64,000 bases of DNA from Desulfofundulus salinus. GTDB taxonomy: Bacteria; Bacillota; Desulfotomaculia; Desulfotomaculales; Desulfovirgulaceae. Position 1 is the first letter of the stretch. Each line of letters opens with the position of its first letter. The notes under the pieces are model-generated. The model did not search any database. It had not been told where the DNA came from and worked only from the letters and a program-made list of their open reading frames with translations. The position numbers were made by a program, and so were the translations under genes. The stretch is from NCBI RefSeq assembly GCF_003627965.1, contig NZ_RBWE01000001.1:186001-250000 (forward strand), given 5' to 3'. This document shows positions 1 through 64,000 of this stretch, piece by piece.

Positions 1-750
1 ATTGAAGAGGCAGTGCATTCAGGCATTGAAGATATTCTGATCATTACCGGCCGTCATAAGCGGGCCATAGAGGATCATTTCGATAAGTCTCCAGACCTGG
101 AGGAGCAGTTAAAGGCCAGGGAGAAGCTGGGGCTGCTGGAACTGGTTCAAGATATCAGCGAACTGGTTGATATATATTATGTGCGGCAAAAAGAGCCCAG
201 GGGTCTGGGCCATGCCGTATACTGCGCCCGGAAGTTTATCGGCAGCGAGCCCTTTGCCGTACTCCTGGGCGACGATATCGTGCGCAGCAGGACCCCGTGC
301 TTGAAGCAGCTTTTAAACCTCTACGAAGAAATGCCCGGCACCATCCTGGCGGTGCAGGAAGTGTCCCCGGAAGATGTCAGCAAGTACGGGATCCTGGATG
401 CCGAGCCCATCAGAGAAGGCGTTTACCGGGTGCGGGATCTGGTGGAAAAGCCGGCTCCCGAAGAGGCCCCCTCCCGCCTGGCTATCATGGGCCGTTACAT
501 AATTGACCCGCGTATCTTTGATATACTGGCCAAAACACCCCCCGGGGCGGGCGGGGAAATCCAGCTTACCGATGCCCTCCGGGTGCTCTGCCGGGAGCAG
601 CCCGTGTACGGCCTGGTCTTCAAAGGGCGGCGCTACGATGTGGGAGATAAGCTGGGCTACCTGAAAGCCATGGTGGAATTTGCCCTGGAACGCCCGGATC
701 TTGGTGAAGAGTTTGCGGCCTATCTCAAGGAGGTTGCCCGGACCCTCTAA
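1..750 (+). CDS. galU: UTP-glucose-1-phosphate uridylyltransferase, 5'-truncated by window edge
   Basis: This cytoplasmic enzyme makes UDP-glucose from UTP and glucose-1-phosphate. The reading frame is open from the first base (reads IEEAVHSGIEDILIITGR), so the nucleotide-binding N-terminus lies outside the window and the GTG at 13 is not the real start. Visible GalU-family features are the GRHKRAIEDHFD segment, the LGDDI metal/sugar site, the VEKP motif and GGEIQLTDAL near the C-terminus, followed by the usual KGRRYDVGDKLGYLKA. The visible length fits a protein of about 290 residues. It precedes an epimerase that could use its product, separated by 186 bp containing a long inverted repeat. 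Confidence 0.93.
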   Translation: MEEAVHSGIEDILIITGRHKRAIEDHFDKSPDLEEQLKAREKLGLLELVQDISELVDIYYVRQKEPRGLGHAVYCARKFIGSEPFAVLLGDDIVRSRTPCLKQLLNLYEEMPGTILAVQEVSPEDVSKYGILDAEPIREGVYRVRDLVEKPAPEEAPSRLAIMGRYIIDPRIFDILAKTPPGAGGEIQLTDALRVLCREQPVYGLVFKGRRYDVGDKLGYLKAMVEFALERPDLGEEFAAYLKEVARTL

Positions 751-782
751 GGGCCTGGCAGGTACGGGAGCCGGTGGCAAAG

Positions 783-899
783 GCCGGCTGTAAATGTTCA
801 GTAAAACCGCTCTGTTAACTGCAGGGGCACGGCGTTGTCCAGAGCGAACGATTTTGCGGAGCGCCGGTAAAGCGGATTAACTGAACACTTACGGCCGGC
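783..899. repeat. Long imperfect inverted repeat between galU and the epimerase gene
   Basis: The arms 784-811 and 871-898 are complementary over about 28 bases with a few mismatches (left core TGTAAATGTTCAGT, right core ACTGAACACTTACGG). The roughly 60-base centre may fold further. No T-run follows, so it is not an ordinary terminator. It could be a miniature palindromic element (REP/MITE-like) or a processed mRNA structure. Confidence 0.55.
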
Positions 900-936
900 T
901 CCTGTTTGGTTACATAAGAAACGAAAGGAGTTAATC

Positions 937-1878
937 ATGCGGATTCTGGTTACCGGCGGTGCCGGTTTTATTGGTTCCCATGTGGTGGAACAGCTGGCGA
1001 CCTGCGGAGCAGATGTTGCGGTGCTGGATGATCTCTCCCGGGGAAGCCTTTCCAACCTGCACCCTGCGGCCAGCCTCTATCACGGAGATATCCGGGACGA
1101 AGAGTTCGTGCGGGAAACTCTGGAGCAGTTTCGGCCCCGGGTGGTCATTCACCAGGCGGCCCAGGTGGACGTGCAGACCTCCCTGGAAGACCCTGCCCGG
1201 GATGCCGCGGTAAACATTGGCGGCACCATCCACCTGCTGGAGGCGTGCCGGCGCACAGGGGTGGAAAAGGTGATCTATGCCTCCTCGGCGGCGGTTTACG
1301 GGGATCCCCTCTACCTGCCCGTGGACGAGGAACATCCCGTTCGCCCCCTGGCGGGGTACGGTATTTCCAAGCATACGGTGGAACACTACCTGGAAGTTTA
1401 CCGGGGGCTTTACGGGTTGGATTACACCGTGCTGCGCTACGCCAACGTTTATGGCCCCCGGCAGGACGCCACCGGTGAGGGGGGCGTGGTGGCCGTTTTT
1501 ATCCACCGTCTGCTGCAGGGTGAAGCTCCCTGTATCTTTGGTGACGGCGAGCAGACCCGGGATTTCGTTTACGTGGGGGATGTGGCCGCGGCCAACCTGG
1601 CCGCCGTGAAAAAAGGCAGCGGCCGGGTGTTTAATGTGAGCACCGGCCGGGCCACGTCGGTGAACGATCTATTCCAGCTGCTGCGACAAATTACCGGGAG
1701 CAAAATAAAAGCCCGCTACTGCCCGCCCCGCCCGGGGGACATTCGCCATAGCTATTTATCCTGCGATCTTGCGCGAAACATCCTGGGCTGGCAGGCCCTC
1801 ACGGACCTGGTTGCCGGTTTGAACTTGACCGTGGAGTGGTATAAAAAAGAAAGGTGTCTATTTGTGAACGGTTCTTGA
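937..1878 (+). CDS. galE: NAD-dependent epimerase/dehydratase, UDP-glucose 4-epimerase type
   Basis: This extended short-chain dehydrogenase (313 aa) probably interconverts UDP-glucose and UDP-galactose. The NAD-binding Rossmann motif TGGAGFIGSH is at residues 6-15. The catalytic Ser region YASSAAVYG is near 111-119 and the YGISK catalytic pair near 141-145. GDGEQTRDFVYVGDVA is the usual sugar-nucleotide-binding stretch. ATG 937 is preceded by AAAGGAG at good spacing. The upstream galU would supply UDP-glucose. Length and motifs are full. Exact substrate (UDP-Glc, UDP-GlcNAc or another sugar) cannot be fixed from sequence, so galE is a family-level name. Confidence 0.85.
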   Translation: MRILVTGGAGFIGSHVVEQLATCGADVAVLDDLSRGSLSNLHPAASLYHGDIRDEEFVRETLEQFRPRVVIHQAAQVDVQTSLEDPARDAAVNIGGTIHLLEACRRTGVEKVIYASSAAVYGDPLYLPVDEEHPVRPLAGYGISKHTVEHYLEVYRGLYGLDYTVLRYANVYGPRQDATGEGGVVAVFIHRLLQGEAPCIFGDGEQTRDFVYVGDVAAANLAAVKKGSGRVFNVSTGRATSVNDLFQLLRQITGSKIKARYCPPRPGDIRHSYLSCDLARNILGWQALTDLVAGLNLTVEWYKKERCLFVNGS

Positions 1879-1992
1879 GCTCCCGTAGCCGGCCGGGGGC
1901 TTGCTTTTCCGGCTTTGCTGAAGCTGCCGGAGATATTCTTCAAACATCTTTTGTCTCTTTTCAAGCTGTTTAAGCAGTTTTTGGCTGTTCAT
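1858..1992 (-). CDS. Small coiled-coil protein, unknown function
   Basis: This 44-residue gene lies opposite the end of the epimerase gene and overlaps it by 21 bases. It begins MNSQKLLKQLEKRQKMFEEY and is rich in Leu, Lys, Glu and Gln, which predicts an amphipathic coiled coil, then ends in a basic tail. The start is supported by GGGAGG about 9 bases upstream of the ATG. It is convergent with the epimerase and divergent from the DUF421 gene, so 1993-2148 should hold promoters in both directions. I do not recognise the family. A good ribosome site and helical composition favour a real gene, but its short length keeps confidence moderate. Confidence 0.45.
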   Translation of the reverse strand: MNSQKLLKQLEKRQKMFEEYLRQLQQSRKSKPPAGYGSSRTVHK

Positions 1993-2148
1993 GCGTTACA
2001 CCCTCCCAGGGGTATTATTACCATAATATGGTTAAATCAAACCCCGTTTGCAACGTGTTCCCGGATGCCCCGGCGTTCAAGAGGTATAAATTCCCTGGCC
2101 CCCGGTAAACTAAGGCTTGTAAATTAATACTGACGGAGGGAAGGGAAG

Positions 2149-2886
2149 ATGAATCCTTATTTGGAAATTCTCATCCGGGGTGTGGGGGCCTTTGTGGCGG
2201 TGCTTGTGGTTACCCGGGTGGTGGGTAAAACCCAGGTGGGCCAGCTTACGGTAGCGGACTTTGTAAATGCCATTGTCATCGGCTCCATTGCCGCTTCCCT
2301 GGTAACGGATTTAAAGGAAAACGGCTGGTATTATGCCTTTGGCCTGCTGCTTTTTGGCCTTTTGACGGTTATTTCGGAGTATGCCTCTTTAAAAAACCGC
2401 CCCCTGCGCAAGTTAATTGAAGGCGAGCCTACTGTGATCATCCATAACGGCAAGATCCTGGAAGATAATATGAAAAAGTTAATTTATAATATGGATGACC
2501 TCATGGTGCAGCTGAGGGAAAAAAATGTGTTCAATATAGCCGATGTGGAGTTTGCCGTTGCCGAGCCAAACGGTGGGCTAAGCGTGCTGTTGAAAAGCCA
2601 CAAGCAACCTCTTACTCCCAGTGATATGCAGATACCTACCAAATATCAGGGCATTCCTTCGGAGTTGATTGTGGATGGTGTAGTAATCCAGCAAAACCTG
2701 AAGCAAAACAACCTCACCGAGGACTGGCTCTACCGGGAACTGGAAAAGCAGGGCGTCAAATCGGTCAAGGATGTCATGTACGCCAGCCTGGATTCGGAAG
2801 GCAAATTGTATGTGGATAAAAAAGAGGATACCATGCAGCATGTTACAGATATTACCGACAAACTTCCCGGCAAAATGCCCCAGTAG
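2149..2886 (+). CDS. DUF421 (YetF/YcaP family) membrane protein
   Basis: This 245-residue protein has the DUF421 layout: three N-terminal membrane helices (about residues 7-25, 38-56 and 62-80), with TRVVGKTQVGQLTVADFV between the first two. A soluble alpha/beta region then starts at GEPTVIIHNGKILEDNMKK and DDLMVQLREKNVFNIADVEFAV, the most conserved block of the family. It sits in the cytoplasmic membrane with the C-terminal domain in the cytoplasm. The molecular function is unknown; in Bacillus relatives are linked to spores. ATG 2149 follows GGAGGGAAGGG. It is a single gene, about 80 bp before the phosphohexomutase, and looks complete. Confidence 0.88.
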   Translation: MNPYLEILIRGVGAFVAVLVVTRVVGKTQVGQLTVADFVNAIVIGSIAASLVTDLKENGWYYAFGLLLFGLLTVISEYASLKNRPLRKLIEGEPTVIIHNGKILEDNMKKLIYNMDDLMVQLREKNVFNIADVEFAVAEPNGGLSVLLKSHKQPLTPSDMQIPTKYQGIPSELIVDGVVIQQNLKQNNLTEDWLYRELEKQGVKSVKDVMYASLDSEGKLYVDKKEDTMQHVTDITDKLPGKMPQ

Positions 2887-2966
2887 GGCCACCGGGAAAA
2901 GGAATCGGGCGGTGGTGGGAAGAATCACCATTAAATGGAGGTTGGAATTAGAAGGGGGGACTTAAC

Positions 2967-4385
2967 TTGGCAACCAAAATTTCCTTCGGTACCGACGGCT
3001 GGCGGGGCATTTTGGCCCGGGATTTCACCTTTGATAATGTGGCTCTGGTGACCCGGGCGGTGGCCGATTACCTCCACGTCCACCACCTGGCCGGGCGGGG
3101 TGTAGTGGTCGGGTACGACAACCGTTTCCTGTCGGAACAACTGGCCGCCACCGTGGCCGGTGTTTTCACCGGGCGGGGTATTCCCGTCTATCTTACCGAA
3201 AGGGCCACTCCCACCCCCGTTACTGCCTTTGCCATAAAGGAGCGCCGGGCCGGGGGGGCCGTAATGCTGACGGCCAGTCACAACCCGCCCGAATATAACG
3301 GTTTTAAGTTTATCCCCGAGTATGCCGGGCCGGCCCTGCCCCATATTACCCGGGAGATTGAAGATAATATTCACCGCCTGCAGGCGGCCGGGGAACACGA
3401 AGGCGGGCCGGCTGAACCTTCCGGGGACGCTGCTCAAAAGATCGACCCCCGGCCTGCTTACTTCCAGCACATCACAAAGCTCGTTGATCTTGACGCCATA
3501 AGAAAGGCCCGTTTAAGGATTATCGTGGATCCCATGTACGGGGCGGGTATCGGTTACCTGGAAGATATTCTGGGTGGTGAGGGTATCGAGGTGGAAGCAA
3601 TCCATAACCGGCGGGATCCCCTTTTCGGCGGTAGCCTCCCCGAGCCAACCGGAAAGTCCCTGGGGGAGCTGCGCTCCCTGGTCCTGGAGCATAATGCCCA
3701 TCTGGGCCTGGCCCTGGACGGTGATGCTGACCGTTTCGGCATCATTGACCGGGACGGCACCTATATCGCACCCAACCTGTTCCTGCCCCTGCTGTACTAC
3801 CACCTGCTCCAGACCCGGGGTGAACGGGGGCCGGTGGCCCGTACGGTGGCCACCACCCATTTGCTGGACCGCCTGGCCCGTGCTTTTGATCAAGAAGTTT
3901 ACGAGACGCCCGTTGGCTTTAAGTACATCGGCCAGCACCTGCTGGAAAAGAATTGTCTTTTAGGGGGCGAGGAAAGCGGTGGACTGTCCATTCGCGGGCA
4001 CATTCCGGAAAAAGACGGTATCCTGGCCGGGCTTCTGGCTGCGGAAATGGTGGCTGCCCGCGGCAAAAGCCTGACCGACCTGGCCTCCGAGGTGTGGTCC
4101 CGCTTTGGCCGCCTGTACAGCGAGCGGCTGGACGTACATACATCGGCGGAAGAAAAGGAAAGGATCCAGGGGTTGTTGAAGAATTTCTATCCTCCGGAAA
4201 TTGGCGGCTTGAAGGTGGAGCGGCGCATCGCCGTGGATGGGACCAAGCTGGTGCTGGAAAACGGCGCCTGGGTGCTGGTGCGGGCTTCAGGCACCGAGCC
4301 CCTTTTCCGTATTTACGTGGAGGCCAATACTGAAGATGAGCTGCGCCGGCTCCAGCAGGCCGCGCGGAGCATGCTGGGGCTGTAA
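2967..4385 (+). CDS. Phosphoglucomutase/phosphomannomutase family (alpha-D-phosphohexomutase)
   Basis: The product (472 aa) moves phosphate between C1 and C6 of a hexose phosphate, giving glucose-1-phosphate for the GalU step encoded nearby. All superfamily signatures are present: the phosphoserine loop TASHNPPEYNG near residue 101, the metal loop DGDADRFG near 251, the sugar loop GEESGG near 335, and the phosphate site RASGTEPLFRIY near 440. The start is TTG 2967, supported by GGGGGG seven bases upstream and by the N-terminus ISFGTDGWRG. It is the last intact housekeeping gene before the accessory region. Glucose versus mannose or glucosamine specificity is not decided by the motifs. Confidence 0.92.
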   Translation: MATKISFGTDGWRGILARDFTFDNVALVTRAVADYLHVHHLAGRGVVVGYDNRFLSEQLAATVAGVFTGRGIPVYLTERATPTPVTAFAIKERRAGGAVMLTASHNPPEYNGFKFIPEYAGPALPHITREIEDNIHRLQAAGEHEGGPAEPSGDAAQKIDPRPAYFQHITKLVDLDAIRKARLRIIVDPMYGAGIGYLEDILGGEGIEVEAIHNRRDPLFGGSLPEPTGKSLGELRSLVLEHNAHLGLALDGDADRFGIIDRDGTYIAPNLFLPLLYYHLLQTRGERGPVARTVATTHLLDRLARAFDQEVYETPVGFKYIGQHLLEKNCLLGGEESGGLSIRGHIPEKDGILAGLLAAEMVAARGKSLTDLASEVWSRFGRLYSERLDVHTSAEEKERIQGLLKNFYPPEIGGLKVERRIAVDGTKLVLENGAWVLVRASGTEPLFRIYVEANTEDELRRLQQAARSMLGL

Positions 4386-4406
4386 ACCACGATTCATATC
4401 TCGCTG

Positions 4407-4529
4407 CTACTTCCGCAGGGCGTTCACCGCCTGGGCAAGCCCGGCGATGCTGGCGGCCAGGTTCTCCAGCCTGGTTTCAATGCGCACCAGCAGGTAGGCG
4501 GTGACCACAATGGGAAAGCCGATTGTCTC
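4407..4529 (-). pseudogene. yvrJ-like gene fragment, 5' end lost
   Basis: On the minus strand this reads IGFPIVVTAYLLVRIETRLE, then NLAASIAGLAQAVNALRK and a stop. It matches the small single-helix YvrJ family, whose usual form is about 50 residues with an N-terminal (N)xGFP motif. In-frame TAA at 4530-4532 lies two codons upstream of Ile and there is no start, so the first part of the gene is missing. The break marks a probable junction between chromosome-like DNA and the methylase/recombinase cassette. The lost 5' part might lie at the other end of the inserted element, outside this window. Confidence 0.6.
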
Positions 4530-4572
4530 TTAGTCACGACTTGAGCCATGTTAACAAAGGGGTTCAAGACTA

Positions 4573-4667
4573 CGCATAAGAATCCTTATGTGAAAAAATA
4601 TCCTGGAAAAATTCGCATAAGATGCAGGAAGACGCCCTTTTAAGGGCGAATTTTTTGTTCGCATAAG
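4573..4667. repeat. Three direct CGCATAAG repeats in the leader of the methylase operon
   Basis: CGCATAAG occurs at 4573-4580, 4614-4621 and 4660-4667. The last two are extended to TTCGCATAAG. The first is followed by an inverted partner (CTTATGTG at 4585-4592). The spacings of 41 and 46 bp are near four helical turns. They could be operator sites for autoregulation of the methylase operon or accessory sites for the tyrosine recombinase. Confidence 0.5.
4633..4656 (+). terminator. Terminator-like hairpin in the methylase leader
   Basis: The stem CGCCCTT/AAGGGCG is followed by AATTTTTT, the form of an intrinsic terminator. It lies 28 bases before the methylase start and between two CGCATAAG repeats, so it could stop upstream transcription or act as an attenuator. 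Confidence 0.55.
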
Positions 4668-4683
4668 TTAACTCAGGGGGGAG

Positions 4684-5529
4684 ATGGTTGTGTACGAGAC
4701 ATACCATGCACAGGCAAAGGAAGAAAGTCCCAGACCCCCCGTCAAGTGGGCAGGGGGGAAATCCCAGCTTATACCCCAGTTCGAACCGTTGTTTCCTAAA
4801 AGAGAGTACAGCCTCTACGTTGAGCCTTTTGTTGGCGGCGGGGCGGTTTTCTTCCACCTGTTACCCCCCAGGGCGGTGTTAATAGACAGCAATGATGAGT
4901 TAATCAATTTCTACCTGGTTGTGCGGGACGACCTGGAGGCCCTTCTACAGGACCTGAGAAGGCACGAAAATACTGCGGAATACTACTACCGCATCCGTGC
5001 CCTTGATCCCGGTCAGCTAACTCCCGTGGAGCGGGCCTCAAGATTTCTCTACCTGAACAAGACTGGTTATAACGGGTTATGGCGTGTAAACAGCCGGGGG
5101 CAACACAACGTACCCTTCGGGCGCTACAAGAACCCCAAAATAGTGGATGAGCCGAACCTCCGCCTGGTAAGCGTGGCTTTGAAAAGGGCGGAGATAATCT
5201 GCGGCGACTTCAGCCGGATTCTGGACTGCACAGCTCCGGGAGCTTTCGTTTACCTGGACCCGCCCTACCATCCGCTTTCGGAAACAGCCAATTTCACCAG
5301 CTATACTCCCGATGCATTTGGAGAAGACGACCAGCGGCGCCTGGCGGAGGTGTTTCGGGAACTGGACCGGAGGGGTTGCCTGGTCATGTTGAGCAATTCT
5401 GATACGCCTTTCATACGCGAGCTTTATAAAAACTATGATATACAGGTGGTTTACGCGAAAAGAGCCATTAACTGCCGGGCCGATAAGCGGGGACCGATAG
5501 CGGAACTGGTTATCCGTAACTATAGTTAA
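4684..5529 (+). CDS. DNA adenine methyltransferase (Dam/D12 class)
   Basis: The protein (281 aa) is an N6-adenine methyltransferase of the alpha (D12) class. The AdoMet-binding motif I appears as PPVKWAGGKSQLIPQ (from residue 18) with YVEPFVGGGAVFFHLL; the catalytic motif IV is YLDPPYHPLS near 190. The HNVPFGRYKNPK block in the middle is typical of the Dam target-recognition region, so GATC or a related site is plausible but not shown. Its stop is close to the start of a nuclease-like gene (about 15 bp), consistent with a modification gene protecting against its partner. The ATG follows GGGGGGAG. Complete length. Confidence 0.88.
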   Translation: MVVYETYHAQAKEESPRPPVKWAGGKSQLIPQFEPLFPKREYSLYVEPFVGGGAVFFHLLPPRAVLIDSNDELINFYLVVRDDLEALLQDLRRHENTAEYYYRIRALDPGQLTPVERASRFLYLNKTGYNGLWRVNSRGQHNVPFGRYKNPKIVDEPNLRLVSVALKRAEIICGDFSRILDCTAPGAFVYLDPPYHPLSETANFTSYTPDAFGEDDQRRLAEVFRELDRRGCLVMLSNSDTPFIRELYKNYDIQVVYAKRAINCRADKRGPIAELVIRNYS

Positions 5530-5544
5530 CCGGGGGTGGGGAGA

Positions 5545-5979
5545 TTGTCACCGGGCGGGAAAGGAACCAAAACAGGGGCCGTTTGGGAACAGGTTATCAG
5601 GCCGGTTCTTGATATACACTATTCGGGGCGGTTTCAAACCCATGTGACAGTAGGAAATCAACTTTTTGGATCTGCCTACCAGGCTGATTTTGTCGTTCAG
5701 GACGATACCGGTGGAATCATAGTCAGTGCAAAATGGCAACAGATTCGTGGGACGGTAGAACAAAAACTTCTGTATGATATAGCAAGCCTTATTTCCATTA
5801 TTCGAAATTCGGACGAGTATCGCAAGGCTTATGTAGTTCTTGGTGGAACCGGCTTTTCCGAAAAGGCGCGCAGCTTTTTGCTGCAAAATAAGCACCGTGA
5901 GATTTTTGCTGATGGTCACCTGGTGGAAGTTTTATCCCTGGAAGATTTTCTTGCCCGTGCCAACAAGGGGGAGCTGTAA
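5545..5979 (+). CDS. Probable restriction endonuclease of the PD-(D/E)XK superfamily
   Basis: This 144-residue protein carries a plausible PD-(D/E)XK core: ADFVV near residues 51-55, then a hairpin ending IIVSAKWQQI, where the AKW segment supplies the usual lysine and Q replaces E in the (D/E)XK pair, as in several restriction enzymes. Helices and another strand (KAYVVLGGTG) follow. Position directly after a Dam-type methylase makes a restriction role the best inference, but no specific family is recognised. TTG 5545 is chosen because GGGGTGGGG lies just upstream; GTG 5536 is an alternative adding three residues. Only three bases separate it from the recombinase gene, so the three genes form one operon. 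Confidence 0.6.
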   Translation: MSPGGKGTKTGAVWEQVIRPVLDIHYSGRFQTHVTVGNQLFGSAYQADFVVQDDTGGIIVSAKWQQIRGTVEQKLLYDIASLISIIRNSDEYRKAYVVLGGTGFSEKARSFLLQNKHREIFADGHLVEVLSLEDFLARANKGEL

Positions 5980-5982
5980 TAG

Positions 5983-6834
5983 GTGCTAGATGGGTTTATC
6001 TTGCACTTGAAGAGCCGGAATTGTTCTTTCAAAACCGTGACTGCATATACTGGGGTCTTGCACAGCTTTATGAGATGGCTGGAGGATACAACCGGATTTC
6101 CATTTGACTTGGCTTCCGTCACACCGCTGGATGTGGCTGACTACCGCCGGTACCTGCTAAACAAGAATCGCAAGCCAGCCACAATAAACCTTCACCTGGA
6201 TGCCCTGTCATCTTATTTTTCGTGGGCTGCGTCCAGTGGCGTGATCTCTTCCGACCCGACGAAGGGTATTAAGAGGGTGCCGGAGCAGCGTGGAGCTCCC
6301 AGGTGGCTCACGAGGCAGGAATTGGGAACGCTGATGAGAGCGGTACAGAAGTACGGCATTCCCAGGGACCGGGCGCTGCTGGCAATTCTACTACACACCG
6401 GCCTGCGGATTTCCGAGGCGGTGTCACTGCATGTGGAAGACGTGGTAATCCGGGAGCGTTCAGGCTGGGTGACGGTCCGGGAGGGCAAGGGTGGAAAACG
6501 TAGGGAAGTGCCGTTGAACGTTACGGTCCGAAGAATAATTCAGGAGTGGCTGGTTGTCCATCCCGGCGGCGACTGGCTCTTTCCCGGTCGAAAAGGACAC
6601 ATGACTGTCCGGGCCGGAGAAAAGATATTGGAGAGATACGCCCGGCTGGCGGGGGTGGAGGTTACACCTCACCAGTTGCGGCACACCTTCTGCAAGATGC
6701 TGGTGGATGCCGGGGAGTCCCTGGACCGGGTGGCAGTTTTAGCGGGCCACTCTAATTTGAACACCACGGCCAGGTACACCAGGCCGGGGATGCAGGATTT
6801 GGAAAAAGCTGTGGAGAAGCTTTCGTGGGAATAA
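5983..6834 (+). CDS. Tyrosine recombinase/integrase (XerC/D-like)
   Basis: This site-specific recombinase (283 aa) has the two-domain XerC/D form: an N-terminal SAM-like core-binding domain (residues 1-90) and a C-terminal catalytic domain. Catalytic residues are visible: Arg in HTGLRISEAV (about 140), Lys in the EGKGGKRREV hairpin, HxxR in HQLRHTF (about 230), His in LAGHSNLNTTARYT and the nucleophile Tyr of ARYTRP (about 260). The start is GTG 5983. It is co-transcribed with the methylase and nuclease, an unusual partnership for an integrase, and ends 3 bp before the 9-bp target site of the composite transposon. It may integrate the wider island or just this cassette. Confidence 0.88.
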   Translation: MLDGFILHLKSRNCSFKTVTAYTGVLHSFMRWLEDTTGFPFDLASVTPLDVADYRRYLLNKNRKPATINLHLDALSSYFSWAASSGVISSDPTKGIKRVPEQRGAPRWLTRQELGTLMRAVQKYGIPRDRALLAILLHTGLRISEAVSLHVEDVVIRERSGWVTVREGKGGKRREVPLNVTVRRIIQEWLVVHPGGDWLFPGRKGHMTVRAGEKILERYARLAGVEVTPHQLRHTFCKMLVDAGESLDRVAVLAGHSNLNTTARYTRPGMQDLEKAVEKLSWE

Positions 6835-6836
6835 AA

Positions 6837-6845
6837 AATTTCTTA
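6837..6845. repeat. Left 9-bp target-site duplication (AATTTCTTA)
   Basis: AATTTCTTA directly abuts the left ISLre2 terminal repeat and is repeated exactly at 12919-12927 beside the right terminal repeat. Nine-base duplications are the rule for ISLre2-type insertions. Confidence 0.75.
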
Positions 6846-6946
6846 GGCCGTGTAAAATTTCAGTAGGCACCAGAAGGGGATCAGCCTCCTGAAAAAGAAA
6901 TGAGACCTCGCGCGCCAAAACACCCCAAAGAGGAGTATGAGGTCTC

Positions 6947-8377
6947 ATGCTAAATATTCGCCAAATAGTGGGTGCAGTCCTTCTTTTCGTCACCGGCCTG
7001 GTTAAATTAATTGGTGGGTGCAAAGACTTTTATGAACTTGAAAAAGGTATCCACGAGCTTTGTCAGAAGGTCAGCAACCAAATATTCACCTGGGCACTGG
7101 AACAGCTCGATACCCGCCTGATGAATGAACGTGACCGGAGCACCTGGAAGGTGGTCGGGTTTCGGGATAAAACAGCCATCAGCACCATTGGGGAATTTCT
7201 CTACAAAAGGCGCATGTACAAAAACAAAAAAACCGGGGAAACCAGATTCTTTTTAGATGAGCTGTTGGGCTGGCCGGAGCGGGCCAGGATTACCCCCCGC
7301 CTAAAAGAACTGGCTGTCAAACTAAGCACTGAGCTTACCTTTGATCGGGCCGCGGAGATTTTGAGCTACCTTGTTCCCGGCGTAAGTCCCATGACCATCT
7401 GGCAGGCCACCCAGGAAGTAGGCGAAGTTCTCCAACGCGAAGGCCAAGAAAAAAGAGCAGCGGTTTTTGAAGACGGCGAAGCTCCCGGAGGGAAAGAGGT
7501 GGCCCCGGAGCTGTGTATTGAAGCCGACGGGGTGATGATCCGCCTGCAAAGGGCAAAGCAGAAACGAGGAGAAATCAAACACATAGTAGCTTACGAGGGG
7601 AAGGAGCAAATAGACCGGGATCGCTTCGCCCTGAAAAACAAGCTTGTGTTAAGCGGCTTAAATGAAGGTGAGGCAGTCTGGGAAGAAGGTTATGCCGAGA
7701 TCGGGGGGAAATGGGATTTAAGCCGGACCCAAAAGATCTACATTGGCGGCGATGGAGCAGACTGGCCCAAGCAGGGAGTGGAATACTTCCCCGGCGCCGA
7801 ATATCGCTTAGACCCATACCACCTGAGCAAGCATTTAACGGAAGCTCTCTGGTATGATGAAGAAACCTTCCGGAAGGTAGCCGCAGCTATTTCCCGGGGT
7901 AACTGGCAGGAAACCCAAGGGATTCTAACGGAAGCAGCGAAAAAGACCCGAGGTAACCGGAAGAAGAGGATCACCAGGTTTTTGCACTATCTTGAGGAAA
8001 ACTGGGTGGGGATTGTTGCCTCGCCGGGAGCAAAACGCCTGGGCACCATTGAAGGGCAGATACAACACAACGTGGCCCGGCGGATGAAACGCCTGGGAGC
8101 CCGGTGGACCATTAACGGTGGGGACCGGATGGCCCGGATTTTGGCCGCTAAGGCAAACGGGAAGCTTGATAATTATGTTTTGCGCTGGCCGGTGAAACAC
8201 GAAAAACTGAGGGAATTGGCGCAGATAAAACCAGTGGAAAAACAAAAAGCCGGGGATGTGGAAAAATGGCTGCAGGTGTCTTTACCGGCATTAAAGGGTC
8301 CTTTTGCCGACCGGCCGTGGATTAAGTATGTTTTACGGGAACTTGCCCGGCCAGATTTTGCTGCCCTTATTTGCTAA
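6947..8377 (+). CDS. ISLre2-family (UPF0236) transposase
   Basis: This 476-residue transposase matches the ISLre2/UPF0236 family, recognised from the opening region (CQKVSNQIFTWALEQLDTRL), RDKTAISTIGEFLYKRRMYK, the ELCIEADGVMIRLQR block with its probable catalytic acid, and GGDGADWPKQGVEYFPGAEY with YRLDPYHLSKHL. The C-terminal IEGQIQHNVARRMKRLGARW is also typical. The frame is intact and of full length, so the element may be active. The ATG lies inside the right arm of a subterminal hairpin (ATGAGACCTC at 6899-6908 and GAGGTCTCAT at 6939-6948), which could limit translation from read-through mRNA. No stop or frameshift was seen. Confidence 0.88.
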   Translation: MLNIRQIVGAVLLFVTGLVKLIGGCKDFYELEKGIHELCQKVSNQIFTWALEQLDTRLMNERDRSTWKVVGFRDKTAISTIGEFLYKRRMYKNKKTGETRFFLDELLGWPERARITPRLKELAVKLSTELTFDRAAEILSYLVPGVSPMTIWQATQEVGEVLQREGQEKRAAVFEDGEAPGGKEVAPELCIEADGVMIRLQRAKQKRGEIKHIVAYEGKEQIDRDRFALKNKLVLSGLNEGEAVWEEGYAEIGGKWDLSRTQKIYIGGDGADWPKQGVEYFPGAEYRLDPYHLSKHLTEALWYDEETFRKVAAAISRGNWQETQGILTEAAKKTRGNRKKRITRFLHYLEENWVGIVASPGAKRLGTIEGQIQHNVARRMKRLGARWTINGGDRMARILAAKANGKLDNYVLRWPVKHEKLRELAQIKPVEKQKAGDVEKWLQVSLPALKGPFADRPWIKYVLRELARPDFAALIC

Positions 8378-8445
8378 CCTGTTCCCTGGTGAGCCTCGGA
8401 AGGCTTAAAAGGCAGTGCCGTTAGGGGAGCCTTGACAGCCGGGGT

Positions 8446-8546
8446 CCCCGCAGGTGGTACAATGGTTTTTGCGACGGGGCGTGGTATTATCTTTACCTGT
8501 TCCCCGGAGCCGCCCCGTCGGTGGGTTTGTCTGACCACCTGCGGGG
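8446..8546. repeat. 75-bp segment between 13-bp inverted repeats in the ISLre2 tail
   Basis: CCCCGCAGGTGGT (8446-8458) and ACCACCTGCGGGG (8534-8546) enclose 75 bp (8459-8533), which contains a second nested pair, GCGACGGGGCG/CGCCCCGTCG. In the right-hand ISLre2 remnant the same enclosed segment (12730-12804, also 75 bp) lies in the opposite orientation while the outer flank keeps its direction. Transcribed, either form would make a strong nested hairpin. Confidence 0.65.
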
Positions 8547-8718
8547 TGGATGTCAAGGCCGCTGCCTTGAAGCTAGTGTTTTTGAGCGGTGAGGTCTCAT
8601 AACGGTAAAATTTTTTTGTAGATACCTACCCTGAAAATAACCTAACGTAATAAAGCAATAACCACCTAAGCCAATCCGTTATGAGAATTGGCCCAGAAAA
8701 ACTCAGGAAACCAAGGAC

Positions 8719-9939
8719 TTAGGCAACATTCAGTTCCAGCGAAACCTTGTATCCCAAAGACTCAAGTTTCTTAACCGCCCGGTGGATGGTGGCCTCTTTT
8801 TTAAGCCGGTCAAAATAGTCAGCACCCAATTCGATGTACGGCCTGCGCCTTTTTAAAATGTGATAAATAATCACCAGAATAGTGTGGCCAACGGCAACGG
8901 CCGCCCGGTTAGCACCCCGGCGGGCGGCAATCCGGTGGTACTGGGAGGAAAGGTAATTGTTCTTGGTTCTGGCAGCAGCCCGGGCAACTTCGACCAGGAT
9001 ATTGCGTAAAGGATTATTTCCTTTGCGCGTCCGACCCGGCTTACGCTTTCCAGCACTCTCGTTGTTACCTGGACAAATCCCCGCCCAGGAAGCCAGGTGG
9101 GCGGCGGTAGGAAAACGCTCCATATTGGTACCGATTTCGGCCAGGATTTGTTCGGCTGCGCGCCTGCCCACACCGGGAATGGTGTCCAAAAGGACCATGG
9201 CTTCTTCAAAAGGGCGCATCCGCTCCTCGATCTCCTGGTCCAAACGAACGATTTGCTGGTCTAAAAAGTCGATATGTTCTAAGATGACGGCCAAAAGCAT
9301 CCTCTGGTGGGGGCCGATTAAACCGGTAAGAGCTTTTTCTAACTGTTCTTTTCTTACTCTTCATCCGCCCCCGGGCCAGTCCGGCGAGAAACTTGGGGTC
9401 ATCTATGCCGTGAATGATGGCTTCGATCATGGAGCGCCCAGAAACCCCCAGGACATTGCTGGCCACGGAGGAAAGCTTGATGTTGGCTCCTTCTAAAACC
9501 TTCTGCAGGCGGTTGACTTCCCGGGCGCGTTCATTGATCAGGCTTTTACGGTAGCGGACCAGTTCTCTTAACTCCCTTTGTTCCCGGTCGGGGATGTAGC
9601 TCCCCTGCAGAAGCCTGTGTCGGAGGAGATCGGCGAGCCATTCGGCGTCTTTTAAGTCGGTCTTCCGGCCGGCTACCGCCTTAAAATGCTGGGCGTTGAC
9701 CACGAGGGTAGTGATTTCCTCCATCTCCAGAGGTTGTAAATTGGTTTCCAGTACACGACGGTGCTTTCCATGGCCACGTGGGTGCACCCTTTCTCCTTGA
9801 TCCACTGGACTAAGGCCACCAGGTCATCGGTCATGGTTCCAAAGGACTTGAGTTCCTTCCCTTCGGGGGTAATGATGCAAGCCGTGATGCTCTTTTTGTG
9901 CACATCCAAACCACAGCAGCGCTGATAAATAATGTCCAT
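8719..9939 (-). pseudogene. IS110-family transposase, two frameshifts
   Basis: Three overlapping minus-strand frames join into one IS110 recombinase of about 400 aa. The first part starts MDIIYQRCCGLDVHKKSITA with the DEDD-domain Asp and a good GGAGAA ribosome site. The frame shifts near 9738, after YWKPIYN, into NAQHFKAVAGRKTDLKDAEW. It shifts again near 9355 into the transposase_20 domain (LLDTIPGVGRRAAEQILAEI, SWAGICPGNNESAGKRK), which contains the expected Ser region. With two frameshifts the protein is probably inactive and the element is fixed unless helped in trans. A sequencing error would be needed twice to explain it otherwise. Confidence 0.85.
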
Positions 9940-10191
9940 TAACGATTCTCCTTTCGCGGCGGCAGTTTTTGTTGCGGCTGGTGCAGCAGCCTCTTTAGTA
10001 TTTAATCTACCCTGCGTGCTTCCCAAAAAGGGAGCGACAATCTGTGGTGCATCAGGCCGCTGGGGTCCGTCTACTGATCGGGCTTGAAAACGCCAGGTAA
10101 CTTCGACCTCTCGCCGCCAGCCGCAAAGGCATGGTTCGACACGAACCCATTTTCATCCTCTGTTGGTGCCGCTAAAAAGCGGCATGGGGGT
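9940..10191 (-). ncRNA. Candidate bridge-RNA locus of the IS110 element
   Basis: IS110-type elements encode a guide (bridge) RNA in the noncoding end upstream of the recombinase. Here that 252-bp end contains, on the plus strand, CTACTGATC at 10071-10079, nearly the right half of the actual target (CTACTGGATC), and AGGTA at 10095-10099, the complement of the left target half (TACCT). On the minus-strand RNA this puts a left-half guide before a right-half guide, both including the CT core. The RNA ends and fold are not determined. Confidence 0.4.
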
Positions 10192-10212
10192 CTACTGGAT
10201 CTTGACACGGAC

Positions 10213-10519
10213 TGGTGTTCGACAAAAAGCCACAAAAAGTACCTGTTGCTTTTTTTTGCTATATGTTATTTTATAGGAATTGGCAGGTAGCGGAAGAAAA
10301 GAAAGGCAGGTGGTGGTGTGGGTTAAGGTGAGGGGGGGGGAAGTTAATAGTTTTGCGATAGCCTGGTTGGGTTCAGGAAAGAGGTGCGGGATAGGCAGGC
10401 AAAGGCTGCCGTGCTACGCTGTGGTAAAAGGCGGGAGCGGAAAGTTTTAAGTCAGGGGAAGTGAGGGATGATGACCTAATATCAAGAAAGATTATCCTTT
10501 TAAGGTAGAAACCTGTCTG
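10213..10519. other. Noncoding stretch inside the composite transposon
   Basis: This stretch between the ISLre2 end and the cargo genes has no convincing gene. It contains a G9 run near 10332-10340 and a short open frame (10318 to about 10450) without support. Nothing else was recognised. Confidence 0.5.
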
Positions 10520-10535
10520 ATCAACTTAAGTTGAT
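10520..10535. promoter_or_regulatory. Perfect 16-bp palindrome upstream of the cargo operon
   Basis: ATCAACTTAAGTTGAT is a perfect palindrome 80 bases before the TTG start at 10617. Its size and place suit an operator for a dimeric regulator, but no regulator is encoded next to it. Confidence 0.4.
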
Positions 10536-10616
10536 TGTCTCAGAGGTACACCCAAGATTCAATCCGTGAATGCTGTGAGTGAGTTGCTAAATCAAAATAT
10601 ACGAGGAGGGATTAAT

Positions 10617-11207
10617 TTGTCTAGTATAATTATGAAGTATAGGTATGTATTTGCGTCTATAGTTTTAGCTGTTGCGCTGTTAGCAACAGTAGCACTCATC
10701 ACTGGAGCTTCTTCAGATTCAGACCCTGCCGTAATATACGAATCAGCGCTTCGGAAAGAGGAATTACCCAAGATGAACGAATTCAACGGTAAAGCTTTTA
10801 TTCAAAACGAGATGGGAGCTCAGTTTGATTTGTCAGACTTACGGCTTAGAGCACAACTGCCGGTTAATCTTGACAGCAGCAATTTTTGGCAGGATATAAA
10901 ATTTCAACTCAAAACACCTAAGAAATCAGTGCCTGTTACAATCATTCCGGAAGAATCCAACATGCAAAGCGGAACCCTTTCGAACGGCGATATTATAAGA
11001 TGGGGTGCTATTACCGGTAACATCTCTATTGCGGCAGGTAAACCGCAAACAGTGGTAATTGGGGTTTTTGAAATACCGTCACAGCAAAAGGCTAGTTTTA
11101 CGTTTGCATTGCACGCCGGTAATGGAAATCCACCAGTTGCGTTAAGCTTCGGGAATCTAACTCCGAACGAAGAAATACTGCAGATAATAAAGGGTGGAAA
11201 GGAGTAA
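10617..11207 (+). CDS. Membrane-anchored exported protein, unknown function (cargo gene 1)
   Basis: The product (196 aa from TTG 10617) has one N-terminal helix (YVFASIVLAVALLATVALIT) and an extracytoplasmic domain rich in beta-type sequence, including QFDLSDLRLRAQLPVNLDSS and ISIAAGKPQTVVIGVFEIPS. That looks like an immunoglobulin-like or adhesin fold but is not a family I recognise. TTG 10617 is preferred because GAGGAGGG lies seven bases upstream; the longer frame from ATG 10566 has no ribosome site. It is first of three genes in one direction (13 bp to the next), all AT-richer than the conjugation genes. All three appear exported, so they probably act together at the cell surface. Confidence 0.7.
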   Translation: MSSIIMKYRYVFASIVLAVALLATVALITGASSDSDPAVIYESALRKEELPKMNEFNGKAFIQNEMGAQFDLSDLRLRAQLPVNLDSSNFWQDIKFQLKTPKKSVPVTIIPEESNMQSGTLSNGDIIRWGAITGNISIAAGKPQTVVIGVFEIPSQQKASFTFALHAGNGNPPVALSFGNLTPNEEILQIIKGGKE

Positions 11208-11220
11208 GGAGGGCTAACTC

Positions 11221-11970
11221 ATGTTGAAAGTTAAATTAATTACTCTGCTTATGATATCACTGATAGGGATCTTGCCAGCTACTGCTTCGGCTGACCAGCT
11301 TTGGGACAAAGGCCGCTCATACGGGACCTTTTTAGCTGGGACAAATACAGGTAAAGAAATGAATGTTGTAAGTGCCTCTGCAAACAAATCATTCTCTTCA
11401 ACCGGCTGGCTCTTAGGTGTAGAACGTGTCAGGGCGTGGGCGCGTCTACAAAATGTAGAAGCTATCTATCCAGCATCGTTGGGTTATTTGTGCTGGATAA
11501 ACGGTGCTCAAGTTAGATTGTACAGCGATGATCCACGCAGGAACTATATGTTTATCACTGGTATGAATCCACCCGACTATTCCTCCTCAACGTTAATTCC
11601 CCTTGTTATTTGGGATATTTTAGGTTACTTAGGCATTCCAAATAATACCATTCAGGCATACGCTAATAACTTTTCAGCAAAAATCTCATCGGCAGGTCTC
11701 GGCAGCTATGATGCATATAAAATTTTTACCGCCACAAGTACTAAAATAAACTTGCCGAGTACGTACACCTATAGTAATGCAGATGCTTATACTAACAGCA
11801 ACACCGGTTCCAGTGCAGAAGTATGGTTCGGTTACGATGTCAGAACCACCGATAATACCGCTTTCGCGCTTTGGCCACAATCAAAGATACAGTATGCCAT
11901 ACAATACCAGGGGTCCCTGCCCTGGTACTGGTGGACGAATTATGCCGGGGTAAGACATACCGTTAATTAA
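11221..11970 (+). CDS. Secreted protein, unknown function (cargo gene 2)
   Basis: This 249-residue protein begins with a clear signal peptide (MLKVKLITLLMISLIGIL, cleavage after ATASA). The mature part has many Tyr, Ser, Asn and Trp residues and few charges, as in secreted beta-rich proteins (WFGYDVRTTDNTAFALWPQS, ending PWYWWTNYAGVRHTVN). Only one Cys is visible in the mature chain. I do not recognise a family or catalytic motif. ATG 11221 follows AAGGAGG. It sits between two membrane-anchored proteins in the cargo operon of the composite transposon; a surface or extracellular role is the most that can be inferred. Confidence 0.72.
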   Translation: MLKVKLITLLMISLIGILPATASADQLWDKGRSYGTFLAGTNTGKEMNVVSASANKSFSSTGWLLGVERVRAWARLQNVEAIYPASLGYLCWINGAQVRLYSDDPRRNYMFITGMNPPDYSSSTLIPLVIWDILGYLGIPNNTIQAYANNFSAKISSAGLGSYDAYKIFTATSTKINLPSTYTYSNADAYTNSNTGSSAEVWFGYDVRTTDNTAFALWPQSKIQYAIQYQGSLPWYWWTNYAGVRHTVN

Positions 11971-11994
11971 GATTTGTAAAGGTGTAGATATTCA

Positions 11995-12534
11995 ATGAGA
12001 GAGAAGGATCACAGACCAATTTCACGGCTATCGGCGTTTACTGTTGTTCTGTTAATTATCTCCCTCATTGCAAATATTCACTTATGGGTTTCCCGCCCGA
12101 AAGCCTCAGCTCATGCCGACCTGTTGGCCGAAGGGTATGCGAAAATATTATCGGGCTATATGAACGGGTTAAAAGAACAACTCGACTCGGCTAAAGGGAA
12201 TGATTGGGCTGACGCCAACCAGTTATGGTCTATCTCTTCGGTTATCCAAGTCACAGAAGTCAGAGCATTATCTATCTTAGACCTGAATCCATTGTTAGAC
12301 CGAAAGATCGGGAATGAAATTAGCAAGTCGCGCCTGCCGGATCTATGGCCGGATTTGCGTCAGACTTCCTTAGACTTTAATAACGCTGCGGCCAACCGGG
12401 TTAAGGGTTTACCTGTGGATACCCGGAAATTAGAGAATTTCAGAGTGAAGGTTAAACGGGCCAAATTTCCGAATCAAGACACGTTTACCTGGCAAGAGTT
12501 CCGTCTGGCCATCGACCGTTACTTTGGAGAATAA
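11995..12534 (+). CDS. Membrane-anchored protein, unknown function (cargo gene 3)
   Basis: The 179-residue product has an N-terminal helix (LSAFTVVLLIISLIANIHLW) and a mostly helical outer part with acidic and aromatic residues (LLAEGYAKILSGYMNGLKEQ, SISSVIQVTEVRALSILDL). It could be an inverted-topology anchor with a four-helix domain. It resembles nothing I can name. It starts 24 bp after cargo gene 2. The product of gene 2 would be released while those of genes 1 and 3 stay in the membrane, which suggests a three-part surface complex. A possible 37-residue membrane peptide follows at 12548. Confidence 0.68.
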   Translation: MREKDHRPISRLSAFTVVLLIISLIANIHLWVSRPKASAHADLLAEGYAKILSGYMNGLKEQLDSAKGNDWADANQLWSISSVIQVTEVRALSILDLNPLLDRKIGNEISKSRLPDLWPDLRQTSLDFNNAAANRVKGLPVDTRKLENFRVKVKRAKFPNQDTFTWQEFRLAIDRYFGE

Positions 12535-12547
12535 CATATGCTGGATA

Positions 12548-12661
12548 ATGATTGCCATAGGCCTTCCTTTCTTCCTTGGAGCACCACTTTACTGGTTTTA
12601 TAGATCTAAAAAGCGCGGATCGTGCGAAAAGCGGGCTGATCCCCTAAGATTGGACAATTAG
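12548..12661 (+). CDS. Possible 37-residue membrane microprotein
   Basis: A short frame MIAIGLPFFLGAPLYWFYRS followed by a basic tail encodes one membrane helix with positive charges after it. It starts 13 bases after the stop of cargo gene 3, and TTTGGAGAA is 15 bases upstream, longer than ideal. A competing ATG at 12538 gives only 21 residues. The helix and charge pattern look natural, but the weak start and small size make this tentative. Confidence 0.35.
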   Translation: MIAIGLPFFLGAPLYWFYRSKKRGSCEKRADPLRLDN

Positions 12662-12698
12662 ACTTTCGATCTCACGATATCAAAGAAATTCATTCCGG

Positions 12699-12918
12699 AG
12701 GCGGCCCTGACTGCCACCCCGCACGTGGTCCGTTGAAACCACCGACGGGGCGGCTCCGGGGATCAAGTAAAGATAATACCAGCGCCCCGTCGCAAAACCA
12801 TTGTACCACCTGCGGGGTGGATGTCAAGGCCGCTACCTTGAAGCTGATGTTTTTGAGCGGTGAGGTCTCATAACGGGAAAAGTTGTTGTGGAGATACCTA
12901 CTGGATCTTGACACGGAC
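12699..12918 (+). mobile_element. Right-end remnant of a second ISLre2 copy
   Basis: Sequence from about 12805 to 12898 matches the ISLre2 tail at 8534-8628 closely (GGATGTCAAGGCCGCT, TTTTTGAGCGGTGAGGTCTC). It ends in an intact terminal repeat (12897-12918) followed by the 9-bp target duplication. The 75-bp segment at 12730-12804 is inverted relative to the first copy. The transposase gene and left end are missing. Confidence 0.72.
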
Positions 12919-12927
12919 AATTTCTTA
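12919..12927. repeat. Right 9-bp target-site duplication (AATTTCTTA)
   Basis: Exact copy of 6837-6845, directly after the right ISLre2 terminal repeat. Confidence 0.75.
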
Positions 12928-12934
12928 GGAATTA

Positions 12935-12964
12935 TTGACAAGATGTACTTTTGATGAATAAGAT
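12935..12964 (+). promoter_or_regulatory. Probable sigma-A promoter of the toxin-antitoxin operon
   Basis: TTGACA (12935-12940) and TAAGAT (12959-12964) are 18 bp apart, 67 bp before the antitoxin ATG. The site lies just outside the transposon, so it belongs to the original locus. Confidence 0.5.
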
Positions 12965-13030
12965 GGTTTCAGAGAGTGCATCCGGTATCATTCATTTGTC
13001 CAGTGGCAATTTATAGAAGGAGTGGGAGTC

Positions 13031-13663
13031 ATGAATAAGAAGCTAAGAGATTTATTAGCTTTTTTTATTCATAGGTTCCCACGTATGCTTAGTAGAACAG
13101 AAATAGTAAAGCTGGTTTATTTATTTGAGTATTATTATTTTCGTTTATATGGGCAATCATACTGTCAAATACAATTTACACGGGATTATTATGGACCGAA
13201 TTGTTCTGTAATCGTTCAGGAATTATGTTCCATGGACAAAGATGGTATTATTTTAATAAGGGAAATGCCTAATTACGCAGGTAATTCATTTTATACGCAT
13301 TATTGGCGAGGTAATATACCGCCGGAACTTGAGCCAGAAGTCGAAAGAATAGCCCTGATTATTATAAATATGGCGGGAGATAAGAGCTTAGGTGACATCA
13401 AGAAGGTGGCATATTCAACACCTCCCATGCGTAAGATTGTCGAACAGGAAAATGTGTTAGGGTACAAGCTCTACGGGGAGGTAATCGATATGACAATTAA
13501 AGAAGATAGTGTAAAGAAAATACCTATCTCTCGCCTCAAAGTTGCTTTTAAGACAATTAACCGGGAATCTAGAGGGACAAACGAAGAATACAACGCAACT
13601 ATCTTTAAGGAAAAGGAAGGCTTAAAGGTTTATCGGGAGAGAGCTGAAAGGTGTATAATTTGA
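13031..13663 (+). CDS. Panacea/SocA-type antitoxin
   Basis: This 210-residue protein has the Panacea (SocA-like, DUF4065) fold pattern: MLSRTEIVKLVYLFEYYYFR near the start, then FTRDYYGPNCSVIVQELCSM, and a second half with the conserved YSTPPMRKIV. In this domain family one scaffold neutralises many unrelated toxins. It overlaps the next gene by 13 bases, which fits an antitoxin-toxin pair. ATG 13031 is preferred, with AGGAGTGGGAG just upstream; GTG 13022 would add three residues. The gene is clearly AT-richer than the nearby conjugation genes, suggesting separate acquisition. It would act in the cytoplasm by binding the toxin. Confidence 0.72.
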   Translation: MNKKLRDLLAFFIHRFPRMLSRTEIVKLVYLFEYYYFRLYGQSYCQIQFTRDYYGPNCSVIVQELCSMDKDGIILIREMPNYAGNSFYTHYWRGNIPPELEPEVERIALIIINMAGDKSLGDIKKVAYSTPPMRKIVEQENVLGYKLYGEVIDMTIKEDSVKKIPISRLKVAFKTINRESRGTNEEYNATIFKEKEGLKVYRERAERCII

Positions 13664-14091
13664 GGGCAGCCTTAAAAAAAGCAGGCATTGACAACAGAAG
13701 ATTTGAGCAAGGCGAGATTTATCTGGTAGGAGATGAAGAAGTAAAAATACCAGATGATAAAATAACAAACAGAACCTTTCATAATACAAGGCCAGTGGTT
13801 ATTGTTTATAACCATCCAACTAACTGGGATCCGCTGTATCCTATTATAGTGGCAGCACCTTTATCTCATGAAATAACAAGGAAACGAGAGACAGATTTAG
13901 AAGTATTTGCTAGTGAAGACGGGGTAGAATGCGATTGTTTATTAAGATTAGGGCTTATACAACCTTTTTTAAAATGCGATTTACATGGTCCAAAAGGTAA
14001 GCTATCTGAACGTAGAATTGAACAAATGTTGGCTTTGTTATTACATTTGCTTGGCGTAGATATGGACGATGCAGATACTGCAGTAATATGA
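13651..14091 (+). CDS. MazF/PemK-like toxin
   Basis: This 146-residue protein looks like a MazF/PemK-fold endoribonuclease. It has EQGEIYLVGDEEVKIPDD followed by TRPVVIVYNHPTNWDPLYP and VAAPLSHEITRKRETDLEVF, the beta-strand order of PemK toxins, and ends with a helix (RRIEQMLALLLHLLGV). The classical MazF RGDI motif is not kept, so activity is inferred from fold and position. GTG 13651 overlaps the antitoxin end and gives translational coupling; its ribosome site is weak. A pair of Panacea antitoxin and PemK-like toxin would stabilise the island. A Fic, HipA or other toxin type is unlikely given the absence of those motifs. Confidence 0.62.
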   Translation: MYNLRAALKKAGIDNRRFEQGEIYLVGDEEVKIPDDKITNRTFHNTRPVVIVYNHPTNWDPLYPIIVAAPLSHEITRKRETDLEVFASEDGVECDCLLRLGLIQPFLKCDLHGPKGKLSERRIEQMLALLLHLLGVDMDDADTAVI

Positions 14092-14099
14092 GTAAGCTG

Positions 14100-14126
14100 G
14101 GGGCATAATGCGCAGGCCCCTTTTTT
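14100..14126 (+). terminator. Intrinsic terminator after the toxin gene
   Basis: GGGGC (14100-14104) pairs with GCCCC (14116-14120), followed by TTTTTT. Confidence 0.65.
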
Positions 14127-14147
14127 ATGTCTGGAAGCCGCTGCTTT

Positions 14148-14188
14148 CGGGAGGGGCGGCGGTGGCGGGTGTACCTCCCGGTTTTTTT
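14148..14188 (+). terminator. Second terminator-like hairpin
   Basis: CGGGAGG (14148-14154) pairs with CCTCCCG (14174-14180), followed by GTTTTTTT. Confidence 0.6.
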
Positions 14189-14191
14189 GCG

Positions 14192-14214
14192 GCCCGCGGG
14201 AACGTGGGCTTTTT
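14192..14214 (+). terminator. Third terminator-like hairpin
   Basis: GCCCGC (14192-14197) pairs with GTGGGC (14204-14209) allowing one wobble, followed by TTTTT. Confidence 0.45.
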
Positions 14215-14222
14215 GTTTAGAA

Positions 14223-14358
14223 TCCCGGCCCGCCCGGGGAGAGTGACACGGCTGGCGGGCGGTGTCCGGCCGGGATAAAAATGTCGCCCCTGCGGTCGTA
14301 TGGTTCTACCGCAGGAAGTATATCACCCGGGCCGGGTTTTCCCGGCCCGCTGTTTTTT
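14223..14358 (+). promoter_or_regulatory. Structured leader ending in a terminator before the AGGAGG of 14375
   Basis: Three stems follow one another: TCCCGGCC/GGCCGGGA (14223-14275, with inner CGCCCG/CGGGCG), CCTGCGGT/ACCGCAGG (14289-14315), and GGGCCGGG/CCCGGCCC (14329-14348) followed by GCTGTTTTTT. AGGAGG begins two bases later. This looks like an attenuator or riboswitch-type leader for the genes from 14375 on; no known riboswitch class was recognised. Confidence 0.5.
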
Positions 14359-14374
14359 CAGGAGGTGATTTTTG

Positions 14375-14497
14375 GTGCGATGTCTTATCGTGGAACTGAT
14401 CGCCTGGGTGCTGCCCCGGCGGAAGAGTATTCACGATTCGCTTGCCGGATACATAGGGGTATCCAGCGACCGGTTTCAGCAGCTGCTGGACGGGTAG
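14375..14497 (+). CDS. Small protein, unknown function
   Basis: A 40-residue frame (VRCLIVELIAWVLPRRKS, then IHDSLAGYIGVSSDRFQQLL) lies directly after the structured leader. AGGAGG is nine bases before GTG 14375; TTG 14372 is an alternative. The sequence is amphipathic and basic in the middle, with a Leu/Ile-rich start, and could be a short DNA-binding or membrane-associated peptide. No family is recognised. The excellent ribosome site and the position directly after an apparent attenuator support a real gene, perhaps a leader peptide or first gene of the conjugation region. Confidence 0.5.
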   Translation: MRCLIVELIAWVLPRRKSIHDSLAGYIGVSSDRFQQLLDG

Positions 14498-14604
14498 GTT
14501 TCTTTTGTGGAGAAGGTCAGAACTGAACGGTCCGGGTGTTGCATTCTGCCGGTAACATATCCGGGTGATGGTGGGGAATATGACGGCGAGAAGGGGGAAT
14601 ACCT

Positions 14605-15090
14605 GTGCTCTGGCGCACGCACTTTCTGGCAGGGGCTGCCGCCGGGCTGCTCTTAACCGGTCACGCGGACCCGAAGACAATGGCGGTGTCGGCGGGGGTA
14701 GCCGGGATTGCGGCCCTTCTCCCCGACCTGGACGACCCGCGCTCGAAGTTAGGCCGGCTGGTGGCTCCGGCTTCGTGGGTAATGAAGGTGACCGTGGGCC
14801 ACCGGGGACCGCTGCACTCGTTTTTAGGGGCGGGGGTAATGACCCTGCTGGCGGCTTTTGTGTTGCGGTTCTGGCATGAATATACGTATGTGTACGGCCA
14901 CTTGGTGCCGCTGGTACTGGCTGGCTACCTGTCTCACCTGATCATGGACAGCCTGAACCCCCAGGGTGTACCATGGTTATGGCCGGTAAAAACGCACCTC
15001 CGCGTGCCGCTGGTTCAGACCGGAGGCATTCTGGAGCGGGTGGTTGTAATGCCGATCATGCTGGTTTTGTGCGGTTTGCTGTTCTGGTAG
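14605..15090 (+). CDS. YdjM/DUF457-type membrane-bound metal-dependent hydrolase
   Basis: The 161-residue protein belongs to the LexA-binding, inner-membrane-bound hydrolase (YdjM, DUF457) family. It shows the His/Asp signature THFLAGAAAGLLL, ALLPDLDDPRSKLGRL, VGHRGPLHSFLG and SHLIMDSLNPQGV, giving the likely metal ligands, and about four membrane helices. GTG 14605 follows AAGGGGGAA. Members are common on mobile elements and phages; the substrate is unknown, with phospholipid suggested by analogy to phospholipase C-like folds. The stop is followed by an inverted repeat (15107-15156) and a strong terminator. Confidence 0.8.
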   Translation: MLWRTHFLAGAAAGLLLTGHADPKTMAVSAGVAGIAALLPDLDDPRSKLGRLVAPASWVMKVTVGHRGPLHSFLGAGVMTLLAAFVLRFWHEYTYVYGHLVPLVLAGYLSHLIMDSLNPQGVPWLWPVKTHLRVPLVQTGGILERVVVMPIMLVLCGLLFW

Positions 15091-15186
15091 GCCGGATAGG
15101 AATTCTGCTGGCCCGTCCGGGATTTTCCCCACCCACCTGATGAACGGCGGGCCAGCTTCCCCCAAAAATTCTTCCCCTTTTCTTTT

Positions 15187-15210
15187 GCCCGGTTTCGACC
15201 GGGCTTTTTT
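15187..15210 (+). terminator. Intrinsic terminator before the conjugation operon
   Basis: GCCCGGT pairs with ACCGGGC around TTCG, followed by TTTTTT. A longer stem without a T-run (GCTGGCCCG/CGGGCCAGC, 15107-15156) precedes it. Confidence 0.8.
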
Positions 15211-15312
15211 ATATAACCCGGGCGCGGCCGGAAAATCTTCCGGGGAAGAAGGAGGGGACGTTTTCTGTACCCCGTGTCCGGTTGCTCTACAAACGGAAAG
15301 GAGCTGTTTTCT

Positions 15313-15561
15313 ATGAAAAATCCCGGACTCGCGGCGGTGTTGAGTTTTTTGGTTTGCGGTCTCGGCCAGATCTACAACGGCCAGATCGGCAAAGGGATCG
15401 TGCTTTTCGTAGCGGCAGGCGTTTCCGGCCTGCTCTGCGCGGTGGTAATTGGGTTTATTCTGCTGCCGGCCGTCTGGATATACGGCATTGTAGATGCCTA
15501 CAGGACGGCTGAGAAAATCAACAGGGGGGCTGAAGGAAGTGCAGAAGACTATAGCAGGTAA
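15313..15561 (+). CDS. TM2-domain-like small membrane protein
   Basis: This 82-residue protein resembles TM2-type proteins: MKNPGLAAVLSFLVCGLGQ, the YNGQIGKGI segment, two membrane helices and a polar WIYGIVDAYRTAEKIN end. Such proteins accompany many secretion and membrane-stress systems; function is unknown. ATG 15313 is taken because AAGGAG is at proper spacing; an upstream ATG at 15274 lacks one. It is the first gene of a tight unidirectional run through 23.7 kb and overlaps the next gene, so it is probably co-transcribed with the transfer genes. Confidence 0.7.
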   Translation: MKNPGLAAVLSFLVCGLGQIYNGQIGKGIVLFVAAGVSGLLCAVVIGFILLPAVWIYGIVDAYRTAEKINRGAEGSAEDYSR

Positions 15562-15931
15562 GATTGGAGTTGCCTTTTTGCTAATTACCGCGCTGTTGAC
15601 TTTTGCGGCTCCCGCCCTGGCAGAAGATCAGCAGGCTCCGGCGTCAGGTTCCGGCGGGATCCAGCCGGTGAGCCCGGACCAGTTTGCACAGAAGGTTAAC
15701 ACCATGATTGACGGTGCCTACAAAGCGGCTGGTCCCGTTACGGACGCTGTAGCGAAGATCATGCTCGCCGTGGCGGGTGTGGCCGCGCTGCTGGTGCTCT
15801 TCAGCGGCATGAAGCTCTTCCAGAAGGTTGTCGGCGCGGTCCTGTCCATAGGTTTCGGCATACTGCTGTTCTACGGGGCGCCGTATGTCGTCGGGCTGGT
15901 CAAGGGCCTGGCCCAGTATGTGACGAGGTAA
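15539..15931 (+). CDS. Small secreted/two-helix protein, possible VirB2-like subunit
   Basis: From GTG 15539 the product (130 aa) starts with a signal-like segment (KIGVAFLLITALLTFAAPALAE). A low-complexity stretch and two hydrophobic helices follow (IMLAVAGVAALLVLFSGMKL and VVGAVLSIGFGILLFYGAPY), the form of TrbC/VirB2 pilins. The next gene has the same plan, so the two may be paired pilin or channel subunits. The start is chosen because it puts the signal peptide at the N-terminus, 9 bases after GGGGGG; a longer frame from 15494 lies inside the previous gene. The family assignment rests on form and gene order, not on motifs. Confidence 0.6.
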   Translation: MQKTIAGKIGVAFLLITALLTFAAPALAEDQQAPASGSGGIQPVSPDQFAQKVNTMIDGAYKAAGPVTDAVAKIMLAVAGVAALLVLFSGMKLFQKVVGAVLSIGFGILLFYGAPYVVGLVKGLAQYVTR

Positions 15932-15947
15932 AAGGAGGATGGTGGAA

Positions 15948-16301
15948 ATGTTTAGTAAAAGGCTTAAGAAAGCTGCAGGCGCGCTTGGTACGCTGGCTGC
16001 AGGCATATTCGGGGCGGCTGCTCCTGCTTTTGCTGAACTACAGCCGCAGGACCCCAGTCAGCTGACAGACAAAATCATCGACCTTGTAAACAGGGTCGGC
16101 ATGCCCGTCGGTGGCGCGCTGCTGTTTCTCTCCGTATGCGTGGGGGCCATCGAACTGATCCTGTCCCGCGGCAGGCCCGAGAAACGGGCAGAGACTATGA
16201 GCGGGCTGCTGTACGTCGCCATCGGGGGGATCATTCTCGGGGGTTCGCTGTTCTTCGCCGGGGTGTTCTTCGGCATCGGCAAGAGCGTCTTCGGCGGTTA
16301 A
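15948..16301 (+). CDS. VirB2/TrbC-like pilin subunit
   Basis: This 117-residue protein has a signal peptide (ALGTLAAGIFGAAAPAFAEL, cleavage after AFA) and two membrane helices separated by a short basic loop (LILSRGRPEKRAETMSGLLY). This is the standard VirB2/TrbC arrangement, and it lies immediately before the PrgI/VirB3-like gene as in other Gram-positive type IV systems. ATG 15948 is nine bases after AGGAGG; ATG 15939 is too close to it. It probably forms the transfer pilus or a membrane pore subunit in the cell envelope. Identification is by architecture and context. Confidence 0.7.
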   Translation: MFSKRLKKAAGALGTLAAGIFGAAAPAFAELQPQDPSQLTDKIIDLVNRVGMPVGGALLFLSVCVGAIELILSRGRPEKRAETMSGLLYVAIGGIILGGSLFFAGVFFGIGKSVFGG

Positions 16302-16316
16302 GGGGAGATTTGGTTC

Positions 16317-16619
16317 ATGCGTCTTTTCCCTGTCCCCATGGACTTAACCGAAGAAGAAAAGATTCTCGGCGGTGTGCTTTCCCTGCGGCAGGTGGTCTAC
16401 CTTCTGGGGGGCGGCGTTGCCGCCGTCCTCGCCCTGGCCTTTCTGAGAGCGTTACACGTACCGTGGGCGCTCGCCTTTCCGGCGGGCGTTTTGTGGTTTG
16501 TTGCGGGAGTCTTCCTGAGTTTCGGATCGCTGGCCGGTATAGGTGCGGACGAATACCTGAGCAAATTGCTTTTGTTTCGGTTCCGGCGCCGCCGGTATGA
16601 CTGGGGGGATGAGTTATAG
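16317..16619 (+). CDS. PrgI/VirB3-like conjugation membrane protein
   Basis: The 100-residue product fits the PrgI family (VirB3 equivalent in Gram-positive conjugation): an N-terminal VPMDLTEEEKILGGVLSLRQ, two close membrane helices, and a C-terminal basic region (LLLFRFRRRRYDW). PrgI proteins sit in the membrane next to VirB4, and the VirB4 gene follows two genes later. ATG 16317 has GGGGAG upstream. The next gene is preceded in-frame by an unassigned membrane segment just after this stop. Confidence 0.8.
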   Translation: MRLFPVPMDLTEEEKILGGVLSLRQVVYLLGGGVAAVLALAFLRALHVPWALAFPAGVLWFVAGVFLSFGSLAGIGADEYLSKLLLFRFRRRRYDWGDEL

Positions 16620-16741
16620 TTATAGGACTGATCTTCTTCATCCTTTCGATAGCTGTCGCAGCTTCGCTACCCTTTCTCCTGCGCTGGGCCGACAGGCGCG
16701 CGGAACGCGGCAGGTGGCAGAAAAGCGAACGGGAAGAGGTT

Positions 16742-17425
16742 GTGCGGGAAGGAAGGACCGGTCGTAAGAAGGCCGGCCCCTCCCTCCGCGACCTCTGGGA
16801 GATAAAGGACGTCAGGGATGGGGTGGTGTACCTGACGAGGAACCGCTACCGCATAATACTGCGCCTGACGCCGGTGAACTTCGACCTGCTTTCCGAAGGA
16901 GAGCAGCACGTGATCGAGAACGCCTTGATGGCCGTATGCCAGGGGTTAGATTTTCCCGTACAATTTCTATGCACGGCTGAAACGGTGGACACCCGGGCGG
17001 CGATAGCGGAACTTTACAGCCATGCCGCCGGGGAAACGTCCGCCGTACGGCAAAACTACGCAGAGGTGCTCTTATCCTACCTGGACACCCTCATGTCGCA
17101 GCGGTCGGTGCTGGTCAGGCGTTCATACGCAGTTGTCGGCTGCGACGGGCAGCCCTATGAAAAGGCCCGCGGGATACTGGAACACCGCGCCGCTGCACTG
17201 GCGGGCGCCCTGTCTCGGGCGAAAGTCGCGGCGGTAGTACTGTCCAGTGATGAGATCGTAGACCTGCTGCACCACCTGCTCAACAGGAACAAGGTCGTGC
17301 GGCCGTCCGACCTGGTGGGAGCAGGGGCATTGGACCTGTGCGTGAGCGGAAAGGGGGTCATTACAGGTGTTCAGACGGAAAAAGCAAAAGCAAACCTTGC
17401 GTCAGAGGGAGTACTCGCTGGATGA
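16742..17425 (+). CDS. VirB4-associated conjugation protein (TrsD-like position)
   Basis: This 227-residue protein precedes VirB4 and overlaps it by 59 bases. It has a mixed alpha/beta domain (LRDLWEIKDVRDGVVYLTRN, LRLTPVNFDLLSEGEQ) like the N-terminal domain of VirB4/TraC proteins, and may be the split-off N-terminal part or a separate TrsD-like partner. GTG 16742 is the first normal start, but the frame is open upstream to a stop at 16610 and encodes a membrane helix (IGLIFFILSIAVAASLPFLL) followed by a basic stretch. A non-standard start, for instance CTG 16628, would give a membrane-anchored protein 38 residues longer. Confidence 0.65.
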   Translation: MREGRTGRKKAGPSLRDLWEIKDVRDGVVYLTRNRYRIILRLTPVNFDLLSEGEQHVIENALMAVCQGLDFPVQFLCTAETVDTRAAIAELYSHAAGETSAVRQNYAEVLLSYLDTLMSQRSVLVRRSYAVVGCDGQPYEKARGILEHRAAALAGALSRAKVAAVVLSSDEIVDLLHHLLNRNKVVRPSDLVGAGALDLCVSGKGVITGVQTEKAKANLASEGVLAG

Positions 17426-19250
17426 CGGCATTCCGGCGGTGCAGGATCTTTTTATCCCGGACGGGCTCGAAGAGGAGAAGGATTACCTCTATCTTGGCCC
17501 GTCCAGGTACTGCCGGATATTTGCGATATCGAAATGGCCGCGGGACGTATACGTGGGGTGGCTGGACGAAATATTCTCGGTAGGAAACGTCGACCTGGCG
17601 GTACACGTGAGGCCCGTGCCCGACAGAAAAGTGGTGAACGACCTCACCGGAAAGGTGGTGTCGGCGCAGTCGCAGTGGATCGTGGAGAAGAACCGGGGGA
17701 GCATTATGCGTCTTCCCGAGCTGGAAAATATCATCAGGGACCTTGAAACCATCAGGGAGGCCATACAGTGCAACCGTGACCGGATGTTCAACGTTACGGT
17801 ACTGATCGCTGTGCACGGCACCAATGAGGAAGACCTGAACGCGCGGTGCGACCGCGTCGAAGACATACTGGCCCGCCGGGCAACGGAGGTGCGTGCGCTC
17901 ACCTTCAGGCAGGTGGAAGCGCTGAAGAGCATCCTGCCCGCGGGAAACCTGTGCGTACACGGCAGGGGCACCTTCAGGAACCTAACCCTGGGCGGCACGG
18001 CTACCGTACTGCCGGTATCAAGCGCTGTGCTCTCCCACCCGACAGGTGTGTTTCTGGGGTTCACAACCGCGAACAGTCCGGTGTTCTTCGACCCCTTCAT
18101 CGGTCCGCCGTGGTTGCCCAACCAGCATATAACTGTTTTTGGTTACCCGGGTAGTGGAAAAAGCGTTACGTTGAAGGTTCTCTGCGGCAGGATTTCTCTG
18201 GTAGGTGTAAGAGTGATAATCTTCGACCTGGAGGGTGAATACAGGGAGGCGTTGAAGAACCTTTACGACGGCGAAATAATACCTGTAGTAGCCGGCGTCC
18301 CGGCGGGTATGAACCCGCTGGAGATGGAGGTGGAGCGTGACCCGGAGACAAAAAAGGAATACATCAACATAAACGACAAGGTTGCGGACGTGCGGGCTCT
18401 CGTGGCTACGATTGTGCGCGGTTTCGCCAACCGCCCCCTTGAGCCCGAGGAAATAGCCGTGCTGGAGGAAGCGGTGCGCGAGTTGTACGCCGAAAGGGGC
18501 ATAACATCCGACCCGGCGAGTCTTTACGAGCCGGGCGGCAAAAAACTGCCGGAGGGCGGTTTCGCGATCGGGGGCGTAAGAAAACGGATGCCCATGCTGT
18601 CCGACCTGCACGCGAAGCTGCAGGAAAAACCCGCTACGGAAAAACTGTGCTTGATCCTAAAGCCCTTCCTCAGGGGAAATTCCCTGGGCATGTTCGACTG
18701 CGAGACGTCAAAGGACCTCACCGCGCCGGTCGTGGTATTCGACCTCTCGCGGATCAGGGACGACTTCACCAAACTCTACGCCATGTTTGTGGTGCTGACC
18801 TGGGCCTGGCACAAGTTTGCGCTGCGGCACACCGGGAAGAAGATGGTGGTGATCGACGAAGCGTGGATGTTCGTCAAATGGCCCGATTCGGCGCAGTTCC
18901 TGGAAACCCTGGCCCGCCGGGGCAGAAAACACGACACCGGGCTGGTGATAGCCAGCCAGTACGTCGAAGAATTTCTGGCACGTGAAGAAGGCCGGACGGT
19001 AATAAACGGCTGCGCTACAAACATACTGCTGGGTCAGAATCCGACCGTGGTGGACCAGGTGGTGGAGGTATTCAAACTGCCCAAGGGCATGGGTGAAAGA
19101 CTCCAGACCTTTACTGACGGCAGGTGTATAATAAAGACAGGCGGTAAAAATCTGCAGGAAATGGGCGGCAACATAGCGGAAATGCAGGTATCTGTACTGC
19201 CTTACGAGATGCCGTTTGTCCGGACGGGAGGAAAGGGGGAACCGCAATGA
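17367..19250 (+). CDS. virB4: VirB4-type conjugation ATPase
   Basis: This 627-residue ATPase powers the type IV secretion channel from the cytoplasmic face. The Walker A motif FGYPGSGKSVTLK is near residue 258 and Walker B KMVVIDEAWMF near 492, where DEAW is typical of VirB4/TrbE/HerA relatives. A downstream GLVIASQYVEEFLAREEGR segment carries the sensor Gln. The N-terminal 230 residues match the VirB4 N-domain. GTG 17367 lies inside the preceding gene and its stop overlaps the next ATG by four bases, so the run is translationally coupled. It looks complete and is the clearest marker that 15-24 kb is a conjugation system. Confidence 0.92.
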   Translation: MFRRKKQKQTLRQREYSLDDGIPAVQDLFIPDGLEEEKDYLYLGPSRYCRIFAISKWPRDVYVGWLDEIFSVGNVDLAVHVRPVPDRKVVNDLTGKVVSAQSQWIVEKNRGSIMRLPELENIIRDLETIREAIQCNRDRMFNVTVLIAVHGTNEEDLNARCDRVEDILARRATEVRALTFRQVEALKSILPAGNLCVHGRGTFRNLTLGGTATVLPVSSAVLSHPTGVFLGFTTANSPVFFDPFIGPPWLPNQHITVFGYPGSGKSVTLKVLCGRISLVGVRVIIFDLEGEYREALKNLYDGEIIPVVAGVPAGMNPLEMEVERDPETKKEYININDKVADVRALVATIVRGFANRPLEPEEIAVLEEAVRELYAERGITSDPASLYEPGGKKLPEGGFAIGGVRKRMPMLSDLHAKLQEKPATEKLCLILKPFLRGNSLGMFDCETSKDLTAPVVVFDLSRIRDDFTKLYAMFVVLTWAWHKFALRHTGKKMVVIDEAWMFVKWPDSAQFLETLARRGRKHDTGLVIASQYVEEFLAREEGRTVINGCATNILLGQNPTVVDQVVEVFKLPKGMGERLQTFTDGRCIIKTGGKNLQEMGGNIAEMQVSVLPYEMPFVRTGGKGEPQ

Positions 19251-19819
19251 GCTACGATTACAACTACAGGGACAGCTTCTGGGAAGCCGATGCCGCAGCC
19301 CGGGGTCTGGTTTACGACCCGTACACCGGGAGGTACGTGGAACCCTGGGAAGCTTACGGCAGTGCGGAGGAAGCCGTGGCGGGCGGCGGCGCGCTGGCCA
19401 TCCTGGCGGCCCTGGAACTGGTCTGGGGACTCGTAGTCGGAATCATCCTCCTGGTTTCGCACATCGTCCTGAAGATATTCGAGTGGAACGATGCCCGGCT
19501 GGAGTACAAGCGCCTGCACGAGAAAAAAGAGCCTCTGGGGTACCAGTACGACGCCTCACTCAAAAAGTGGGGGGACGGCGTGCGCGAGAGGTACGTCCTG
19601 ACCGACGAAGGCCTGGTGAGGGCGGATGAATACCGGGAGCCGGAGAAAAGCGGCCCGCGGCGGATTGTGTTCGCGAAGCGGTGCAGGATGGTGATGACCC
19701 CGCGCGGGCTGGTGCCGGCGGAAACCGCGGAGCGGGAAGGGATCAGCGGGTCGATTAGGAAAGCGGGCGGAGTCGTTCAGACTCCGGTGAGGGGAAAATG
19801 GGAGTTCGGCGGTATCTAG
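19247..19819 (+). CDS. Hypothetical conjugation-operon membrane protein
   Basis: The 190-residue protein has a Tyr-rich N-terminus (MSYDYNYRDSFWEADAAARG, VYDPYTGRYVEPWEAYG), one or two hydrophobic helices (ALAILAALELVWGLVVGIIL), and a basic cytoplasmic tail. The short motif YDxxTGRY resembles repeats seen in some surface or adaptor proteins but is not diagnostic. It overlaps VirB4 by four bases and the VirB6-like gene by 22, so it is made with them and probably belongs to the transfer complex. Not VirB8: no matching fold pattern was seen. The function is unknown. Confidence 0.62.
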   Translation: MSYDYNYRDSFWEADAAARGLVYDPYTGRYVEPWEAYGSAEEAVAGGGALAILAALELVWGLVVGIILLVSHIVLKIFEWNDARLEYKRLHEKKEPLGYQYDASLKKWGDGVRERYVLTDEGLVRADEYREPEKSGPRRIVFAKRCRMVMTPRGLVPAETAEREGISGSIRKAGGVVQTPVRGKWEFGGI

Positions 19820-21909
19820 CGGTCGTCTGCTGTTTTCTACTCCTGGCCTTCCTGTTTCTGTCGCCTCCTGATGCCCGGGCCGAGTCCGAATATCATGCCG
19901 TTGAAGTAAAGAACGTGCGCTTCGCCACCGGTGACGGTAAGGTACACGTCACCTGGGAAGCGCACGTTGTGAAGGGCGGTCCCGCACTGGGACCCGACCG
20001 CATTACCATAAAGCGCAGCGAGCACTACGGTTCCTTTGTCGGCGACCCGGTGGCCGTCCTGGAAATGCCGCAGTCCGAAGGCTGGCTCTCCATGTCCTGG
20101 ACGGACGGGAACGTTGAAGTGGGTAAAACCTACCACTACAAGGTCAACAGCAAGGATTACTGGAATGCTGTTACCGTCAGAAAGGATTCCGTTCCGCCGT
20201 CCCTGGGCGGGCAGGAAACGTCGCCCTGGTCGCCCGGCGGGGACATCAAGGATGAAGGCGGTTTATTTGAGAGAGCCGTTGCCTCCGTATTCGACGGCCT
20301 GTACAAGGTTTTCACGAAGCTGACCGGCAAGTTCGGCTTCAAGCCGGTAGGAGAACTCGTCCTGCAGGTGGATGACAACGCTTACGACCTCGTAGCCCCG
20401 GCTCCGTTTTCACCGGAACAGTGGCGCACATTGGACGGCCTCTACGGGGGCATGGCGAGCGTCGGCCTGGCGCTCTACCTGATTGCTGTGCTCGTGGCGG
20501 CGGGCAGGTTCATAGGCGCCGGGATCTCGAAAAACCCGGAGGCCAGGGCGGAAGCATCATCACAGCTCTGGCGGATGTTTTTCGCGCTCATCATCATCGC
20601 CGGCGCGCCTGTTGTCGTTCGTACGCTCTACGTTCTGAACAACGCCCTGGTGGAGGCCATCAGAACGGCCGCCGGGGACGGCGGGCGTTTGTCTGAAATT
20701 CTGTCCAACGACTGGCTCGCGAAGTTGCAGACCGGGTCGGTGCTCGGCACCGCCATTGTCAAGGTGGTCTTCGCCTGGGCCGGGTTCTGGATAAACATCA
20801 TCTTCTGGGTGCGGGACTGGGTCGTTTCTGTCCTGTATGTCTTCACGCCGGTAATGGCGCTGCTCTGGGTCATGAACCGGAATGTCACCGCGGCGAGCGT
20901 CTGGCTGGGTGAGCTGCTCTCAAACACATTTCTCCAATCGGCATACGCTCTAGCGGCCGTTGTCATTGTGGTTTTCATAGCGAACGGCAACATAGGCTGG
21001 CCGCAAAAAGTCCTGGGCGCGTACATGATAATCACGCTGGGAGGCTTGTTACGCAACGGCCTGCAGGGACTGTGGACCAGGTGGGCCGGTATTGAAGAAG
21101 AAGGCGTTGCCGCGAAAGCCCTCGGCATGTTCGGGCTGGGCGGCGTGGCCGGCCTGGGGCGGCTGGTCGTCGGCAGCATTGCGGCCCCGTCCGTGGCTGG
21201 GGCCCCCGGCGGCACGGGTGGCATCGGTGCCTCAGGCGGCTCTACTATAAATTTACAGGGTACTGCGGCACCTTCTGGAACCGCAGGTTCAACGGGTACA
21301 TCTCCGGGTGCGGGTGCCGCCACCGGGGGGCCCCCGGGCTATACGGTGTCGCCGGGCGGATTACTCGTCCCCGCGTCGCAGAGCGCCGCGCCCGCAGGTA
21401 CTGCGTCAGGTTCCGGAGTACAGGCCGCTGCGGGTCCACAGCTGGCTACAGCAGGCGGCGGGCTCCCCACCTATCAGAACCCCCTGATTAGGTCGATGGA
21501 CTACGGCAGGGTGACGAGAAACGTGGTCCAGGGCGTGGTCTCCACCGTGGGAGCGGCGGGTGCGGCCGTCATGCCCGGCGGCGACCGCGTGCTGCGTGCC
21601 GTGGCGAAAGGCGCGGGTATAGCCGCGCAGGTTGCCGCCACTGCAGGCGGCCTGATGCACCACTCCTACCAGCGTGCGAGACAGGGCGGCGGCGGGGCAG
21701 TGGAGACCGTGCGCAGGCTGCCGGGGGCGGCGCTCCAGACCCTCAAGGATGGTACCAACGTACAGCAGGGCGGCGTCTACGGGGCCGCAAAGGCGACCTT
21801 CAAGGCAGCTACCGCCGCTACGATAGACGCCGTGTCGCCCAATTCCACGCCGGTGGTGGCGAAGAGACTGACCGGGTCAAGCCTTGACGGCTACAGGTTC
21901 AAGTCCTGA
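19798..21909 (+). CDS. VirB6/TrbL-like polytopic membrane protein with fibronectin-like head
   Basis: This 703-residue protein has a signal peptide (cleaved near PPDARA), then a fibronectin-type-III-like domain (VRFATGDGKVHVTWEAHVVK, then WTDGNVEVGKTYHYKVNS) at about 35-120. Five or six membrane helices follow between 215 and 430. A Gly/Ala/Ser/Pro-rich tail ends in the cytoplasm or cell wall. The helix block matches VirB6/TrbL, the channel core of type IV systems. The extracellular head is unusual and may bind the recipient or wall. ATG 19798 overlaps the previous gene by 22 bases. A terminator follows, although the wall-hydrolase gene continues in the same direction. Confidence 0.78.
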   Translation: MGVRRYLAVVCCFLLLAFLFLSPPDARAESEYHAVEVKNVRFATGDGKVHVTWEAHVVKGGPALGPDRITIKRSEHYGSFVGDPVAVLEMPQSEGWLSMSWTDGNVEVGKTYHYKVNSKDYWNAVTVRKDSVPPSLGGQETSPWSPGGDIKDEGGLFERAVASVFDGLYKVFTKLTGKFGFKPVGELVLQVDDNAYDLVAPAPFSPEQWRTLDGLYGGMASVGLALYLIAVLVAAGRFIGAGISKNPEARAEASSQLWRMFFALIIIAGAPVVVRTLYVLNNALVEAIRTAAGDGGRLSEILSNDWLAKLQTGSVLGTAIVKVVFAWAGFWINIIFWVRDWVVSVLYVFTPVMALLWVMNRNVTAASVWLGELLSNTFLQSAYALAAVVIVVFIANGNIGWPQKVLGAYMIITLGGLLRNGLQGLWTRWAGIEEEGVAAKALGMFGLGGVAGLGRLVVGSIAAPSVAGAPGGTGGIGASGGSTINLQGTAAPSGTAGSTGTSPGAGAATGGPPGYTVSPGGLLVPASQSAAPAGTASGSGVQAAAGPQLATAGGGLPTYQNPLIRSMDYGRVTRNVVQGVVSTVGAAGAAVMPGGDRVLRAVAKGAGIAAQVAATAGGLMHHSYQRARQGGGGAVETVRRLPGAALQTLKDGTNVQQGGVYGAAKATFKAATAATIDAVSPNSTPVVAKRLTGSSLDGYRFKS

Positions 21910-21927
21910 CGGCTGTCACGGGTTCGG

Positions 21928-21966
21928 GCAGGCCGGATAACAATGTCCGGCCTGCTCTTTTTTTTA
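21928..21966 (+). terminator. Intrinsic terminator after the VirB6-like gene
   Basis: GCAGGCCGGA pairs with TCCGGCCTGC, followed by TC and a long T-run. It may be partial, as the hydrolase gene starts only 24 bases later. Confidence 0.8.
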
Positions 21967-21989
21967 AGACCAGCGGGGGAGGTGGTATT

Positions 21990-23744
21990 CTGGATTACCT
22001 GAAGAAGGCTGCCGGGAGGGCCGTGAAGAGGGCCGCCCGGGCCGGGGTGAGGAAACTCCTGCTCCTGCTCCTGCCCTACCTGGTGCCGTTTATTCCCTTT
22101 CTGGTGGTTCTCTTCCTGGTGGCGGTGCTGGTTGCCGCGACGTATTCGGCCATGGCCCCCGGCAGTTACCTGACGGGAGTTGATCCCTCCCCGGAAGATA
22201 AGGAAATCCAGCAGAAATACGAGCAATTGTGCAATAAATACAACGTCGCGGACACCTGGCTGGTCAACCCGGGGGAACCCTCCAGGCAGGGCGGCCCCGA
22301 TTACGAGTCCTCCCCGGATCACCCGTATTACCCGAACCGGGGCAGAGGGAAAAACATCGGGGCCATGGTGGACAGGTACCGCCAGGACCTCAAGCTGGCG
22401 CTGACCTGGGGGCAGGTGCACGGGGCGTGCCTGTTCCGGAATTACGTCACGGGGGAGCGGGAAATAACGGACGGGCAGCGGGAAAAGACGGCGAAGGATC
22501 TTCACCCTTACTTCTACTATAAGGAATCCGAGGTGACGGTCTGCAGCAAGGACGGGTGCGACACCTACACTGTCTACCTGCTGGTGGAAGCGTACACCAT
22601 CCAGGGCCACTACCAGTACCACTACGAGTGGGTTACGGAGACCTACGGCGAGGGAGAAAACGCCTACACCATCACCTACGAGCGGTTAAAAGATGTGCAG
22701 CAGATCCTCCCGGACAAATGGCAGCGCCTCAAGGACTGGATGAAGCAGGAGTACAATCTGGAAAACGACGCCGGCGAAGTGGAGCTGGCCCGCACGTGGC
22801 TCTGGGAAGCCACCCGGGGGTTTGACGAGCAGACGGAGTGGCTCAACTGGCTTGTGAACAACGTCAGCTATGCCTCTATTGCCTCTTCGGCTATGATCCC
22901 CCCGGAGCTGGTACCTTTCTTCAAGGAAGCGGAAGAACGGTTCGGTATCCCCTGGTGGTTCCTGGCGGCGATGGCCTTCAAGGAATCGTCCTTCAACCCT
23001 GGGGCGGAAAACCTGGACACCCACTGCTACGGGCTGATGCAGGTCTCCCCGTCGAACTGGGAACATTACGCCCCCCTGCTGGGGTTCGACCCGGTGATGG
23101 ACAGGGACAACCCCCGGGCGCAGGTGATGGTGGGGGCTTACCTGTTGAAAAACTACCTGGGAAGCGTGGACTGGGAGGGCGACTGGAAGGAGCAGACCCT
23201 GCCGGGGTTGGTCAGGTACGGCGGTTTTATCGAGGTACCGCCCGGCAAACCCTATGGCTCTGTTAAAGAATGGTGCCGGGCGGAGTACGCTTCGATTATC
23301 TGGGAGCTGGCAGAAAGTTTCCGGGACGTGCCGGGCACCTGGCCGGTGCCGGGTTACAGTACGATATCGTCTTACTTCGGCTGGCGCATTCGTCCATTTA
23401 CAGGTGAGAAGCAATTCCATAAAGGCATAGACATACCGGCACCTGAAGGGACCCCGGTGGTGTCGGTTTCCGGCGGGGTGGTGACCTTTGTCGGGTGGGA
23501 GAACCCGAACGACCCGGGTCAGGGGTACGGCCTCTACATGACCGTCCGTGATGGACAGCACCTGTACCTGTACGCACACCTGAGCCGCACGGATGTGGTA
23601 AAAGGCCAGACCGTCCAGCCGGGCCAGCAGGTGGGCGCGGTGGGCAATACGGGTATCTCCACCGGACCGCATCTGCACTTCGGAGTACAGGATCTGAGCG
23701 GTGGCAATTGGATAGACCCGCTGCTGGTGGTACAGCCGCAGTAG
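21990..23744 (+). CDS. VirB1-like wall hydrolase: lytic transglycosylase plus M23 peptidase
   Basis: This bifunctional enzyme (584 aa from CTG 21990, 573 from GTG 22023) opens peptidoglycan for the transfer apparatus. After a basic N-terminus and one helix comes an unassigned region to about 290. Next is a goose-type/SLT transglycosylase domain with the catalytic Glu in AMAFKESSFNP and GLMQVSPSNW. A C-terminal M23 peptidase domain carries HKGIDIPAP and HLHFGVQ as zinc ligands. CTG 21990 is considered because GGGGGAGG lies seven bases upstream and no ATG/GTG/TTG occurs there; GTG 22023 has a weaker site. Two wall activities in one chain are typical of Gram-positive conjugation hydrolases. Confidence 0.88.
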   Translation: MDYLKKAAGRAVKRAARAGVRKLLLLLLPYLVPFIPFLVVLFLVAVLVAATYSAMAPGSYLTGVDPSPEDKEIQQKYEQLCNKYNVADTWLVNPGEPSRQGGPDYESSPDHPYYPNRGRGKNIGAMVDRYRQDLKLALTWGQVHGACLFRNYVTGEREITDGQREKTAKDLHPYFYYKESEVTVCSKDGCDTYTVYLLVEAYTIQGHYQYHYEWVTETYGEGENAYTITYERLKDVQQILPDKWQRLKDWMKQEYNLENDAGEVELARTWLWEATRGFDEQTEWLNWLVNNVSYASIASSAMIPPELVPFFKEAEERFGIPWWFLAAMAFKESSFNPGAENLDTHCYGLMQVSPSNWEHYAPLLGFDPVMDRDNPRAQVMVGAYLLKNYLGSVDWEGDWKEQTLPGLVRYGGFIEVPPGKPYGSVKEWCRAEYASIIWELAESFRDVPGTWPVPGYSTISSYFGWRIRPFTGEKQFHKGIDIPAPEGTPVVSVSGGVVTFVGWENPNDPGQGYGLYMTVRDGQHLYLYAHLSRTDVVKGQTVQPGQQVGAVGNTGISTGPHLHFGVQDLSGGNWIDPLLVVQPQ

Positions 23745-23747
23745 TTG

Positions 23748-23773
23748 CCGGGCATACGCCCGGTTTTTCTTTT
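23748..23773 (+). terminator. Intrinsic terminator at the end of the conjugation operon
   Basis: CCGGGC/GCCCGG stem with an ATAC loop, followed by TTTTTCTTTTT. Confidence 0.78.
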
Positions 23774-23911
23774 TGGGGAGGTTGCCCAGACAGATCGAGT
23801 GCTGACGTTGGGAGGCCTGCAACGACTATGGTTGGAAATGATTTATTATCACTTTTTTGTAAAAACCTTTTAAGAAATGATTCCCATGCAGTTTCTCGGG
23901 AGGTGCTCGTA

Positions 23912-24235
23912 TTGGGAGACAAGAATCTGAAGCGGATTAAGATTGTAAGTAGATGTACAGGTTTGCTGCGGCGTGCTTGGAACTTTCCGCCACCAGGGAT
24001 ATATCACAAGGAGTATGAGAGAGACTTTGGACCGCGGCTTGGTTTTAGGTTGTTTCTTACTTCAGTAGTAGGAATGCCGCTTTGTGTATTACTTTGGAAA
24101 GTTTTGGGTTTAATTTCATGGGTCAGCGCAAACACTCGATTTTGGGTTTGCGTCTTGGCCCTTCTGTTCTGGTGTGGTTTCTATTTTGTTTATTGGGTCT
24201 GGAAGAACGAGCCTCAAAATGGAGGTGATGTTTGA
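23912..24235 (+). CDS. Small two-helix membrane protein, unknown function
   Basis: The product (107 aa from TTG 23912) has a basic N-terminal part and two C-terminal helices (FLTSVVGMPLCVLLWKVL and FWVCVLALLFWCGFYFVY), ending in a short polar tail. TTG 23912 is preferred since GGGAGG is eight bases upstream; ATG 23828 has GGAGG at a longer distance and would add 28 residues. It is AT-richer than the conjugation genes, lies after their terminator, and converges with the membrane gene at 24214. No family was recognised; its neighbours suggest an island-specific accessory gene. Confidence 0.5.
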   Translation: MGDKNLKRIKIVSRCTGLLRRAWNFPPPGIYHKEYERDFGPRLGFRLFLTSVVGMPLCVLLWKVLGLISWVSANTRFWVCVLALLFWCGFYFVYWVWKNEPQNGGDV

Positions 24236-24864
24236 TGATAAAGCGGAATTTGCGTTTCTCTGGGCTTCTGGATAGTTACCGGTTCTGTGATCTTGACATC
24301 TGTTGGTCCCACGACTCTGACATCTATGATCTTGCGTCTGAATTGAGGAGTTGTTAAGTCTTCCAGGATTACTATCGCAAGGATTATTGCGGTCACAAAT
24401 GCAGAAGGGATGGCGAGTAAATAAAGGAGCCGGGGAAAACGAGTGGAGAAAATTTGGTATAGATGAAGAACTTCTGTTTCCCCTCCTAAAAGATAGATTA
24501 AACCGATAGAAACCCACATCCAGGCAAAGCCGGACAGAAGAACACCGTTAACCGTTCGAATGTGCCATCCAGATGGGGGATTAGGTAAATATATTTGGTA
24601 CCTCTTCAGGAGAGTTCGTACAGATTCTATTATCCAGCAGAGGAGGGTGAGAATAGAACCTATTACTCCGTATATAGCCATTGCCAGGGATGCTATCTTT
24701 AGTATGTTTAGAATGTCGGGTAATAAGTTTCCGACTGGCTTACAAACTTCGATAAATGTCTCGGGGTCAATATGCTTAACGGTTAGAAGAACTATTAGTA
24801 TTAGCAAGGCTTTCTCAGGAGATTTGATAAGCTTAATAGCCTCCTTAATCACTCCCGTATTCAC
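24214..24864 (-). CDS. Four-helix membrane protein, unknown function
   Basis: This 216-residue minus-strand gene encodes about four membrane helices (ALLILIVLLTVKHI, AMAIYGVIGSILTLLCWIIE, LLSGFAWMWVSIGLIYLLGG, LLAIPSAFVTAIILAIVILE) and a polar, Thr/Pro-rich tail. AGGAGG lies 10 bases before GTG 24864, supporting the start. It overlaps the oppositely directed gene at 23912 by 22 bases. The gene is AT-rich and unlike its neighbours in codon use, and no known family matches. It separates the conjugation operon from Tad locus 1. Confidence 0.65.
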   Translation of the reverse strand: MNTGVIKEAIKLIKSPEKALLILIVLLTVKHIDPETFIEVCKPVGNLLPDILNILKIASLAMAIYGVIGSILTLLCWIIESVRTLLKRYQIYLPNPPSGWHIRTVNGVLLSGFAWMWVSIGLIYLLGGETEVLHLYQIFSTRFPRLLYLLAIPSAFVTAIILAIVILEDLTTPQFRRKIIDVRVVGPTDVKITEPVTIQKPRETQIPLYHQTSPPF

Positions 24865-25150
24865 TACCAGGAACCTCCTGTGCGCGATTTTGTTTGCAGT
24901 TGTTAACTTTTGAATTCGCCCGATAACCGTATTTTTCCTGCAGGAACGGGGTGAAAATCAAAATCGTCAGGATTGGCGGCAGCAGGCTGCTAACTTAGGA
25001 AAATGCCAGTAAGAGTCACGAAGACGCTTTTTCCTTCTAGAAAGCCTGGGCGTTTCAGACCTGTTTTTGCCATCTGTTTTTTCTCAGGGGTAGCTTCGGA
25101 GAAATCTGAAAGCGGGGTTCTCATTGCGCTGGACCGGGGGGTGGTGCTAG
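24865..25150. other. Intergenic region before Tad locus 1
   Basis: This 286-bp region separates the minus-strand membrane gene from the small gene at 25151. It should contain the promoter of Tad locus 1. No clear -35/-10 pair or terminator stands out. A 62-residue frame at 25003-25191 lacks a good start. Confidence 0.4.
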
Positions 25151-25324
25151 GTGGACTTTCTCGAACTATTGAGGCGAAAGTGGGACACTGAGGGGAAGGC
25201 CTTCCCGGGCAAGCTCTGCCCGCTGAAGTGGATAAACAGCAAAAATTATTTCGGCCCCTGCTACGGGGGGAAGTGCACTTGGCGGGATCCCTCCAAAGGA
25301 GGTGATTTTATTTGCGTGTTCTAG
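25151..25324 (+). CDS. Small cysteine-containing protein preceding the Tad locus
   Basis: This 57-residue protein (VDFLELLRRKWDTEGKAFPG, then LCPLKWINSKNYFGPCYGG and KCTWRDPSK) has three of its four Cys residues spaced as a possible small metal or disulfide site. Its end overlaps the TTG start of the next gene by 13 bases, and the AAAGGAGGTGAT site of that gene lies inside this frame, which suggests coupling. GTG 25151 follows GGGGGGTGG. Too short for most gene callers. The composition is natural and the frame is closed neatly by the neighbouring gene. Function unknown. Confidence 0.55.
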   Translation: MDFLELLRRKWDTEGKAFPGKLCPLKWINSKNYFGPCYGGKCTWRDPSKGGDFICVF

Positions 25325-27201
25325 TTGCAACGGGTTTGGAAGAGCTCGACGGGAGCATTTCCGACGAACTCTCCAGCCGGGACATAGAGGTGGTTGGCGA
25401 GTGCTACTACCGTGAGGGCCTCCTGTCGCTCGCAAAGGACCGCGGGGCGGACGTGGTGATTCTCTCCCCCCACCTGCCCGGGTGGACCGACATGGTGGAG
25501 CTGGTGAGGGAGCTTCGCATGGCCGGCCTGCGCGTAGTGCTCCTTCCCGGCCGCCGTGATGACGGGGAAGCTCTGGACCTGGCTCGGAAGGGGGTTGCCC
25601 TGGGGGTATATGATCTGGTCTGGGATCCGGTCAGCCCGGCGGCGGTAATTAACCGGGTGTTGAACCCGGCCACGCTGGCCGATGCGGGCGTAGAGCCCGA
25701 CGAGGCGGCTGTGGGGAAGATGATGGGAGAGGAAGTAAAGGTTAAAAAAGCGGGGTTGCTTGGAAAGCTGAACCAGCTCCGTCCGAGCAGCATCAATCAA
25801 GCTGATAAGCCTGAACGGGAAAAAATGCAGGTCGGAAACGATCCGGAACAAGAGGAATCAACTCCGGGAGGAGAAGACGCCGTAGAGCCGGGCTACAAAC
25901 CCCCGCAGGATACGGGTTGCGGTATTCCTGTTTTAAACAAGGTGGTTTTGGGCACCCCTAAAGCGCTTCTGGGACTTGGTAGCGAACAACTGGAGGAATG
26001 GTTCCAGGGGGTATTTGACGGCGTTCTGGAAGTAATCCACGCTTCCAGGACGCCGGAAGATTTTAAGGAAGCCGTTGAAAATTCCGCCCCGGATATAGCC
26101 GTACTTATGCGTACGGGGCCGGCCGGAGGTATAGCCGACGCTCATAAACTCGCCGCATTGGCGGTTACCAGGGTACCGGCTGTTCTGTTCATCGCCGGGG
26201 AACTCGACGATATAGGCAAAAAAATGGTTGAAGCCGCCGCCAGTGCGGGGGTACGCCACATACTTACCTGCCCGCCCGGCGGTTTCGTTTCCGGGGAAGA
26301 ACTGGTCTTCCTGGTGAACTCCCTGATCCGTGAACTGAAGACCATACAAACCGAACCGGCGACAGCGGTGCAAAAAACCAAACCCAAAGAGAAACCCCGG
26401 AAGAGCGGGCGGCGGGAAAGAAAGCTCCGGTTCGCACTGCCCGGGATATCTGTTAAAGAATCCGTCCCTCTGGAAGAGGAAACCCGGGAAGACGAAGCAG
26501 AGAAAGATAAAACCCTGCACGATGTGCCGGGGAAAAATCCGGCATCCATAGTCCCCGGGGGACTTTTTGCGGTCGTATCGCCCTGGCGTCCGGGTCTTGC
26601 GGGTAGAATCGCCGCCCAGGCGGCGAGGATGTTTGCGGCCACAGAAAACGAGGTGGCCTTTATATGTGCTGCAAAGGAGAGCACGGGCGCGGTCTGGCTG
26701 GACGTGAGCGACGAGGAACTCATCATGTGCGACTGGCGGGTGCCCGGGTCGGCCGTTCCTCTGGTGCGTGACAGGCTCAAACTCTGGCCGGTGGACCCGG
26801 CAAAAGACCTGGACTGCGGCAGGGACGGCGTGATTGAGCTCATAAAGCAGGCGCGCAGAACTGCTGTGTACACGGTGGTCGATTTCGGCGGGGACGTCAA
26901 CCTGGCCGGTAAAGCGGTGTTCCTCGGGCGGTCGGTCGTAATGTGCGTAGTCCCCGGCGGGGACACGGTCGAATTAAAGACGGCCATGCTCTGGTACCGG
27001 CAGCTAAAAGAGGGGAGGGAAAACGTGGTGGCGGGCATAGACCTCAGGGGGTCGCCGCCGGTTGTGCCGGAACAATTGGACCCCGTGCTGACCATACGCC
27101 ATAACCCGGCGGATGCCCTTTCCGAAGCTTTGGTACAGGGAGCGGAAGGAGAGTTTTACTGGGAAAGGATGAGGAGCATTGCCAAAAAACAGACTGGTTA
27201 A
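25312..27201 (+). CDS. CpaE-like protein with receiver-like domains and a degenerate P-loop
   Basis: The 629-residue product starts with a response-regulator-like domain (RGADVVILSPHLPGWTDMVE, then LRVVLLPGRRDD). After a low-complexity linker comes a second similar domain (about 220-345), a charged linker, and a ParA/MinD-like domain (from about 415). CpaE proteins of Tad pili have the same order, but here the Walker A is lost: FAVVSPWRPGLAGRIAAQAA replaces KGGxGKT. It could be a structural partner of the intact CpaE at 27842, localising the pilus. TTG 25312 has a near-perfect AAAGGAGGTGAT site. It overlaps the CpaB gene by 23 bases. Confidence 0.7.
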   Translation: MRVLVATGLEELDGSISDELSSRDIEVVGECYYREGLLSLAKDRGADVVILSPHLPGWTDMVELVRELRMAGLRVVLLPGRRDDGEALDLARKGVALGVYDLVWDPVSPAAVINRVLNPATLADAGVEPDEAAVGKMMGEEVKVKKAGLLGKLNQLRPSSINQADKPEREKMQVGNDPEQEESTPGGEDAVEPGYKPPQDTGCGIPVLNKVVLGTPKALLGLGSEQLEEWFQGVFDGVLEVIHASRTPEDFKEAVENSAPDIAVLMRTGPAGGIADAHKLAALAVTRVPAVLFIAGELDDIGKKMVEAAASAGVRHILTCPPGGFVSGEELVFLVNSLIRELKTIQTEPATAVQKTKPKEKPRKSGRRERKLRFALPGISVKESVPLEEETREDEAEKDKTLHDVPGKNPASIVPGGLFAVVSPWRPGLAGRIAAQAARMFAATENEVAFICAAKESTGAVWLDVSDEELIMCDWRVPGSAVPLVRDRLKLWPVDPAKDLDCGRDGVIELIKQARRTAVYTVVDFGGDVNLAGKAVFLGRSVVMCVVPGGDTVELKTAMLWYRQLKEGRENVVAGIDLRGSPPVVPEQLDPVLTIRHNPADALSEALVQGAEGEFYWERMRSIAKKQTG

Positions 27202-27841
27202 CGTTTTAATAGCTCTGGTCCTGGTCGTACTGTCCGGTTTCCTGGTGTGGTATATCATCGGGATTACCGCGCCGACGGTACCGGTGGTCAAGGCCCAGAA
27301 GAGAATACCTGTGGGAACGGCCATCACCGGCGACATGGTGAAGGTCCAGCCCATGGCCAGGGTGGACGTACCTCCCGACGCCGTTTCAGACGTCCGGGAG
27401 GTAATCGGCAAAACCGTAACCCTCGGCACCCTTCTGCCGGGTGACCCTGTCAGGAAGGCGCACGTGAAGGCAGGAGTGGGGAGCCTGCAGGCCCGTCTCA
27501 GCTCCCTGGCCCCCGGAAGGGTGGCCGTGGACCTGCCCGCTGAAAGCGCACTGAAGGGGCTTTCCGCAGGGGACAAAGTGATGGTCTTCGGGGAAGTGCC
27601 GGTCGGAGACGCGGCCTCGAAGACGGCGGCCACGGTTGTGGAACTCATAGCCAAAGATGCCGTGGTCATCAGTGTACCCGGGGACAAGCAGCAAAGTGAA
27701 GGCGTATTCGGCAGCACCGGGGGCGGCAAGGGGCCGGTGGTGGTGGCGGTAACGCCCGAAGAGGCCAAAAAAATCGCCAGCTCCATCGTCAGGGGCAAAA
27801 GGACTGCGATAGCCCTCCTGCCCCAGGAGGGAGTCAAATAA
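27179..27841 (+). CDS. cpaB: CpaB/RcpC-like SAF-domain pilus assembly protein
   Basis: This 220-residue protein has one N-terminal membrane helix (VNVLIALVLVVLSGFLVWYI), then a SAF domain (VPVVKAQKRIPVGTAITGDM) followed by an RcpC-type region (APGRVAVDLPAESALKGLSA). In Tad systems CpaB sits outside the membrane near the secretin; this organism lacks an outer membrane, so it probably works in the wall zone. TTG 27179 overlaps the upstream gene. A second CpaB-like gene lies in Tad locus 2 (46613). Length is slightly short of Gram-negative forms, as usual for Firmicutes. Confidence 0.82.
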   Translation: MPKNRLVNVLIALVLVVLSGFLVWYIIGITAPTVPVVKAQKRIPVGTAITGDMVKVQPMARVDVPPDAVSDVREVIGKTVTLGTLLPGDPVRKAHVKAGVGSLQARLSSLAPGRVAVDLPAESALKGLSAGDKVMVFGEVPVGDAASKTAATVVELIAKDAVVISVPGDKQQSEGVFGSTGGGKGPVVVAVTPEEAKKIASSIVRGKRTAIALLPQEGVK

Positions 27842-28714
27842 ATGTTTGGGTTCGGCAAGAAAAAGAAGAAGGATATGGAGGAATCCAGGGAGAGCCTTAT
27901 TCTATGGGGGCCTGCGGCGGAAACGGAGCATCCGAAACAAGAGGAGGAAAAGGAAAACCCCGGGATGATCGACGGCATTCCGGTCTCCCCCGAGGCCCTG
28001 CCAGGGCGGGGGAAGATAATCACCTTCCACTCCCCCAAGGGTGGGGACGGCGTGAGCACCGTGGCGGCAAACGTAGCCGCTTTATTAGCCAGACATGCCG
28101 GGACGGTGCTGGTGGACCTCAATGGGGTGGGCGCAGTAAGATCGAGGTTCGGGCTGCCTTCCGACTGCCCGGTGAACATTCTGGACTGGGAGAGTGCTGA
28201 AGACAGGCGGCACATATCGGTTTACGAGCACCAGTGCGGCCTGGCCCTGGTGCCCGGTGTGGTACACTACGACGACCTGGAGCGGGTCAATCCCGCCCTT
28301 GTTTTCCGGGTCCTCGGGATTCTGAAGGATGCCTACGAGTACGTGGTGGTGGACGCGCCGCCGGTGAACGGAACCAACCCGGCCTGGGCCGCCGCGGTGG
28401 TTTCCGACATGGTGTTCACCGTTATCACTCCCGACCGGGCAAGCATCGACATGCTCGGGGGTGCCATGAACTACCTGGAAAGGCTCGGGTGCGGGGACCG
28501 CTCGGCTGTTTTGTTGAACAAGGCCGGGGTACCCGGGGGCATACGTGTCAACGACCTGGTGGACAAAAATCCCCTGGGGATAGACTTTAAAGCCGTCCTG
28601 CCGTACAGCGAAGCGGTGATGGAGTGCAACAACAGGAGGCAGGCGGCGGCGCTTTCAAGGCCCAAAGACCCCTTCTCCCGGGCGGTGGCCGCCTTCATGG
28701 AGGTGATGGATTGA
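27842..28714 (+). CDS. cpaE: CpaE/TadZ-like MinD-family ATPase
   Basis: The 290-residue protein is a ParA/MinD-type ATPase that would position the Tad machinery. The deviant Walker A is FHSPKGGDGVSTVAANVA (from residue 61), the Walker A' acid is in VLVDLNGVG and Walker B in YVVVDAPPV. The N-terminal receiver-like part seen in classic CpaE is short here and instead appears in the previous gene, so the function may be shared between the two proteins. It starts one base after the CpaB stop (TAA ATG) and ends one base before CpaF. The sequence looks complete. Confidence 0.83.
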   Translation: MFGFGKKKKKDMEESRESLILWGPAAETEHPKQEEEKENPGMIDGIPVSPEALPGRGKIITFHSPKGGDGVSTVAANVAALLARHAGTVLVDLNGVGAVRSRFGLPSDCPVNILDWESAEDRRHISVYEHQCGLALVPGVVHYDDLERVNPALVFRVLGILKDAYEYVVVDAPPVNGTNPAWAAAVVSDMVFTVITPDRASIDMLGGAMNYLERLGCGDRSAVLLNKAGVPGGIRVNDLVDKNPLGIDFKAVLPYSEAVMECNNRRQAAALSRPKDPFSRAVAAFMEVMD

Positions 28715-28715
28715 A

Positions 28716-30046
<1,331 letters not shown>

Positions 30047-30053
<7 letters not shown>

Positions 30054-30865
30054 CGCTTTTAAACTTTGCCGCCGCCGGGGCAACCGTTCTGGCGGCGCTC
30101 ATACTTGTCTTCGGCCCGAATCTTTCCGGCCGCACCCGTTCAGTAAGGCTCAAGGAGCACAAAACAGGTAAAATACAGGACCTCCCCGTGCTGCTTGCAG
30201 GGGCCGCCGGGTGCGCCCTGGTGGCTTACGCGGTGACCGGGACGGTTTATTTTGCCGCCGCCGCCTCGCTGGGCGGCTTTTACGTGTCCAGGTGGTGGCG
30301 GGACGCGCAGGAAGCCCGGAGAAAAGAGCTCCTGCGGGCGCAGTTCGCCGACGTCCTGCAGCAGCTGGCCAGCGCGGTGCGGGGCGGCCTGAATCCCTAC
30401 CAGGCCCTGGAGGACGCCGTACCGAACATGCCCCGGCCGGCCAAGGACATTTTCTTTGAAGTGCTGCGCAGGACGAGGACGGGCCAGACCATCGTCCAGG
30501 CCCTTGACTCGGTGTGCCAGGAAACTGACTGGGAAGACCTGCGGGTCCTCACCGTCGGCCTGAGCCTGTACAGCAGGACGGGTAGCGACCTGGCCGCCAT
30601 ATGCGACCACGCCCTGGAAGCCTACTACGAGAGGGAAAGCTTCCGGGCGTTCATCGACGCGGTTACCGCTGACAGCCGCATGACGCTGAAAATATTATCC
30701 GGGCTTCCCTTCCTCGTGGTGGGATTTGCCCGTGCCGTGAACCCGGCGTTCGCCGAACCTCTTTTCCACACGTTGCCCGGGAGCGCGGTCTTCGTGGTGT
30801 GCTGTGCGATGATCTTCCTGGGCAATGTGGTGGTTAAGAAGATGATGGCCGGGGTGTCGCAGTAG
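30047..30865 (+). CDS. tadB: TadB-like pilus platform protein (locus 1)
   Basis: This 272-residue membrane protein belongs to the GspF/TadB family: N-terminal helices, a cytoplasmic helical domain with LRAQFADVLQQLASAVRGGL and NPYQALEDAVPNMPRPAKDI, and two C-terminal helices. TadB and TadC together form the inner platform on which the CpaF ATPase works. GTG 30047 overlaps CpaF; the gene after it is TadC-like, as in canonical Tad operons. Complete. Confidence 0.88.
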
Positions 30866-30878
30866 GGAGGGATAAACT

Positions 30879-31694
30879 TTGGATTTGCGCCTGACGGCGG
30901 CCCTGCTGGCGTCGGCGGGTATAGCCGTTTTAATGTTGAAGAAGCCGTCTCTTTTTTCGGAAGACGCCCGGGAGAGGGCGGAGGAACTGCTGGCCCGTAC
31001 GGGGAAAAGGTTCTCTTCCGGCGATTCCCGCACCCTGCTGGAAAGGAAAATCGTCCAGGCGAACCTGGACATACGGCCGGAGGTGTTTGCGGGTTTGCGT
31101 ATAGCCCTTCCCCTGGCCTGCATGGCCCTGTTCGTCCCGCCGGCTTTACTAGGATTCCTGGACATATACTGGGGGGTCGTCCCGGCGCTGGCGCTCTGGT
31201 TCCTGCCCGGCTGGTGGCTCAACAACCGGGTGAAAAGCCGGGTGGCCGCCATCAGGCGGGACCTGCCGGACTTCTCCATCATGTTTTCCACGGCGCTGGC
31301 CGCCGGGGCGGACATCCTGACCGCCCTGGAACAGGTGGCCTCCTCGCTGAAGGGGGAGCTGGGGGCCGAGATTCAGCGTGTCTGCCGCGATATGGCCGTA
31401 GGGAAAAGACGCACTGACGCCCTGGCGGAGATGGCCGCCCGGTGCGGGGTGGACGAGTTGACCGCCCTGGTGAGGGTCATCGAGCAGGCCCAGCGTTACG
31501 GCTCACCCCTGGCTGAAACGGTGAAGCAGCACGCCGCCCAGATGCAGATCCTCCGCCGTTACGAAGCCCAGCGGGTGGCCGGGGAACTGGGGGTCAAGAT
31601 CATCTTCCCGATCATCATGTTCATCCTGTTCCCCATGCTAATCCTGGTGGGTTTCCCGGTCATCTGGCACCTGATAGCTGCCCTGGGCAATTAA
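30879..31694 (+). CDS. tadC: TadC-like pilus platform protein (locus 1)
   Basis: The 271-residue product is the second GspF-type platform protein: a short N-terminal helix, two helices near residues 70-115 (LRIALPLACMALFVPPALLG), a cytoplasmic domain with LPDFSIMFSTALAAGADILT and VRVIEQAQRYGSPLAETVKQ, and C-terminal helices. TTG 30879 has GGGAGGG upstream. It lies 13 bp after TadB and 20 bp before the pilin gene, so it is in the same transcript. Confidence 0.88.
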   Translation: MDLRLTAALLASAGIAVLMLKKPSLFSEDARERAEELLARTGKRFSSGDSRTLLERKIVQANLDIRPEVFAGLRIALPLACMALFVPPALLGFLDIYWGVVPALALWFLPGWWLNNRVKSRVAAIRRDLPDFSIMFSTALAAGADILTALEQVASSLKGELGAEIQRVCRDMAVGKRRTDALAEMAARCGVDELTALVRVIEQAQRYGSPLAETVKQHAAQMQILRRYEAQRVAGELGVKIIFPIIMFILFPMLILVGFPVIWHLIAALGN

Positions 31695-31714
31695 GTTAAA
31701 GGAGGTGATATCTG

Positions 31715-31900
31715 GTGCTGAAAAAAATTAAAACCCTGGCGAGCAAGTTTCACCGCGACCAGTCGGGGGGCGGAATTGCCGAGTACGGCCTGATCCTGGC
31801 CCTGGTGGCGGTGGTATGCATTGCGGCTCTCACCGCTCTGGGCGTTGCCCTGGTGAACAAGTTCAATAGGGTCAAGGAAGCCCTGGACAGCACGGGCTAG
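31715..31900 (+). CDS. flp: Flp-type major pilin
   Basis: This 61-residue protein is a Flp pilin. It has a basic leader, a prepilin cleavage site in DQSGGGIAEYGLIL (Glu and Tyr at +5 and +6 after the cleaved Gly) and one long hydrophobic helix. It would be cut by the peptidase encoded at 32114 and polymerised by CpaF/TadB/TadC. GTG 31715 follows a full AAAGGAGGTGAT site at optimal spacing, suggesting very high translation, and a strong terminator follows, both as expected for a major pilin. Confidence 0.9.
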   Translation: MLKKIKTLASKFHRDQSGGGIAEYGLILALVAVVCIAALTALGVALVNKFNRVKEALDSTG

Positions 31901-31905
31901 TCAAG

Positions 31906-31937
31906 ATCCCCGGGTTACCAAACCCGGGGATTCTTTT
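31906..31937 (+). terminator. Strong terminator after the Flp pilin gene
   Basis: ATCCCCGGGTT pairs perfectly with AACCCGGGGAT, followed by TCTTTT. It probably lets pilin mRNA accumulate while downstream genes are made at lower level. Confidence 0.85.
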
Positions 31938-31945
31938 GGAAGGTT

Positions 31946-32113
31946 ATGGAAGGGGGTCATACTACGGAACGATTAGCCGCGGAACACACCGACCGGGCCT
32001 TCTACGTCGGGCTGGCCCTGCTCGCATATGGCGTTTTTTGCTCGATTATCACTTTAACCATTGCGGCCGCATACAGCTTTTGGGAACTTTTTAAAGACAG
32101 GGGGAATTATTGA
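31946..32113 (+). CDS. Small single-helix membrane protein in Tad locus 1
   Basis: A 55-residue protein with one helix (FYVGLALLAYGVFCSIITLT) flanked by a polar N-terminus and a short charged end. GGAAGG precedes ATG 31946. Its TGA is followed directly by the ATG of the prepilin peptidase, which indicates coupling. It resembles no known pilin (no Gly-Glu prepilin site). It may be an accessory subunit of the peptidase or pilus. Confidence 0.6.
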   Translation: MEGGHTTERLAAEHTDRAFYVGLALLAYGVFCSIITLTIAAAYSFWELFKDRGNY

Positions 32114-32572
32114 ATGTCGATTGAGTTTCCGGTCATCATTGCCGCCGTCGTAGCTCTTGCGGCGGCTTATATGGACGCCAGGTGGGAAATGACCATCCCG
32201 AACTGGTTGACGTATCCGACTATCCTCGGCGGTGTGCTCCTGGATTTATGGCTGGGGAGGTATGATTACCTTGTCGGTGCCCTGGTAGTGTTCGTGGCAA
32301 TGTTTTTATGCTGGATGTTCGGCTGGATAGGGGGCGGGGACATGAAACTTGCCCCGGGGCTGGCGCTTTTCCTGGGACCCCTACCGGTGCTGTACGGGGT
32401 GGCCCTGGCGTCCGCCATCTTCGCCATATGGGGCGGCCTTAAAGCCTGGCGCGGTACGGGCCGTCCGGCGGCCTTCCTGATGGTCCTGGTGGGGAGAATG
32501 CCCGGCGGGGCGGTACCCCTGGCGGTGTTGATGGGTCCGCTGGCGGTGGGGTTGAAAGTGCTGGGAGTATGA
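32114..32572 (+). CDS. cpaA: Prepilin peptidase (CpaA/TadV, A24 family)
   Basis: This 152-residue membrane aspartic protease cuts the leader of Flp-type prepilins. Both catalytic Asp motifs are visible: AAYMDARWEMTIPNWLT near residues 18-34 and GWIGGGDMKLAPGLAL near 73 (GxGD type). It has about four to six short helices, and the small size is normal for CpaA/TadV. No second peptidase is present in the window, so it probably serves both Tad loci and all of their pseudopilins. Confidence 0.9.
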   Translation: MSIEFPVIIAAVVALAAAYMDARWEMTIPNWLTYPTILGGVLLDLWLGRYDYLVGALVVFVAMFLCWMFGWIGGGDMKLAPGLALFLGPLPVLYGVALASAIFAIWGGLKAWRGTGRPAAFLMVLVGRMPGGAVPLAVLMGPLAVGLKVLGV

Positions 32573-32618
32573 GAGTGAAAAGCGATGGTGCGGGGCTGTT
32601 GTGTAGAAAGGAGTTGGC

Positions 32619-33047
32619 ATGAAAATGTGGAAAGAACTTAGAGAAAGACAAGCGGCGATAGACCGCTACGTCTTTCGGTTAAGGGAAAACTCGCTGGGAT
32701 ATGTCTTAGCCCTGATCTTTTACGGTTTAACGTTGCCTCCTTGGGCGTTCATCATAACCTTGAAAACGGCGTTATATTACACCACATTACTCCGCGGTGG
32801 TATGCCGGATCTTCCAGGGAAGGTTATTATAACTTTCCTTTGCATGTTCATTCCGGTAACGTTATATTGTTTGGCCCCGTACCTGGCATTAAGCTGGATA
32901 AGCCTGCTACTGAAGTTTGCGGAGTTGGTGAGGATTTTTATGGTTAAATTACTAAAGAAAGTCGGGTTTGGGGAATATGGTTTTTTGACCAGGAAAGAGC
33001 TGAAGCACGGTTGTATATTCTTCGGGGACGGTGTCCGGGATGATTAA
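32619..33047 (+). CDS. Small membrane protein of repeat module A
   Basis: This 142-residue protein has a charged N-terminus (MKMWKELRERQAAIDRYVFR), two hydrophobic helices and a basic C-terminal part (ELVRIFMVKLLKKVGFGEYG). AAAGGAG precedes ATG 32619. It overlaps the next gene by 17 bases. The same gene pair plan recurs at 37090/37452 (module B). The family is unknown. Together with its partner it may anchor the surface proteins encoded downstream. Confidence 0.62.
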   Translation: MKMWKELRERQAAIDRYVFRLRENSLGYVLALIFYGLTLPPWAFIITLKTALYYTTLLRGGMPDLPGKVIITFLCMFIPVTLYCLAPYLALSWISLLLKFAELVRIFMVKLLKKVGFGEYGFLTRKELKHGCIFFGDGVRDD

Positions 33048-33702
33048 GCCGGATACTCTTTCCCTTTTCTGGTTCTGGTACGTTTTTATGCCCGGCTTGA
33101 TTTACGTGTGGGTCAACAGGACATTTCGGGGCAAAAATATCGCCGCGTATCTATGGGAATCTTTTGTTTGCGGGATAATCCTGGCTGCTTCCGGGATAGT
33201 TCTGACGTTAGTGGTTTGCTACTTTTCTGGAGGATATAGTGATGCTCTGCTGTTCTTAAGCGCCCTTCTTTACGTAAATAAAGAAGGTCTGTTGTGGCTT
33301 CTCGAATGGAACGAGCTTGCTTTTTTCTACTTATCCTTGAGTTGCCTTGAGATATATATGTTGGCCGCAGGGTTTGGGGTTGGATTCAGGCGCGTTGCCG
33401 AAATGGGCTTGTTCGCCAATAAAAAACCAAGGATAACGCCCAGTTCGGCCCTGGATATAGAGATGCTTGAGTTCCGCAAAAGAAACGAGGCTCCTTGGGT
33501 AACCATATACTTGAAAAATGGGGTGAAGGTTGAAGGGGAATGCTGCGCTTATACATTTACCGAACCGCGGGAAATTTCAATAATAGCAGATTGTGGGAAA
33601 ATAGTCGTGCCTATAAATGCGGAAGTTGTTGCTATTGAGTTAGTTGGGAGAAAAAAAAGAAACCAGGGTGGCAGTAAGCTGGTTCCTCTTCCCCGGCATT
33701 AG
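33031..33702 (+). CDS. Membrane protein with Sm-like C-terminal domain (module A; DUF6338-like)
   Basis: The 223-residue product has three membrane helices (FWYVFMPGLIYVWVNR, FVCGIILAASGIVLTLVVCY and FFYLSLSCLEIYMLAAGFGV) followed by a small beta domain with VTIYLKNGVKVEGECCAYTF and PINAEVVAIELVG, which looks like an Sm-type barrel. The paralogue at 37452 has the same tail (VVIHLKEGHKVEGECLRYNW). DUF6338 proteins have this plan; their function is unknown. GTG 33031 is inside the previous gene; ATG 33040 is a possible alternative. Confidence 0.62.
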   Translation: MSGMIKPDTLSLFWFWYVFMPGLIYVWVNRTFRGKNIAAYLWESFVCGIILAASGIVLTLVVCYFSGGYSDALLFLSALLYVNKEGLLWLLEWNELAFFYLSLSCLEIYMLAAGFGVGFRRVAEMGLFANKKPRITPSSALDIEMLEFRKRNEAPWVTIYLKNGVKVEGECCAYTFTEPREISIIADCGKIVVPINAEVVAIELVGRKKRNQGGSKLVPLPRH

Positions 33703-33724
33703 CCCGGCCCCGCCGGGTTTTTCG
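33703..33724 (+). terminator. Terminator after module A membrane genes
   Basis: CCCGGC/GCCGGG stem with CCCC loop region, followed by TTTTTC. Confidence 0.75.
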
Positions 33725-33755
33725 TATTTGGGAGCTGTTTTTACCCCGCTCATGC

Positions 33756-33761
33756 TATAAT
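33756..33761 (+). promoter_or_regulatory. Extended -10 promoter candidate
   Basis: TGCTATAAT (TATAAT 33756-33761) is a good extended -10 box without a clear -35. It lies between a terminator and the small gene at 33840, so transcription of the CuAO-N gene probably begins here. Confidence 0.5.
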
Positions 33762-33839
33762 ATTCCAGAAGGTAGTGGTCCCTGGAACAAAAGTTTCCAT
33801 TCCTACGTCTAATACCTTAAAAAAAGGAGTGATGTTAGT

Positions 33840-33914
33840 CTGCTGAAATTTTTCTGGTTCATCATCATGCTGGCGCTCTTCGTGATCTTCGTGCCGGGCA
33901 TGCGCCCGGTATAG
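33840..33914 (+). CDS. 24-residue membrane peptide
   Basis: The frame LLKFFWFIIMLALFVIFVPG plus four residues encodes one hydrophobic helix with a basic end. AAAAGGAG lies 10 bases before CTG 33840; no ATG, GTG or TTG is available in frame before it. It follows an extended -10 promoter and precedes the CuAO-N gene. It could be a short membrane peptide or a leader. Very short, non-standard start. Confidence 0.35.
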   Translation: MLKFFWFIIMLALFVIFVPGMRPV

Positions 33915-33953
33915 GAAACTAACGGAATAAACCTTCCAGAAAGGAGAGGTCTT

Positions 33954-34601
33954 ATGCGGAAACTGGCTGTATTGTTTGTTACGGCTCTAATGCTCCTGGG
34001 CTTTACTACTTTTGCGTGGGCGGAAACGCAGTATGACCCTAACAGCGGCCCATCTAATTTAGACAATGCGACGCACGGGGTTGATAGAGGTTTCATTGAC
34101 GGTTCTGTGCCCGTCTATGGAGGCGGGGATTCGGGTGGTGTTGCTAAACCCATCACCATCGTTGTGAACGGGAATGAGATCCGGCCCGACGTTGCGCCGT
34201 TCATAAAGGACGGGCGCACCTTCGTGCCCTACCGGTTCATAGCGGAAGCGCTGGGTTGCAGGGTGGACTGGGACGGTAAAAACCAGAAAGTGACCGCCGA
34301 GAAGGACGGCCTGAAGGTGGTCATGTACGTCGGCAGGAAGGCCGCCTACGTCAACGGTATGGAGAAGCAGATGGACGTGGCCCCGCTGGTGAAGTCCGGA
34401 CGCACCTTCGTCCCGGTGAGGTTCATCAGCGAAGGATTGGGGTACAACGTCAGGTGGGAAAGCGAGACCTGGACGGTGGTCATCAGTTCCCGGGACTACG
34501 ACCCCGGCCAGGAGTTCCAGAAAGTCAGCTACAATTATGTGCCCAGCATAGTCACTGACGGCGTGTTCTGGACAGGTGGCTATAACCCCTTCAACCGGTA
34601 G
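33954..34601 (+). CDS. Secreted protein with copper-amine-oxidase N-terminal-like domain (module A)
   Basis: This 215-residue protein has a signal peptide (LAVLFVTALMLLGFTTFAWA) and two tandem halves of the PF07833 domain: VAPFIKDGRTFVPYRFIAEA with ALGCRVDWDGKNQKVTAEKD, then VAPLVKSGRTFVPVRFISEG. Despite its name this domain has no oxidase activity and is widespread in exported proteins of Firmicutes, often linked to the wall or S-layer. A shorter, unassigned tail follows. AAAGGAGAGG precedes ATG 33954. The relative at 38277 stands at the same place in module B. Confidence 0.85.
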   Translation: MRKLAVLFVTALMLLGFTTFAWAETQYDPNSGPSNLDNATHGVDRGFIDGSVPVYGGGDSGGVAKPITIVVNGNEIRPDVAPFIKDGRTFVPYRFIAEALGCRVDWDGKNQKVTAEKDGLKVVMYVGRKAAYVNGMEKQMDVAPLVKSGRTFVPVRFISEGLGYNVRWESETWTVVISSRDYDPGQEFQKVSYNYVPSIVTDGVFWTGGYNPFNR

Positions 34602-34631
34602 CAATTGGGGAATGCCGGAAGAAAGGAACGA

Positions 34632-34660
34632 TCAGGCTTAATCGCCTGACGTTTTTATTT
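34632..34660 (+). terminator. Terminator after the CuAO-N gene
   Basis: TCAGGC/GCCTGA stem followed by CGTTTTTATTTT. Confidence 0.75.
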
Positions 34661-34694
34661 TTTGAAAGAAAAACTTGAGGAGAGCAAAGGGGGA

Positions 34695-36959
34695 ATGCAC
34701 GTGCGCAGGATTCTCGTCGTATTTCTGATTCTGGTGTTTTTGTTTGCTTCGGCGTTTCCGGCGCTCGCGGCGACGACGTCCGGATGGGGTTTGTGGAAGG
34801 ACGTGACCACCTTCGGATTCGACGACTACCACACCAGGGTGGGGGACAATACTAACTTCCCGGTGATGTGGCCCGCCTGGTACGCCTTCCAGAACCCGCC
34901 CGAAACTTCCTACTCCCAGCCGTTGATCCTGGACGGGGACTATTTCGGCAAGGACCGCCCGGTGGTCATCGCGGCAATAGGAAAAGCCCTGTGCGGGTTT
35001 GTTTCCAAACAGGCCAAGCCCGACGGGAAATGGCAGCCCAACCCGCCGGTCTGGTCCCTGCCCCTGAAGGGTGACGGCCCGACCAAGAGCCACCCGACGC
35101 TGGTGGATCTCAACGGCAGGAAGCTGGTATTCATCGGCACCGAGCATGACAGCGCAGTGGGCGGGGCCTGGCTCCAGGTGTTCGACGTTACGGACTTCGA
35201 CCACCCGAAGGAAGTGTTCCGCGACTGGTCGAAACTGATTCACGACGTGGTCTCTGCCCCGGTGGTATACAACTGGTGTGGCCACCTGGTCGTAATCACT
35301 ACCGCTGGCGATACAGGCCGGATAGTGCTCTGGTTAGGCCTGGATAAATTAAAAGACGATGGGGTAGTCAGTACGGGAGAAATAACCACGGGTTATCTTG
35401 CGCTTCCCGGCCGCACATCGTCCACGCCGAGCATCGTGAAGCTCGCCGACGGGTCCGACGGTTTAGCCGTGGGCGTGGATCAGGGGCTATACAGCGGCAA
35501 GCTGGCAATCTACAAATTTAACGATATCCTGAGTGAGAACAACGGAAAAGTGCATTTAAAGGGCAAAGACCCATTCAGAACAATCGACCTCCCCTCCGGC
35601 CTGGTGGCCAGCTTCTCGGTCAGCGGGGACCGCACGAAGCTGTACTTCGGGGACTGCCGGAGCCGGGTGTACTGCTACGACACGCGGGCGCTGAAAGGCG
35701 TGTGGGTGAACACCGCTGTCGCCGGCACCTTCTCCAACCGCTCCCCGGCCCTGCTCCCGGGTACGGTCTTCTTCCCGGCAGTGGGCGGCACCAGCTCGGG
35801 TGACGTAAACTCCGAAGGCAGGGTGATCGCCGTCGACCGCAACACCGGGAAGACGATGTGGGTTGCGAATTTCGACTCCCGGGCTCAAACGGCCCCGGCG
35901 GTCTGGGCGGTCAACGGATACGGCAGCATTGTCCTTGAAGGTACGCGCGGCATTCCCGGCAAATCCTCCCCGGCGATGGCCTTGCTGGACGCGGGCACCG
36001 GTGAGAAATACGGGTACATCAACCTGCCCGTGTCCAGCAGCGGCGGGTCCTACGCCGCCGGTGTTTCCGGCGAGATCTCCGTAGCCCACGACCACCTGGT
36101 GGTCACGACAAACGAGGGCATATACGCCTGGAGCGCCATCCCCATCGACCTGGAGGCTGTTTCCATCGACTCCGGCGTGCCCAAGGGCCAGAAGGCTAAA
36201 GTGGGGCAAAAATACACCGCCACCGTGGTCTTCAAGTACAAACAGGACCCCGGTATTGAGTGGCCATTGGACAAAATACCCGTGGCGGCGTTCCACGTAA
36301 TCGGCGACGCAATCAATAAAGCGAGTTTAAAGGACGAAACGGGCGCACCGCTGCAGGTTTACGAGGGCAACAAGCAGCAGGTTATCTCTCTCAACAAGCA
36401 GGGTGACACGGTGACGGTCAAGTTCGACTGGACGGCCCAGCCGGGCTCGAAGAAGCTGGTCGCCGCCTTGAACACGTTCTACCCGGACATCATGAACCCG
36501 AAGCTGGTGCGGTACTATCCCGAACTGACCGAGAAGAACAACCTGGTGTCCGTCAATATCGAGGTTGAGGGCCTCCACGACGTCAAGGCCACCCTCCTGC
36601 CCGCCAAGACGGTCTGGAAGACGATTCCCGGGAGGGACGTGAAAATAATCGTAACCGGCAGGGCGACCAGGAAGGACAACAACGGCAGCGAAATACCGGT
36701 GAGGTTCACGGTGAGCGGTCCGGGCGGGCCTGTAACGAAGACGGTGCGGCTCGGGCCGGGGGACAGCGAGAGGACGATTTACACCTTCACCACGTCCACC
36801 CCGGGGACGTACAGGTTCCGCGCGGAAGCGTGGCCGGCCGACAGCTCCTGGGAGGACGCCTACCCGCCGGACAACGTGGCTGAAACCACGGTTAGGGTGG
36901 AGGTGGTACAGCTGCCGCCGAAAGACAGTAAGATCCATGCTGAGTTGATTGGGGATTAG
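34695..36959 (+). CDS. Large secreted beta-propeller protein (PQQ-like) with C-terminal Ig-like domains
   Basis: The product (754 aa from ATG 34695) has a signal peptide (ILVVFLILVFLFASAFPALA). A large region of about 40-500 shows repeating blades such as IAAIGKALCGFVSKQAKPDG, LVFIGTEHDSAVGGAWLQVF and GRVIAVDRNTGKTMWVANFD, typical of PQQ/quinoprotein-like propellers. The last 250 residues hold CARDB/Ig-like domains (VSVNIEVEGLHDVKATLLPA; TPGTYRFRAEAWPA). No sortase motif or membrane anchor was seen. It may be a surface scaffold or binding protein. The start is between ATG 34695 and GTG 34701; GGGGGA precedes both. Confidence 0.75.
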   Translation: MHVRRILVVFLILVFLFASAFPALAATTSGWGLWKDVTTFGFDDYHTRVGDNTNFPVMWPAWYAFQNPPETSYSQPLILDGDYFGKDRPVVIAAIGKALCGFVSKQAKPDGKWQPNPPVWSLPLKGDGPTKSHPTLVDLNGRKLVFIGTEHDSAVGGAWLQVFDVTDFDHPKEVFRDWSKLIHDVVSAPVVYNWCGHLVVITTAGDTGRIVLWLGLDKLKDDGVVSTGEITTGYLALPGRTSSTPSIVKLADGSDGLAVGVDQGLYSGKLAIYKFNDILSENNGKVHLKGKDPFRTIDLPSGLVASFSVSGDRTKLYFGDCRSRVYCYDTRALKGVWVNTAVAGTFSNRSPALLPGTVFFPAVGGTSSGDVNSEGRVIAVDRNTGKTMWVANFDSRAQTAPAVWAVNGYGSIVLEGTRGIPGKSSPAMALLDAGTGEKYGYINLPVSSSGGSYAAGVSGEISVAHDHLVVTTNEGIYAWSAIPIDLEAVSIDSGVPKGQKAKVGQKYTATVVFKYKQDPGIEWPLDKIPVAAFHVIGDAINKASLKDETGAPLQVYEGNKQQVISLNKQGDTVTVKFDWTAQPGSKKLVAALNTFYPDIMNPKLVRYYPELTEKNNLVSVNIEVEGLHDVKATLLPAKTVWKTIPGRDVKIIVTGRATRKDNNGSEIPVRFTVSGPGGPVTKTVRLGPGDSERTIYTFTTSTPGTYRFRAEAWPADSSWEDAYPPDNVAETTVRVEVVQLPPKDSKIHAELIGD

Positions 36960-36978
36960 GAACGAAGGGGGAACGGCG

Positions 36979-37008
36979 GGGCCGGGGGTGACCCGGCCCT
37001 ATCGTTTT
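36979..37008 (+). terminator. Terminator after the propeller gene
   Basis: GGGCCGG pairs with CCGGCCC, then TATCGTTTTT. Confidence 0.72.
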
Positions 37009-37089
37009 TCAGGAGAGTTTCCGTCTGTTGCTGAGTTCCTACCTGTATTGGTACCATTTTGCGAAAAGAAGGAGGTGACGGTAAACAAG

Positions 37090-37464
37090 ATGACGTTTAA
37101 AGTTCTCGCTATTTACTTTAAAAAGAAAATCGTCGAGCTGAAAAAAGGCCGTCCGCGTCTCTATTTTGATATCTTGCATGGAGAATGCATAATCCTGCCT
37201 GACGTTGCAATCTGGACCGGTTACGGTTTGTATCTGGCGGCTGTGCTTCTTGCGGCATGGCAGGACGGGTGGGAGCCGGCTTTTGTTGTTAGAGCACTAA
37301 CGGTGGGCGGATGGTTGCTGGTTTCCCATCTTGCCGTTGTTGTCTTTTACCTTGCTTACCTGGTATGGAAGGATTTAGTACGAGAGCGTCGAAACGAATG
37401 GGTAGACCTGTCGTGGAGCGAGATCCGGCGAGGTGAAATTGATTTTGAGAGGTGGTGCCGTTAG
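37090..37464 (+). CDS. Small membrane protein of repeat module B
   Basis: The product (124 aa from ATG 37090) has two hydrophobic helices (AIWTGYGLYLAAVLLAAW and GGWLLVSHLAVVVFYLAYLV) between basic and acidic ends. It is the positional equivalent of the gene at 32619: a small two-helix protein overlapping a membrane protein with an Sm-like tail. AAGGAGGTGA lies 14 bases upstream of the ATG, longer than ideal. The longer frame from 36949 overlaps the previous gene and a terminator, so was not used. Confidence 0.58.
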   Translation: MTFKVLAIYFKKKIVELKKGRPRLYFDILHGECIILPDVAIWTGYGLYLAAVLLAAWQDGWEPAFVVRALTVGGWLLVSHLAVVVFYLAYLVWKDLVRERRNEWVDLSWSEIRRGEIDFERWCR

Positions 37465-38276
37465 TGGCCGGGCTGACTCTTGCAGTGCTTTTGTTTTTGT
37501 TGATGGTATATGTTCCGGGTAATGTAGCACTGGGCATAGCCGGGCGGCGACGGGCGGAGCGATCCATGTCGGATGCTTTGATTATCGGTTCCGGTGTGTT
37601 CGTAATAGTTTTCGGGACCATGGGAGCGCTGCAGATCACCGGTCGTTCCGGCATTTTCGAGCGCTTCGTGAATACAATCATGGCCGCCAGCGGGGTCGTG
37701 CAGGCGAAGCCGAGCCCCGAGGCCATGTTAATAATGTTTTCGTTCGAGTATATGGTGGCGTTTATTTTAGGATTGATAGAGTTGTTCAGGGTGAGCGGCA
37801 GGCCGTGGGACCAACGCGGGGCAGTAATAAAGGTAAAACCGGGTGATTCGCTGTTGGAAACGCTGATTGCATACCGCAAGGCCGGATTGCGGCCGAACGT
37901 GGTTATTCATCTGAAAGAGGGTCACAAGGTGGAGGGAGAATGCCTCCGTTACAACTGGAATGGGAAAACAGCGTTTCTGATCGGGGACGCGGATAACCCG
38001 GAAAAACAGATATGGGTCGGTCTAGACGAGGTTATTAAAATCGAATTTGTAAATCTTGATTTCCTTGAGATTGTGGAAAGAGATAAAGAAAAGTCCCTGG
38101 AGTTATTGCAAAAAATAGAAGCTCACAGAAAGGTGTTCAACTGGATATCCCCTGGTTACGGGGATGAAGTGTATGAAGGGAAAATTAAGGCGATTAAAAA
38201 CACCCTTTCGTTGAATGATTCAACGGTCCCCGGAGCTGTTGAACCAAGAAAAACTATCAATAGCAAAGGAGCGTGA
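37452..38276 (+). CDS. Membrane protein with Sm-like C-terminal domain (module B)
   Basis: This 274-residue protein has three membrane helices (LTLAVLLFLLMVYVPGNVAL, ALIIGSGVFVIVFGTMGALQ and FSFEYMVAFILGLIELFR). A beta domain with VVIHLKEGHKVEGECLRYNW and IWVGLDEVIKIEFV parallels the module A protein at 33031. A charged helical tail rich in Glu/Lys follows. GTG 37452 overlaps the small gene by 13 bases. The function is unknown; repeated pairing with exported CuAO-N proteins suggests a role in their export or anchoring. Confidence 0.6.
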   Translation: MVPLVAGLTLAVLLFLLMVYVPGNVALGIAGRRRAERSMSDALIIGSGVFVIVFGTMGALQITGRSGIFERFVNTIMAASGVVQAKPSPEAMLIMFSFEYMVAFILGLIELFRVSGRPWDQRGAVIKVKPGDSLLETLIAYRKAGLRPNVVIHLKEGHKVEGECLRYNWNGKTAFLIGDADNPEKQIWVGLDEVIKIEFVNLDFLEIVERDKEKSLELLQKIEAHRKVFNWISPGYGDEVYEGKIKAIKNTLSLNDSTVPGAVEPRKTINSKGA

Positions 38277-39230
38277 ATGCTAATGCGTAAACTGACCATT
38301 CTACTAACCGGCCTTCTCCTGGCCCTGTCGATTTCCACTGCCCCTGCCGTAGCCCAGGAAGGAGCAGGAGTGCAGGGAGACGGAAACCCTGCAAAGTCTG
38401 CTGTATTTGCAGTGGGAATCAAGGAATACTTTTTGGGGAATTCACCGGTAGGGGTTAAGATAGACGCCGCCCCGTTCGTGGCAAGCGGCAGGACTTACGT
38501 ACCCTTGCGTTATCTGGCCAATGCCCTGGGGGTGGAAGACAGGTACATAACCTGGGACGCAAAGTCCGGTCTGATCACGCTGAGTCAGCCGGGGCATCCC
38601 GCGATTGAGTTGAGTATTGGCAGCAAGCGAATAAAAACCGGCGGCCAGGCTGGGCAGATGGACGTGGCCCCGCTGGTACGCAACGGGCGGACGTACCTGC
38701 CCGCCCGCTGGGTGGCCGAGGCCCTGGGTTACCAGGTCGAGTGGGACCGGTCCAGGAACTGGGTCGTATGCTGGCCCAGGGGTGAGTCCAAGCCGGACGT
38801 GAACCGGATAAGCCAGAGCCTTCGCGGCTGGAAGTGGACGGAAGTGGGCTACAAGCTGCCGGACCCGCAGGGAGAGTTGATTGATAGGGAAGAATCCAGA
38901 GGGCTCATGGACCAAGCTTACAGGACTAGAGCAGGTTTGACAATGGCGTTTTACTATAAACTGGGTTATATTGACAATAGAGAGTTGGCATTATATATCT
39001 CTCTACCGGACGACCCCTATAACCCGGGAACCCTGGAGGCTTTCGACCAGGCCGAAGCGATCCTGGCGAGCAAATTCGGAACCCGATTCGCGAGCGAGGT
39101 TATGAGTTGTGCGCGCCAGCATAAGAGCTGGAGGGACAGCACGCCTGCAACATTTTTTATGGCGCCCAATGGGCAGAAAGTCAGGGTACATGGAAGCGAT
39201 TCGATTGAAATCATGATCTATAAAAGTTAG
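38277..39230 (+). CDS. Secreted CuAO-N domain protein (module B)
   Basis: The 317-residue product has a signal peptide (LTILLTGLLLALSISTAPAV) and a PF07833 repeat pair: DAAPFVASGRTYVPLRYLAN with LGVEDRYITWDAKSGLITLS, then VAPLVRNGRTYLPARWVAEA with LGYQVEWDRSRNWVVCWPRG. The C-terminal 130 residues have no recognised domain. AAAGGAG precedes ATG 38277 (ATG 38283 is the alternative). It is the module B counterpart of 33954 and lies between a membrane pair and a giant surface protein. Confidence 0.84.
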   Translation: MLMRKLTILLTGLLLALSISTAPAVAQEGAGVQGDGNPAKSAVFAVGIKEYFLGNSPVGVKIDAAPFVASGRTYVPLRYLANALGVEDRYITWDAKSGLITLSQPGHPAIELSIGSKRIKTGGQAGQMDVAPLVRNGRTYLPARWVAEALGYQVEWDRSRNWVVCWPRGESKPDVNRISQSLRGWKWTEVGYKLPDPQGELIDREESRGLMDQAYRTRAGLTMAFYYKLGYIDNRELALYISLPDDPYNPGTLEAFDQAEAILASKFGTRFASEVMSCARQHKSWRDSTPATFFMAPNGQKVRVHGSDSIEIMIYKS

Positions 39231-39241
39231 AGATGTAGAGT

Positions 39242-39270
39242 GCCGCCTGGAAGGCGGCTTTATCTTTTTT
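39242..39270 (+). terminator. Terminator after the module B CuAO-N gene
   Basis: GCCGCC/GGCGGC stem followed by TTTATCTTTTTT. Confidence 0.75.
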
Positions 39271-39300
39271 GGGGGGAAACAACTGAAAGGGGGTGGTTAG

Positions 39301-39354
39301 GTGAAGAAGTTTTTCACCCCCCGTACAAAAGGGAGGGAGAAAGAGGTGAGATGA
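39301..39354 (+). CDS. Possible 17-residue leader peptide
   Basis: GTG 39301 follows AAAGGGGGTGG and encodes a short basic peptide (MKKFFTPRTKGREKEVR). Its TGA is followed directly by the ATG of the 1602-residue surface protein, so ribosomes could be passed on. Could be chance; no family can be assigned. Confidence 0.3.
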   Translation: MKKFFTPRTKGREKEVR

Positions 39355-42300
39355 ATGCGTCTCGTTAAACGCTATGTGTCCCTGGCCATGATCCTAGTCA
39401 TGCTTGTGACAATCTTTCTACCCCTGGTCCCTGTAGCCTGGGCCTACGTGGACGATGACAAGAGCGACCTGCCTATAGGAAGTGGTAAGGGAGCCTATAT
39501 CACAAAAGGAGACAATGCTAAGTACGTCCAATCCGGCAACTATAATTACATAAAACTTGCTGACATCTACTCCAGGAGCGGTACTACTCTTGGCAAGGGG
39601 ATGTACTTCGAGAAGGCTGGCTCCCCTTTGGCAGAAGGCTACGTAATGCTCAAATGGTCGCTCATATCCGACTGGGCGGAAGAACTGAACGGCAACCCGG
39701 ATTTCGTCAACTCTCACCTGTGGGGCCTGGGGAACATTATCACCGCCGAGGGGTACACCGCCAAGAGGATTCACATCCGCGACCTGGCGGACCTCTGCGG
39801 TACGAGTGACGTCAGCTGGGACAAGTCCCAGTACAAGGTGATCATCGGGATCACCCAGAACCCTACGGCCTTCATTGGCGGGCCGACGCAGGCCCGGCAG
39901 GGCGACACGGTAAGCATACCGATCAGGGGGACGTCCTACGTCACGTCTTCCGACTGGAGGAACAAGATATCCTACGAATTTTACGCGGACAGCCAGAAGC
40001 TGAAAAGCAACAGCCTGAACTCCAGCAGTTTCAGCGATTCAGTCAGCTACCAGGTGACCAAGTCCCCCGGGAGTACCATTACACTGCGTTTAAAGGTGAC
40101 CGACGGGGTTGGACGGAGCACGGAAATAACCAGGACCCTGCAGGTGGTAACGGACCCGGTGCCGCCTCCGCCTGATCCGCTGGACCCGCCGGATCCGCCG
40201 GATCCACCGCCGCCGCCACCACCTCCGCCTCCGCCGGACATGGAGCCCGTGGCGGACTTCACGGTCTCCAACCCAAACCCGGAGGAGAACGAGAGCGTCA
40301 CCCTGCGGGACGCTTCCGAGCACCCCGGGGAGGAGTACGGCGAGCGCATCGTTTCGTGGACGTGGGTCATCGAGGGCGTTGGCACCAAGACGGGTAAAAC
40401 GGTGAGCGTGAGCTGGCCCGTGGCCGGGACGTACAAAATCACCCTTACCGTCACCGACCAGGACGGCGACAGCGACAGCAAGACCAAGTCGGTGGTGGTG
40501 GCCGCAGCGCCGCCGGTTGCCAACATATCGGTTAGTCCCACGCGCATACTGGCGGGCCGGGAGGTGACCATCAGCGGTGACGGGAGTACGGCCGGCGGAG
40601 GCCGGACGATCTTGCTCGATCAGAACGAGTGGCAGATTATCAGGCCTAACGGTTCGTTGAAGTGGTCGGGAGTGCAGCGGTACCCGGCTAACCCGCCGCC
40701 GCCCAATCAGATGTTCGACTCACCTGGCACCTGGAAGGTGAGGCTGCGGGTGACGGACTCCGGCGGCAACAAGTCGGAGTGGGCAGAGGAAATCGTGGAG
40801 GTTTTGTCCGACCAGCCGCCGGTGGCGGACTTCTGGGTATCAATCGGCGCGGTGCGCAATACGGTGGATAATTTCAGCCTCACCGTTTATGATCAGTCGC
40901 AATTGCCCGTGCCGGACGCCTTTGAAGACCGTATCTTCCGTCGGACCTGGACCCTGATTTACGATAAGAACAATAATGGGGTTTTCGGGGATAGCGCGGA
41001 TGAAATCATTTCGGCCGCCGATACCAATAAGAGTGCCCGCATCCTCCAGAGCTCCAACAACGATCCCAATCCCAAGCTGGTCTTTTACCAGACAGGCCGG
41101 TACAAATTGACTCTTAAGATCCAGGAGGAATGGTACGGTTGGGGCAAATGGAACCCCGGCCTCCAGGCGGATACCAGCTCCAAACCCAATAATGAATGCG
41201 TGATAACCGTCCAAAACCTGCCGCCATACGTGAGCATTGGCACCAGTCGTCCCGAGCCTAAAGCAGACATCCTTTTTGTTTTGGGGCAAATCGATAACAA
41301 GAGGGATTACCTCAATGCCTTTAACGCCAACCTGCCCGGCTTCTTGGGGAAGCTGGCGGAATACGGCATTGACGCCAGAGCCTATCAAAACGATGCCATG
41401 AGTACGGGCAGTGTCACCCGGGTAGATCAATCAGATTACTATATTTACCTTATAGGCGACCCGACTGCTCCCATTTATAAGGTATACGTCCAGCGCAACG
41501 GCGGCGGCTTCCATGTGGAGCGGCGAGATCAAAGTGGTAATTACGTACTGGCCTTAAAGACGGTTTCCTACGGAGGCAACGACATCGACCTCCACGCCGA
41601 CGGCCATGGTTATGGCTACGGCGTCACCGTGGATAACAACGGGCAAATTGTAACCAATTTCAGGTGTGGCCACGATGATTCTTACCGTACCATCTGGGTG
41701 GACGCCAATGGGGTCATTCACGTAAGGTACTACGTTGCATGGGATCAGGGTTATAACTCCACCCAGATATGGGACTTCTATGACGGCAAAGTAGAACTGG
41801 TCAAAACCAACACCGACGGGAGAACTCCCTATCGCACCTTAACCCAAGAAGATGCAGATACGATAAGGGTTTACGGCAGCCATTCCGGTACCTGGGAACT
41901 AACCTATACGCTGAACTACCCTCCTACGCTGGGCAAGTTGCAGGAGGTTTCCCAGGGAACGCCCTGGCGGTCTGGTGTCACCCGATTCCTGGTCTTGATG
42001 AACAATGCTACATTCCAGGATTATAGCCAGAAGGCACAATTTGTAAGTTATATGAAGAATAACAGCATAGGGTTAATAGCTGAAGCAGGTGCCGCAAACT
42101 ACAGCCAATGCAACCAGCTGGTCAGTGAAATCGGCAGGGATATAGTCTTTACTATAAACGATGCAGCTTCCGATCTTAACGAGATAGCCAACTACATTAT
42201 CGACTTGCTGGGTCAAAGAGATATGCTGGCCAACGTGGTTCTGGTGAATCAAAAGTTTATTACCACGTCAACAGAAAACGACCGGGAATCAGATGCCATA

Positions 42301-44163
42301 ATAGCCCGGGTCTGGCAGTATTACCACGATCCCAACACTATTATGGGTTACACCTTGTCAAATTCCTGGGGCTTGAACACGGACGTTCATGGCAAAACTT
42401 TCAGCCAACCCCTCACTTCTTTCTCTAAACCTGGAACCTACACCGTCAAATACCGCATCCAGGACCAGCCACCCAACTCGCCCTACTGGAACGACCCGGA
42501 CGCCGGGCGCAAGTGGTCCCAGTGGGCGGAGATGAAGATCTACGTCCACAGGAGGCCGGTGGCAGCGTTCACGGTTTCCAACTCAAACCCGGTTGTGGGA
42601 CAGACCATAGTCTTTACCGACCAGTCCTACGACCCCGACCTCCAGTATACCGACCCGGAAGGCAAGAAGGGGATAAGGACGTGGGAGTGGCAGTACCGGG
42701 TCAACGGAGGGAAGTGGATCACGGATAGCAAGCCACCGGCAGCAATTACCGAACCGGGGACGATGGACGTGCGGCTGCGCGTCCAGGATGCACTGGGCGC
42801 CTGGTCCGACTGGGCGTACAGGTCCATAAACGTGCAGAACCGCAAACCCCGGGCATATTTCGAGGCCAGCCCCAACCCGGCAGGCAAGAACGAAACAGTT
42901 ACCCTGGTCGACCTTTCCACGGATCCGGACGGGGATAGAATCGTGGCCTGGGAATGGACTATCGTGGGGGGAACCAGCAGTAACCGCATCACCGAAGTCC
43001 GTTTGCGCGGGAACAGTGAATCGAACTACGACTACGGCTACCTGTACGGCTGGAACGGCTCGTCCTGGGTACAGATGGCCCGTTACTCCGGTAGTTATGA
43101 TGTTGTGGTCAACGCCGCATCGTTCGGCAATATTACGAAGCTGAAGGTACGGCTGACCACGGACGGCAGCGTTATCTGGAGCCCGACCTATGTGGAGGCG
43201 TACCAGGTAACAATAAACGGCCAAACGGTAACACCGAGGGGTCTTTACCTGACCACTTCAAGCAATTACCAGAACCTGTGGAGCGGCGAGTGGACGGCTC
43301 CCCAGGTACCCACCGAGAGCAAATACTACACTAAAAACCTCACCCTGTCCTGGGCCAACCCCGGGTCCTACCGGGTGACCCTGAAGGTGAAAGACGAGCA
43401 CGGTCTCTGGAGCGACCCGTATACAGGTACCGTGACTGTCGAAGACCGCCTGCCCAACCGGCCACCGGTGGCCCGCATGACTGCCCGGAGCCCGGTCTAT
43501 GCCGGGGAAACCCTGACGGTGAACGGCACTTCTTCCTACGACCCCGACCCGGGTGACTACGTCAGGAGAGCTTACTGGCGCTACAAACCGCCCGGGGGCG
43601 ACTGGGTGGGGCCGTACACCCAGATCAGGGGAGCTGCGGATTTCCTGAAGTTCAGCATAGTGCCGCGGGATGACCAGGTAGGCCAGTGGCAGTTCGAACT
43701 GGTGGTGGAGGACTCCCGGGGAGCGTGCTCCACCCCGGCGGTGCTGACCGTAGAGGTCAGGGAAGGTTTTGAGGTGCACGGAAGTATCGAGCCCAATCCC
43801 GGCGAGAGGGGCAGGAACGTCACTATCAAGGCGTCTGCCGTAAGGCCCTCGGATGGCCAACCGGTGTCCGTAGACAGCATGAAGGTGATCATCCCCCTGC
43901 CGCAGAAACCCGACGGCAGTGCCGCCCTGCCGCCGGGTTGGTCCTCCCGCGAAGCCTGGATGACCTACAACCCGGGGGACAAAACCTGGTACTACACTTA
44001 TACGATACCGGAGCGCACGGTGCGGGGCCGCTGGCCGGACGACGGGTTCTACCTGGTCAAAGTGGTCGGATACCGCAGCGGCGCGGCTAAGGAAGACGTG
44101 ATGCAGTTAGAGATCAAAGGACACATCCTGAGAAGGTTGATCATCAGGACCATCTCCTGGTAA
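39355..44163 (+). CDS. Giant secreted PKD-domain surface protein
   Basis: This 1602-residue protein has a signal peptide (LAMILVMLVTIFLPLVPVAW, ending A-W-A). A first domain of about 130 residues includes HIRDLADLCGTSDVSWDKSQ. Next is a Pro/Asp linker of PPDPP units and an unbroken run of 11 prolines near 290. Several PKD domains follow (PVADFTVSNPNPEENESVTL; RPVAAFTVSNSNPVVGQTIV; YFEASPNPAGKNETVTLVDL; PPVARMTARSPVYAGETLTV). A distinct domain of about 640-960 (ILFVLGQIDNKRDYLNAFNA) looks von Willebrand/flavodoxin-like. No LPXTG motif or C-terminal anchor is visible. It is probably a fibre-like or adhesive surface protein. The gene lies between the two Tad loci. Confidence 0.83.
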   Translation: MRLVKRYVSLAMILVMLVTIFLPLVPVAWAYVDDDKSDLPIGSGKGAYITKGDNAKYVQSGNYNYIKLADIYSRSGTTLGKGMYFEKAGSPLAEGYVMLKWSLISDWAEELNGNPDFVNSHLWGLGNIITAEGYTAKRIHIRDLADLCGTSDVSWDKSQYKVIIGITQNPTAFIGGPTQARQGDTVSIPIRGTSYVTSSDWRNKISYEFYADSQKLKSNSLNSSSFSDSVSYQVTKSPGSTITLRLKVTDGVGRSTEITRTLQVVTDPVPPPPDPLDPPDPPDPPPPPPPPPPPDMEPVADFTVSNPNPEENESVTLRDASEHPGEEYGERIVSWTWVIEGVGTKTGKTVSVSWPVAGTYKITLTVTDQDGDSDSKTKSVVVAAAPPVANISVSPTRILAGREVTISGDGSTAGGGRTILLDQNEWQIIRPNGSLKWSGVQRYPANPPPPNQMFDSPGTWKVRLRVTDSGGNKSEWAEEIVEVLSDQPPVADFWVSIGAVRNTVDNFSLTVYDQSQLPVPDAFEDRIFRRTWTLIYDKNNNGVFGDSADEIISAADTNKSARILQSSNNDPNPKLVFYQTGRYKLTLKIQEEWYGWGKWNPGLQADTSSKPNNECVITVQNLPPYVSIGTSRPEPKADILFVLGQIDNKRDYLNAFNANLPGFLGKLAEYGIDARAYQNDAMSTGSVTRVDQSDYYIYLIGDPTAPIYKVYVQRNGGGFHVERRDQSGNYVLALKTVSYGGNDIDLHADGHGYGYGVTVDNNGQIVTNFRCGHDDSYRTIWVDANGVIHVRYYVAWDQGYNSTQIWDFYDGKVELVKTNTDGRTPYRTLTQEDADTIRVYGSHSGTWELTYTLNYPPTLGKLQEVSQGTPWRSGVTRFLVLMNNATFQDYSQKAQFVSYMKNNSIGLIAEAGAANYSQCNQLVSEIGRDIVFTINDAASDLNEIANYIIDLLGQRDMLANVVLVNQKFITTSTENDRESDAIIARVWQYYHDPNTIMGYTLSNSWGLNTDVHGKTFSQPLTSFSKPGTYTVKYRIQDQPPNSPYWNDPDAGRKWSQWAEMKIYVHRRPVAAFTVSNSNPVVGQTIVFTDQSYDPDLQYTDPEGKKGIRTWEWQYRVNGGKWITDSKPPAAITEPGTMDVRLRVQDALGAWSDWAYRSINVQNRKPRAYFEASPNPAGKNETVTLVDLSTDPDGDRIVAWEWTIVGGTSSNRITEVRLRGNSESNYDYGYLYGWNGSSWVQMARYSGSYDVVVNAASFGNITKLKVRLTTDGSVIWSPTYVEAYQVTINGQTVTPRGLYLTTSSNYQNLWSGEWTAPQVPTESKYYTKNLTLSWANPGSYRVTLKVKDEHGLWSDPYTGTVTVEDRLPNRPPVARMTARSPVYAGETLTVNGTSSYDPDPGDYVRRAYWRYKPPGGDWVGPYTQIRGAADFLKFSIVPRDDQVGQWQFELVVEDSRGACSTPAVLTVEVREGFEVHGSIEPNPGERGRNVTIKASAVRPSDGQPVSVDSMKVIIPLPQKPDGSAALPPGWSSREAWMTYNPGDKTWYYTYTIPERTVRGRWPDDGFYLVKVVGYRSGAAKEDVMQLEIKGHILRRLIIRTISW

Positions 44164-44172
44164 TCATGCAAA

Positions 44173-44210
44173 ACCCCTCCTCTCTTTTTCAAGAGGAGGG
44201 GTCTTTTTTA
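44173..44210 (+). terminator. Strong terminator after the giant PKD gene
   Basis: ACCCCTCCTCT pairs with AGAGGAGGGGT, followed by CTTTTTT. Confidence 0.85.
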
Positions 44211-44258
44211 TGGGGGTGATGCCATATTCGAAAGAGAAGGAACGGGAGTATCCTCTTG

Positions 44259-44675
44259 ATGAACCGCGACGAACGGGGCTCGATAGTGGTTGAATTCGGC
44301 CTGGTCGCGCCGCTTTTCATTACATTGATTGTTTTCCTGCTCGTTTTCGGCCTTTGGCTTTACAACAGCTCGGTGGCCGCTCAGGCAGCACGCATGGCCG
44401 CCCACCACCTGGCCGTAACAGGGGACGCCCGGGAGTCCCGCGACCAGGCCATTAAGCACCTCAGAACGGCTTCCATTGCAATAGACGGAATGGACGTGAT
44501 CGTCTGGAGGGATGGGGACACGGCCCGGGCACAGGCGAGCCTGTCCATGAAAAACTTCTACCCGGGCCTGCCCAAACTGCTCGGAGGGGGCGGGTGGAAC
44601 GGCCCCATAAAAATTCAGCGGAAGGCGGGGTGTGTCATTGAGTACAGGTTCAGGAACCCTTACGAATTCAACTGA
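44259..44675 (+). CDS. TadE-like pseudopilin 1
   Basis: This 138-residue protein is a TadE-type minor pseudopilin. The prepilin site is in NRDERGSIVVEFGLVAPLFI (cleavage after Gly, Glu at +5) and a long helix follows. The outer domain has few Cys residues. The start is ATG 44259, with TTG 44256 possible. It opens Tad locus 2 after a strong terminator and overlaps the next pseudopilin gene by about 40 bases. It would be cut by the peptidase of locus 1. Confidence 0.8.
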   Translation: MNRDERGSIVVEFGLVAPLFITLIVFLLVFGLWLYNSSVAAQAARMAAHHLAVTGDARESRDQAIKHLRTASIAIDGMDVIVWRDGDTARAQASLSMKNFYPGLPKLLGGGGWNGPIKIQRKAGCVIEYRFRNPYEFN

Positions 44676-45096
44676 CCGTGGTCGTAAACAACTTCACGGT
44701 GATGCAAAAGGGGTGATCCTGGTGGAGTTCGCCGCTGCATCCCTGGTGCTGGTCATCTTGTTCCTGGGGATGATGACCCTCTGGGGCGTGCTGAACGACT
44801 ATGCCAACATAAACAAGGTATGCCGCGAGGGGGCCCGTGAAGCGGCCCTGACCGGGAGCGAATATGCCGGCTACATGAAAGCCCTGGAGGTGGCCTGGGT
44901 ATGGGGCCTCAAGCCTGAGCGGTTGTCGGTGGAATTCTATCCGGACAGCGGGAGTAACAAGCGGCTGGTGACCTGCGTGGTAACCTACCGGGCGCCCCTT
45001 TTCTCCCGGAACTTTCCCGCCCTGGCCGGTAAAGGCAGTCTTGATGAAGTAACCTTGAGAAGTGAGGCCACATTCGGATGGTGGGATTTCACATGA
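44632..45096 (+). CDS. TadE-like pseudopilin 2
   Basis: The product (up to 154 aa from GTG 44632) contains a TadE signature GDAKGVILVEFAAASLVLVI (Gly before the cut, Glu at +5) and an outer domain ending TLRSEATFGWWDFT. A long polar leader of about 26 residues precedes the cut. GTG 44632 or TTG 44638 lies near GGAAGGCGGG inside the previous gene. The stop overlaps the ATG of the TadG-like gene (ATGA). Complete. Confidence 0.75.
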   Translation: MSLSTGSGTLTNSTDRGRKQLHGDAKGVILVEFAAASLVLVILFLGMMTLWGVLNDYANINKVCREGAREAALTGSEYAGYMKALEVAWVWGLKPERLSVEFYPDSGSNKRLVTCVVTYRAPLFSRNFPALAGKGSLDEVTLRSEATFGWWDFT

Positions 45097-45782
45097 GCAA
45101 ACTGTTGAGTGACGAACGGGGGAGCATACTGCCCATAGTCGCCATGGTGGTGGCCGTGGCTTTCACCCTGGCGGCCATCGCCCTTGACTTCGCCCGGTAC
45201 AAGGTGGCCTCGGAGAAACTTCAGACGGCGGACGACGCGGCCGCCCTGGCCGCGGCAATGACCGCCGACCGTTACGTTACCCTGGAGATAGACATGGGCG
45301 AGTACACCACCTGCTGCGGGGATGAAGAATGCGATCCCTGCTGTGAACCCTGCGGCACGACTGTAGTCTCGGGCCTGGAAAGAGACCTCATCGACAACGG
45401 CGGATGGGCAAAATACTGCTGCGACTGCGGCGGGTGCTCCTACACCATACTGGATCGCTGGGTGGAGTTCAGGGGATCCAATGCGATAACGGCTGCCGAA
45501 GCCATGTTCGAGCTCAACCGCCCGCCGGAAATGGACGCTGCTGAGGGGGGTGACGCGAGGATAACGGGAATAACCGTCTACGACGACAGGAACAGCCCTT
45601 ACTACCCGTCCGTCGTCGTCAGGACTTTCGGCCGGGTGAAGACCCTGGCGCTGAACTTCCTGGACAGGTTCGCGCCGGGTAATTTCGATTACATTTCCGC
45701 AAACAGGTGCGGCCAGGGAGGGACGTTTTATTACGACCTCAACGGGAGGTGGCACCGGGCGGCGGAAGATGCGTGCAATTAA
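45093..45782 (+). CDS. Cysteine-rich TadG-like protein
   Basis: This 229-residue TadG-type protein has a prepilin-like N-terminus (SDERGSILPIVAMVVAVAFT, Ile instead of Glu near +5) and a helix, then an outer domain starting with the conserved DDAAALAAAMTADRY. Twelve Cys residues are present. Six lie within TTCCGDEECDPCCEPCG and four within YCCDCGGC, which is exceptional for this family. They could form a compact disulfide or metal knot. ATG 45093 overlaps the preceding stop. The next gene encodes a membrane protein with a CPAC thioredoxin-like site, which could form or repair the disulfides. Confidence 0.78.
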   Translation: MSKLLSDERGSILPIVAMVVAVAFTLAAIALDFARYKVASEKLQTADDAAALAAAMTADRYVTLEIDMGEYTTCCGDEECDPCCEPCGTTVVSGLERDLIDNGGWAKYCCDCGGCSYTILDRWVEFRGSNAITAAEAMFELNRPPEMDAAEGGDARITGITVYDDRNSPYYPSVVVRTFGRVKTLALNFLDRFAPGNFDYISANRCGQGGTFYYDLNGRWHRAAEDACN

Positions 45783-45798
45783 TCAACCGGAAGAAAGG

Positions 45799-46527
45799 AT
45801 GGTGCCCTTGCAAAAGTTAATCAGCGGGAGCTTTTTCGTGGCGGCCTCAATATTTCTCGCCATCAAAGGCTCCCCGGACGTGGTGACTGCCGGAGCCGTC
45901 CTGGGGAGCGCTTTGTGCGCCGGGTTCGTCTCATCGAAACAGCACCTGAAAGCAGTAATACTCGGAGCTGCCCTGGTGGCGGTTTCCCTGGTCCTGCAAT
46001 CAATTGCGGGCCGGTGTTCCACGTGCATTCAGGCGGACATGCTCCTGGCTGCCGGCGTGGTGACCTCATCCATGGCAGCGAGGGAATACAGGCTCCGGGT
46101 AGTGAGCGGGGTGCTGGTTCCGGCCTTGATCGCCGCCGTGATGTTCTGGGGTCCGGTTCCGGGGCAGGGCGGCCCGGGGCAAGAAATGTTCGGCAGGTAC
46201 ATTGCGGCCGCACAGGACGGGAAAACCATCAAACTCGATACGGCCCTTAAACCCGTCCTTCTATTTTCCCCGGAGTGTCCCGCCTGCCGGGAAGCCTTAA
46301 AGCAATTAATCAACAGGGATCCGGCAGGGAAGGGATGGCAACCTGTCCTCGCGCAGGGTGACCCGGTTGAAACGGAACGGACACTCAAAGGCATGGGTTA
46401 TACCGGGGAAATCTCCCGCTTCCGGTGGAGAGGTCCGGTTCCCATCATGATCTGGACGAAAGACGGTAAGACCCGGAGCACCCACAACGTGCGGGAAATG
46501 CTGGAGGTGGTGCCCGTTGAGCCTTGA
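45799..46527 (+). CDS. Membrane protein with thioredoxin-like CPAC domain
   Basis: This 242-residue protein has about four helices in its first 140 residues. Two Cys (GRCSTCIQAD, CxxC) lie between helices, and a soluble domain follows with VLLFSPECPACREALKQLIN, the CxxC site of a thioredoxin fold, and a cis-Pro candidate in GPVPIMIWTK. The plan resembles VKOR- or DsbD/TlpA-like redox proteins. Cys pairs in both the membrane and soluble parts suggest electron relay. The gene follows the Cys-rich TadG-like gene. ATG 45799 was chosen (GAAAGG upstream); GTG 45802 or TTG 45808 is possible, and ATG 45769 lies inside the previous gene. Confidence 0.72.
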   Translation: MVPLQKLISGSFFVAASIFLAIKGSPDVVTAGAVLGSALCAGFVSSKQHLKAVILGAALVAVSLVLQSIAGRCSTCIQADMLLAAGVVTSSMAAREYRLRVVSGVLVPALIAAVMFWGPVPGQGGPGQEMFGRYIAAAQDGKTIKLDTALKPVLLFSPECPACREALKQLINRDPAGKGWQPVLAQGDPVETERTLKGMGYTGEISRFRWRGPVPIMIWTKDGKTRSTHNVREMLEVVPVEP

Positions 46528-46612
46528 GGTGTGCAGCCTGATCAACTTCTCGTCGGCCCTGGCCGCATCCGAGTAGCCGAACAAAACTAAAAAAAGGGAG
46601 GGGAATGTTGAA

Positions 46613-47329
46613 TTGTCTAAACTGCCGAAGCTCAGTCTCAAAAAGAAAAATACTTCCTTCTGGGTGGCCGTGCTGTTGAGCCTGGCCGCCGCCTTCTCGC
46701 TCTACGCTACCTTTCACCTGATTTACCGTCCCGTCAAGGTGGTCATGGTGACCAAAGAAGTCCGGCCGGGGGAACAGATCCAGAAAGATGCACTCAAGGA
46801 GGGCACGGTATTAGCCGGCGACCTCAACCCCAAAGCCGTCAGGTCACTTGATGCGGCTGTAGGAAAATATGCCGCCTCGCCGTTATACCCCGGGGAACAG
46901 CTCATCGCAGACCGGCTGGTGCAGGACCCAGATAAGGCGACGGGGGCTTTCAGCTACCTCCAGCCCGACGAGACGTACGTCGGCTTCAATTCGGAAGAAG
47001 CCCGCTGGCCCAAGGGTATAAAGGAAGGGGATACCGTCACGGCGGTGGCCGTTATGGACACCGAAGCCCGCATTGTCGGCAAGAAGCTCAAGGTGATCGG
47101 TACCGACAAACCCGTTCCCGTACTGGGGCAGGTGCAGGTGATGAAGCAGGCCGTGCCGGACAACGCCTCCACCATCACCATCGCCGTGCCGCGCAACATG
47201 GTGGCTGATCTGTTGTATGCGAAGGTCAAATCAAAGGCTTTTTATCTCCTGCCGGAACACCCCAAACTGGTATTCCAGGGAGAGGGAGAAATTGTTACGG
47301 CTGAAAGCGGGCCGCAAAAACAACAGTAG
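46613..47329 (+). CDS. CpaB/RcpC-like SAF-domain protein (locus 2)
   Basis: The 238-residue product has a Lys-rich start, one helix (WVAVLLSLAAAFSLYATFHL), a SAF domain (VKVVMVTKEVRPGEQIQKDA with YPGEQLIADRLV) and a trailing domain (IKEGDTVTAVAVMDTEARIV). It is a paralogue of the CpaB at 27179 but clearly diverged. TTG 46613 follows GGGAGGGG at good spacing. It would help the second pilus cross the wall. The gene order CpaB-CpaF-TadB-TadC repeats that of locus 1, without CpaE. Confidence 0.78.
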   Translation: MSKLPKLSLKKKNTSFWVAVLLSLAAAFSLYATFHLIYRPVKVVMVTKEVRPGEQIQKDALKEGTVLAGDLNPKAVRSLDAAVGKYAASPLYPGEQLIADRLVQDPDKATGAFSYLQPDETYVGFNSEEARWPKGIKEGDTVTAVAVMDTEARIVGKKLKVIGTDKPVPVLGQVQVMKQAVPDNASTITIAVPRNMVADLLYAKVKSKAFYLLPEHPKLVFQGEGEIVTAESGPQKQQ

Positions 47330-47341
47330 GGGGGATGCTGG

Positions 47342-48583
47342 TTGGAATTCCGCGACATTCTAAAGCAGGTCAGGTACCGCGTGGTAAAAAAATACGGCGA
47401 CCTGTTCCTGCAGGACTGCGAGGACCGCACAAGACAGGAGGGGGTCATCAGGAAGGAAATCAGAGACCTAGTGGGACGGGAGGACCTTGCTCTTGAAAAG
47501 GAAGTCATCTCCTACCTTATCGGCCTCGGGCCGGTGGAACGGTTCCTGGAAGAGCCGGACGTCAACGAGATAATGATCAACAAAAGGAATGAGATCTGGG
47601 TCGAACGTGCCGGCAAGAAAATGGAGCGGGTTGATGTGGAGTTCGAAAGCGACGAGGAACTGCTGGCGTTTGTCCACCGTATAGTGCACCGGTGCGGCCG
47701 CCGGGTGAACTTCAACAAACCTTTGGTAGACGCCCGACTCCCCGACGGGTCGCGGGTGAACGCAGTGGTCCCGCCTTCGGCGCCCAACCCGGTGGTCACC
47801 ATCAGGAGGTTCGTGGTCAACTATTTCTCCGAGGAAGACCTGATAGCCCAGGGATACATGAACCGGGAAATGGCCGGTTTCTTCCGGTACGCCGTCAGGG
47901 GCAAGCTGAACATCATCGTGTGCGGGGCCACCGGTTCCGGTAAAACGACTTTTCTCCGGCTCCTGGCCAGCTACATTCCAGAGAATGAAAGGCTCATTGT
48001 TATTGAAGACACCCGGGAACTGGCCCTGGACCACCCCCACGTGGTGTCCCTCGAAGCGTGCGAAAAGGCCAGCATATACGAATTAATGGTAAACTCCTTA
48101 CGCATGAGGCCCAACCGGATCATCCTGGGAGAGGTGCGGGGGGCCGAGGCTTTCGAGCTCCTCCAGGCCATGGGCACGGGCCACGAGGGAAGCCTCACAT
48201 CGCTTCATACCAACTTCGGCAAAATGGAAGCCATACACCGGTTGGTCAGGGCTATGATCCGGGTGGGCGGCATGACCGCCGAAGACCTGATCGCCCAGAT
48301 TGCCGAGACGGTGGACATAACCGTGTTCATAAAAAAGTTTCCCGACGGCAAACGAAGGATTACCCACGTGACTGAGGTGATGAGCGAAGGAGGCCGGCCC
48401 GTATTCAACGACATCTACCGGTACGACTACGCAGGCGCAAATCACGTGGCCGTGGGGAGGCTTAGCGACGCAACCCTTGAGCGTATGCGGGAAAACCTCC
48501 TGGGTGAGCCCCTTCCCGCCATCGCTCCCTTCGGGAAAAAGCCGGAAGGGGGTAAAACATGCTTGGCGTTGCATGCGCTTTGA
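47342..48583 (+). CDS. CpaF/TadA pilus assembly ATPase (locus 2)
   Basis: This 413-residue ATPase carries LGPVERFLEEPDVNEIMINK in the N-domain, Walker A CGATGSGKTTFLRLLASY near 196, the Asp box IVIEDTRELALDHPH and Walker B RIILGEVRGAEAFELLQAM near 260, with GHEGSLTSLHTN. It is diverged from the paralogue at 28716, so the two loci may build distinct fibres. TTG 47342 follows GGGGGGATG. It overlaps TadB2 by 25 bases. Confidence 0.92.
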   Translation: MEFRDILKQVRYRVVKKYGDLFLQDCEDRTRQEGVIRKEIRDLVGREDLALEKEVISYLIGLGPVERFLEEPDVNEIMINKRNEIWVERAGKKMERVDVEFESDEELLAFVHRIVHRCGRRVNFNKPLVDARLPDGSRVNAVVPPSAPNPVVTIRRFVVNYFSEEDLIAQGYMNREMAGFFRYAVRGKLNIIVCGATGSGKTTFLRLLASYIPENERLIVIEDTRELALDHPHVVSLEACEKASIYELMVNSLRMRPNRIILGEVRGAEAFELLQAMGTGHEGSLTSLHTNFGKMEAIHRLVRAMIRVGGMTAEDLIAQIAETVDITVFIKKFPDGKRRITHVTEVMSEGGRPVFNDIYRYDYAGANHVAVGRLSDATLERMRENLLGEPLPAIAPFGKKPEGGKTCLALHAL

Positions 48584-49452
48584 TCGCCGCGGCAGCTCTG
48601 GCCTGGCACATTGCGCTTAAGAAAGAAAACCCGGTTGTCTCCGGAGTGAGGGGCCTGCTGGCCCGGGCGGAAGCCGAAAGCGAGGCCATGTTCCTTGCCC
48701 CGGGAGGGAAAAAGGATACCGGGTGGAAGCTGCACCGGCTGGGCGTAAGGATTGGCTACCGCACTTTTCTTTTCCTGGTTGGTGCGGTGGGAGTCTTCCT
48801 GGCGGCGGTGTCCCTCATCGTGCTCAAAAACCCGTTTCTGGCGGTTATATCCTTCGTCCTGACCCTGGCCTTTGCCCACGGCCAGGTTGACGTGTTATAC
48901 CGGAAACGCAAAGCGGTAATAGACGAACAGGCCGAGGTTGCCCTGCAAATGCTGGCAGGGCTCTACCAGGTTACCGGAGACCTGGTGGACTCGCTCAGGA
49001 AGGTGAGCCAGGGCACCGCCTCCCCCCTGAAGGAAGAACTCCAGCGGGTGGTAACGGAGTACAACGCCGGGAAGGACCTGGGAGCCGCCCTGAGAGACTT
49101 CGCGGAGCGAGCCGACAACCGGGACATAGAACTGTTCGTCCAGGGGGTGTCCCTGTCGGAGCACTACGGCACTGACACGTCGCAGGTGATCAAACACATC
49201 GCCGAAACCATCCGCAACCGCCTGCTCCTGCGGGACGAACTGAAGGCGGAGACAAGGGGCCAGAGCATGACCATCAACCTCTTTTTGTTCCTGGTGCCTT
49301 TAGCGGCGGCGGCAATCTGGGTGTTTTCCCCCACCTCCAGGGAAGTGCTCACGGAAAGCCTGGCCGGGAAAGTCGTTCTATCAGCAGTAGCGGTCGTCGA
49401 ATATGTAGCGTGGTACCTTACCCGCAGAAAAGGGGTGGTGGAAGAACTATGA
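48559..49452 (+). CDS. TadB-like platform protein (locus 2)
   Basis: The 297-residue product is a GspF/TadB-type platform protein: an N-terminal helix, two helices near 75-115 (FLFLVGAVGVFLAAVSLIVL), a cytoplasmic domain (EVALQMLAGLYQVTGDLVDS, LRKVSQGTASPLKEELQRVV) and C-terminal helices. ATG 48559 is within CpaF2 and its stop overlaps the next gene by 4 bases. Confidence 0.85.
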   Translation: MLGVACALIAAAALAWHIALKKENPVVSGVRGLLARAEAESEAMFLAPGGKKDTGWKLHRLGVRIGYRTFLFLVGAVGVFLAAVSLIVLKNPFLAVISFVLTLAFAHGQVDVLYRKRKAVIDEQAEVALQMLAGLYQVTGDLVDSLRKVSQGTASPLKEELQRVVTEYNAGKDLGAALRDFAERADNRDIELFVQGVSLSEHYGTDTSQVIKHIAETIRNRLLLRDELKAETRGQSMTINLFLFLVPLAAAAIWVFSPTSREVLTESLAGKVVLSAVAVVEYVAWYLTRRKGVVEEL

Positions 49453-50237
49453 CGGCCCTTTCGTGCGTGCTGGTGTTTCTGGCACTGCTGGCGTGGTTGT
49501 TGAGGCGGTTTGAGGATTTTCCCGGTCCGCTGGAAGTCCTGAAAGGGTTCGGCTCCCTGGCGGCGTCCCCTCAAAAACTCAAAGAGCTCGGTGTCAGGCT
49601 GGAGACCCTGAACATAAAGGTTTCGCCGGAACTGTTCACGGCGTTCCGGCTTGCGGGGGCGCTGGTCCTGACCGCCGCCGGTGGAGTGGCGATCTGGAAA
49701 TCCCCCTTTGCAGGTGTGGCACTTCTGTTTCTGGCCTTTCTGGCCTATAAATTTCCCGAATGGCAGCTCGCCAGACTGGAAAAAGCCCGGAAGGAAGAGA
49801 TCGGCCGGGAGTTTCCGCTCATGGTGGACATGGTCAGGATATACGCCCGGGCAGCGGACCTTTACCAGGCCCTCAAGATCGTGCCCTATGCTTTAAAGGG
49901 AGAGCTGGCCAAACAGATGCATATTTTGAGCGCGGAGCTTGAAATCGCCCCTATGGCCGAGGCGCTGGAAAACTTCGCCCACCGGTGCGGGCTCCGCCAG
50001 GTGCAGGACTTTGTCGGCGTGGTTCTCCAGGGGATACGGTCCGGTATGGACGTGGACGAAATATTGCAGCGTTACTCCAGCATGGCTTACGAACGCAGGG
50101 TGACGGAGATTAAAAGGAAAATCAAAGCGCAGCCGTTGATTCTTTCCGTTCTGCCCGGCCTTTTGATGTTCAGCCTGATCATACTCTGGGTCCTTCCCAT
50201 GTACTCAAATATCATCCAGAAGCTTAAGGCTTTCTGA
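49449..50237 (+). CDS. TadC-like platform protein (locus 2)
   Basis: This 262-residue protein is the partner GspF-type platform subunit, with helices near the N-terminus, at about 60-100 and at the C-terminus (LILSVLPGLLMFSLIILWVL), and the cytoplasmic EFPLMVDMVRIYARAADLYQ block. ATG 49449 overlaps the TadB2 stop as ATGA and is preferred over an upstream ATG at 49410. A strong terminator follows, so the pilin-like genes after it have their own control. Confidence 0.85.
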   Translation: MTALSCVLVFLALLAWLLRRFEDFPGPLEVLKGFGSLAASPQKLKELGVRLETLNIKVSPELFTAFRLAGALVLTAAGGVAIWKSPFAGVALLFLAFLAYKFPEWQLARLEKARKEEIGREFPLMVDMVRIYARAADLYQALKIVPYALKGELAKQMHILSAELEIAPMAEALENFAHRCGLRQVQDFVGVVLQGIRSGMDVDEILQRYSSMAYERRVTEIKRKIKAQPLILSVLPGLLMFSLIILWVLPMYSNIIQKLKAF

Positions 50238-50240
50238 GAA

Positions 50241-50269
50241 AACCCGCCGCGGCGGGTTCTTTTTTTTTG
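50241..50269 (+). terminator. Terminator after TadC2
   Basis: AACCCGCC/GGCGGGTT stem followed by CTTTTTTTTT. Confidence 0.8.
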
Positions 50270-50365
50270 GGGGTATTTCGCAAGGGAAGGAGGGTTGAGG
50301 ACGTTTTAAAACGCGGCCCCCGGATGATTTTTACTAAACTAAACACATTAGGGAGGCTATCGCAG

Positions 50366-50563
50366 ATGAAAAACTTCTTCAGACGCTTTTTATCCGACGA
50401 AAAGGGCAACGCTTTCATCGAAAACGGCCTGTGGATCATTGTGGTGGTCCTGTTGGTAGCCGGCGCCGGGTACGCCCTGGCCAACCAGGGTATCAAGACC
50501 AAGTTCGACCAGATCCAAACTCAGGTCACCAACACCCAGGTGCCGAATATAAGCGGGCAATAA
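50366..50563 (+). CDS. Flp-like pilin (locus 2)
   Basis: This 65-residue protein has a prepilin site in SDEKGNAFIENGLWIIVVVL (cleavage after Gly, Glu at +5, Asn where Flp has Tyr), one long helix and a polar tail (FDQIQTQVTNTQVPNISGQ). It is a probable major or minor pilin of locus 2. GGGAGG is nine bases before ATG 50366; an upstream ATG at 50267 was rejected. It is followed by a stem-loop and a second pilin-like gene. Confidence 0.82.
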   Translation: MKNFFRRFLSDEKGNAFIENGLWIIVVVLLVAGAGYALANQGIKTKFDQIQTQVTNTQVPNISGQ

Positions 50564-50581
50564 ACTGCAAAAAAGGGGGAA

Positions 50582-50605
50582 GGGACAGGGTTCATCCCCT
50601 GTCCC
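50582..50605 (+). other. Stem-loop between two pilin genes
   Basis: GGGACAGGG pairs with CCCTGTCCC around TTCATC, directly before ATG 50613. There is no T-run, so it may act as an mRNA stability or processing element that sets the ratio of the two pilins. Confidence 0.55.
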
Positions 50606-50612
50606 GATAGAT

Positions 50613-50792
50613 ATGTTTGAGTTACTGAAGCGCATGTGGCATGACCAGAAGGGGAACCACTTTCTCGAAGTCGCCCTGTATATAATCCTGTTCACCCTGG
50701 CCGTGGCACCTTTTGTTTCGGGCCTGGCGGGTGAAATCGGGGTGAAAATGCAGGAAATGAGGAATAAGATCGGGCAGGTGGGCGGCCCGTGA
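50613..50792 (+). CDS. Pilin-like small protein
   Basis: A 59-residue protein with the prepilin form MWHDQKGNHFLEVALYIILF: Gly before the cut and Glu at +5, followed by a hydrophobic helix and a short charged tail. It is too short for usual gene calling but fits the series of pseudopilins around it. ATG 50613 follows the stem-loop. Its TGA overlaps the GTG of the next gene. Probably a minor pilin. Confidence 0.68.
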   Translation: MFELLKRMWHDQKGNHFLEVALYIILFTLAVAPFVSGLAGEIGVKMQEMRNKIGQVGGP

Positions 50793-51271
50793 GTTTCCGG
50801 AAAGATTCCCGGGGTTCCGCCAGCGTCGAAGCCCTGTTCGTCATCGCCATCCTGCTGATGCTGTTCTTTTTTGTCGTAGAAATGGGATTTTTAATGTACG
50901 ACTGGGCGGTGATAAACCATGCCGCCAGCGCGGCGGCGGTGGAGGCGGCCATGAACGGCCGCTTCTCCGCCGACATCCGCCAGGCCATGGCGGAACACAT
51001 AAAGAAAATGACCACAGAAGGCAATACGATGGGCACCGACGCCTCCGGTACCTCGCTTCCGGGGAGTGTCAACCCGGGAACCATATACGTCTACGGCACG
51101 GATGCGAACATGAACGTCCAGCGGGGTGGGACGATTACCGTGGGAGTGGCATATCCCTTCCGGTTCAAAACGTTCCTTTTTGACGCCCTGGGCCGGTGGC
51201 TCACCGGGGAAGATCAGGTTGTCCTGAAAGTTAAAATGACGGCGGTCAGCGAGGTGTATTTTGAGCAATGA
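50789..51271 (+). CDS. TadE-like pseudopilin 3
   Basis: This 160-residue TadE-type protein has a prepilin site in KDSRGSASVEALFVIAILLM (Glu at +5), a helix, and an outer domain with FSADIRQAMAEHIKKMTTEG and VYFEQ at its end. GTG 50789 overlaps the previous stop, and its own stop overlaps the next ATG, showing tight coupling. It is likely a minor tip subunit of the second fibre. Confidence 0.78.
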   Translation: MSFRKDSRGSASVEALFVIAILLMLFFFVVEMGFLMYDWAVINHAASAAAVEAAMNGRFSADIRQAMAEHIKKMTTEGNTMGTDASGTSLPGSVNPGTIYVYGTDANMNVQRGGTITVGVAYPFRFKTFLFDALGRWLTGEDQVVLKVKMTAVSEVYFEQ

Positions 51272-51810
51272 TCTTATCGAGAGTTGGGCGGGACCAGAAA
51301 GGCTTCGCTTCCGTCACCTTTCTGGTCCTGCTGCTGGCCATTATGGCGATAGGTTCCCTTCTGGCGGACGTGGCCCGGCTGTACGCGATAAAAATAGCCT
51401 CCAGACACTATCTCAACCTCTCACTGCGAGCGGCAGCAGCCCAGCTGAACCAGGACGAGTTGAGGAACAACCGGATAGTCATAGACGAATCTGCGGCCCA
51501 GGACAAATTTTATGAGATATTGCGGGCAAACTTTAAACTTGACGGAAGCAACCATCCTTTACCAGGCTCTCTGGTAGACGGTCCTGTTGAGGTTTGTTAT
51601 TTCAGGGTGGTCAACAGCAATATGCTTCCCTTCCTCTACACCTTTGGCAGCTACTCCGAAACCATCACGCGCCCGGCAGTGACCGGGATAATCAAGTTTC
51701 CGGTGAGGGTCAGTTTTTGGGGGAGGATTGTTAGCTCAGGAGTACCGGAAAGTACGGACATGTATGTGCATTCGACCGTTGCGCCGGAACTGATTTCAAA
51801 ACTTTTATAA
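51268..51810 (+). CDS. TadG-like pseudopilin
   Basis: The 180-residue protein has an N-terminal prepilin-like segment (GRDQKGFASVTFLVLLLAIM; Thr instead of Glu at +5) and a helix, then a mixed outer domain (YLNLSLRAAAAQLNQDELRN) with a C-terminal VHSTVAPELISKLL. ATG 51268 overlaps the preceding stop as ATGA. It closes Tad locus 2. Without Glu at +5 it may be cut poorly or stay as an anchored accessory protein. Confidence 0.7.
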   Translation: MILSRVGRDQKGFASVTFLVLLLAIMAIGSLLADVARLYAIKIASRHYLNLSLRAAAAQLNQDELRNNRIVIDESAAQDKFYEILRANFKLDGSNHPLPGSLVDGPVEVCYFRVVNSNMLPFLYTFGSYSETITRPAVTGIIKFPVRVSFWGRIVSSGVPESTDMYVHSTVAPELISKLL

Positions 51811-51885
51811 AGAAAAAGCTGTTGTTTCCATCCAAGGAAGTATATTTTCCGATTTGTTCGTTGTGCTTCAAGGCAGGGATACAAG

Positions 51886-52161
51886 ATGGAATCGGACGGC
51901 GCTGTTCTGCAAAAACTCGCTTCCTTGGCGTTCTCTGAAAACCCGAAGATGCGCTGGCAAGCGGTGCGCCACCCGGGGTGCCCGGGGGACCTGGCGCTTT
52001 TTTTGGTGGACGACCCAGACCCCCAGGTACGGCTGGGGGCGCTGTGCAGGTTGGTGCTGTCAGGTACGGTATCTTACGGGGAAGCCAGGATGGAAGCAAA
52101 GAAAAATTCGGAACTGGTGAGGCAGTTTGATGCGGTACTGGGCATGTTTGGGAGACGATAG
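51886..52161 (+). CDS. Small LRV/HEAT-like repeat protein
   Basis: This 91-residue protein contains a repeat-like block (MRWQAVRHPGCPGDLALFLV and DDPDPQVRLGALCRLV) that resembles leucine-rich-variant repeats (AxHPxCPxxLLxxLxxDPDPxVR). It may bind a partner protein. Two Cys are present, one in the HPGC position that often holds an iron-sulfur or metal site in LRV proteins. The start is ATG 51886. Single repeat only, so function is unclear. Confidence 0.6.
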   Translation: MESDGAVLQKLASLAFSENPKMRWQAVRHPGCPGDLALFLVDDPDPQVRLGALCRLVLSGTVSYGEARMEAKKNSELVRQFDAVLGMFGRR

Positions 52162-52193
52162 GTGTTAGGGTGGTTGTGCAGACTTTCCTCTGC

Positions 52194-52232
52194 AAACAGT
52201 TGTTTGCTATAATGGAAGGCGAACAACTGTTT
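52194..52232 (+). promoter_or_regulatory. Promoter with flanking inverted operator half-sites
   Basis: A TATAAT box (52208-52213) lies between AAACAGTTGTT (52194-52204) and its inverse AACAACTGTTT (52222-52232). A dimer on these sites would cover the promoter of the gene at 52247. The -35 is not clear. Confidence 0.58.
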
Positions 52233-52246
52233 CAGGAGGGTGTTGC

Positions 52247-52537
52247 ATGAGCAACAAGCTATGGGAAAGCCACCGAATAATATATCCCGAATTGCGGGAA
52301 AAAGCTGTAAGCACATGCAGTGAATGCCGATTTTTTGTACGGATTCAAGGTCGGGAAGAAGCACGCTGGGGCTGCGTGGCTGGATTGCCCGAATACCGTA
52401 CCTTGCGTAAAAGGGTGCCGGCTGTGCTGCATGCGGTGGACATTTTGAAGGCAGCGGGGAAGGAGGGGCTATATAAGGCACTCGAATGCGACAACCCTGA
52501 AAGGCAGGCTTGTGGTCTGTTCCTTTGTAGAAAATAA
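52247..52537 (+). CDS. Small cysteine-rich protein, unknown function
   Basis: This 96-residue protein has Cys pairs CSECRFF at residues 24-27 and later singles (WGCVAG, LECDNPE, QACGLFLCRK), which together could form a zinc ribbon-like or iron-sulfur site. CAGGAGGG lies 9 bases before ATG 52247, and the promoter carries a palindromic operator. A redox or regulatory role is possible. No family recognised. A terminator follows. Confidence 0.6.
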   Translation: MSNKLWESHRIIYPELREKAVSTCSECRFFVRIQGREEARWGCVAGLPEYRTLRKRVPAVLHAVDILKAAGKEGLYKALECDNPERQACGLFLCRK

Positions 52538-52549
52538 TCAAATCGCATT

Positions 52550-52590
52550 GCCGGGTGCCCTTTTTCAGGGGTGCCCGGCTTTATCTTTTT
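52550..52590 (+). terminator. Intrinsic terminator
   Basis: GCCGGGTGCCC pairs with GGGTGCCCGGC with wobble pairs in the middle, followed by TTTATCTTTTT. Confidence 0.8.
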
Positions 52591-52626
52591 GTAACAAATT
52601 ACTTGTCAAGAAAGGTGGTCTTACAC

Positions 52627-53256
52627 GTGAAGAACGCACTCATTCTCCACCGCCCGGGCCTGCCCGGGTGGCTGGCCAAAATGTTGAAGCACCAAGGTCC
52701 GAACAGGCTGGCCGTGCAGATGCTGGCCTGGCACGAGATGCTGTACTATCACGCCATTGCCACGGCGGTCTACGCTGAATCCGTAGGTCGGGCGCTGGGT
52801 TTTGTGGGGGAGGAGCTGGAATACCTCATCCAGGGTGCATTCTTCCATGACTGCGGAAAAATATGCTGGCCGTCCGCGCTCTTGGATAAGAGGGAGTTGG
52901 GCGAAGAGGACCGCAGGCTGGTGCACGTGCACCCCATAGCGGGGGTGTACTACATTCGGGAACACTGGCCCGACGCGCCGGAGTTGGTGTGCCGCATAGT
53001 GAAGGAACACCACGAGAGGCCGGACGGGTCGGGCTACCCGAACGGCCTGAAGGACGGGGATATACACCCGCTGTCCGTCATCGTCGCGGCGGTGGAAGTC
53101 TTCATGGCGCTAATAGAACATAGGCCCTATAGAGACAAAAGTTTTACCCGGGCCGAGGCACTGGCGGAGCTGGAAAGGCAGGGCTTCCCGGGGGAAGTGG
53201 TCCGGGTGCTGGCGGATATAAGGGAAGTGGTGGTGGGGAAGGTGGTTGGAGTATGA
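52627..53256 (+). CDS. HD-GYP domain phosphodiesterase
   Basis: The product (209 aa from GTG 52627) is a stand-alone HD-GYP protein: GAFFHDCGKICWP (HD motif), a second His in HPIAGVYYIREH, then KEHHERPDGSGYPNGLKDGD (the HHE and GYP motifs). It probably hydrolyses cyclic di-GMP, which often controls pili and adhesion, both encoded nearby. No receiver or sensor domain is attached, so activity may be set by a partner. The start GTG 52627 follows AAGAAAGG. It overlaps the next gene by four bases. Confidence 0.88.
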   Translation: MKNALILHRPGLPGWLAKMLKHQGPNRLAVQMLAWHEMLYYHAIATAVYAESVGRALGFVGEELEYLIQGAFFHDCGKICWPSALLDKRELGEEDRRLVHVHPIAGVYYIREHWPDAPELVCRIVKEHHERPDGSGYPNGLKDGDIHPLSVIVAAVEVFMALIEHRPYRDKSFTRAEALAELERQGFPGEVVRVLADIREVVVGKVVGV

Positions 53257-53504
53257 AACGTCACGACAGGGCTCACATTATTTTTCACCGCCGCAGGTGC
53301 ATAGCACGGCGGTTACGGCTGGTGCGGCGAATCTTTGGCATGTCCCCGCGTGAGTTTGCAGAATGGGCCGGGAAGTACGCAGGGCGGCTGAGCAAGTGGA
53401 ACCTGGTGTGCTCGTGCCTGTTATGCCGGGATCCGAAGTACCGACAGGGTCGTACAAGGGAAAAGCGACGGTGGCAGAGAGAGGCAGGAGCGGACGCATT
53501 TTGA
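53253..53504 (+). CDS. Small basic protein with CxCxxC motif
   Basis: This 83-residue protein is very basic, with many Arg/His in its first part (RRCIARRLRLVRRIFGM) and a conserved-looking WNLVCSCLLCRDPKYR segment. That motif is familiar from short uncharacterised proteins of Firmicutes (xKWxLxCSCxxCxxPK), probably a zinc or nucleic-acid-binding site. ATG 53253 overlaps the HD-GYP stop as ATGA, indicating co-translation. Function unknown. Confidence 0.65.
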   Translation: MKRHDRAHIIFHRRRCIARRLRLVRRIFGMSPREFAEWAGKYAGRLSKWNLVCSCLLCRDPKYRQGRTREKRRWQREAGADAF

Positions 53505-53599
53505 TTTAAATAATTTTTTCAGGTAGCTACCTTGCATTTTTCAGCAAATTTTGTAATCGGGCTGTAGTTGGTTCCCTAACCCCGGCTCTATGGCAATTA
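53505..53599. other. Gene-free stretch after the CxCxxC gene
   Basis: This gap between the small basic gene and the candidate RNA has no gene. It is AT-rich near both ends and holds the 3' tail of the candidate RNA and its U-run. Confidence 0.4.
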
Positions 53600-53695
53600 T
53601 AAAAATAAAAAACAGACTCCGGGAAGAAGGAACCCACGCCAAAAGCGCTGCCGCCACTGAGGCGACCTTCCATTAACCCCGCGCTAGTCTGTTTA
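53600..53695 (-). ncRNA. Candidate stand-alone structured small RNA
   Basis: On the minus strand, AAACAGACT at the 5' end pairs with AGTCTGTTT at the 3' end (53686-53694 and 53610-53618), followed by a U-rich tail. Inside are AGCGC/GCGCU and CGCC/GGCG stems, and GGAAGG could pair with CCUUCUUCC near the 3' end as a pseudoknot. A promoter with consensus -10 and good -35 starts it a few bases upstream. The fold has its own promoter and terminator, so it seems an independent RNA of about 90 nt. No known family was recognised. Confidence 0.55.
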
Positions 53696-53701
53696 CTAAA
53701 T

Positions 53702-53729
53702 ATTATATCATAATACGCCGCATTGTAAA
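53702..53729 (-). promoter_or_regulatory. Strong sigma-A promoter for the candidate RNA
   Basis: Reading leftward, TTTACA (53729-53724) and TATAAT (53707-53702) are 16 bp apart, with an extended TGA before the -10. Transcription would start near 53695. Confidence 0.65.
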
Positions 53730-53769
53730 CGCCTAATATTGTCGAAATTTATCGATTATACAAGTTCTT

Positions 53770-54522
53770 TTAGCCAAGGATTCTTTCTTGGAGAATCCGA
53801 CTGTCTCCTGAATATGGAAATAATTTTAATCCATAGCTGAACAAGTTTCCTTTTCTAATATATAGAAATTCTTTCAGCTCCATTATATAGGATGTCTCGA
53901 TGTTTCCATAATCATCAGGTTCCAGAGCAGCGTATACGGAACTTACCAAACTGTCAGCAACCTGAAGGTTTTTACTTTGACTTTTGTTTAGAACCCGCCA
54001 AGACAGTATCATGTCCTTCCTTATTTGACACTTAGGATCTTTCAATACCTGTTGAATATAATTATCTAACTGGTCAAAAGATGTATTACTTCGGTTCTCA
54101 AACGTAAGACGAACTTTTCTTTTATATTCATCTGCCAACCAGGTTACCCTTTCAAGTAAATACCGAGTAATGTAGTTATATAGAAACTGTTTCTCGTTTT
54201 TTAAAACTCCATCCTTAATCAAATCCGGTTTATAAACACCAGTTATAATCAGTCTAAAATGCCCCTTTTCCTTTATTTCTTGAATCGCAACCTTCTTCTT
54301 TTTATGGTTCAATTTGCAAAAGTGTAATGGCTTTAATTTATTTCTATATTTGATCCTGTCCTTAATTTTATTTATAACAGAGGCCATTTCGCGATCAAAT
54401 TCTGCCGGTACTACAAGAGCTCCGATTACAAACCAACGGCTGCTCAGCCACTTATTAGCAACAACTTTAAAACCTTCGTCGCCGGCCTCGTCAATATAAA
54501 CATTAAATACTTTTTCCGCCAT
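53770..54522 (-). CDS. DUF3800 protein (RNase H-like)
   Basis: The 250-residue product opens with VFNVYIDEAGDEGF, the DUF3800 signature whose Asp/Glu/Asp residues match an RNase H-like metal site. It continues with SRWFVIGALVVPAEFDREMA and a C-terminal acidic pair in KNLQVADSLVSSVYAALEPD. DUF3800 proteins are common on mobile elements and in defence islands; a nuclease role is suspected, not shown. ATG 54522 follows GGGAGGTGG. It is AT-rich and on the opposite strand from its neighbours, which suggests separate transfer. The RNA at 53600-53695 lies directly downstream. Confidence 0.82.
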   Translation of the reverse strand: MAEKVFNVYIDEAGDEGFKVVANKWLSSRWFVIGALVVPAEFDREMASVINKIKDRIKYRNKLKPLHFCKLNHKKKKVAIQEIKEKGHFRLIITGVYKPDLIKDGVLKNEKQFLYNYITRYLLERVTWLADEYKRKVRLTFENRSNTSFDQLDNYIQQVLKDPKCQIRKDMILSWRVLNKSQSKNLQVADSLVSSVYAALEPDDYGNIETSYIMELKEFLYIRKGNLFSYGLKLFPYSGDSRILQERILG

Positions 54523-54671
54523 AATCCACCTCCCATTTTTAAAGTTTAGCATCAAGATCGTTTAATGGCTACAATCTTTTTTCGACAAAATTCTTAAGTA
54601 TAAAATGAAATCATAATCGTTTCAGCTTTACTAATAAAACGACGTGCTCTAACTTATCCTAGGAAAACTAC
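54523..54671. other. Gap upstream of the DUF3800 gene
   Basis: No gene is seen. The region should hold the leftward promoter of the DUF3800 gene. It is AT-rich. Confidence 0.4.
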
Positions 54672-54695
54672 AGCGCGTTTGACGCACTTTTTTTT
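54672..54695 (+). terminator. Terminator hairpin next to the group II intron fragment
   Basis: GCGCGTTTGACGCAC followed by eight T residues is nearly identical over 27 bases (one mismatch, 54672-54698 versus 62419-62445) to the terminator after the LAGLIDADG-like gene. No gene ends here. The intron begins right after its T-run. Confidence 0.65.
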
Positions 54696-54697
54696 GT

Positions 54698-54895
54698 GTG
54701 TGCCCGGCATGGGCGTTAACTTGGTGGTGAAAGTCCACTGCAGGCGAGGCAGCACCAGTCTGCTAGCCAAAGGCAAGGGTGCCCATCGCGAGATGGGATC
54801 CGGAGGAAGCCGGCGGCAAAACCACGGCCCGATGAACAAGAACCCCATACGAGGCTAAGCCGCCCGGATGACGCCTGAGTGCTGGGCTTATCCGG
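54698..54895 (+). ncRNA. 5' fragment of a group II intron
   Basis: The sequence from GTGTGCCCGGCATGGGCG through GGTGGTGAAAGTCCACTGC, GAGGCAGCACCAG and GGAAGCCGGCGGCAAAACC follows bacterial group II intron domain I. No intron-encoded reverse transcriptase and no domain V were found up to 55080, so it is a truncated fragment. It starts after a terminator T-run, which is the preferred site of bacterial class C introns. Confidence 0.65.
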
Positions 54896-54996
54896 CAGGC
54901 ATCCCAGGCTAACGCGTTAACCTTCACCCAGCGCCCGCCCCATCTATTCCGCCGTTCCTTGGCTGCCTGACTTGACGCACACAGGGAAAAGTTTGG

Positions 54997-55026
54997 CCCT
55001 GCCGACACCGTTCGACAGGGTTTTTC
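54997..55026 (+). terminator. Terminator-like hairpin
   Basis: CCCTG pairs with CAGGG over a 14-base loop, followed by TTTTTCTT. Weak stem. Confidence 0.45.
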
Positions 55027-55084
55027 TTGACGCATTTTTCTGGAAGTGGTTCAATTGAACCTGGTGTAAATTGGTGAAAGGGTG

Positions 55085-55294
55085 ATGTATCTGTTGAATC
55101 ATGGCAGGGTGATCCTGCGGCTGGAAAAAGCAAGGAGGGAGCTACTGGCTACCGACCCGGGCGACAAAGAGAAACTTCTGGCGGTCAGCCGGAAGGTGGA
55201 TAAACTGATCGTGGAGTATCACCGAACAAAGCACGATCTCAGGACCGGACGGCTGCGACTGGAGGATAACTGTACCTGCATTTCTCTTGTTTGA
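55085..55294 (+). CDS. Spo0E-type aspartyl-phosphate phosphatase
   Basis: This 69-residue helical protein carries the Spo0E signature around AVSRKVDKLIVEYHRTKH (S/xxxDxLIxxY). Such proteins dephosphorylate Spo0A~P and delay sporulation. The plan is two helices joined by a short loop. ATG 55085 follows GGTGAAAGG; GTG 55082 is next to it. Presence on the island suggests that it can modulate host sporulation. The C-terminal CTCISLV is unusual for the family. Confidence 0.75.
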   Translation: MYLLNHGRVILRLEKARRELLATDPGDKEKLLAVSRKVDKLIVEYHRTKHDLRTGRLRLEDNCTCISLV

Positions 55295-55362
55295 GGCAGG
55301 ATTTTGGTCCCCTGGAAAAGAAAAAGTATCCAGGAAAAGATTGCTCAAAGGAGACAGGGAGA

Positions 55363-55563
55363 ATGTTGATCATTGACCGGTTTGAAGAAGACTGGGCCGT
55401 TATCGAATTCGGCCAGAAGACCTTCAATATTCCAAAAGTCCTGATTCCACCCGAAGCCCGGGAAGGAGACGTTATCAATATACATATAACCCTGGACAGA
55501 AAAGCCACTGATACCAGGGCCGGAGCCATCAAGCGGCTGGTAGACGAACTTTTTGAGGATTAG
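55363..55563 (+). CDS. DUF3006 protein
   Basis: The 66-residue product reads MLIIDRFEEDWAVIEFGQKT and RFEEDW/IPKVLIPPEAREGDV, the pattern of DUF3006 proteins. These small proteins are often next to secreted MBL-fold genes, as here, 11 bp from the next. ATG 55363 is chosen: GGGAGA precedes it, and the longer frame from 55291 has no site and no matching family part. The role is unknown, perhaps in binding or regulating the neighbouring enzyme. Confidence 0.75.
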   Translation: MLIIDRFEEDWAVIEFGQKTFNIPKVLIPPEAREGDVINIHITLDRKATDTRAGAIKRLVDELFED

Positions 55564-55574
55564 GTGGTGCCGGG

Positions 55575-56762
55575 ATGAAGCGAAGTGTCATTCTCGCCCT
55601 GATTCTGGCATTCCTACTGGCTGTCCTCGCAGGCTGCGGCAGCTCCGGTACAAGCACATCAGATCAACCTGCTGCAAACGCAGGAATGGTAGCCTCAACT
55701 GCCCCGTCGGTACCTCCAACTGACAACCGGGAAAGCAGGCCGCCGGCTGCCAGTCCTCAATCTTCCGGGGACAGGGTGCTGAAAGTCCACTTTCTCGACG
55801 TGGGCCAGGCCGACTCCATTTTGGTCCAGTTCCCAAATGGACAGAGCATGCTGGTGGACGCCGGGAACAACGACGACGGTCCGGTTGTGGTCAGCTATCT
55901 GAAAAGCAAAGGTATTTCCCGGATCGACTATCTGGTGGCAACCCACCCCCACGAAGACCACATCGGCGGCATGGACAACGTAATCCGGTCATTCAACATC
56001 GGCCAGGTATACATGCCCCGGGCGACCACCACCACGAAGACATTCGAGGACGTCCTGCTGGCGCTGAAAGAGAAAGGCTTAAAAATCTCCACCGCCAAAG
56101 CTGGCGTCACGATGCTCGACCAGGGCAGCCTGAAAGTTAACTTTGTTGCCCCGTGCGGCTCTAATTACGAGGACCTGAACAACTGGTCCGCCGTGACAAG
56201 GATACAGTACAGCAGTACGGCGTTTCTTCTGGCCGGGGACGCTGAAGCTCAGTCGGAAGAAGAGATGCTTGCTTCCGGTGCGAACCTGAAGGCGGACGTG
56301 CTAAAGGTAGGGCACCACGGCAGCCACAGCTCAACCATGTGGGCCTTTCTAAAAGCGGTGGCCCCGAAATATGCGGTCATTTTTGTTGGTGCGGGGAACG
56401 ACTACGGCCATCCGCATAAAGAAACGCTTGCTAAACTGACGAATGCCGGAGTCCAGGTCTACCGGACCGACCGGGACGGCACCGTGGTTTTTACTTCCGA
56501 CGGGAAGAACATCACCGTGGAGAAGTTGGGCAGTACCATCAGGCCGAGGGCGCCTGATGCCGGCGGCGTGGTTGCACCGGTGGCTCCGGTGACGCCAAAA
56601 GCGAATGGAAGTAGGTACATAGGTAACAAGAACAGCAAGAAATTCCACCGCCCGGACTGCCGGTGGGCGGCTGAAATAGCCCCACATAACCGGGTAGAGT
56701 TCAAATCGCGTGAAGAGGCGGTAGCGGCAGGGTATGTGCCGTGTAAGGTATGCAGGCCGTAG
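55575..56762 (+). CDS. MBL-fold (ComEC/Rec2-type) lipoprotein with C-terminal Zn-like domain
   Basis: This 395-residue lipoprotein has a lipobox (LAVLAGCGSS, cysteine 21) after a signal helix. A Ser/Pro-rich linker precedes a metallo-beta-lactamase domain with VHFLDVGQADSILVQFPNGQ, ATHPHEDHIGGMDNV and KVGHHGSHSS, like the hydrolase half of ComEC. The last 50 residues (SRYIGNKNSKKFHRPDCRW and VPCKVCRP) are an Ada-type Cys site, typical of exported nucleases with this tail. A nuclease acting on DNA outside the cell is the best guess; it may assist uptake or degrade competing DNA. It follows the DUF3006 gene. Confidence 0.85.
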   Translation: MKRSVILALILAFLLAVLAGCGSSGTSTSDQPAANAGMVASTAPSVPPTDNRESRPPAASPQSSGDRVLKVHFLDVGQADSILVQFPNGQSMLVDAGNNDDGPVVVSYLKSKGISRIDYLVATHPHEDHIGGMDNVIRSFNIGQVYMPRATTTTKTFEDVLLALKEKGLKISTAKAGVTMLDQGSLKVNFVAPCGSNYEDLNNWSAVTRIQYSSTAFLLAGDAEAQSEEEMLASGANLKADVLKVGHHGSHSSTMWAFLKAVAPKYAVIFVGAGNDYGHPHKETLAKLTNAGVQVYRTDRDGTVVFTSDGKNITVEKLGSTIRPRAPDAGGVVAPVAPVTPKANGSRYIGNKNSKKFHRPDCRWAAEIAPHNRVEFKSREEAVAAGYVPCKVCRP

Positions 56763-56791
56763 AAACCTGCACGTAAAAGGGAGTGCTTAAT

Positions 56792-59700
56792 ATGACTACC
56801 ACTCATGAACTACTTGATCGTCTTCGCAAAACAGCTAGAACTCCACAAGAACGAGGCGAGCTTTTCGAACGCTTCGTCATTGCGTATCTTCGCTGCGATA
56901 GTTATTACGGGCAGTTTTTCTCTAACGTCTGGCGCTGGCGCGACTGGCCGGGACGAGGAAGCGAAACCGATTCCGGCATTGACATTGTGGCAGAAGAACG
57001 GGACACTGGTGTTCTCTGGGCCATCCAGGCGAAGTTCCACGAAGCCCAGCTCGGGCTCCATGACATTGCTACCTTTCTTGCTCTTTCGGGCCGGAAGGAA
57101 TTCGCCCGTCGCATGATTGTCACAACGTCTTCCCTCGGCCCCAAGGCAGAAGAAGCACTGAAAGAACAAGATAAGCCCGTGAAGGTTCTGACGCTTGCCA
57201 GTATTCTACAACGCCCCATCGACTGGGACACTTTCGACTGGAACAGACCTGAAGACTTCCAGTTGCGGTCCAGGAAGCAACTCCATCCCTACCAAAAAGA
57301 AGCCGTCGAAGCGGTTCTGAACGGCTTTGGCCGCAGCGACCGCGGCAAGCTCATCATGCCTCCTGGCTCCGGCAAGACTTTTGTTGCCCTCAAGATCGCC
57401 GAGAAGCTTGTGGGTCCCGGCGGGTATGTGCTTTTCCTCGCGCCGTCCATCGCCCTCGTCGAACAGACCCTCCAGGCGTGGCTGGCAGATGCCGAGGTGT
57501 CCTTGCGTGTTTACGCCGTGACTTCTGACTACACCGTGGGCCGGGACGAGGATGCCTTTGACCGCACTACCGTTCTCACCATCCCGCCGACAACGGAAGC
57601 CACGGAGCTTGCAGCCGCCGCAGGGGAGCCCGACCAAGTTAGGATGACCGTCATCGTCTCGACGTACCATTCCATTGATGTTGTAGCAGAGGCTCAAAAA
57701 CTGGGCCTACCTGACTTTGGCCTTATCGTTGCAGACGAGGCACACCGCACGACGGGCGTCATGCAGGGCGAGGAGGCGTCCTACTATCACAAGATACACG
57801 ACAACAACGTGATTTGCGGCGCGAAAAGGCTCTATATGACCGCGACGCCGCGGGTTTTCGTACCGCGGATTAAAAAGAAGCTAGAAGAACTTGGCTATGA
57901 CTATTTCACCATGGACGACAAGACCGTGTATGGCGAAGAATTCTTCCGGTATGGTTTCGGTCAAGCCGTGGACGAAGGCTTTTTGAGCGACTATAAGGTC
58001 GTGGTGTTTACGGTGAGCGAAGCTGACCTGCAACGCAGGCTTTTCGAGTTCCTCAGCCGCGAAGGCTCGCCTAAAGTGGAAGATGCGGCGAAAATCGTCG
58101 GCGTGTGGAGCGTCCTTAGCGGCCGCATCAAAGATGGGGAGGTTTCTCCGCTCAAGCGGGCGGTGGTCTTCGCCGGGCGCAGCATCGGCGATTCCAAAAA
58201 GTTCGCCGAGCAGTTCGTAAAGACCGCCGAGGCTTACCATGAGGCTATTGGTAGCGAAGGTTACTTCCGTCGCTTCGAAGTAAAACACATTGACGGTACC
58301 ATGACCTCGACGGAGCGCAAAGCGCTTCTCGACTGGCTGAGGGGAGAGCCCGGGCCGGGAGAGACGCGCGTCCTCTCCAACGCCAAGGTGCTCACGGAAG
58401 GGGTTGACGTACCCGCCCTCGATGCCGTGGTCTTTCTCAAGCCGCGGCGGAGCGTTGTGGAAGTCGTGCAGGCTGTTGGGCGGGCCATGCGCAAAGCACC
58501 GGGAAAGCGCTACGGCTACGTGGTGCTTCCCGTCATCGTTGATCCCGAGCGCGATGCGGCGGAACAGCTCGACAAAAACGAGGAGTTCCGCACAGTTTGG
58601 GAAGTATTAGGGGCCCTGCGTTCCATCGATGACCGGTTCGATGCAAGAGTGCGGCAACTCTGGATTCAGCGGACACGCGGCAAAAGAGAAAAAACTTCCC
58701 AGACTGATGAGGACGTCATTATCGTCAGTGGCCCAGAACAGCTTTCGTTTGATTTCGGAGACAAGATCCTCGGCAGGCTCGTCGAGCGCGTGGGGGAGCG
58801 CGTTTACCTGGAGTTATGGGCCAAGGACGTTGCTGCGGTGTCAGCGCGGCTCGAGCGTCACATCGCCGAGGCGCTCCAGCACGACAGCGAATATGGGGAA
58901 AAAGCGCGGGAGGCGTTTGCAGGTTTTCTTGCCGCGTTGCGTGAGGTCATCAATCCTTCCGTAGCCGAAGAGGATGCCCGCAGCATGCTCGTGCAGCATA
59001 TCATCACCAAGCCCATTTTCGACGCTATCTTCGGCGAGTACGAATTTCTTAAAGAGAACCCCGTCGCCCATAGCTTCGACCAATTGGCCAGCGTATTTGA
59101 GACGTTTGTCGACAAAGAAACCAAAACCCTGAAGAAGTTTTATCACACCGTTCAGACGCGAGCTAAGGGATTGGATAAGGAAACCGAACGGCAGGAGTTC
59201 CTGCGCCAACTCTACGACACGTTTTTCAAAGTTGCTTTCCCCAAGACGGCCGACCGCCTGGGGATCGTTTTTACTCCCGTAGAGGTTGTGGACTTCCTCG
59301 TGAAAAGCGCGGAGGCGGTCTTGGAGGATGAATTCGGCCTGAGCCTTGCGGATAAAAACGTAGTTATTCTTGAACCGTTTGCTGGAACGGGGACGTTCCT
59401 CGTACGGCTCATGCACCAGCTCCCGCCTAAAGCACTTGTTCGGAAGTATCGCAAAGGCGAAATCTGGGGCAACGAGATCCTGCTCCTGCCCTACTACATT
59501 GCCCTTGCCAACGTCGAGAGCACGTATTACGAGCTCACCGGCCAGCACGAGCCGTTCCGCAACCTGCTTCTCGTTGACTCGTTCCAACTCATGGAGGCCA
59601 GGGGCGCGGGGCAGATAAAACTTTTCCCCGAGCAGTATACGGAGCTGATGAAGAAGCAGAGGGAAGCGAAGATCAACGTGATCATCTCGAATCCGCCGTG

Positions 59701-61534
59701 GTTTGCATGGCAGGAAGAGGAGAACCTCGGGATGAAGGCGGTCAAGTACGACAGGCTGGATGAGAGAATACGCCGGACCTATGCGGCTTATTCATTGGCA
59801 ACCAACAAGAACTCGCTGTACGATTCCTACATCCGTGCCATCCGGATGGCCACCGACCGGATTGAGGATAAAGGCGTTATTGCCTTCGTGACTAATAGTG
59901 GTTTTCTTGACGGCAGCGCTGCCGACGGCCTCCGCAAGTGCCTGGCCGAAGAGTTTGCGAAGATCTACGTCCTCAATCTGCGCGGGAATGCGCGTACTTC
60001 AGGAGAACTCAGGCGCAAGGAGGGGGGTGGTATTTTCGGCCAGGGCAGCCGTGCGGGCGTGGTGTTGCTCGTGCTCGTCAAGGACACTTCTAAGGCCGGC
60101 CCGGCTGAGATTTACTACCGCGACATCGGCGATTACCTGAGCCGGGAGGAAAAGCTGGCGCGGCTGAAGGCATGCGGGGACGTCCGCGGGGTGACGTGGA
60201 AACGCATCACGCCGAATAAAGCGTACGATTGGATCAACCAGCGGAGCGAGGATTTTGAGGCGTTCCCCGCAATCGGAGCAAAGCAGAACGGGGATAAAGA
60301 GATAATATTTGACCTGCACTCCAGAGGGCTAGCAACAAGCCGCGACGCCTGGGCTTATAATTTCTCCCAGGCAGAGCTGGCAGACAACCTGCACCGCATG
60401 ATCGATGAATTCAACCGTCACGTTGAGCTGGTGCGGACTGGGAAAATTAGGGGCGACAATCTCGAATCCCAAATAAACACCGACCCTCGAAAAATCGCAT
60501 GGTCTAGGGAATTAAAGAAGGATCTCTTAAAAGGCAATCTACACACGCTTGAAGAAGCAGGCGTGATAATGCCCTCAACATACCGGCCTTTTGTTAAAAT
60601 GTGGGTTTATTTCAGCAAGACATTCAACGAAATGATTTATCAGCAACCCAAAATTTTCCCCGAACCAGGGTTGGAAAATATAGCGATTGCTGTACAAGCT
60701 CCCGGAGGTTCAAAAGAGTTTTCTGCTCTGATTATCAAACATATTCCGGATTTGCATCTTACAGGAGATACCCAAACCTTTTCTTTTTACATCTATGAAC
60801 CTGTGCAAGACAATATTACCTTTTTCGACAGTTACTCGGGTGGTGGAGTCATGATCACAGCTCCATCTGGGAAGCGCTACATTCGCCGTGAAAACATCAC
60901 CGACTGGGCGCTCGAAGAATACCGCAAGCGCTACGGCGGAGACGTAACGAAGGAGGACATCTTCTACTACGTTTACGGCCTCCTCCACTCGCCAGAATAC
61001 CGTGAACGCTACAGGAACGACCTGAAAAAGACGCTCCCCCGCATTCCGTTCGTCGCTTCAGCGGAAGACTTCTGGGCATTCAGCCATGCTGGGCGCAAAC
61101 TGGCGGAGCTCCACCTTAACTACGAAACCGTCGAGCCGTGGCCGCTGGGAGAGGAAATCAAGGGCAACCCAGGCGACTTTACAACCTACAGGGTTACCAA
61201 GATGCGCTTCGGAAAGGTGCCGGATGGCAAAGAAGACAAGACGGTGATCATCTATAACGACCAAATCACGTTGCGCGGGATCCCGGTTGAAGCCTACGAA
61301 TACGTGGTCAATGGGAAATCGCCAATTGAGTGGATCATAGACCGGTACCACGTCTTCCGCGACAAGAAGAGTGGTATTGTTAACGATCCGAATAAGTGGC
61401 TTGAGGAGCAGGGCAATCCGCGCTACATCATTGACCTCATCAAGCGGGTCGTGAGGGTGAGTGTGGAAACGGTAGAGATTGTAAAGGGATTACCGAAGTT
61501 GGATATAGAGGCTTCTGGCAATACTGGTGACTGA
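56792..61534 (+). CDS. Type ISP restriction-modification enzyme (single chain)
   Basis: This 1580-residue enzyme joins all restriction functions. An Mrr-like nuclease lies at about 50-90 (SGIDIVAEERD with AIQAKF). A superfamily 2 helicase has Walker A MPPGSGKTFVALKI near 190 and DEAH-type ADEAHRT near 313. An N6-adenine methyltransferase has the AdoMet-site EPFAGTGTFLVRLM near 870 and NPPW in ISNPPWFAWQ near 966. A C-terminal target-recognition region (about 1150-1580) follows. The domain order matches LlaGI/LlaBIII-type enzymes. The middle of the target region (60.3-60.9 kb) is more AT-rich than the rest, suggesting domain exchange. ATG 56792 follows AAAAGGGAG; GTG 56783 is an alternative. 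Confidence 0.92.
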   Translation: MTTTHELLDRLRKTARTPQERGELFERFVIAYLRCDSYYGQFFSNVWRWRDWPGRGSETDSGIDIVAEERDTGVLWAIQAKFHEAQLGLHDIATFLALSGRKEFARRMIVTTSSLGPKAEEALKEQDKPVKVLTLASILQRPIDWDTFDWNRPEDFQLRSRKQLHPYQKEAVEAVLNGFGRSDRGKLIMPPGSGKTFVALKIAEKLVGPGGYVLFLAPSIALVEQTLQAWLADAEVSLRVYAVTSDYTVGRDEDAFDRTTVLTIPPTTEATELAAAAGEPDQVRMTVIVSTYHSIDVVAEAQKLGLPDFGLIVADEAHRTTGVMQGEEASYYHKIHDNNVICGAKRLYMTATPRVFVPRIKKKLEELGYDYFTMDDKTVYGEEFFRYGFGQAVDEGFLSDYKVVVFTVSEADLQRRLFEFLSREGSPKVEDAAKIVGVWSVLSGRIKDGEVSPLKRAVVFAGRSIGDSKKFAEQFVKTAEAYHEAIGSEGYFRRFEVKHIDGTMTSTERKALLDWLRGEPGPGETRVLSNAKVLTEGVDVPALDAVVFLKPRRSVVEVVQAVGRAMRKAPGKRYGYVVLPVIVDPERDAAEQLDKNEEFRTVWEVLGALRSIDDRFDARVRQLWIQRTRGKREKTSQTDEDVIIVSGPEQLSFDFGDKILGRLVERVGERVYLELWAKDVAAVSARLERHIAEALQHDSEYGEKAREAFAGFLAALREVINPSVAEEDARSMLVQHIITKPIFDAIFGEYEFLKENPVAHSFDQLASVFETFVDKETKTLKKFYHTVQTRAKGLDKETERQEFLRQLYDTFFKVAFPKTADRLGIVFTPVEVVDFLVKSAEAVLEDEFGLSLADKNVVILEPFAGTGTFLVRLMHQLPPKALVRKYRKGEIWGNEILLLPYYIALANVESTYYELTGQHEPFRNLLLVDSFQLMEARGAGQIKLFPEQYTELMKKQREAKINVIISNPPWFAWQEEENLGMKAVKYDRLDERIRRTYAAYSLATNKNSLYDSYIRAIRMATDRIEDKGVIAFVTNSGFLDGSAADGLRKCLAEEFAKIYVLNLRGNARTSGELRRKEGGGIFGQGSRAGVVLLVLVKDTSKAGPAEIYYRDIGDYLSREEKLARLKACGDVRGVTWKRITPNKAYDWINQRSEDFEAFPAIGAKQNGDKEIIFDLHSRGLATSRDAWAYNFSQAELADNLHRMIDEFNRHVELVRTGKIRGDNLESQINTDPRKIAWSRELKKDLLKGNLHTLEEAGVIMPSTYRPFVKMWVYFSKTFNEMIYQQPKIFPEPGLENIAIAVQAPGGSKEFSALIIKHIPDLHLTGDTQTFSFYIYEPVQDNITFFDSYSGGGVMITAPSGKRYIRRENITDWALEEYRKRYGGDVTKEDIFYYVYGLLHSPEYRERYRNDLKKTLPRIPFVASAEDFWAFSHAGRKLAELHLNYETVEPWPLGEEIKGNPGDFTTYRVTKMRFGKVPDGKEDKTVIIYNDQITLRGIPVEAYEYVVNGKSPIEWIIDRYHVFRDKKSGIVNDPNKWLEEQGNPRYIIDLIKRVVRVSVETVEIVKGLPKLDIEASGNTGD

Positions 61535-61589
61535 AATATAACCGGTCACCCCCTACTATATGTGTCATTTACCGTGGAAGGATGTAGCT

Positions 61590-62429
61590 GTGGTAGTACA
61601 GGCAAACGGTCACGGGGGATACACAGTCATCGTCAAAAACCGCACCATCACCGCCTCCGAGTGGCTCTCCTGGCGGAAACAGGGCCTAAGCAATACGGAA
61701 ATAGCTGCTATACTAGGCGTTAGCCCCTCAATGGCCCGCGTTATAGCGAAGAAGTTCCGCCAAGCCGGAGTGCCCGACCCGCAGTACAGGAAACGAAAGC
61801 CCGGCCCGGTGATGACACTCGACACTACCACTGACGCCGGAGCCTATGTCTTAGGCATCCTCTGGGGCACGGCCTCCACCTCCGGGGAAGGCTACTGGGT
61901 GCGCCACCGCGACAGGTGGTACGTGGACGTTGTGCGGGAATACCTGGGTGTTACGGCGGAAGGACACGAAAGCTACTCCAGGACCGGGAACCAGTGGCGG
62001 CTGAAGATAACTCGGGCGGTGGACGTAGCCGCGGTGAGGAATCTTCTAGAGCGCCACAGGTGGGTGCCCAGGAAGGCCCCGGAGAGGCCGTATCCGTCCG
62101 GGAATATCGACGACAGGGGCTTCGTGCGGGCCTGGGTAGAACTGCACTCCTCGGCAGATGTGGCCCGCACCGGGAGAAAGAGGGCGCCCACGCCCAGGCT
62201 GAGAGTGTACGGCAGCCGGCTGCTGATGGAAGAGGTGAACCTTGTTATAACTGCCGGTACTGGCGTGTCACTACGGACACTACAGAAAACGGAGAACGAC
62301 ACCACGGCGGTTCTGTATTACGCCGGAAAGAGCTTCCGGGTCGTGGTGGACTGGCTCTACGCCGGGGCGGAGCTGTACAACCCGATAGTACGCGAAAAAA
62401 TCGAAGAAGTCATATCGAAGCGCGTTTGA
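61590..62429 (+). CDS. HTH plus degenerate LAGLIDADG-domain DNA-binding protein
   Basis: The product (279 aa from GTG 61590) has an N-terminal helix-turn-helix (GLSNTEIAAILGVSPSMARV). Two halves like LAGLIDADG homing endonucleases follow: DAGAYVLGILWGTASTSGEG and FVRAWVELHSSADVAR, then PRLRVYGSRLLMEEVNLVI. The catalytic Asp of both LAGLIDADG helices is missing (WGTAS, VELHSS), so cleavage is unlikely. WhiA also combines these two domains as a DNA-binding regulator, but in the opposite order. Here it could regulate the ParM-like gene beside it. GGAAGG precedes GTG 61590; ATG 61560 is an alternative. The stop codon lies inside the terminator hairpin. Confidence 0.68.
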   Translation: MVVQANGHGGYTVIVKNRTITASEWLSWRKQGLSNTEIAAILGVSPSMARVIAKKFRQAGVPDPQYRKRKPGPVMTLDTTTDAGAYVLGILWGTASTSGEGYWVRHRDRWYVDVVREYLGVTAEGHESYSRTGNQWRLKITRAVDVAAVRNLLERHRWVPRKAPERPYPSGNIDDRGFVRAWVELHSSADVARTGRKRAPTPRLRVYGSRLLMEEVNLVITAGTGVSLRTLQKTENDTTAVLYYAGKSFRVVVDWLYAGAELYNPIVREKIEEVISKRV

Positions 62430-62442
62430 CGCGCTTTTTTTT
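62418..62442 (+). terminator. Terminator overlapping the end of the LAGLIDADG-like gene
   Basis: AAGCGCG/CGCGCTT stem around TTTGA (which holds the stop codon), followed by a T-run. Nearly identical to 54672-54695. Confidence 0.8.
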
Positions 62443-62471
62443 GTGACCATTTGTCGAAAGGAGCTGGTTTT

Positions 62472-63428
62472 ATGATAGCCATCGACGTTGGCTACAGCCA
62501 CACCAAAGCCGTATCTCCCGACCGCCGGGTGCTCATCCCCTCCGTAGTGGCCCCGTACCGCGAATTGCCGCTGGCCGACCTGTCCAGGAACGGTTCCGGC
62601 CACGTAGTGGCAATCCGAAAGCTGGACGGCGATACCGAAAAGCACTTCGTGGGTGAACTGGCCTTGAGGGAGGGTCAGGGGGCAACGTTCACCCTGGACA
62701 GAGAGAAGCACAGACACCCGAACCACGACATCCTCGTACTGGCCGCTACCCGGCTCCTGGAGGTCCGGGAAGGGGCTACCCTGGTGGCCGGACTGCCCGT
62801 GGCGTATTACCGCCTGCAGAAGGACGAACTCCGCAGGCACCTTGAGGCCCTGCACGCGGAGGTGTCCGTAGACGGCGGCCCTTTCGCCCGGGTTTCCTTT
62901 GGAAAGGTGGTGGTCTACCCCCAGGGGGCGGGGGCGCTTTTAACCGTTTCCGCATTGCCGGAGAACGGCCTGGCTTGCCTCATAGACGTGGGCTACAAGA
63001 CCACGGACTACGTCACTGTGGAGATGGCCGGCGGCCAGGGAAAGCCGGTGGGTTCACTCTGCGGCAGCGTAGAGTACGGGGTCAGTCAAGTGTACGAGGC
63101 GGTTGCCGCCGAGTTTGAGGCGAAGACGGGGGCGCCCGTGGATCTGAACACAGCCGCAAACCTTGCCGCCGCAGGCAGGACCATCTTCCGGGGCAGGGAA
63201 GTAAATCTGACGGCGGCGGTGAAGGCGGCCCGCGAAACGATCGTCAGGGCCATAGCCGACCGCGTGCTGGCAGCCCTGGGGCAGAAGGGGGACTTCGTGG
63301 CAAAGTTTTATCTTGCGGGAGGCGGGGTACTGGCTCTACCCGAGTTGAAGGACATGTTCTCTACCAGTGAAGTATTGACGGACCCGCAGTGGGCAAACGC
63401 GAAAGGGTTCCTAAAGCTGATGGGGTAG
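62472..63428 (+). CDS. parM: ParM-like actin-family segregation ATPase
   Basis: This 318-residue actin-like ATPase has the phosphate-1 motif MIAIDVGYSHTKAVSPDRR at its start, a connecting region LVAGLPVAYYRLQ, the phosphate-2 motif LIDVGYKTTDYVTVEM near 170 and the adenosine motif LAGGGVLALPELK near 282. It is the filament part of a plasmid partition system and would push DNA copies apart. The ATG 62472 follows AAAGGAG. TTCCGGAA repeats and a small ParR-like gene follow, as in type II partition cassettes. Its presence suggests the island is or was an extrachromosomal plasmid or a circularising element. Confidence 0.85.
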   Translation: MIAIDVGYSHTKAVSPDRRVLIPSVVAPYRELPLADLSRNGSGHVVAIRKLDGDTEKHFVGELALREGQGATFTLDREKHRHPNHDILVLAATRLLEVREGATLVAGLPVAYYRLQKDELRRHLEALHAEVSVDGGPFARVSFGKVVVYPQGAGALLTVSALPENGLACLIDVGYKTTDYVTVEMAGGQGKPVGSLCGSVEYGVSQVYEAVAAEFEAKTGAPVDLNTAANLAAAGRTIFRGREVNLTAAVKAARETIVRAIADRVLAALGQKGDFVAKFYLAGGGVLALPELKDMFSTSEVLTDPQWANAKGFLKLMG

Positions 63429-63430
63429 TT

Positions 63431-63596
63431 TTCCGGAAAGGGGAAACCCGGTTGCAGTGCGGGTTTGAAGGTTATTTTGGGGCTTCTTTTCCGGAATGCC
63501 GGGTTTCTTCCGCCTGCTTCAGGGTCCCTTTTCCGGAAAAGGGGGTTAAAAACCATGCTTAAAGGCTTGAAACGACTGGATTTGTGGATTCCGGAA
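63431..63596. repeat. Four TTCCGGAA palindromes: candidate centromere
   Basis: TTCCGGAA lies at 63431-63438, 63489-63496, 63531-63538 and 63589-63596, with starts 58, 42 and 58 bp apart. Several are extended to TTTTCCGGAA. They surround the start of the ParR-like gene. This fits a ParR-binding centromere that also works as its operator. Confidence 0.62.
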
Positions 63597-63788
63597 AGTC
63601 ACCCGATATGGAAAGTTCCCCCGCGGATGCGGTCAGCGATAGCTCGTGAGTGGCTGGACGTGGGGGGCAGGCTGGCGGCGCTGGAGGAAGCGGTAGCACG
63701 GCTGGAACGGAAGCTGGACCGGGAAGGAGATACAGCTCGGCCAGTTACCCCGTTACGTATAGACGCAGATGCCTTTTTTGAGATATGA
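63555..63788 (+). CDS. ParR-like small DNA-binding protein
   Basis: This 77-residue protein begins MLKGLKRLDLWIPESHPIWK and has a helical, charged tail with a coiled-coil look (LAALEEAVARLERKLDREG). The size and place, directly after ParM and inside the TTCCGGAA repeats, fit the adaptor that binds the centromere and the filament. AAAGGGGG precedes ATG 63555. The upstream frame from 63465 has no ribosome site. Ribbon-helix-helix character is not clear, so the ParR name is by context. Confidence 0.6.
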   Translation: MLKGLKRLDLWIPESHPIWKVPPRMRSAIAREWLDVGGRLAALEEAVARLERKLDREGDTARPVTPLRIDADAFFEI

Positions 63789-63808
63789 AAGAGAGGAGCG
63801 ATGTCATC

Positions 63809-64000
63809 ATGTTTGACCCGGCGTATATTCGCCTGGCGCAGGCCGTCGTACTTCAGGCCCTGAAAGACGCGGTGAACCCAGTCAGGTTGAACGGGCGCGA
63901 CTATTCCGCACGGCATATCAAAGCCGACGCCCGGAAGTTCATCCGGAAAGCGGTTCGGGAGGACGGATACGAGCGCAGCATATTCGAGCTTGCGGGCGTG
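63809..64000 (+). CDS. Partial gene, unknown function
   Basis: ATG 63809 follows GAGAGGAG and opens a frame that runs off the window. The 64 visible residues start MFDPAYIRLAQAVVLQALKD and include SARHIKADARKFIRKAVRED and a C-terminal ERSIFELAGV. The visible part is helical and charged, typical of small plasmid or phage proteins; no domain is recognised. It follows the partition gene by 20 bp and is probably in the same operon. Confidence 0.55.
   Translation, partial: MFDPAYIRLAQAVVLQALKDAVNPVRLNGRDYSARHIKADARKFIRKAVREDGYERSIFELAGV

Follow-up and report, generated by a model that had tools for sequence, protein, structure and literature searches.

A conjugative-type element of Desulfofundulus salinus with a monoderm type IV secretion system and two Tad pilus loci that may aid its transfer

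Why does a set of Gram-positive conjugation genes share one stretch of DNA with two complete Tad pilus loci? Conjugation in Gram-positive bacteria is usually described as working through surface adhesins, without conjugative pili. The window, which is the whole stretch of 64,000 nucleotides analysed here, comprises most of an element of Desulfofundulus salinus, called element A, whose right third lies outside it. The best explanation is that element A is an integrative conjugative-type element, inserted by a large serine recombinase, with a monoderm type IV secretion system (T4SS) and two complete Tad loci whose pili aid transfer, and this joint reading is given a probability of roughly 0.55. 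The initial annotation guessed a thermophile or sediment organism as host, in keeping with Desulfofundulus thermobenzoicus, the closest relative that has a name.

Element A is about 85.5 kb long (C1:190520-275991, C1 being contig NZ_RBWE01000001.1) and runs from about position 4520 of the window past its end, so the single island proposed for 15313-51810 is upheld as a unit and is larger than described. Comparing and joining the flanks places the left attachment site, attL, at 4520 (no strand) inside a yvrJ-type gene, the other half of which stands at the right end of the element at C1:275991 (window coordinate about 89991), where the large serine recombinase is also encoded. The flanks are close together in five relatives (G001-G005), and the insertion is probably recent because these five congeners lack it. 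Element B, which has 88 kb and is collinear with A, lies elsewhere in the same genome in a tepA-type gene; joining its flanks restores a ClpP-like frame, and the site is uninterrupted in G001, G004, G005 and G007. Integrase, attachment sites and free target sites, as expected of an integrative and conjugative element (ICE), are therefore present, and the free target sites in related species indicate that both elements are mobile, which bears out the claim of T4SS and Tad genes on one mobile element. The gene content and the insertion at two sites can be read directly from the DNA, as can the recurring linkage of T4SS and Tad genes described below.

All genes given with window coordinates are on the forward strand. 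The left end begins with a D12 adenine methyltransferase and a PD-(D/E)XK nuclease (4684-5979; Pfam 3e-69 and 1e-28), a pair that several related elements also have at their left end, with 85-95% identity in G001, G004 and G002. It is followed by a tyrosine recombinase (5983-6834; PF00589 5e-37), which has the active-site motifs, matches the NCBIfam XerC/D model below its cut-off and also occurs in related elements.

The T4SS genes at 15494-23744 are confirmed by Pfam, together with position and sequence, and include every type that the initial annotation had named. Two VirB2-type pilin genes (15494-16301), of which the one at 15939-16301 matches T4SS_pilin (PF18895, 2.5e-7) above cut-off and the one starting at 15494 matches TrbC weakly, are followed by a PrgI/VirB3-type protein (16317-16619; PF12666 2e-11). 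VirB4, the mating-pair ATPase expected beside the T4SS genes of an ICE, is encoded in two overlapping genes (16742-19250), an N-terminal part at 16742-17425 and the ATPase at 17367-19250, with a Walker A motif GYPGSGKS and a Walker B motif VVIDEA; it matches the NCBIfam CD1110 family below cut-off and, with a family profile, the VirB4 structure PDB 4ag5 at 7e-51. A polytopic membrane protein in the VirB6 position (19798-21909) is assigned from where it lies, from its sequence and from homologues in related loci, and an SLT transglycosylase with an M23 peptidase domain (22023-23744; PF01551 8.5e-27, PF01464 1.3e-12) has the make-up of an enzyme for opening the cell wall.

Neither VirD4, a relaxase nor a secretin had been seen in the window by the initial annotation, and for VirD4 this does not mean absence. 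A search of the whole assembled genome for VirD4 was empty, and the predicted VirD4 region of both elements is an assembly gap of 100 N, which for A lies just outside the window and whose flanks match an intact gene of a relative. The left gap flank of A is 98.2% identical to G005:C27 over 1455 bp and stops within a VirD4 frame of 709 aa; beyond the gap, the sequence of A picks up again close to the end of that frame, and B has the same pattern. The coupling protein of an ICE is thus counted as present, its predicted gene being placed in the gap by means of the G005 frame. True absence of VirD4 and its replacement by TopB were considered and rejected, since VirD4 lies 10-14 kb downstream in the TopB-type elements of five relatives and the homologous spot in A and B is the gap.

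Neither the window nor the sequence beyond it, which yielded the right attachment site and the place of VirD4, gave a canonical relaxase, and this counts against the best explanation. The relaxase model PF03432 is absent from nine genomes, none of the element A proteins scanned with Pfam matched a relaxase, and PF13814 has no match on the element and a weak one outside it. A relaxase of the tyrosine-recombinase type (MOBM) is possible; a TcpM-like role for a tyrosine recombinase of the element draws no support from the two candidates, which both keep the usual active-site residues (the left one by motif check, the right one by eye). Two winged-helix-like proteins of 216 and 297 aa near TopB or VirD4 were considered as relatives of Replic_Relax and have no Pfam match.

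After the SLT-M23 gene comes a break of 1567 bp, the only long one among the T4SS and Tad genes, which share one strand and for the most part overlap or directly adjoin one another. Tad locus 1 (25312-31900), assigned from Pfam, sequences and gene spacing, encodes a CpaE-like receiver protein, CpaB, a CpaE/TadZ-type ATPase, CpaF (5e-50), TadB, TadC and a Flp pilin (31715-31900). No prepilin peptidase was seen in the window other than the A24 enzyme downstream (32114-32572; PF01478 7e-14). Pfam assigns Tad locus 2 (44256-51810) as TadE, TadE, TadG, CpaB, CpaF (4e-49), TadB, TadC, a Flp-like pilin, TadE and a TadG-like protein. The two Tad sets with one shared peptidase are therefore as first described, and they contain the CpaF/TadA ATPase, the TadB and TadC platform proteins, the Flp prepilin and the A24 peptidase of Flp/Tad systems. 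No scanned window protein matched the secretin family RcpA/CpaC; a secretin is unexpected in a monoderm, so its absence leaves the assignment as a monoderm Tad system standing.

Between the two loci are stalk-domain (Cu_amine_oxidN1) proteins, a weak PQQ-repeat-like protein and two weakly DUF6338-like membrane proteins (33954-39230; Pfam), and a giant PKD-domain surface protein of 1602 aa (39355-44163; PKD_4 6e-21), which is only partly alike in B (51% identity over 329 aa and 29% over 606 aa). A small HD-GYP protein (52555-53256; HD_5 1e-20), with HD and HHERxDGSGYP motifs seen in the alignment, adjoins the Tad genes and is conserved in this place beside Tad in related elements and two plasmids. 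Further right lie a Type ISP restriction-modification enzyme (56783-61534; PF18135 1e-109), which is cargo and is missing from the collinear part of B, and a ParM/StbA-type actin for segregation (62451-63428; ALP_N 1e-28, MreB-like_C 9e-34).

VirB4 and CpaF were sought together in other DNA and are found together in many other mobile elements. Within the VirB4 clade, which extends over several families of the phylum, Tad genes lie downstream of the T4SS in 10 of the 13 loci with enough sequence (P about 6e-11 against a rough background, the loci being not fully independent); these counts rest on whole-genome searches, while a VirB4 contig scan gave only two loci. Of 18 sampled VirB4 plasmids, four of which were picked for high similarity, 13 encode a CpaF-type ATPase, usually at a distance of 6-40 kb from VirB4. 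G002 keeps the order T4SS, CpaE-like, Tad, surface protein, Tad, HD-GYP and ParM, with Tad ATPases only about 29-35% identical, and in G002 and G001 the last T4SS gene is 48 bp from the CpaE-like gene of the Tad locus, which is compatible with a single operon. Same-clade T4SS without Tad nearby (G350, G187, G186) and the five sampled plasmids without CpaF show that such systems do not all require Tad. In the plasmid search 100 of 117 VirB4-bearing records are typed as non-mobilizable, which suggests that mobility typing misses VirB4-Tad plasmids.

The comparison of A with B bears on what the Tad loci do. VirB4 is 42% identical between the two elements and, like it, most other T4SS proteins fall at 34-44%, whereas identity reaches 89-96% for most Tad proteins; the T4SS and Tad modules have thus been exchanged separately. 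This could mean that the Tad loci are cargo for the benefit of the host, adhesion and colonisation genes for biofilm or surface attachment with no role in transfer. Such a role is in keeping with Tad having the highest transfer rates and plasmid location within its superfamily (PMC6668835), and with G008 and G140, which have pairs of CpaF loci and in which VirB4 of this type was not found. It is nevertheless unlikely, as Tad keeps its place and orientation with respect to the T4SS across several families and the boundary between them is almost gapless in some elements, both of which would be unusual for cargo, while other cargo, such as restriction systems and toxin-antitoxin genes, varies freely between A and B. 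The Tad genes are also not a fixed chromosomal locus without conjugation genes, given the collinear elements, the free target sites and a separate host-like CpaF at C1:783858, which is 51% identical and has counterparts in G002-G005.

No gene for a separate VirB11 was seen, CpaF belongs to the VirB11-type ATPases, and the two CpaF proteins have strong scores, though below cut-off, with the VirB11 and TrbB models, so a Tad motor built into the T4SS might replace the missing VirB11 and pilus and pass DNA or protein through or along a joint structure. The transfer of PAPI-1 requires its type IV pilus under all conditions (PMC12857230), which lends this some plausibility. A fused machine is improbable all the same: CpaF proteins that are 96% identical are paired with VirB4 proteins of only about 42% identity, the apparatus is a full Tad set that comes with pilins, platform proteins and a peptidase of its own, and related T4SS exist without Tad. 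The separate exchange seen in these sequences is easier to reconcile with an accessory mating-pair pilus than with a fused T4SS-Tad channel. That A and B are decayed remnants which no longer transfer is slightly less probable still; element A carries transposase genes and a broken IS110 copy, no relaxase was found and VirD4 is unassembled, and the related element in the tepA-type gene of G002 has transposase genes in the expected place of VirB4, but the frames of the T4SS, Tad, TopB and recombinase genes are open, the absence of VirD4 is an assembly gap and the insertion of A is probably recent. Natural transformation through a Flp pilus is known, as in Micrococcus (PMC4322843), and would allow the element to spread partly by DNA uptake; this is the least probable of the readings, since no ComEC-type competence genes were noted among the scanned element proteins and the T4SS, VirD4, ParM and recombinases point to conjugation.

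The preferred reading, with Tad pili holding mating pairs, can be put as a sequence of steps. The element provides VirB2, PrgI, VirB4, a VirB6-like protein, the wall hydrolase and the predicted VirD4, with the ParM actin and surface proteins. The Tad and T4SS genes would be expressed, and the Tad pili would extend and stick to neighbouring cells. CpaF-driven pili retract in Caulobacter, and if those of the element do so they could pull donor and recipient together, while the hydrolase would open the cell wall locally and the Gram-positive T4SS would pass DNA; the HD-GYP protein may tune pilus production. No experiment on these elements was found. The recurrence of the pairing in many Gram-positive mobile elements suggests that the pili help cells to cling during DNA transfer. 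A wider and more tentative proposal, held at somewhat less than even odds, is that a widespread class of conjugative elements in monoderms has Tad pili as its dedicated organelle for mating-pair contact. Many Gram-positive conjugative systems would then use a pilus after all, supplied by a swappable Tad module and not by the T4SS itself. A recurring link of a monoderm T4SS with a complete Tad system in many Bacillota would imply pilus-based finding and holding of partners, which can be tested by gene removal.

Pilus and T4SS on one element have known precedents in IncI R64, PAPI-1 and Sulfobacillus plasmids with CpaF, TadB and TadC. R64 combines its conjugation machine with a separate thin type IV pilus which aids contact in liquid, and the integrative island PAPI-1 of Pseudomonas aeruginosa carries VirB4 and VirD4 and depends for its transfer on the type IV pilus that it encodes (PMC12857230). 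In element A and its relatives, too, one mobile element encodes both a T4SS and a type IV filament pilus; R64 is Gram-negative with another class of type IV pilus, not Tad, and PAPI-1 is diderm with a type IVb pilus, also not Tad. Element A would work like R64 by analogy and is not assigned to R64-type systems.

With the monoderm MPF_FA/FATA class element A shares a CD1110-like VirB4, PrgI, a VirB6-like protein, the wall hydrolase and VirD4, and it differs by its two Tad loci and by its VirB2-type pilin genes, which that class is described as lacking (PMC12102498). With Flp/Tad (type IVc) loci it shares CpaB, CpaE/TadZ, CpaF, TadB, TadC, Flp, TadE and the A24 peptidase, and it differs from the usual ones by having no secretin seen, as a monoderm, two loci with one peptidase and a conjugative-type carrier. 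Four Bacillota plasmids, pVpro, pGspE55-1, pAACI01 and Brevibacillus halotolerans unnamed1, have a VirB4 T4SS near SAF/CpaB, CpaF and TadB/C, and in pVpro and pAACI01 an HD protein adjoins Tad as in element A; all four are free plasmids with VirB4 proteins 30-36% identical and varying gene order. The Sulfobacillus thermotolerans plasmids pL15 and pY0017, the latter read as NC_016040, and an integrated copy in strain Kr1 resemble element A in combining CpaF-TadB-TadC with ParM/StbA, VirD4, an ArdC-like protein, VirB4, a toprim protein and an SLT transglycosylase, where the Tad part is named a putative T2SS and the sections consulted report no two-locus arrangement (PMC6803676). These plasmids differ from element A in being plasmids, in having one Tad-type set in the part examined and a MOBP relaxase, and in a VirB4 that is only 24% identical.

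Element A, an integrative element of ~85.5 kb in the 2.89 Mb genome of Desulfofundulus salinus, carries a DNA-transfer machine (T4SS, 15494-23744), a first Tad attachment-pilus set (Tad 1, 25312-31900), a single A24 peptidase gene (32114), surface protein genes (33954-44163) and a second set (Tad 2, 44256-51810), and Pfam bears out the T4SS and Tad gene calls of the initial annotation. The window spans C1:186001-250000. These genes are co-oriented and most overlap or abut; the sole long gap, of 1567 bp, separates the wall-hydrolase gene from the start of the Tad genes. Tad 2 is followed by a gene for a short HD-GYP protein with the full HHERxDGSGYP motif (52555-53256), by cargo genes, among them one for a Type ISP restriction enzyme, and by a ParM-type actin gene (Pfam). 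The Tad sets contain motor, platform, pilins, prepilin peptidase and CpaB, and only the secretin is missing; an outer-membrane secretin is not needed in a monoderm. The VirB4 is 78% identical to that of Desulfofundulus thermobenzoicus, the closest named relative found. Two VirB2-type pilin genes lie at 15494-16301, in a monoderm T4SS, a class described as being without VirB2 (PMC12102498).

About 0.77 Mb away, the genome holds a second VirB4 (43% identical) and second copies of both CpaF ATPase genes (96% and 93% identical), and DNA comparison shows that A is collinear with the 88-kb element B. The two share the left tyrosine recombinase, T4SS, both Tad loci, HD-GYP, ParM, TopB topoisomerase, ArdC-like and DUF3854 proteins and the right tyrosine recombinase, and each has at its right end a large serine recombinase, the pair being 48% identical. 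A interrupts a yvrJ-type gene (junctions at contig positions C1:190520/275991) and B a tepA-type, ClpP-like gene (C1:955137/1042988), names that we assume from our reading of the translations. Joining the flanks of B restores an uninterrupted ClpP-like frame. Searches with joined flanks found the site of B intact in four related genomes, G001, G004, G005 and G007; in G002 ~94 kb separate its two halves, and in G006 and G008 the halves fall on separate contigs. The flanks of A are close together in G001-G005. Since the sites are uninterrupted, or their flanks close together, in relatives, both elements are, on sequence evidence, mobile insertions, and that of A is probably recent; the proposed look for attachment sites on the extended contig has thus located both ends of each element, at sites free in relatives.

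Several other features lie in or beside these elements. A RecA gene is found inside the boundaries of B (C1:963645-964736). In G002, the B site is occupied by a related element (C1 ~2404300-2499200) that keeps Tad, ParM, TopB, VirD4 and the serine recombinase, and transposase-like genes occupy the expected VirB4 position. In the window, a minus-strand IS110-type transposase (8719-9805), broken into two overlapping frames, adjoins a UPF0236 gene (6947-8377), and the A+T-rich stretch at 10000-14091 (42-44% G+C) encodes unknown proteins without counterpart in B, with weak Panacea and PemK matches that may mark a toxin-antitoxin pair.

The initial annotation stated that the window has no VirD4, the coupling protein, which is correct, but VirD4 very probably sits just outside it. 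A whole-genome search found none in the assembled genome. Relatives have VirD4, borne in G001 and G002 by an element of this type, and where their TopB is 68-93% identical VirD4 lies 10-14 kb downstream of TopB. At the homologous position both elements have 100-N assembly gaps (C1:265425-265524 in A, C1:1040488-1040587 in B). The left gap flank of A matches contig C27 of G005 at 98.2% over 1455 bp, a match that stops within a VirD4 frame of 709 aa, and past the gap the sequence picks up again close to the frame's end; the pattern in B is alike. These flank matches make it very probable that A and B both encode VirD4, hidden in gaps, so that genome searches report no coupling protein; perhaps the likeness of the two copies there prevented assembly. 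Extending the contig, which pointed to VirD4, did not yield a relaxase: PF03432 is absent from nine genomes, no relaxase family was found among the scanned proteins of A, and PF13814 gave only a weak match outside the element. A non-canonical relaxase is possible; TcpM of pCW3 is of the tyrosine-recombinase type (PMC12857230).

The pairing of T4SS and Tad recurs beyond these elements. Element C, in the complete genome G002, has T4SS, Tad, giant surface protein, Tad, HD-GYP, ParM and VirD4 in the order seen in A, with Tad ATPases only ~29-35% identical, and Tad genes also lie downstream of the T4SS in G001, G004 and G005. A VirB4 profile search covered 398 genomes of the phylum, and 20 loci of the tight clade (E < 1e-150) were fetched from outside the genus, of which 13 had enough sequence after extension and seven end early at a contig edge. 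CpaF with TadB and/or TadC follows VirB4 in 10 of the 13, and no Tad genes were found downstream in G186, G350 and G187, the last read for only ~14 kb. With the background set generously at 4 CpaF per 2.9 Mb and stretches of 40 kb, this gives P ~6e-11, a guide only, because kinship of the loci is ignored and mainly loci lacking Tad in the first stretch were extended. Among more distant VirB4 loci, Tad genes are nearby in ~5 of 20. CpaF-type Tad locus pairs ~5 kb apart occur in G008 (C83, L028) and G140 (C7, L109), genomes that yielded no VirB4 of this type. The joint presence of VirB4 and CpaF in other mobile elements, suggested as a check, extends from these clade loci to plasmids: a CpaF-type ATPase is present in 13 of 18 sampled VirB4 plasmids (4 chosen for high similarity, 14 taken at points along the ranking) and absent from the Vescimonas, Brevibacillus borstelensis, Gulosibacter, Lactobacillus and Halobacillus plasmids. 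Of the 117 records with VirB4 in the plasmid collection, 100 are classed as non-mobilizable, so this class is probably overlooked by mobility typing.

The simplest reading, by analogy, is that Tad would act as a contact pilus gathering partners for the T4SS. CpaF powers both extension and retraction in Caulobacter (PMC11300603). A tightly fitted hybrid T4SS-Tad channel is a different proposal, and the comparison of A with B speaks against it: the VirB4 proteins are 42% identical whereas most Tad proteins are 89-96% identical (one VirB2-type pilin, at 81%, is the T4SS exception), which indicates from sequence that the two modules were swapped separately. The main rival to the contact pilus is that the Tad loci are cargo of benefit to the host. 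Alignment shows that the HD-GYP protein, with its HHERxDGSGYP motif, is kept next to the Tad genes of related elements and plasmids, which suggests that the pili may be under cyclic-di-GMP control.

A T4SS-Tad pairing has been reported before: PMC6803676 describes T4SS with CpaF/TadB/TadC, StbA, relaxase and TraG on the Sulfobacillus plasmids pL15 and pY0017 and an integrated copy; one element carries both modules, as in A, although a relaxase is reported there and none was found in A. A literature search, with most subscription journals outside its reach, found no paper that presents Tad loci as a regular component of conjugative elements in monoderms. The role proposed here for Tad resembles that in IncI R64 and PAPI-1, where the pilus is described as gathering partners for the T4SS (PMC12857230).
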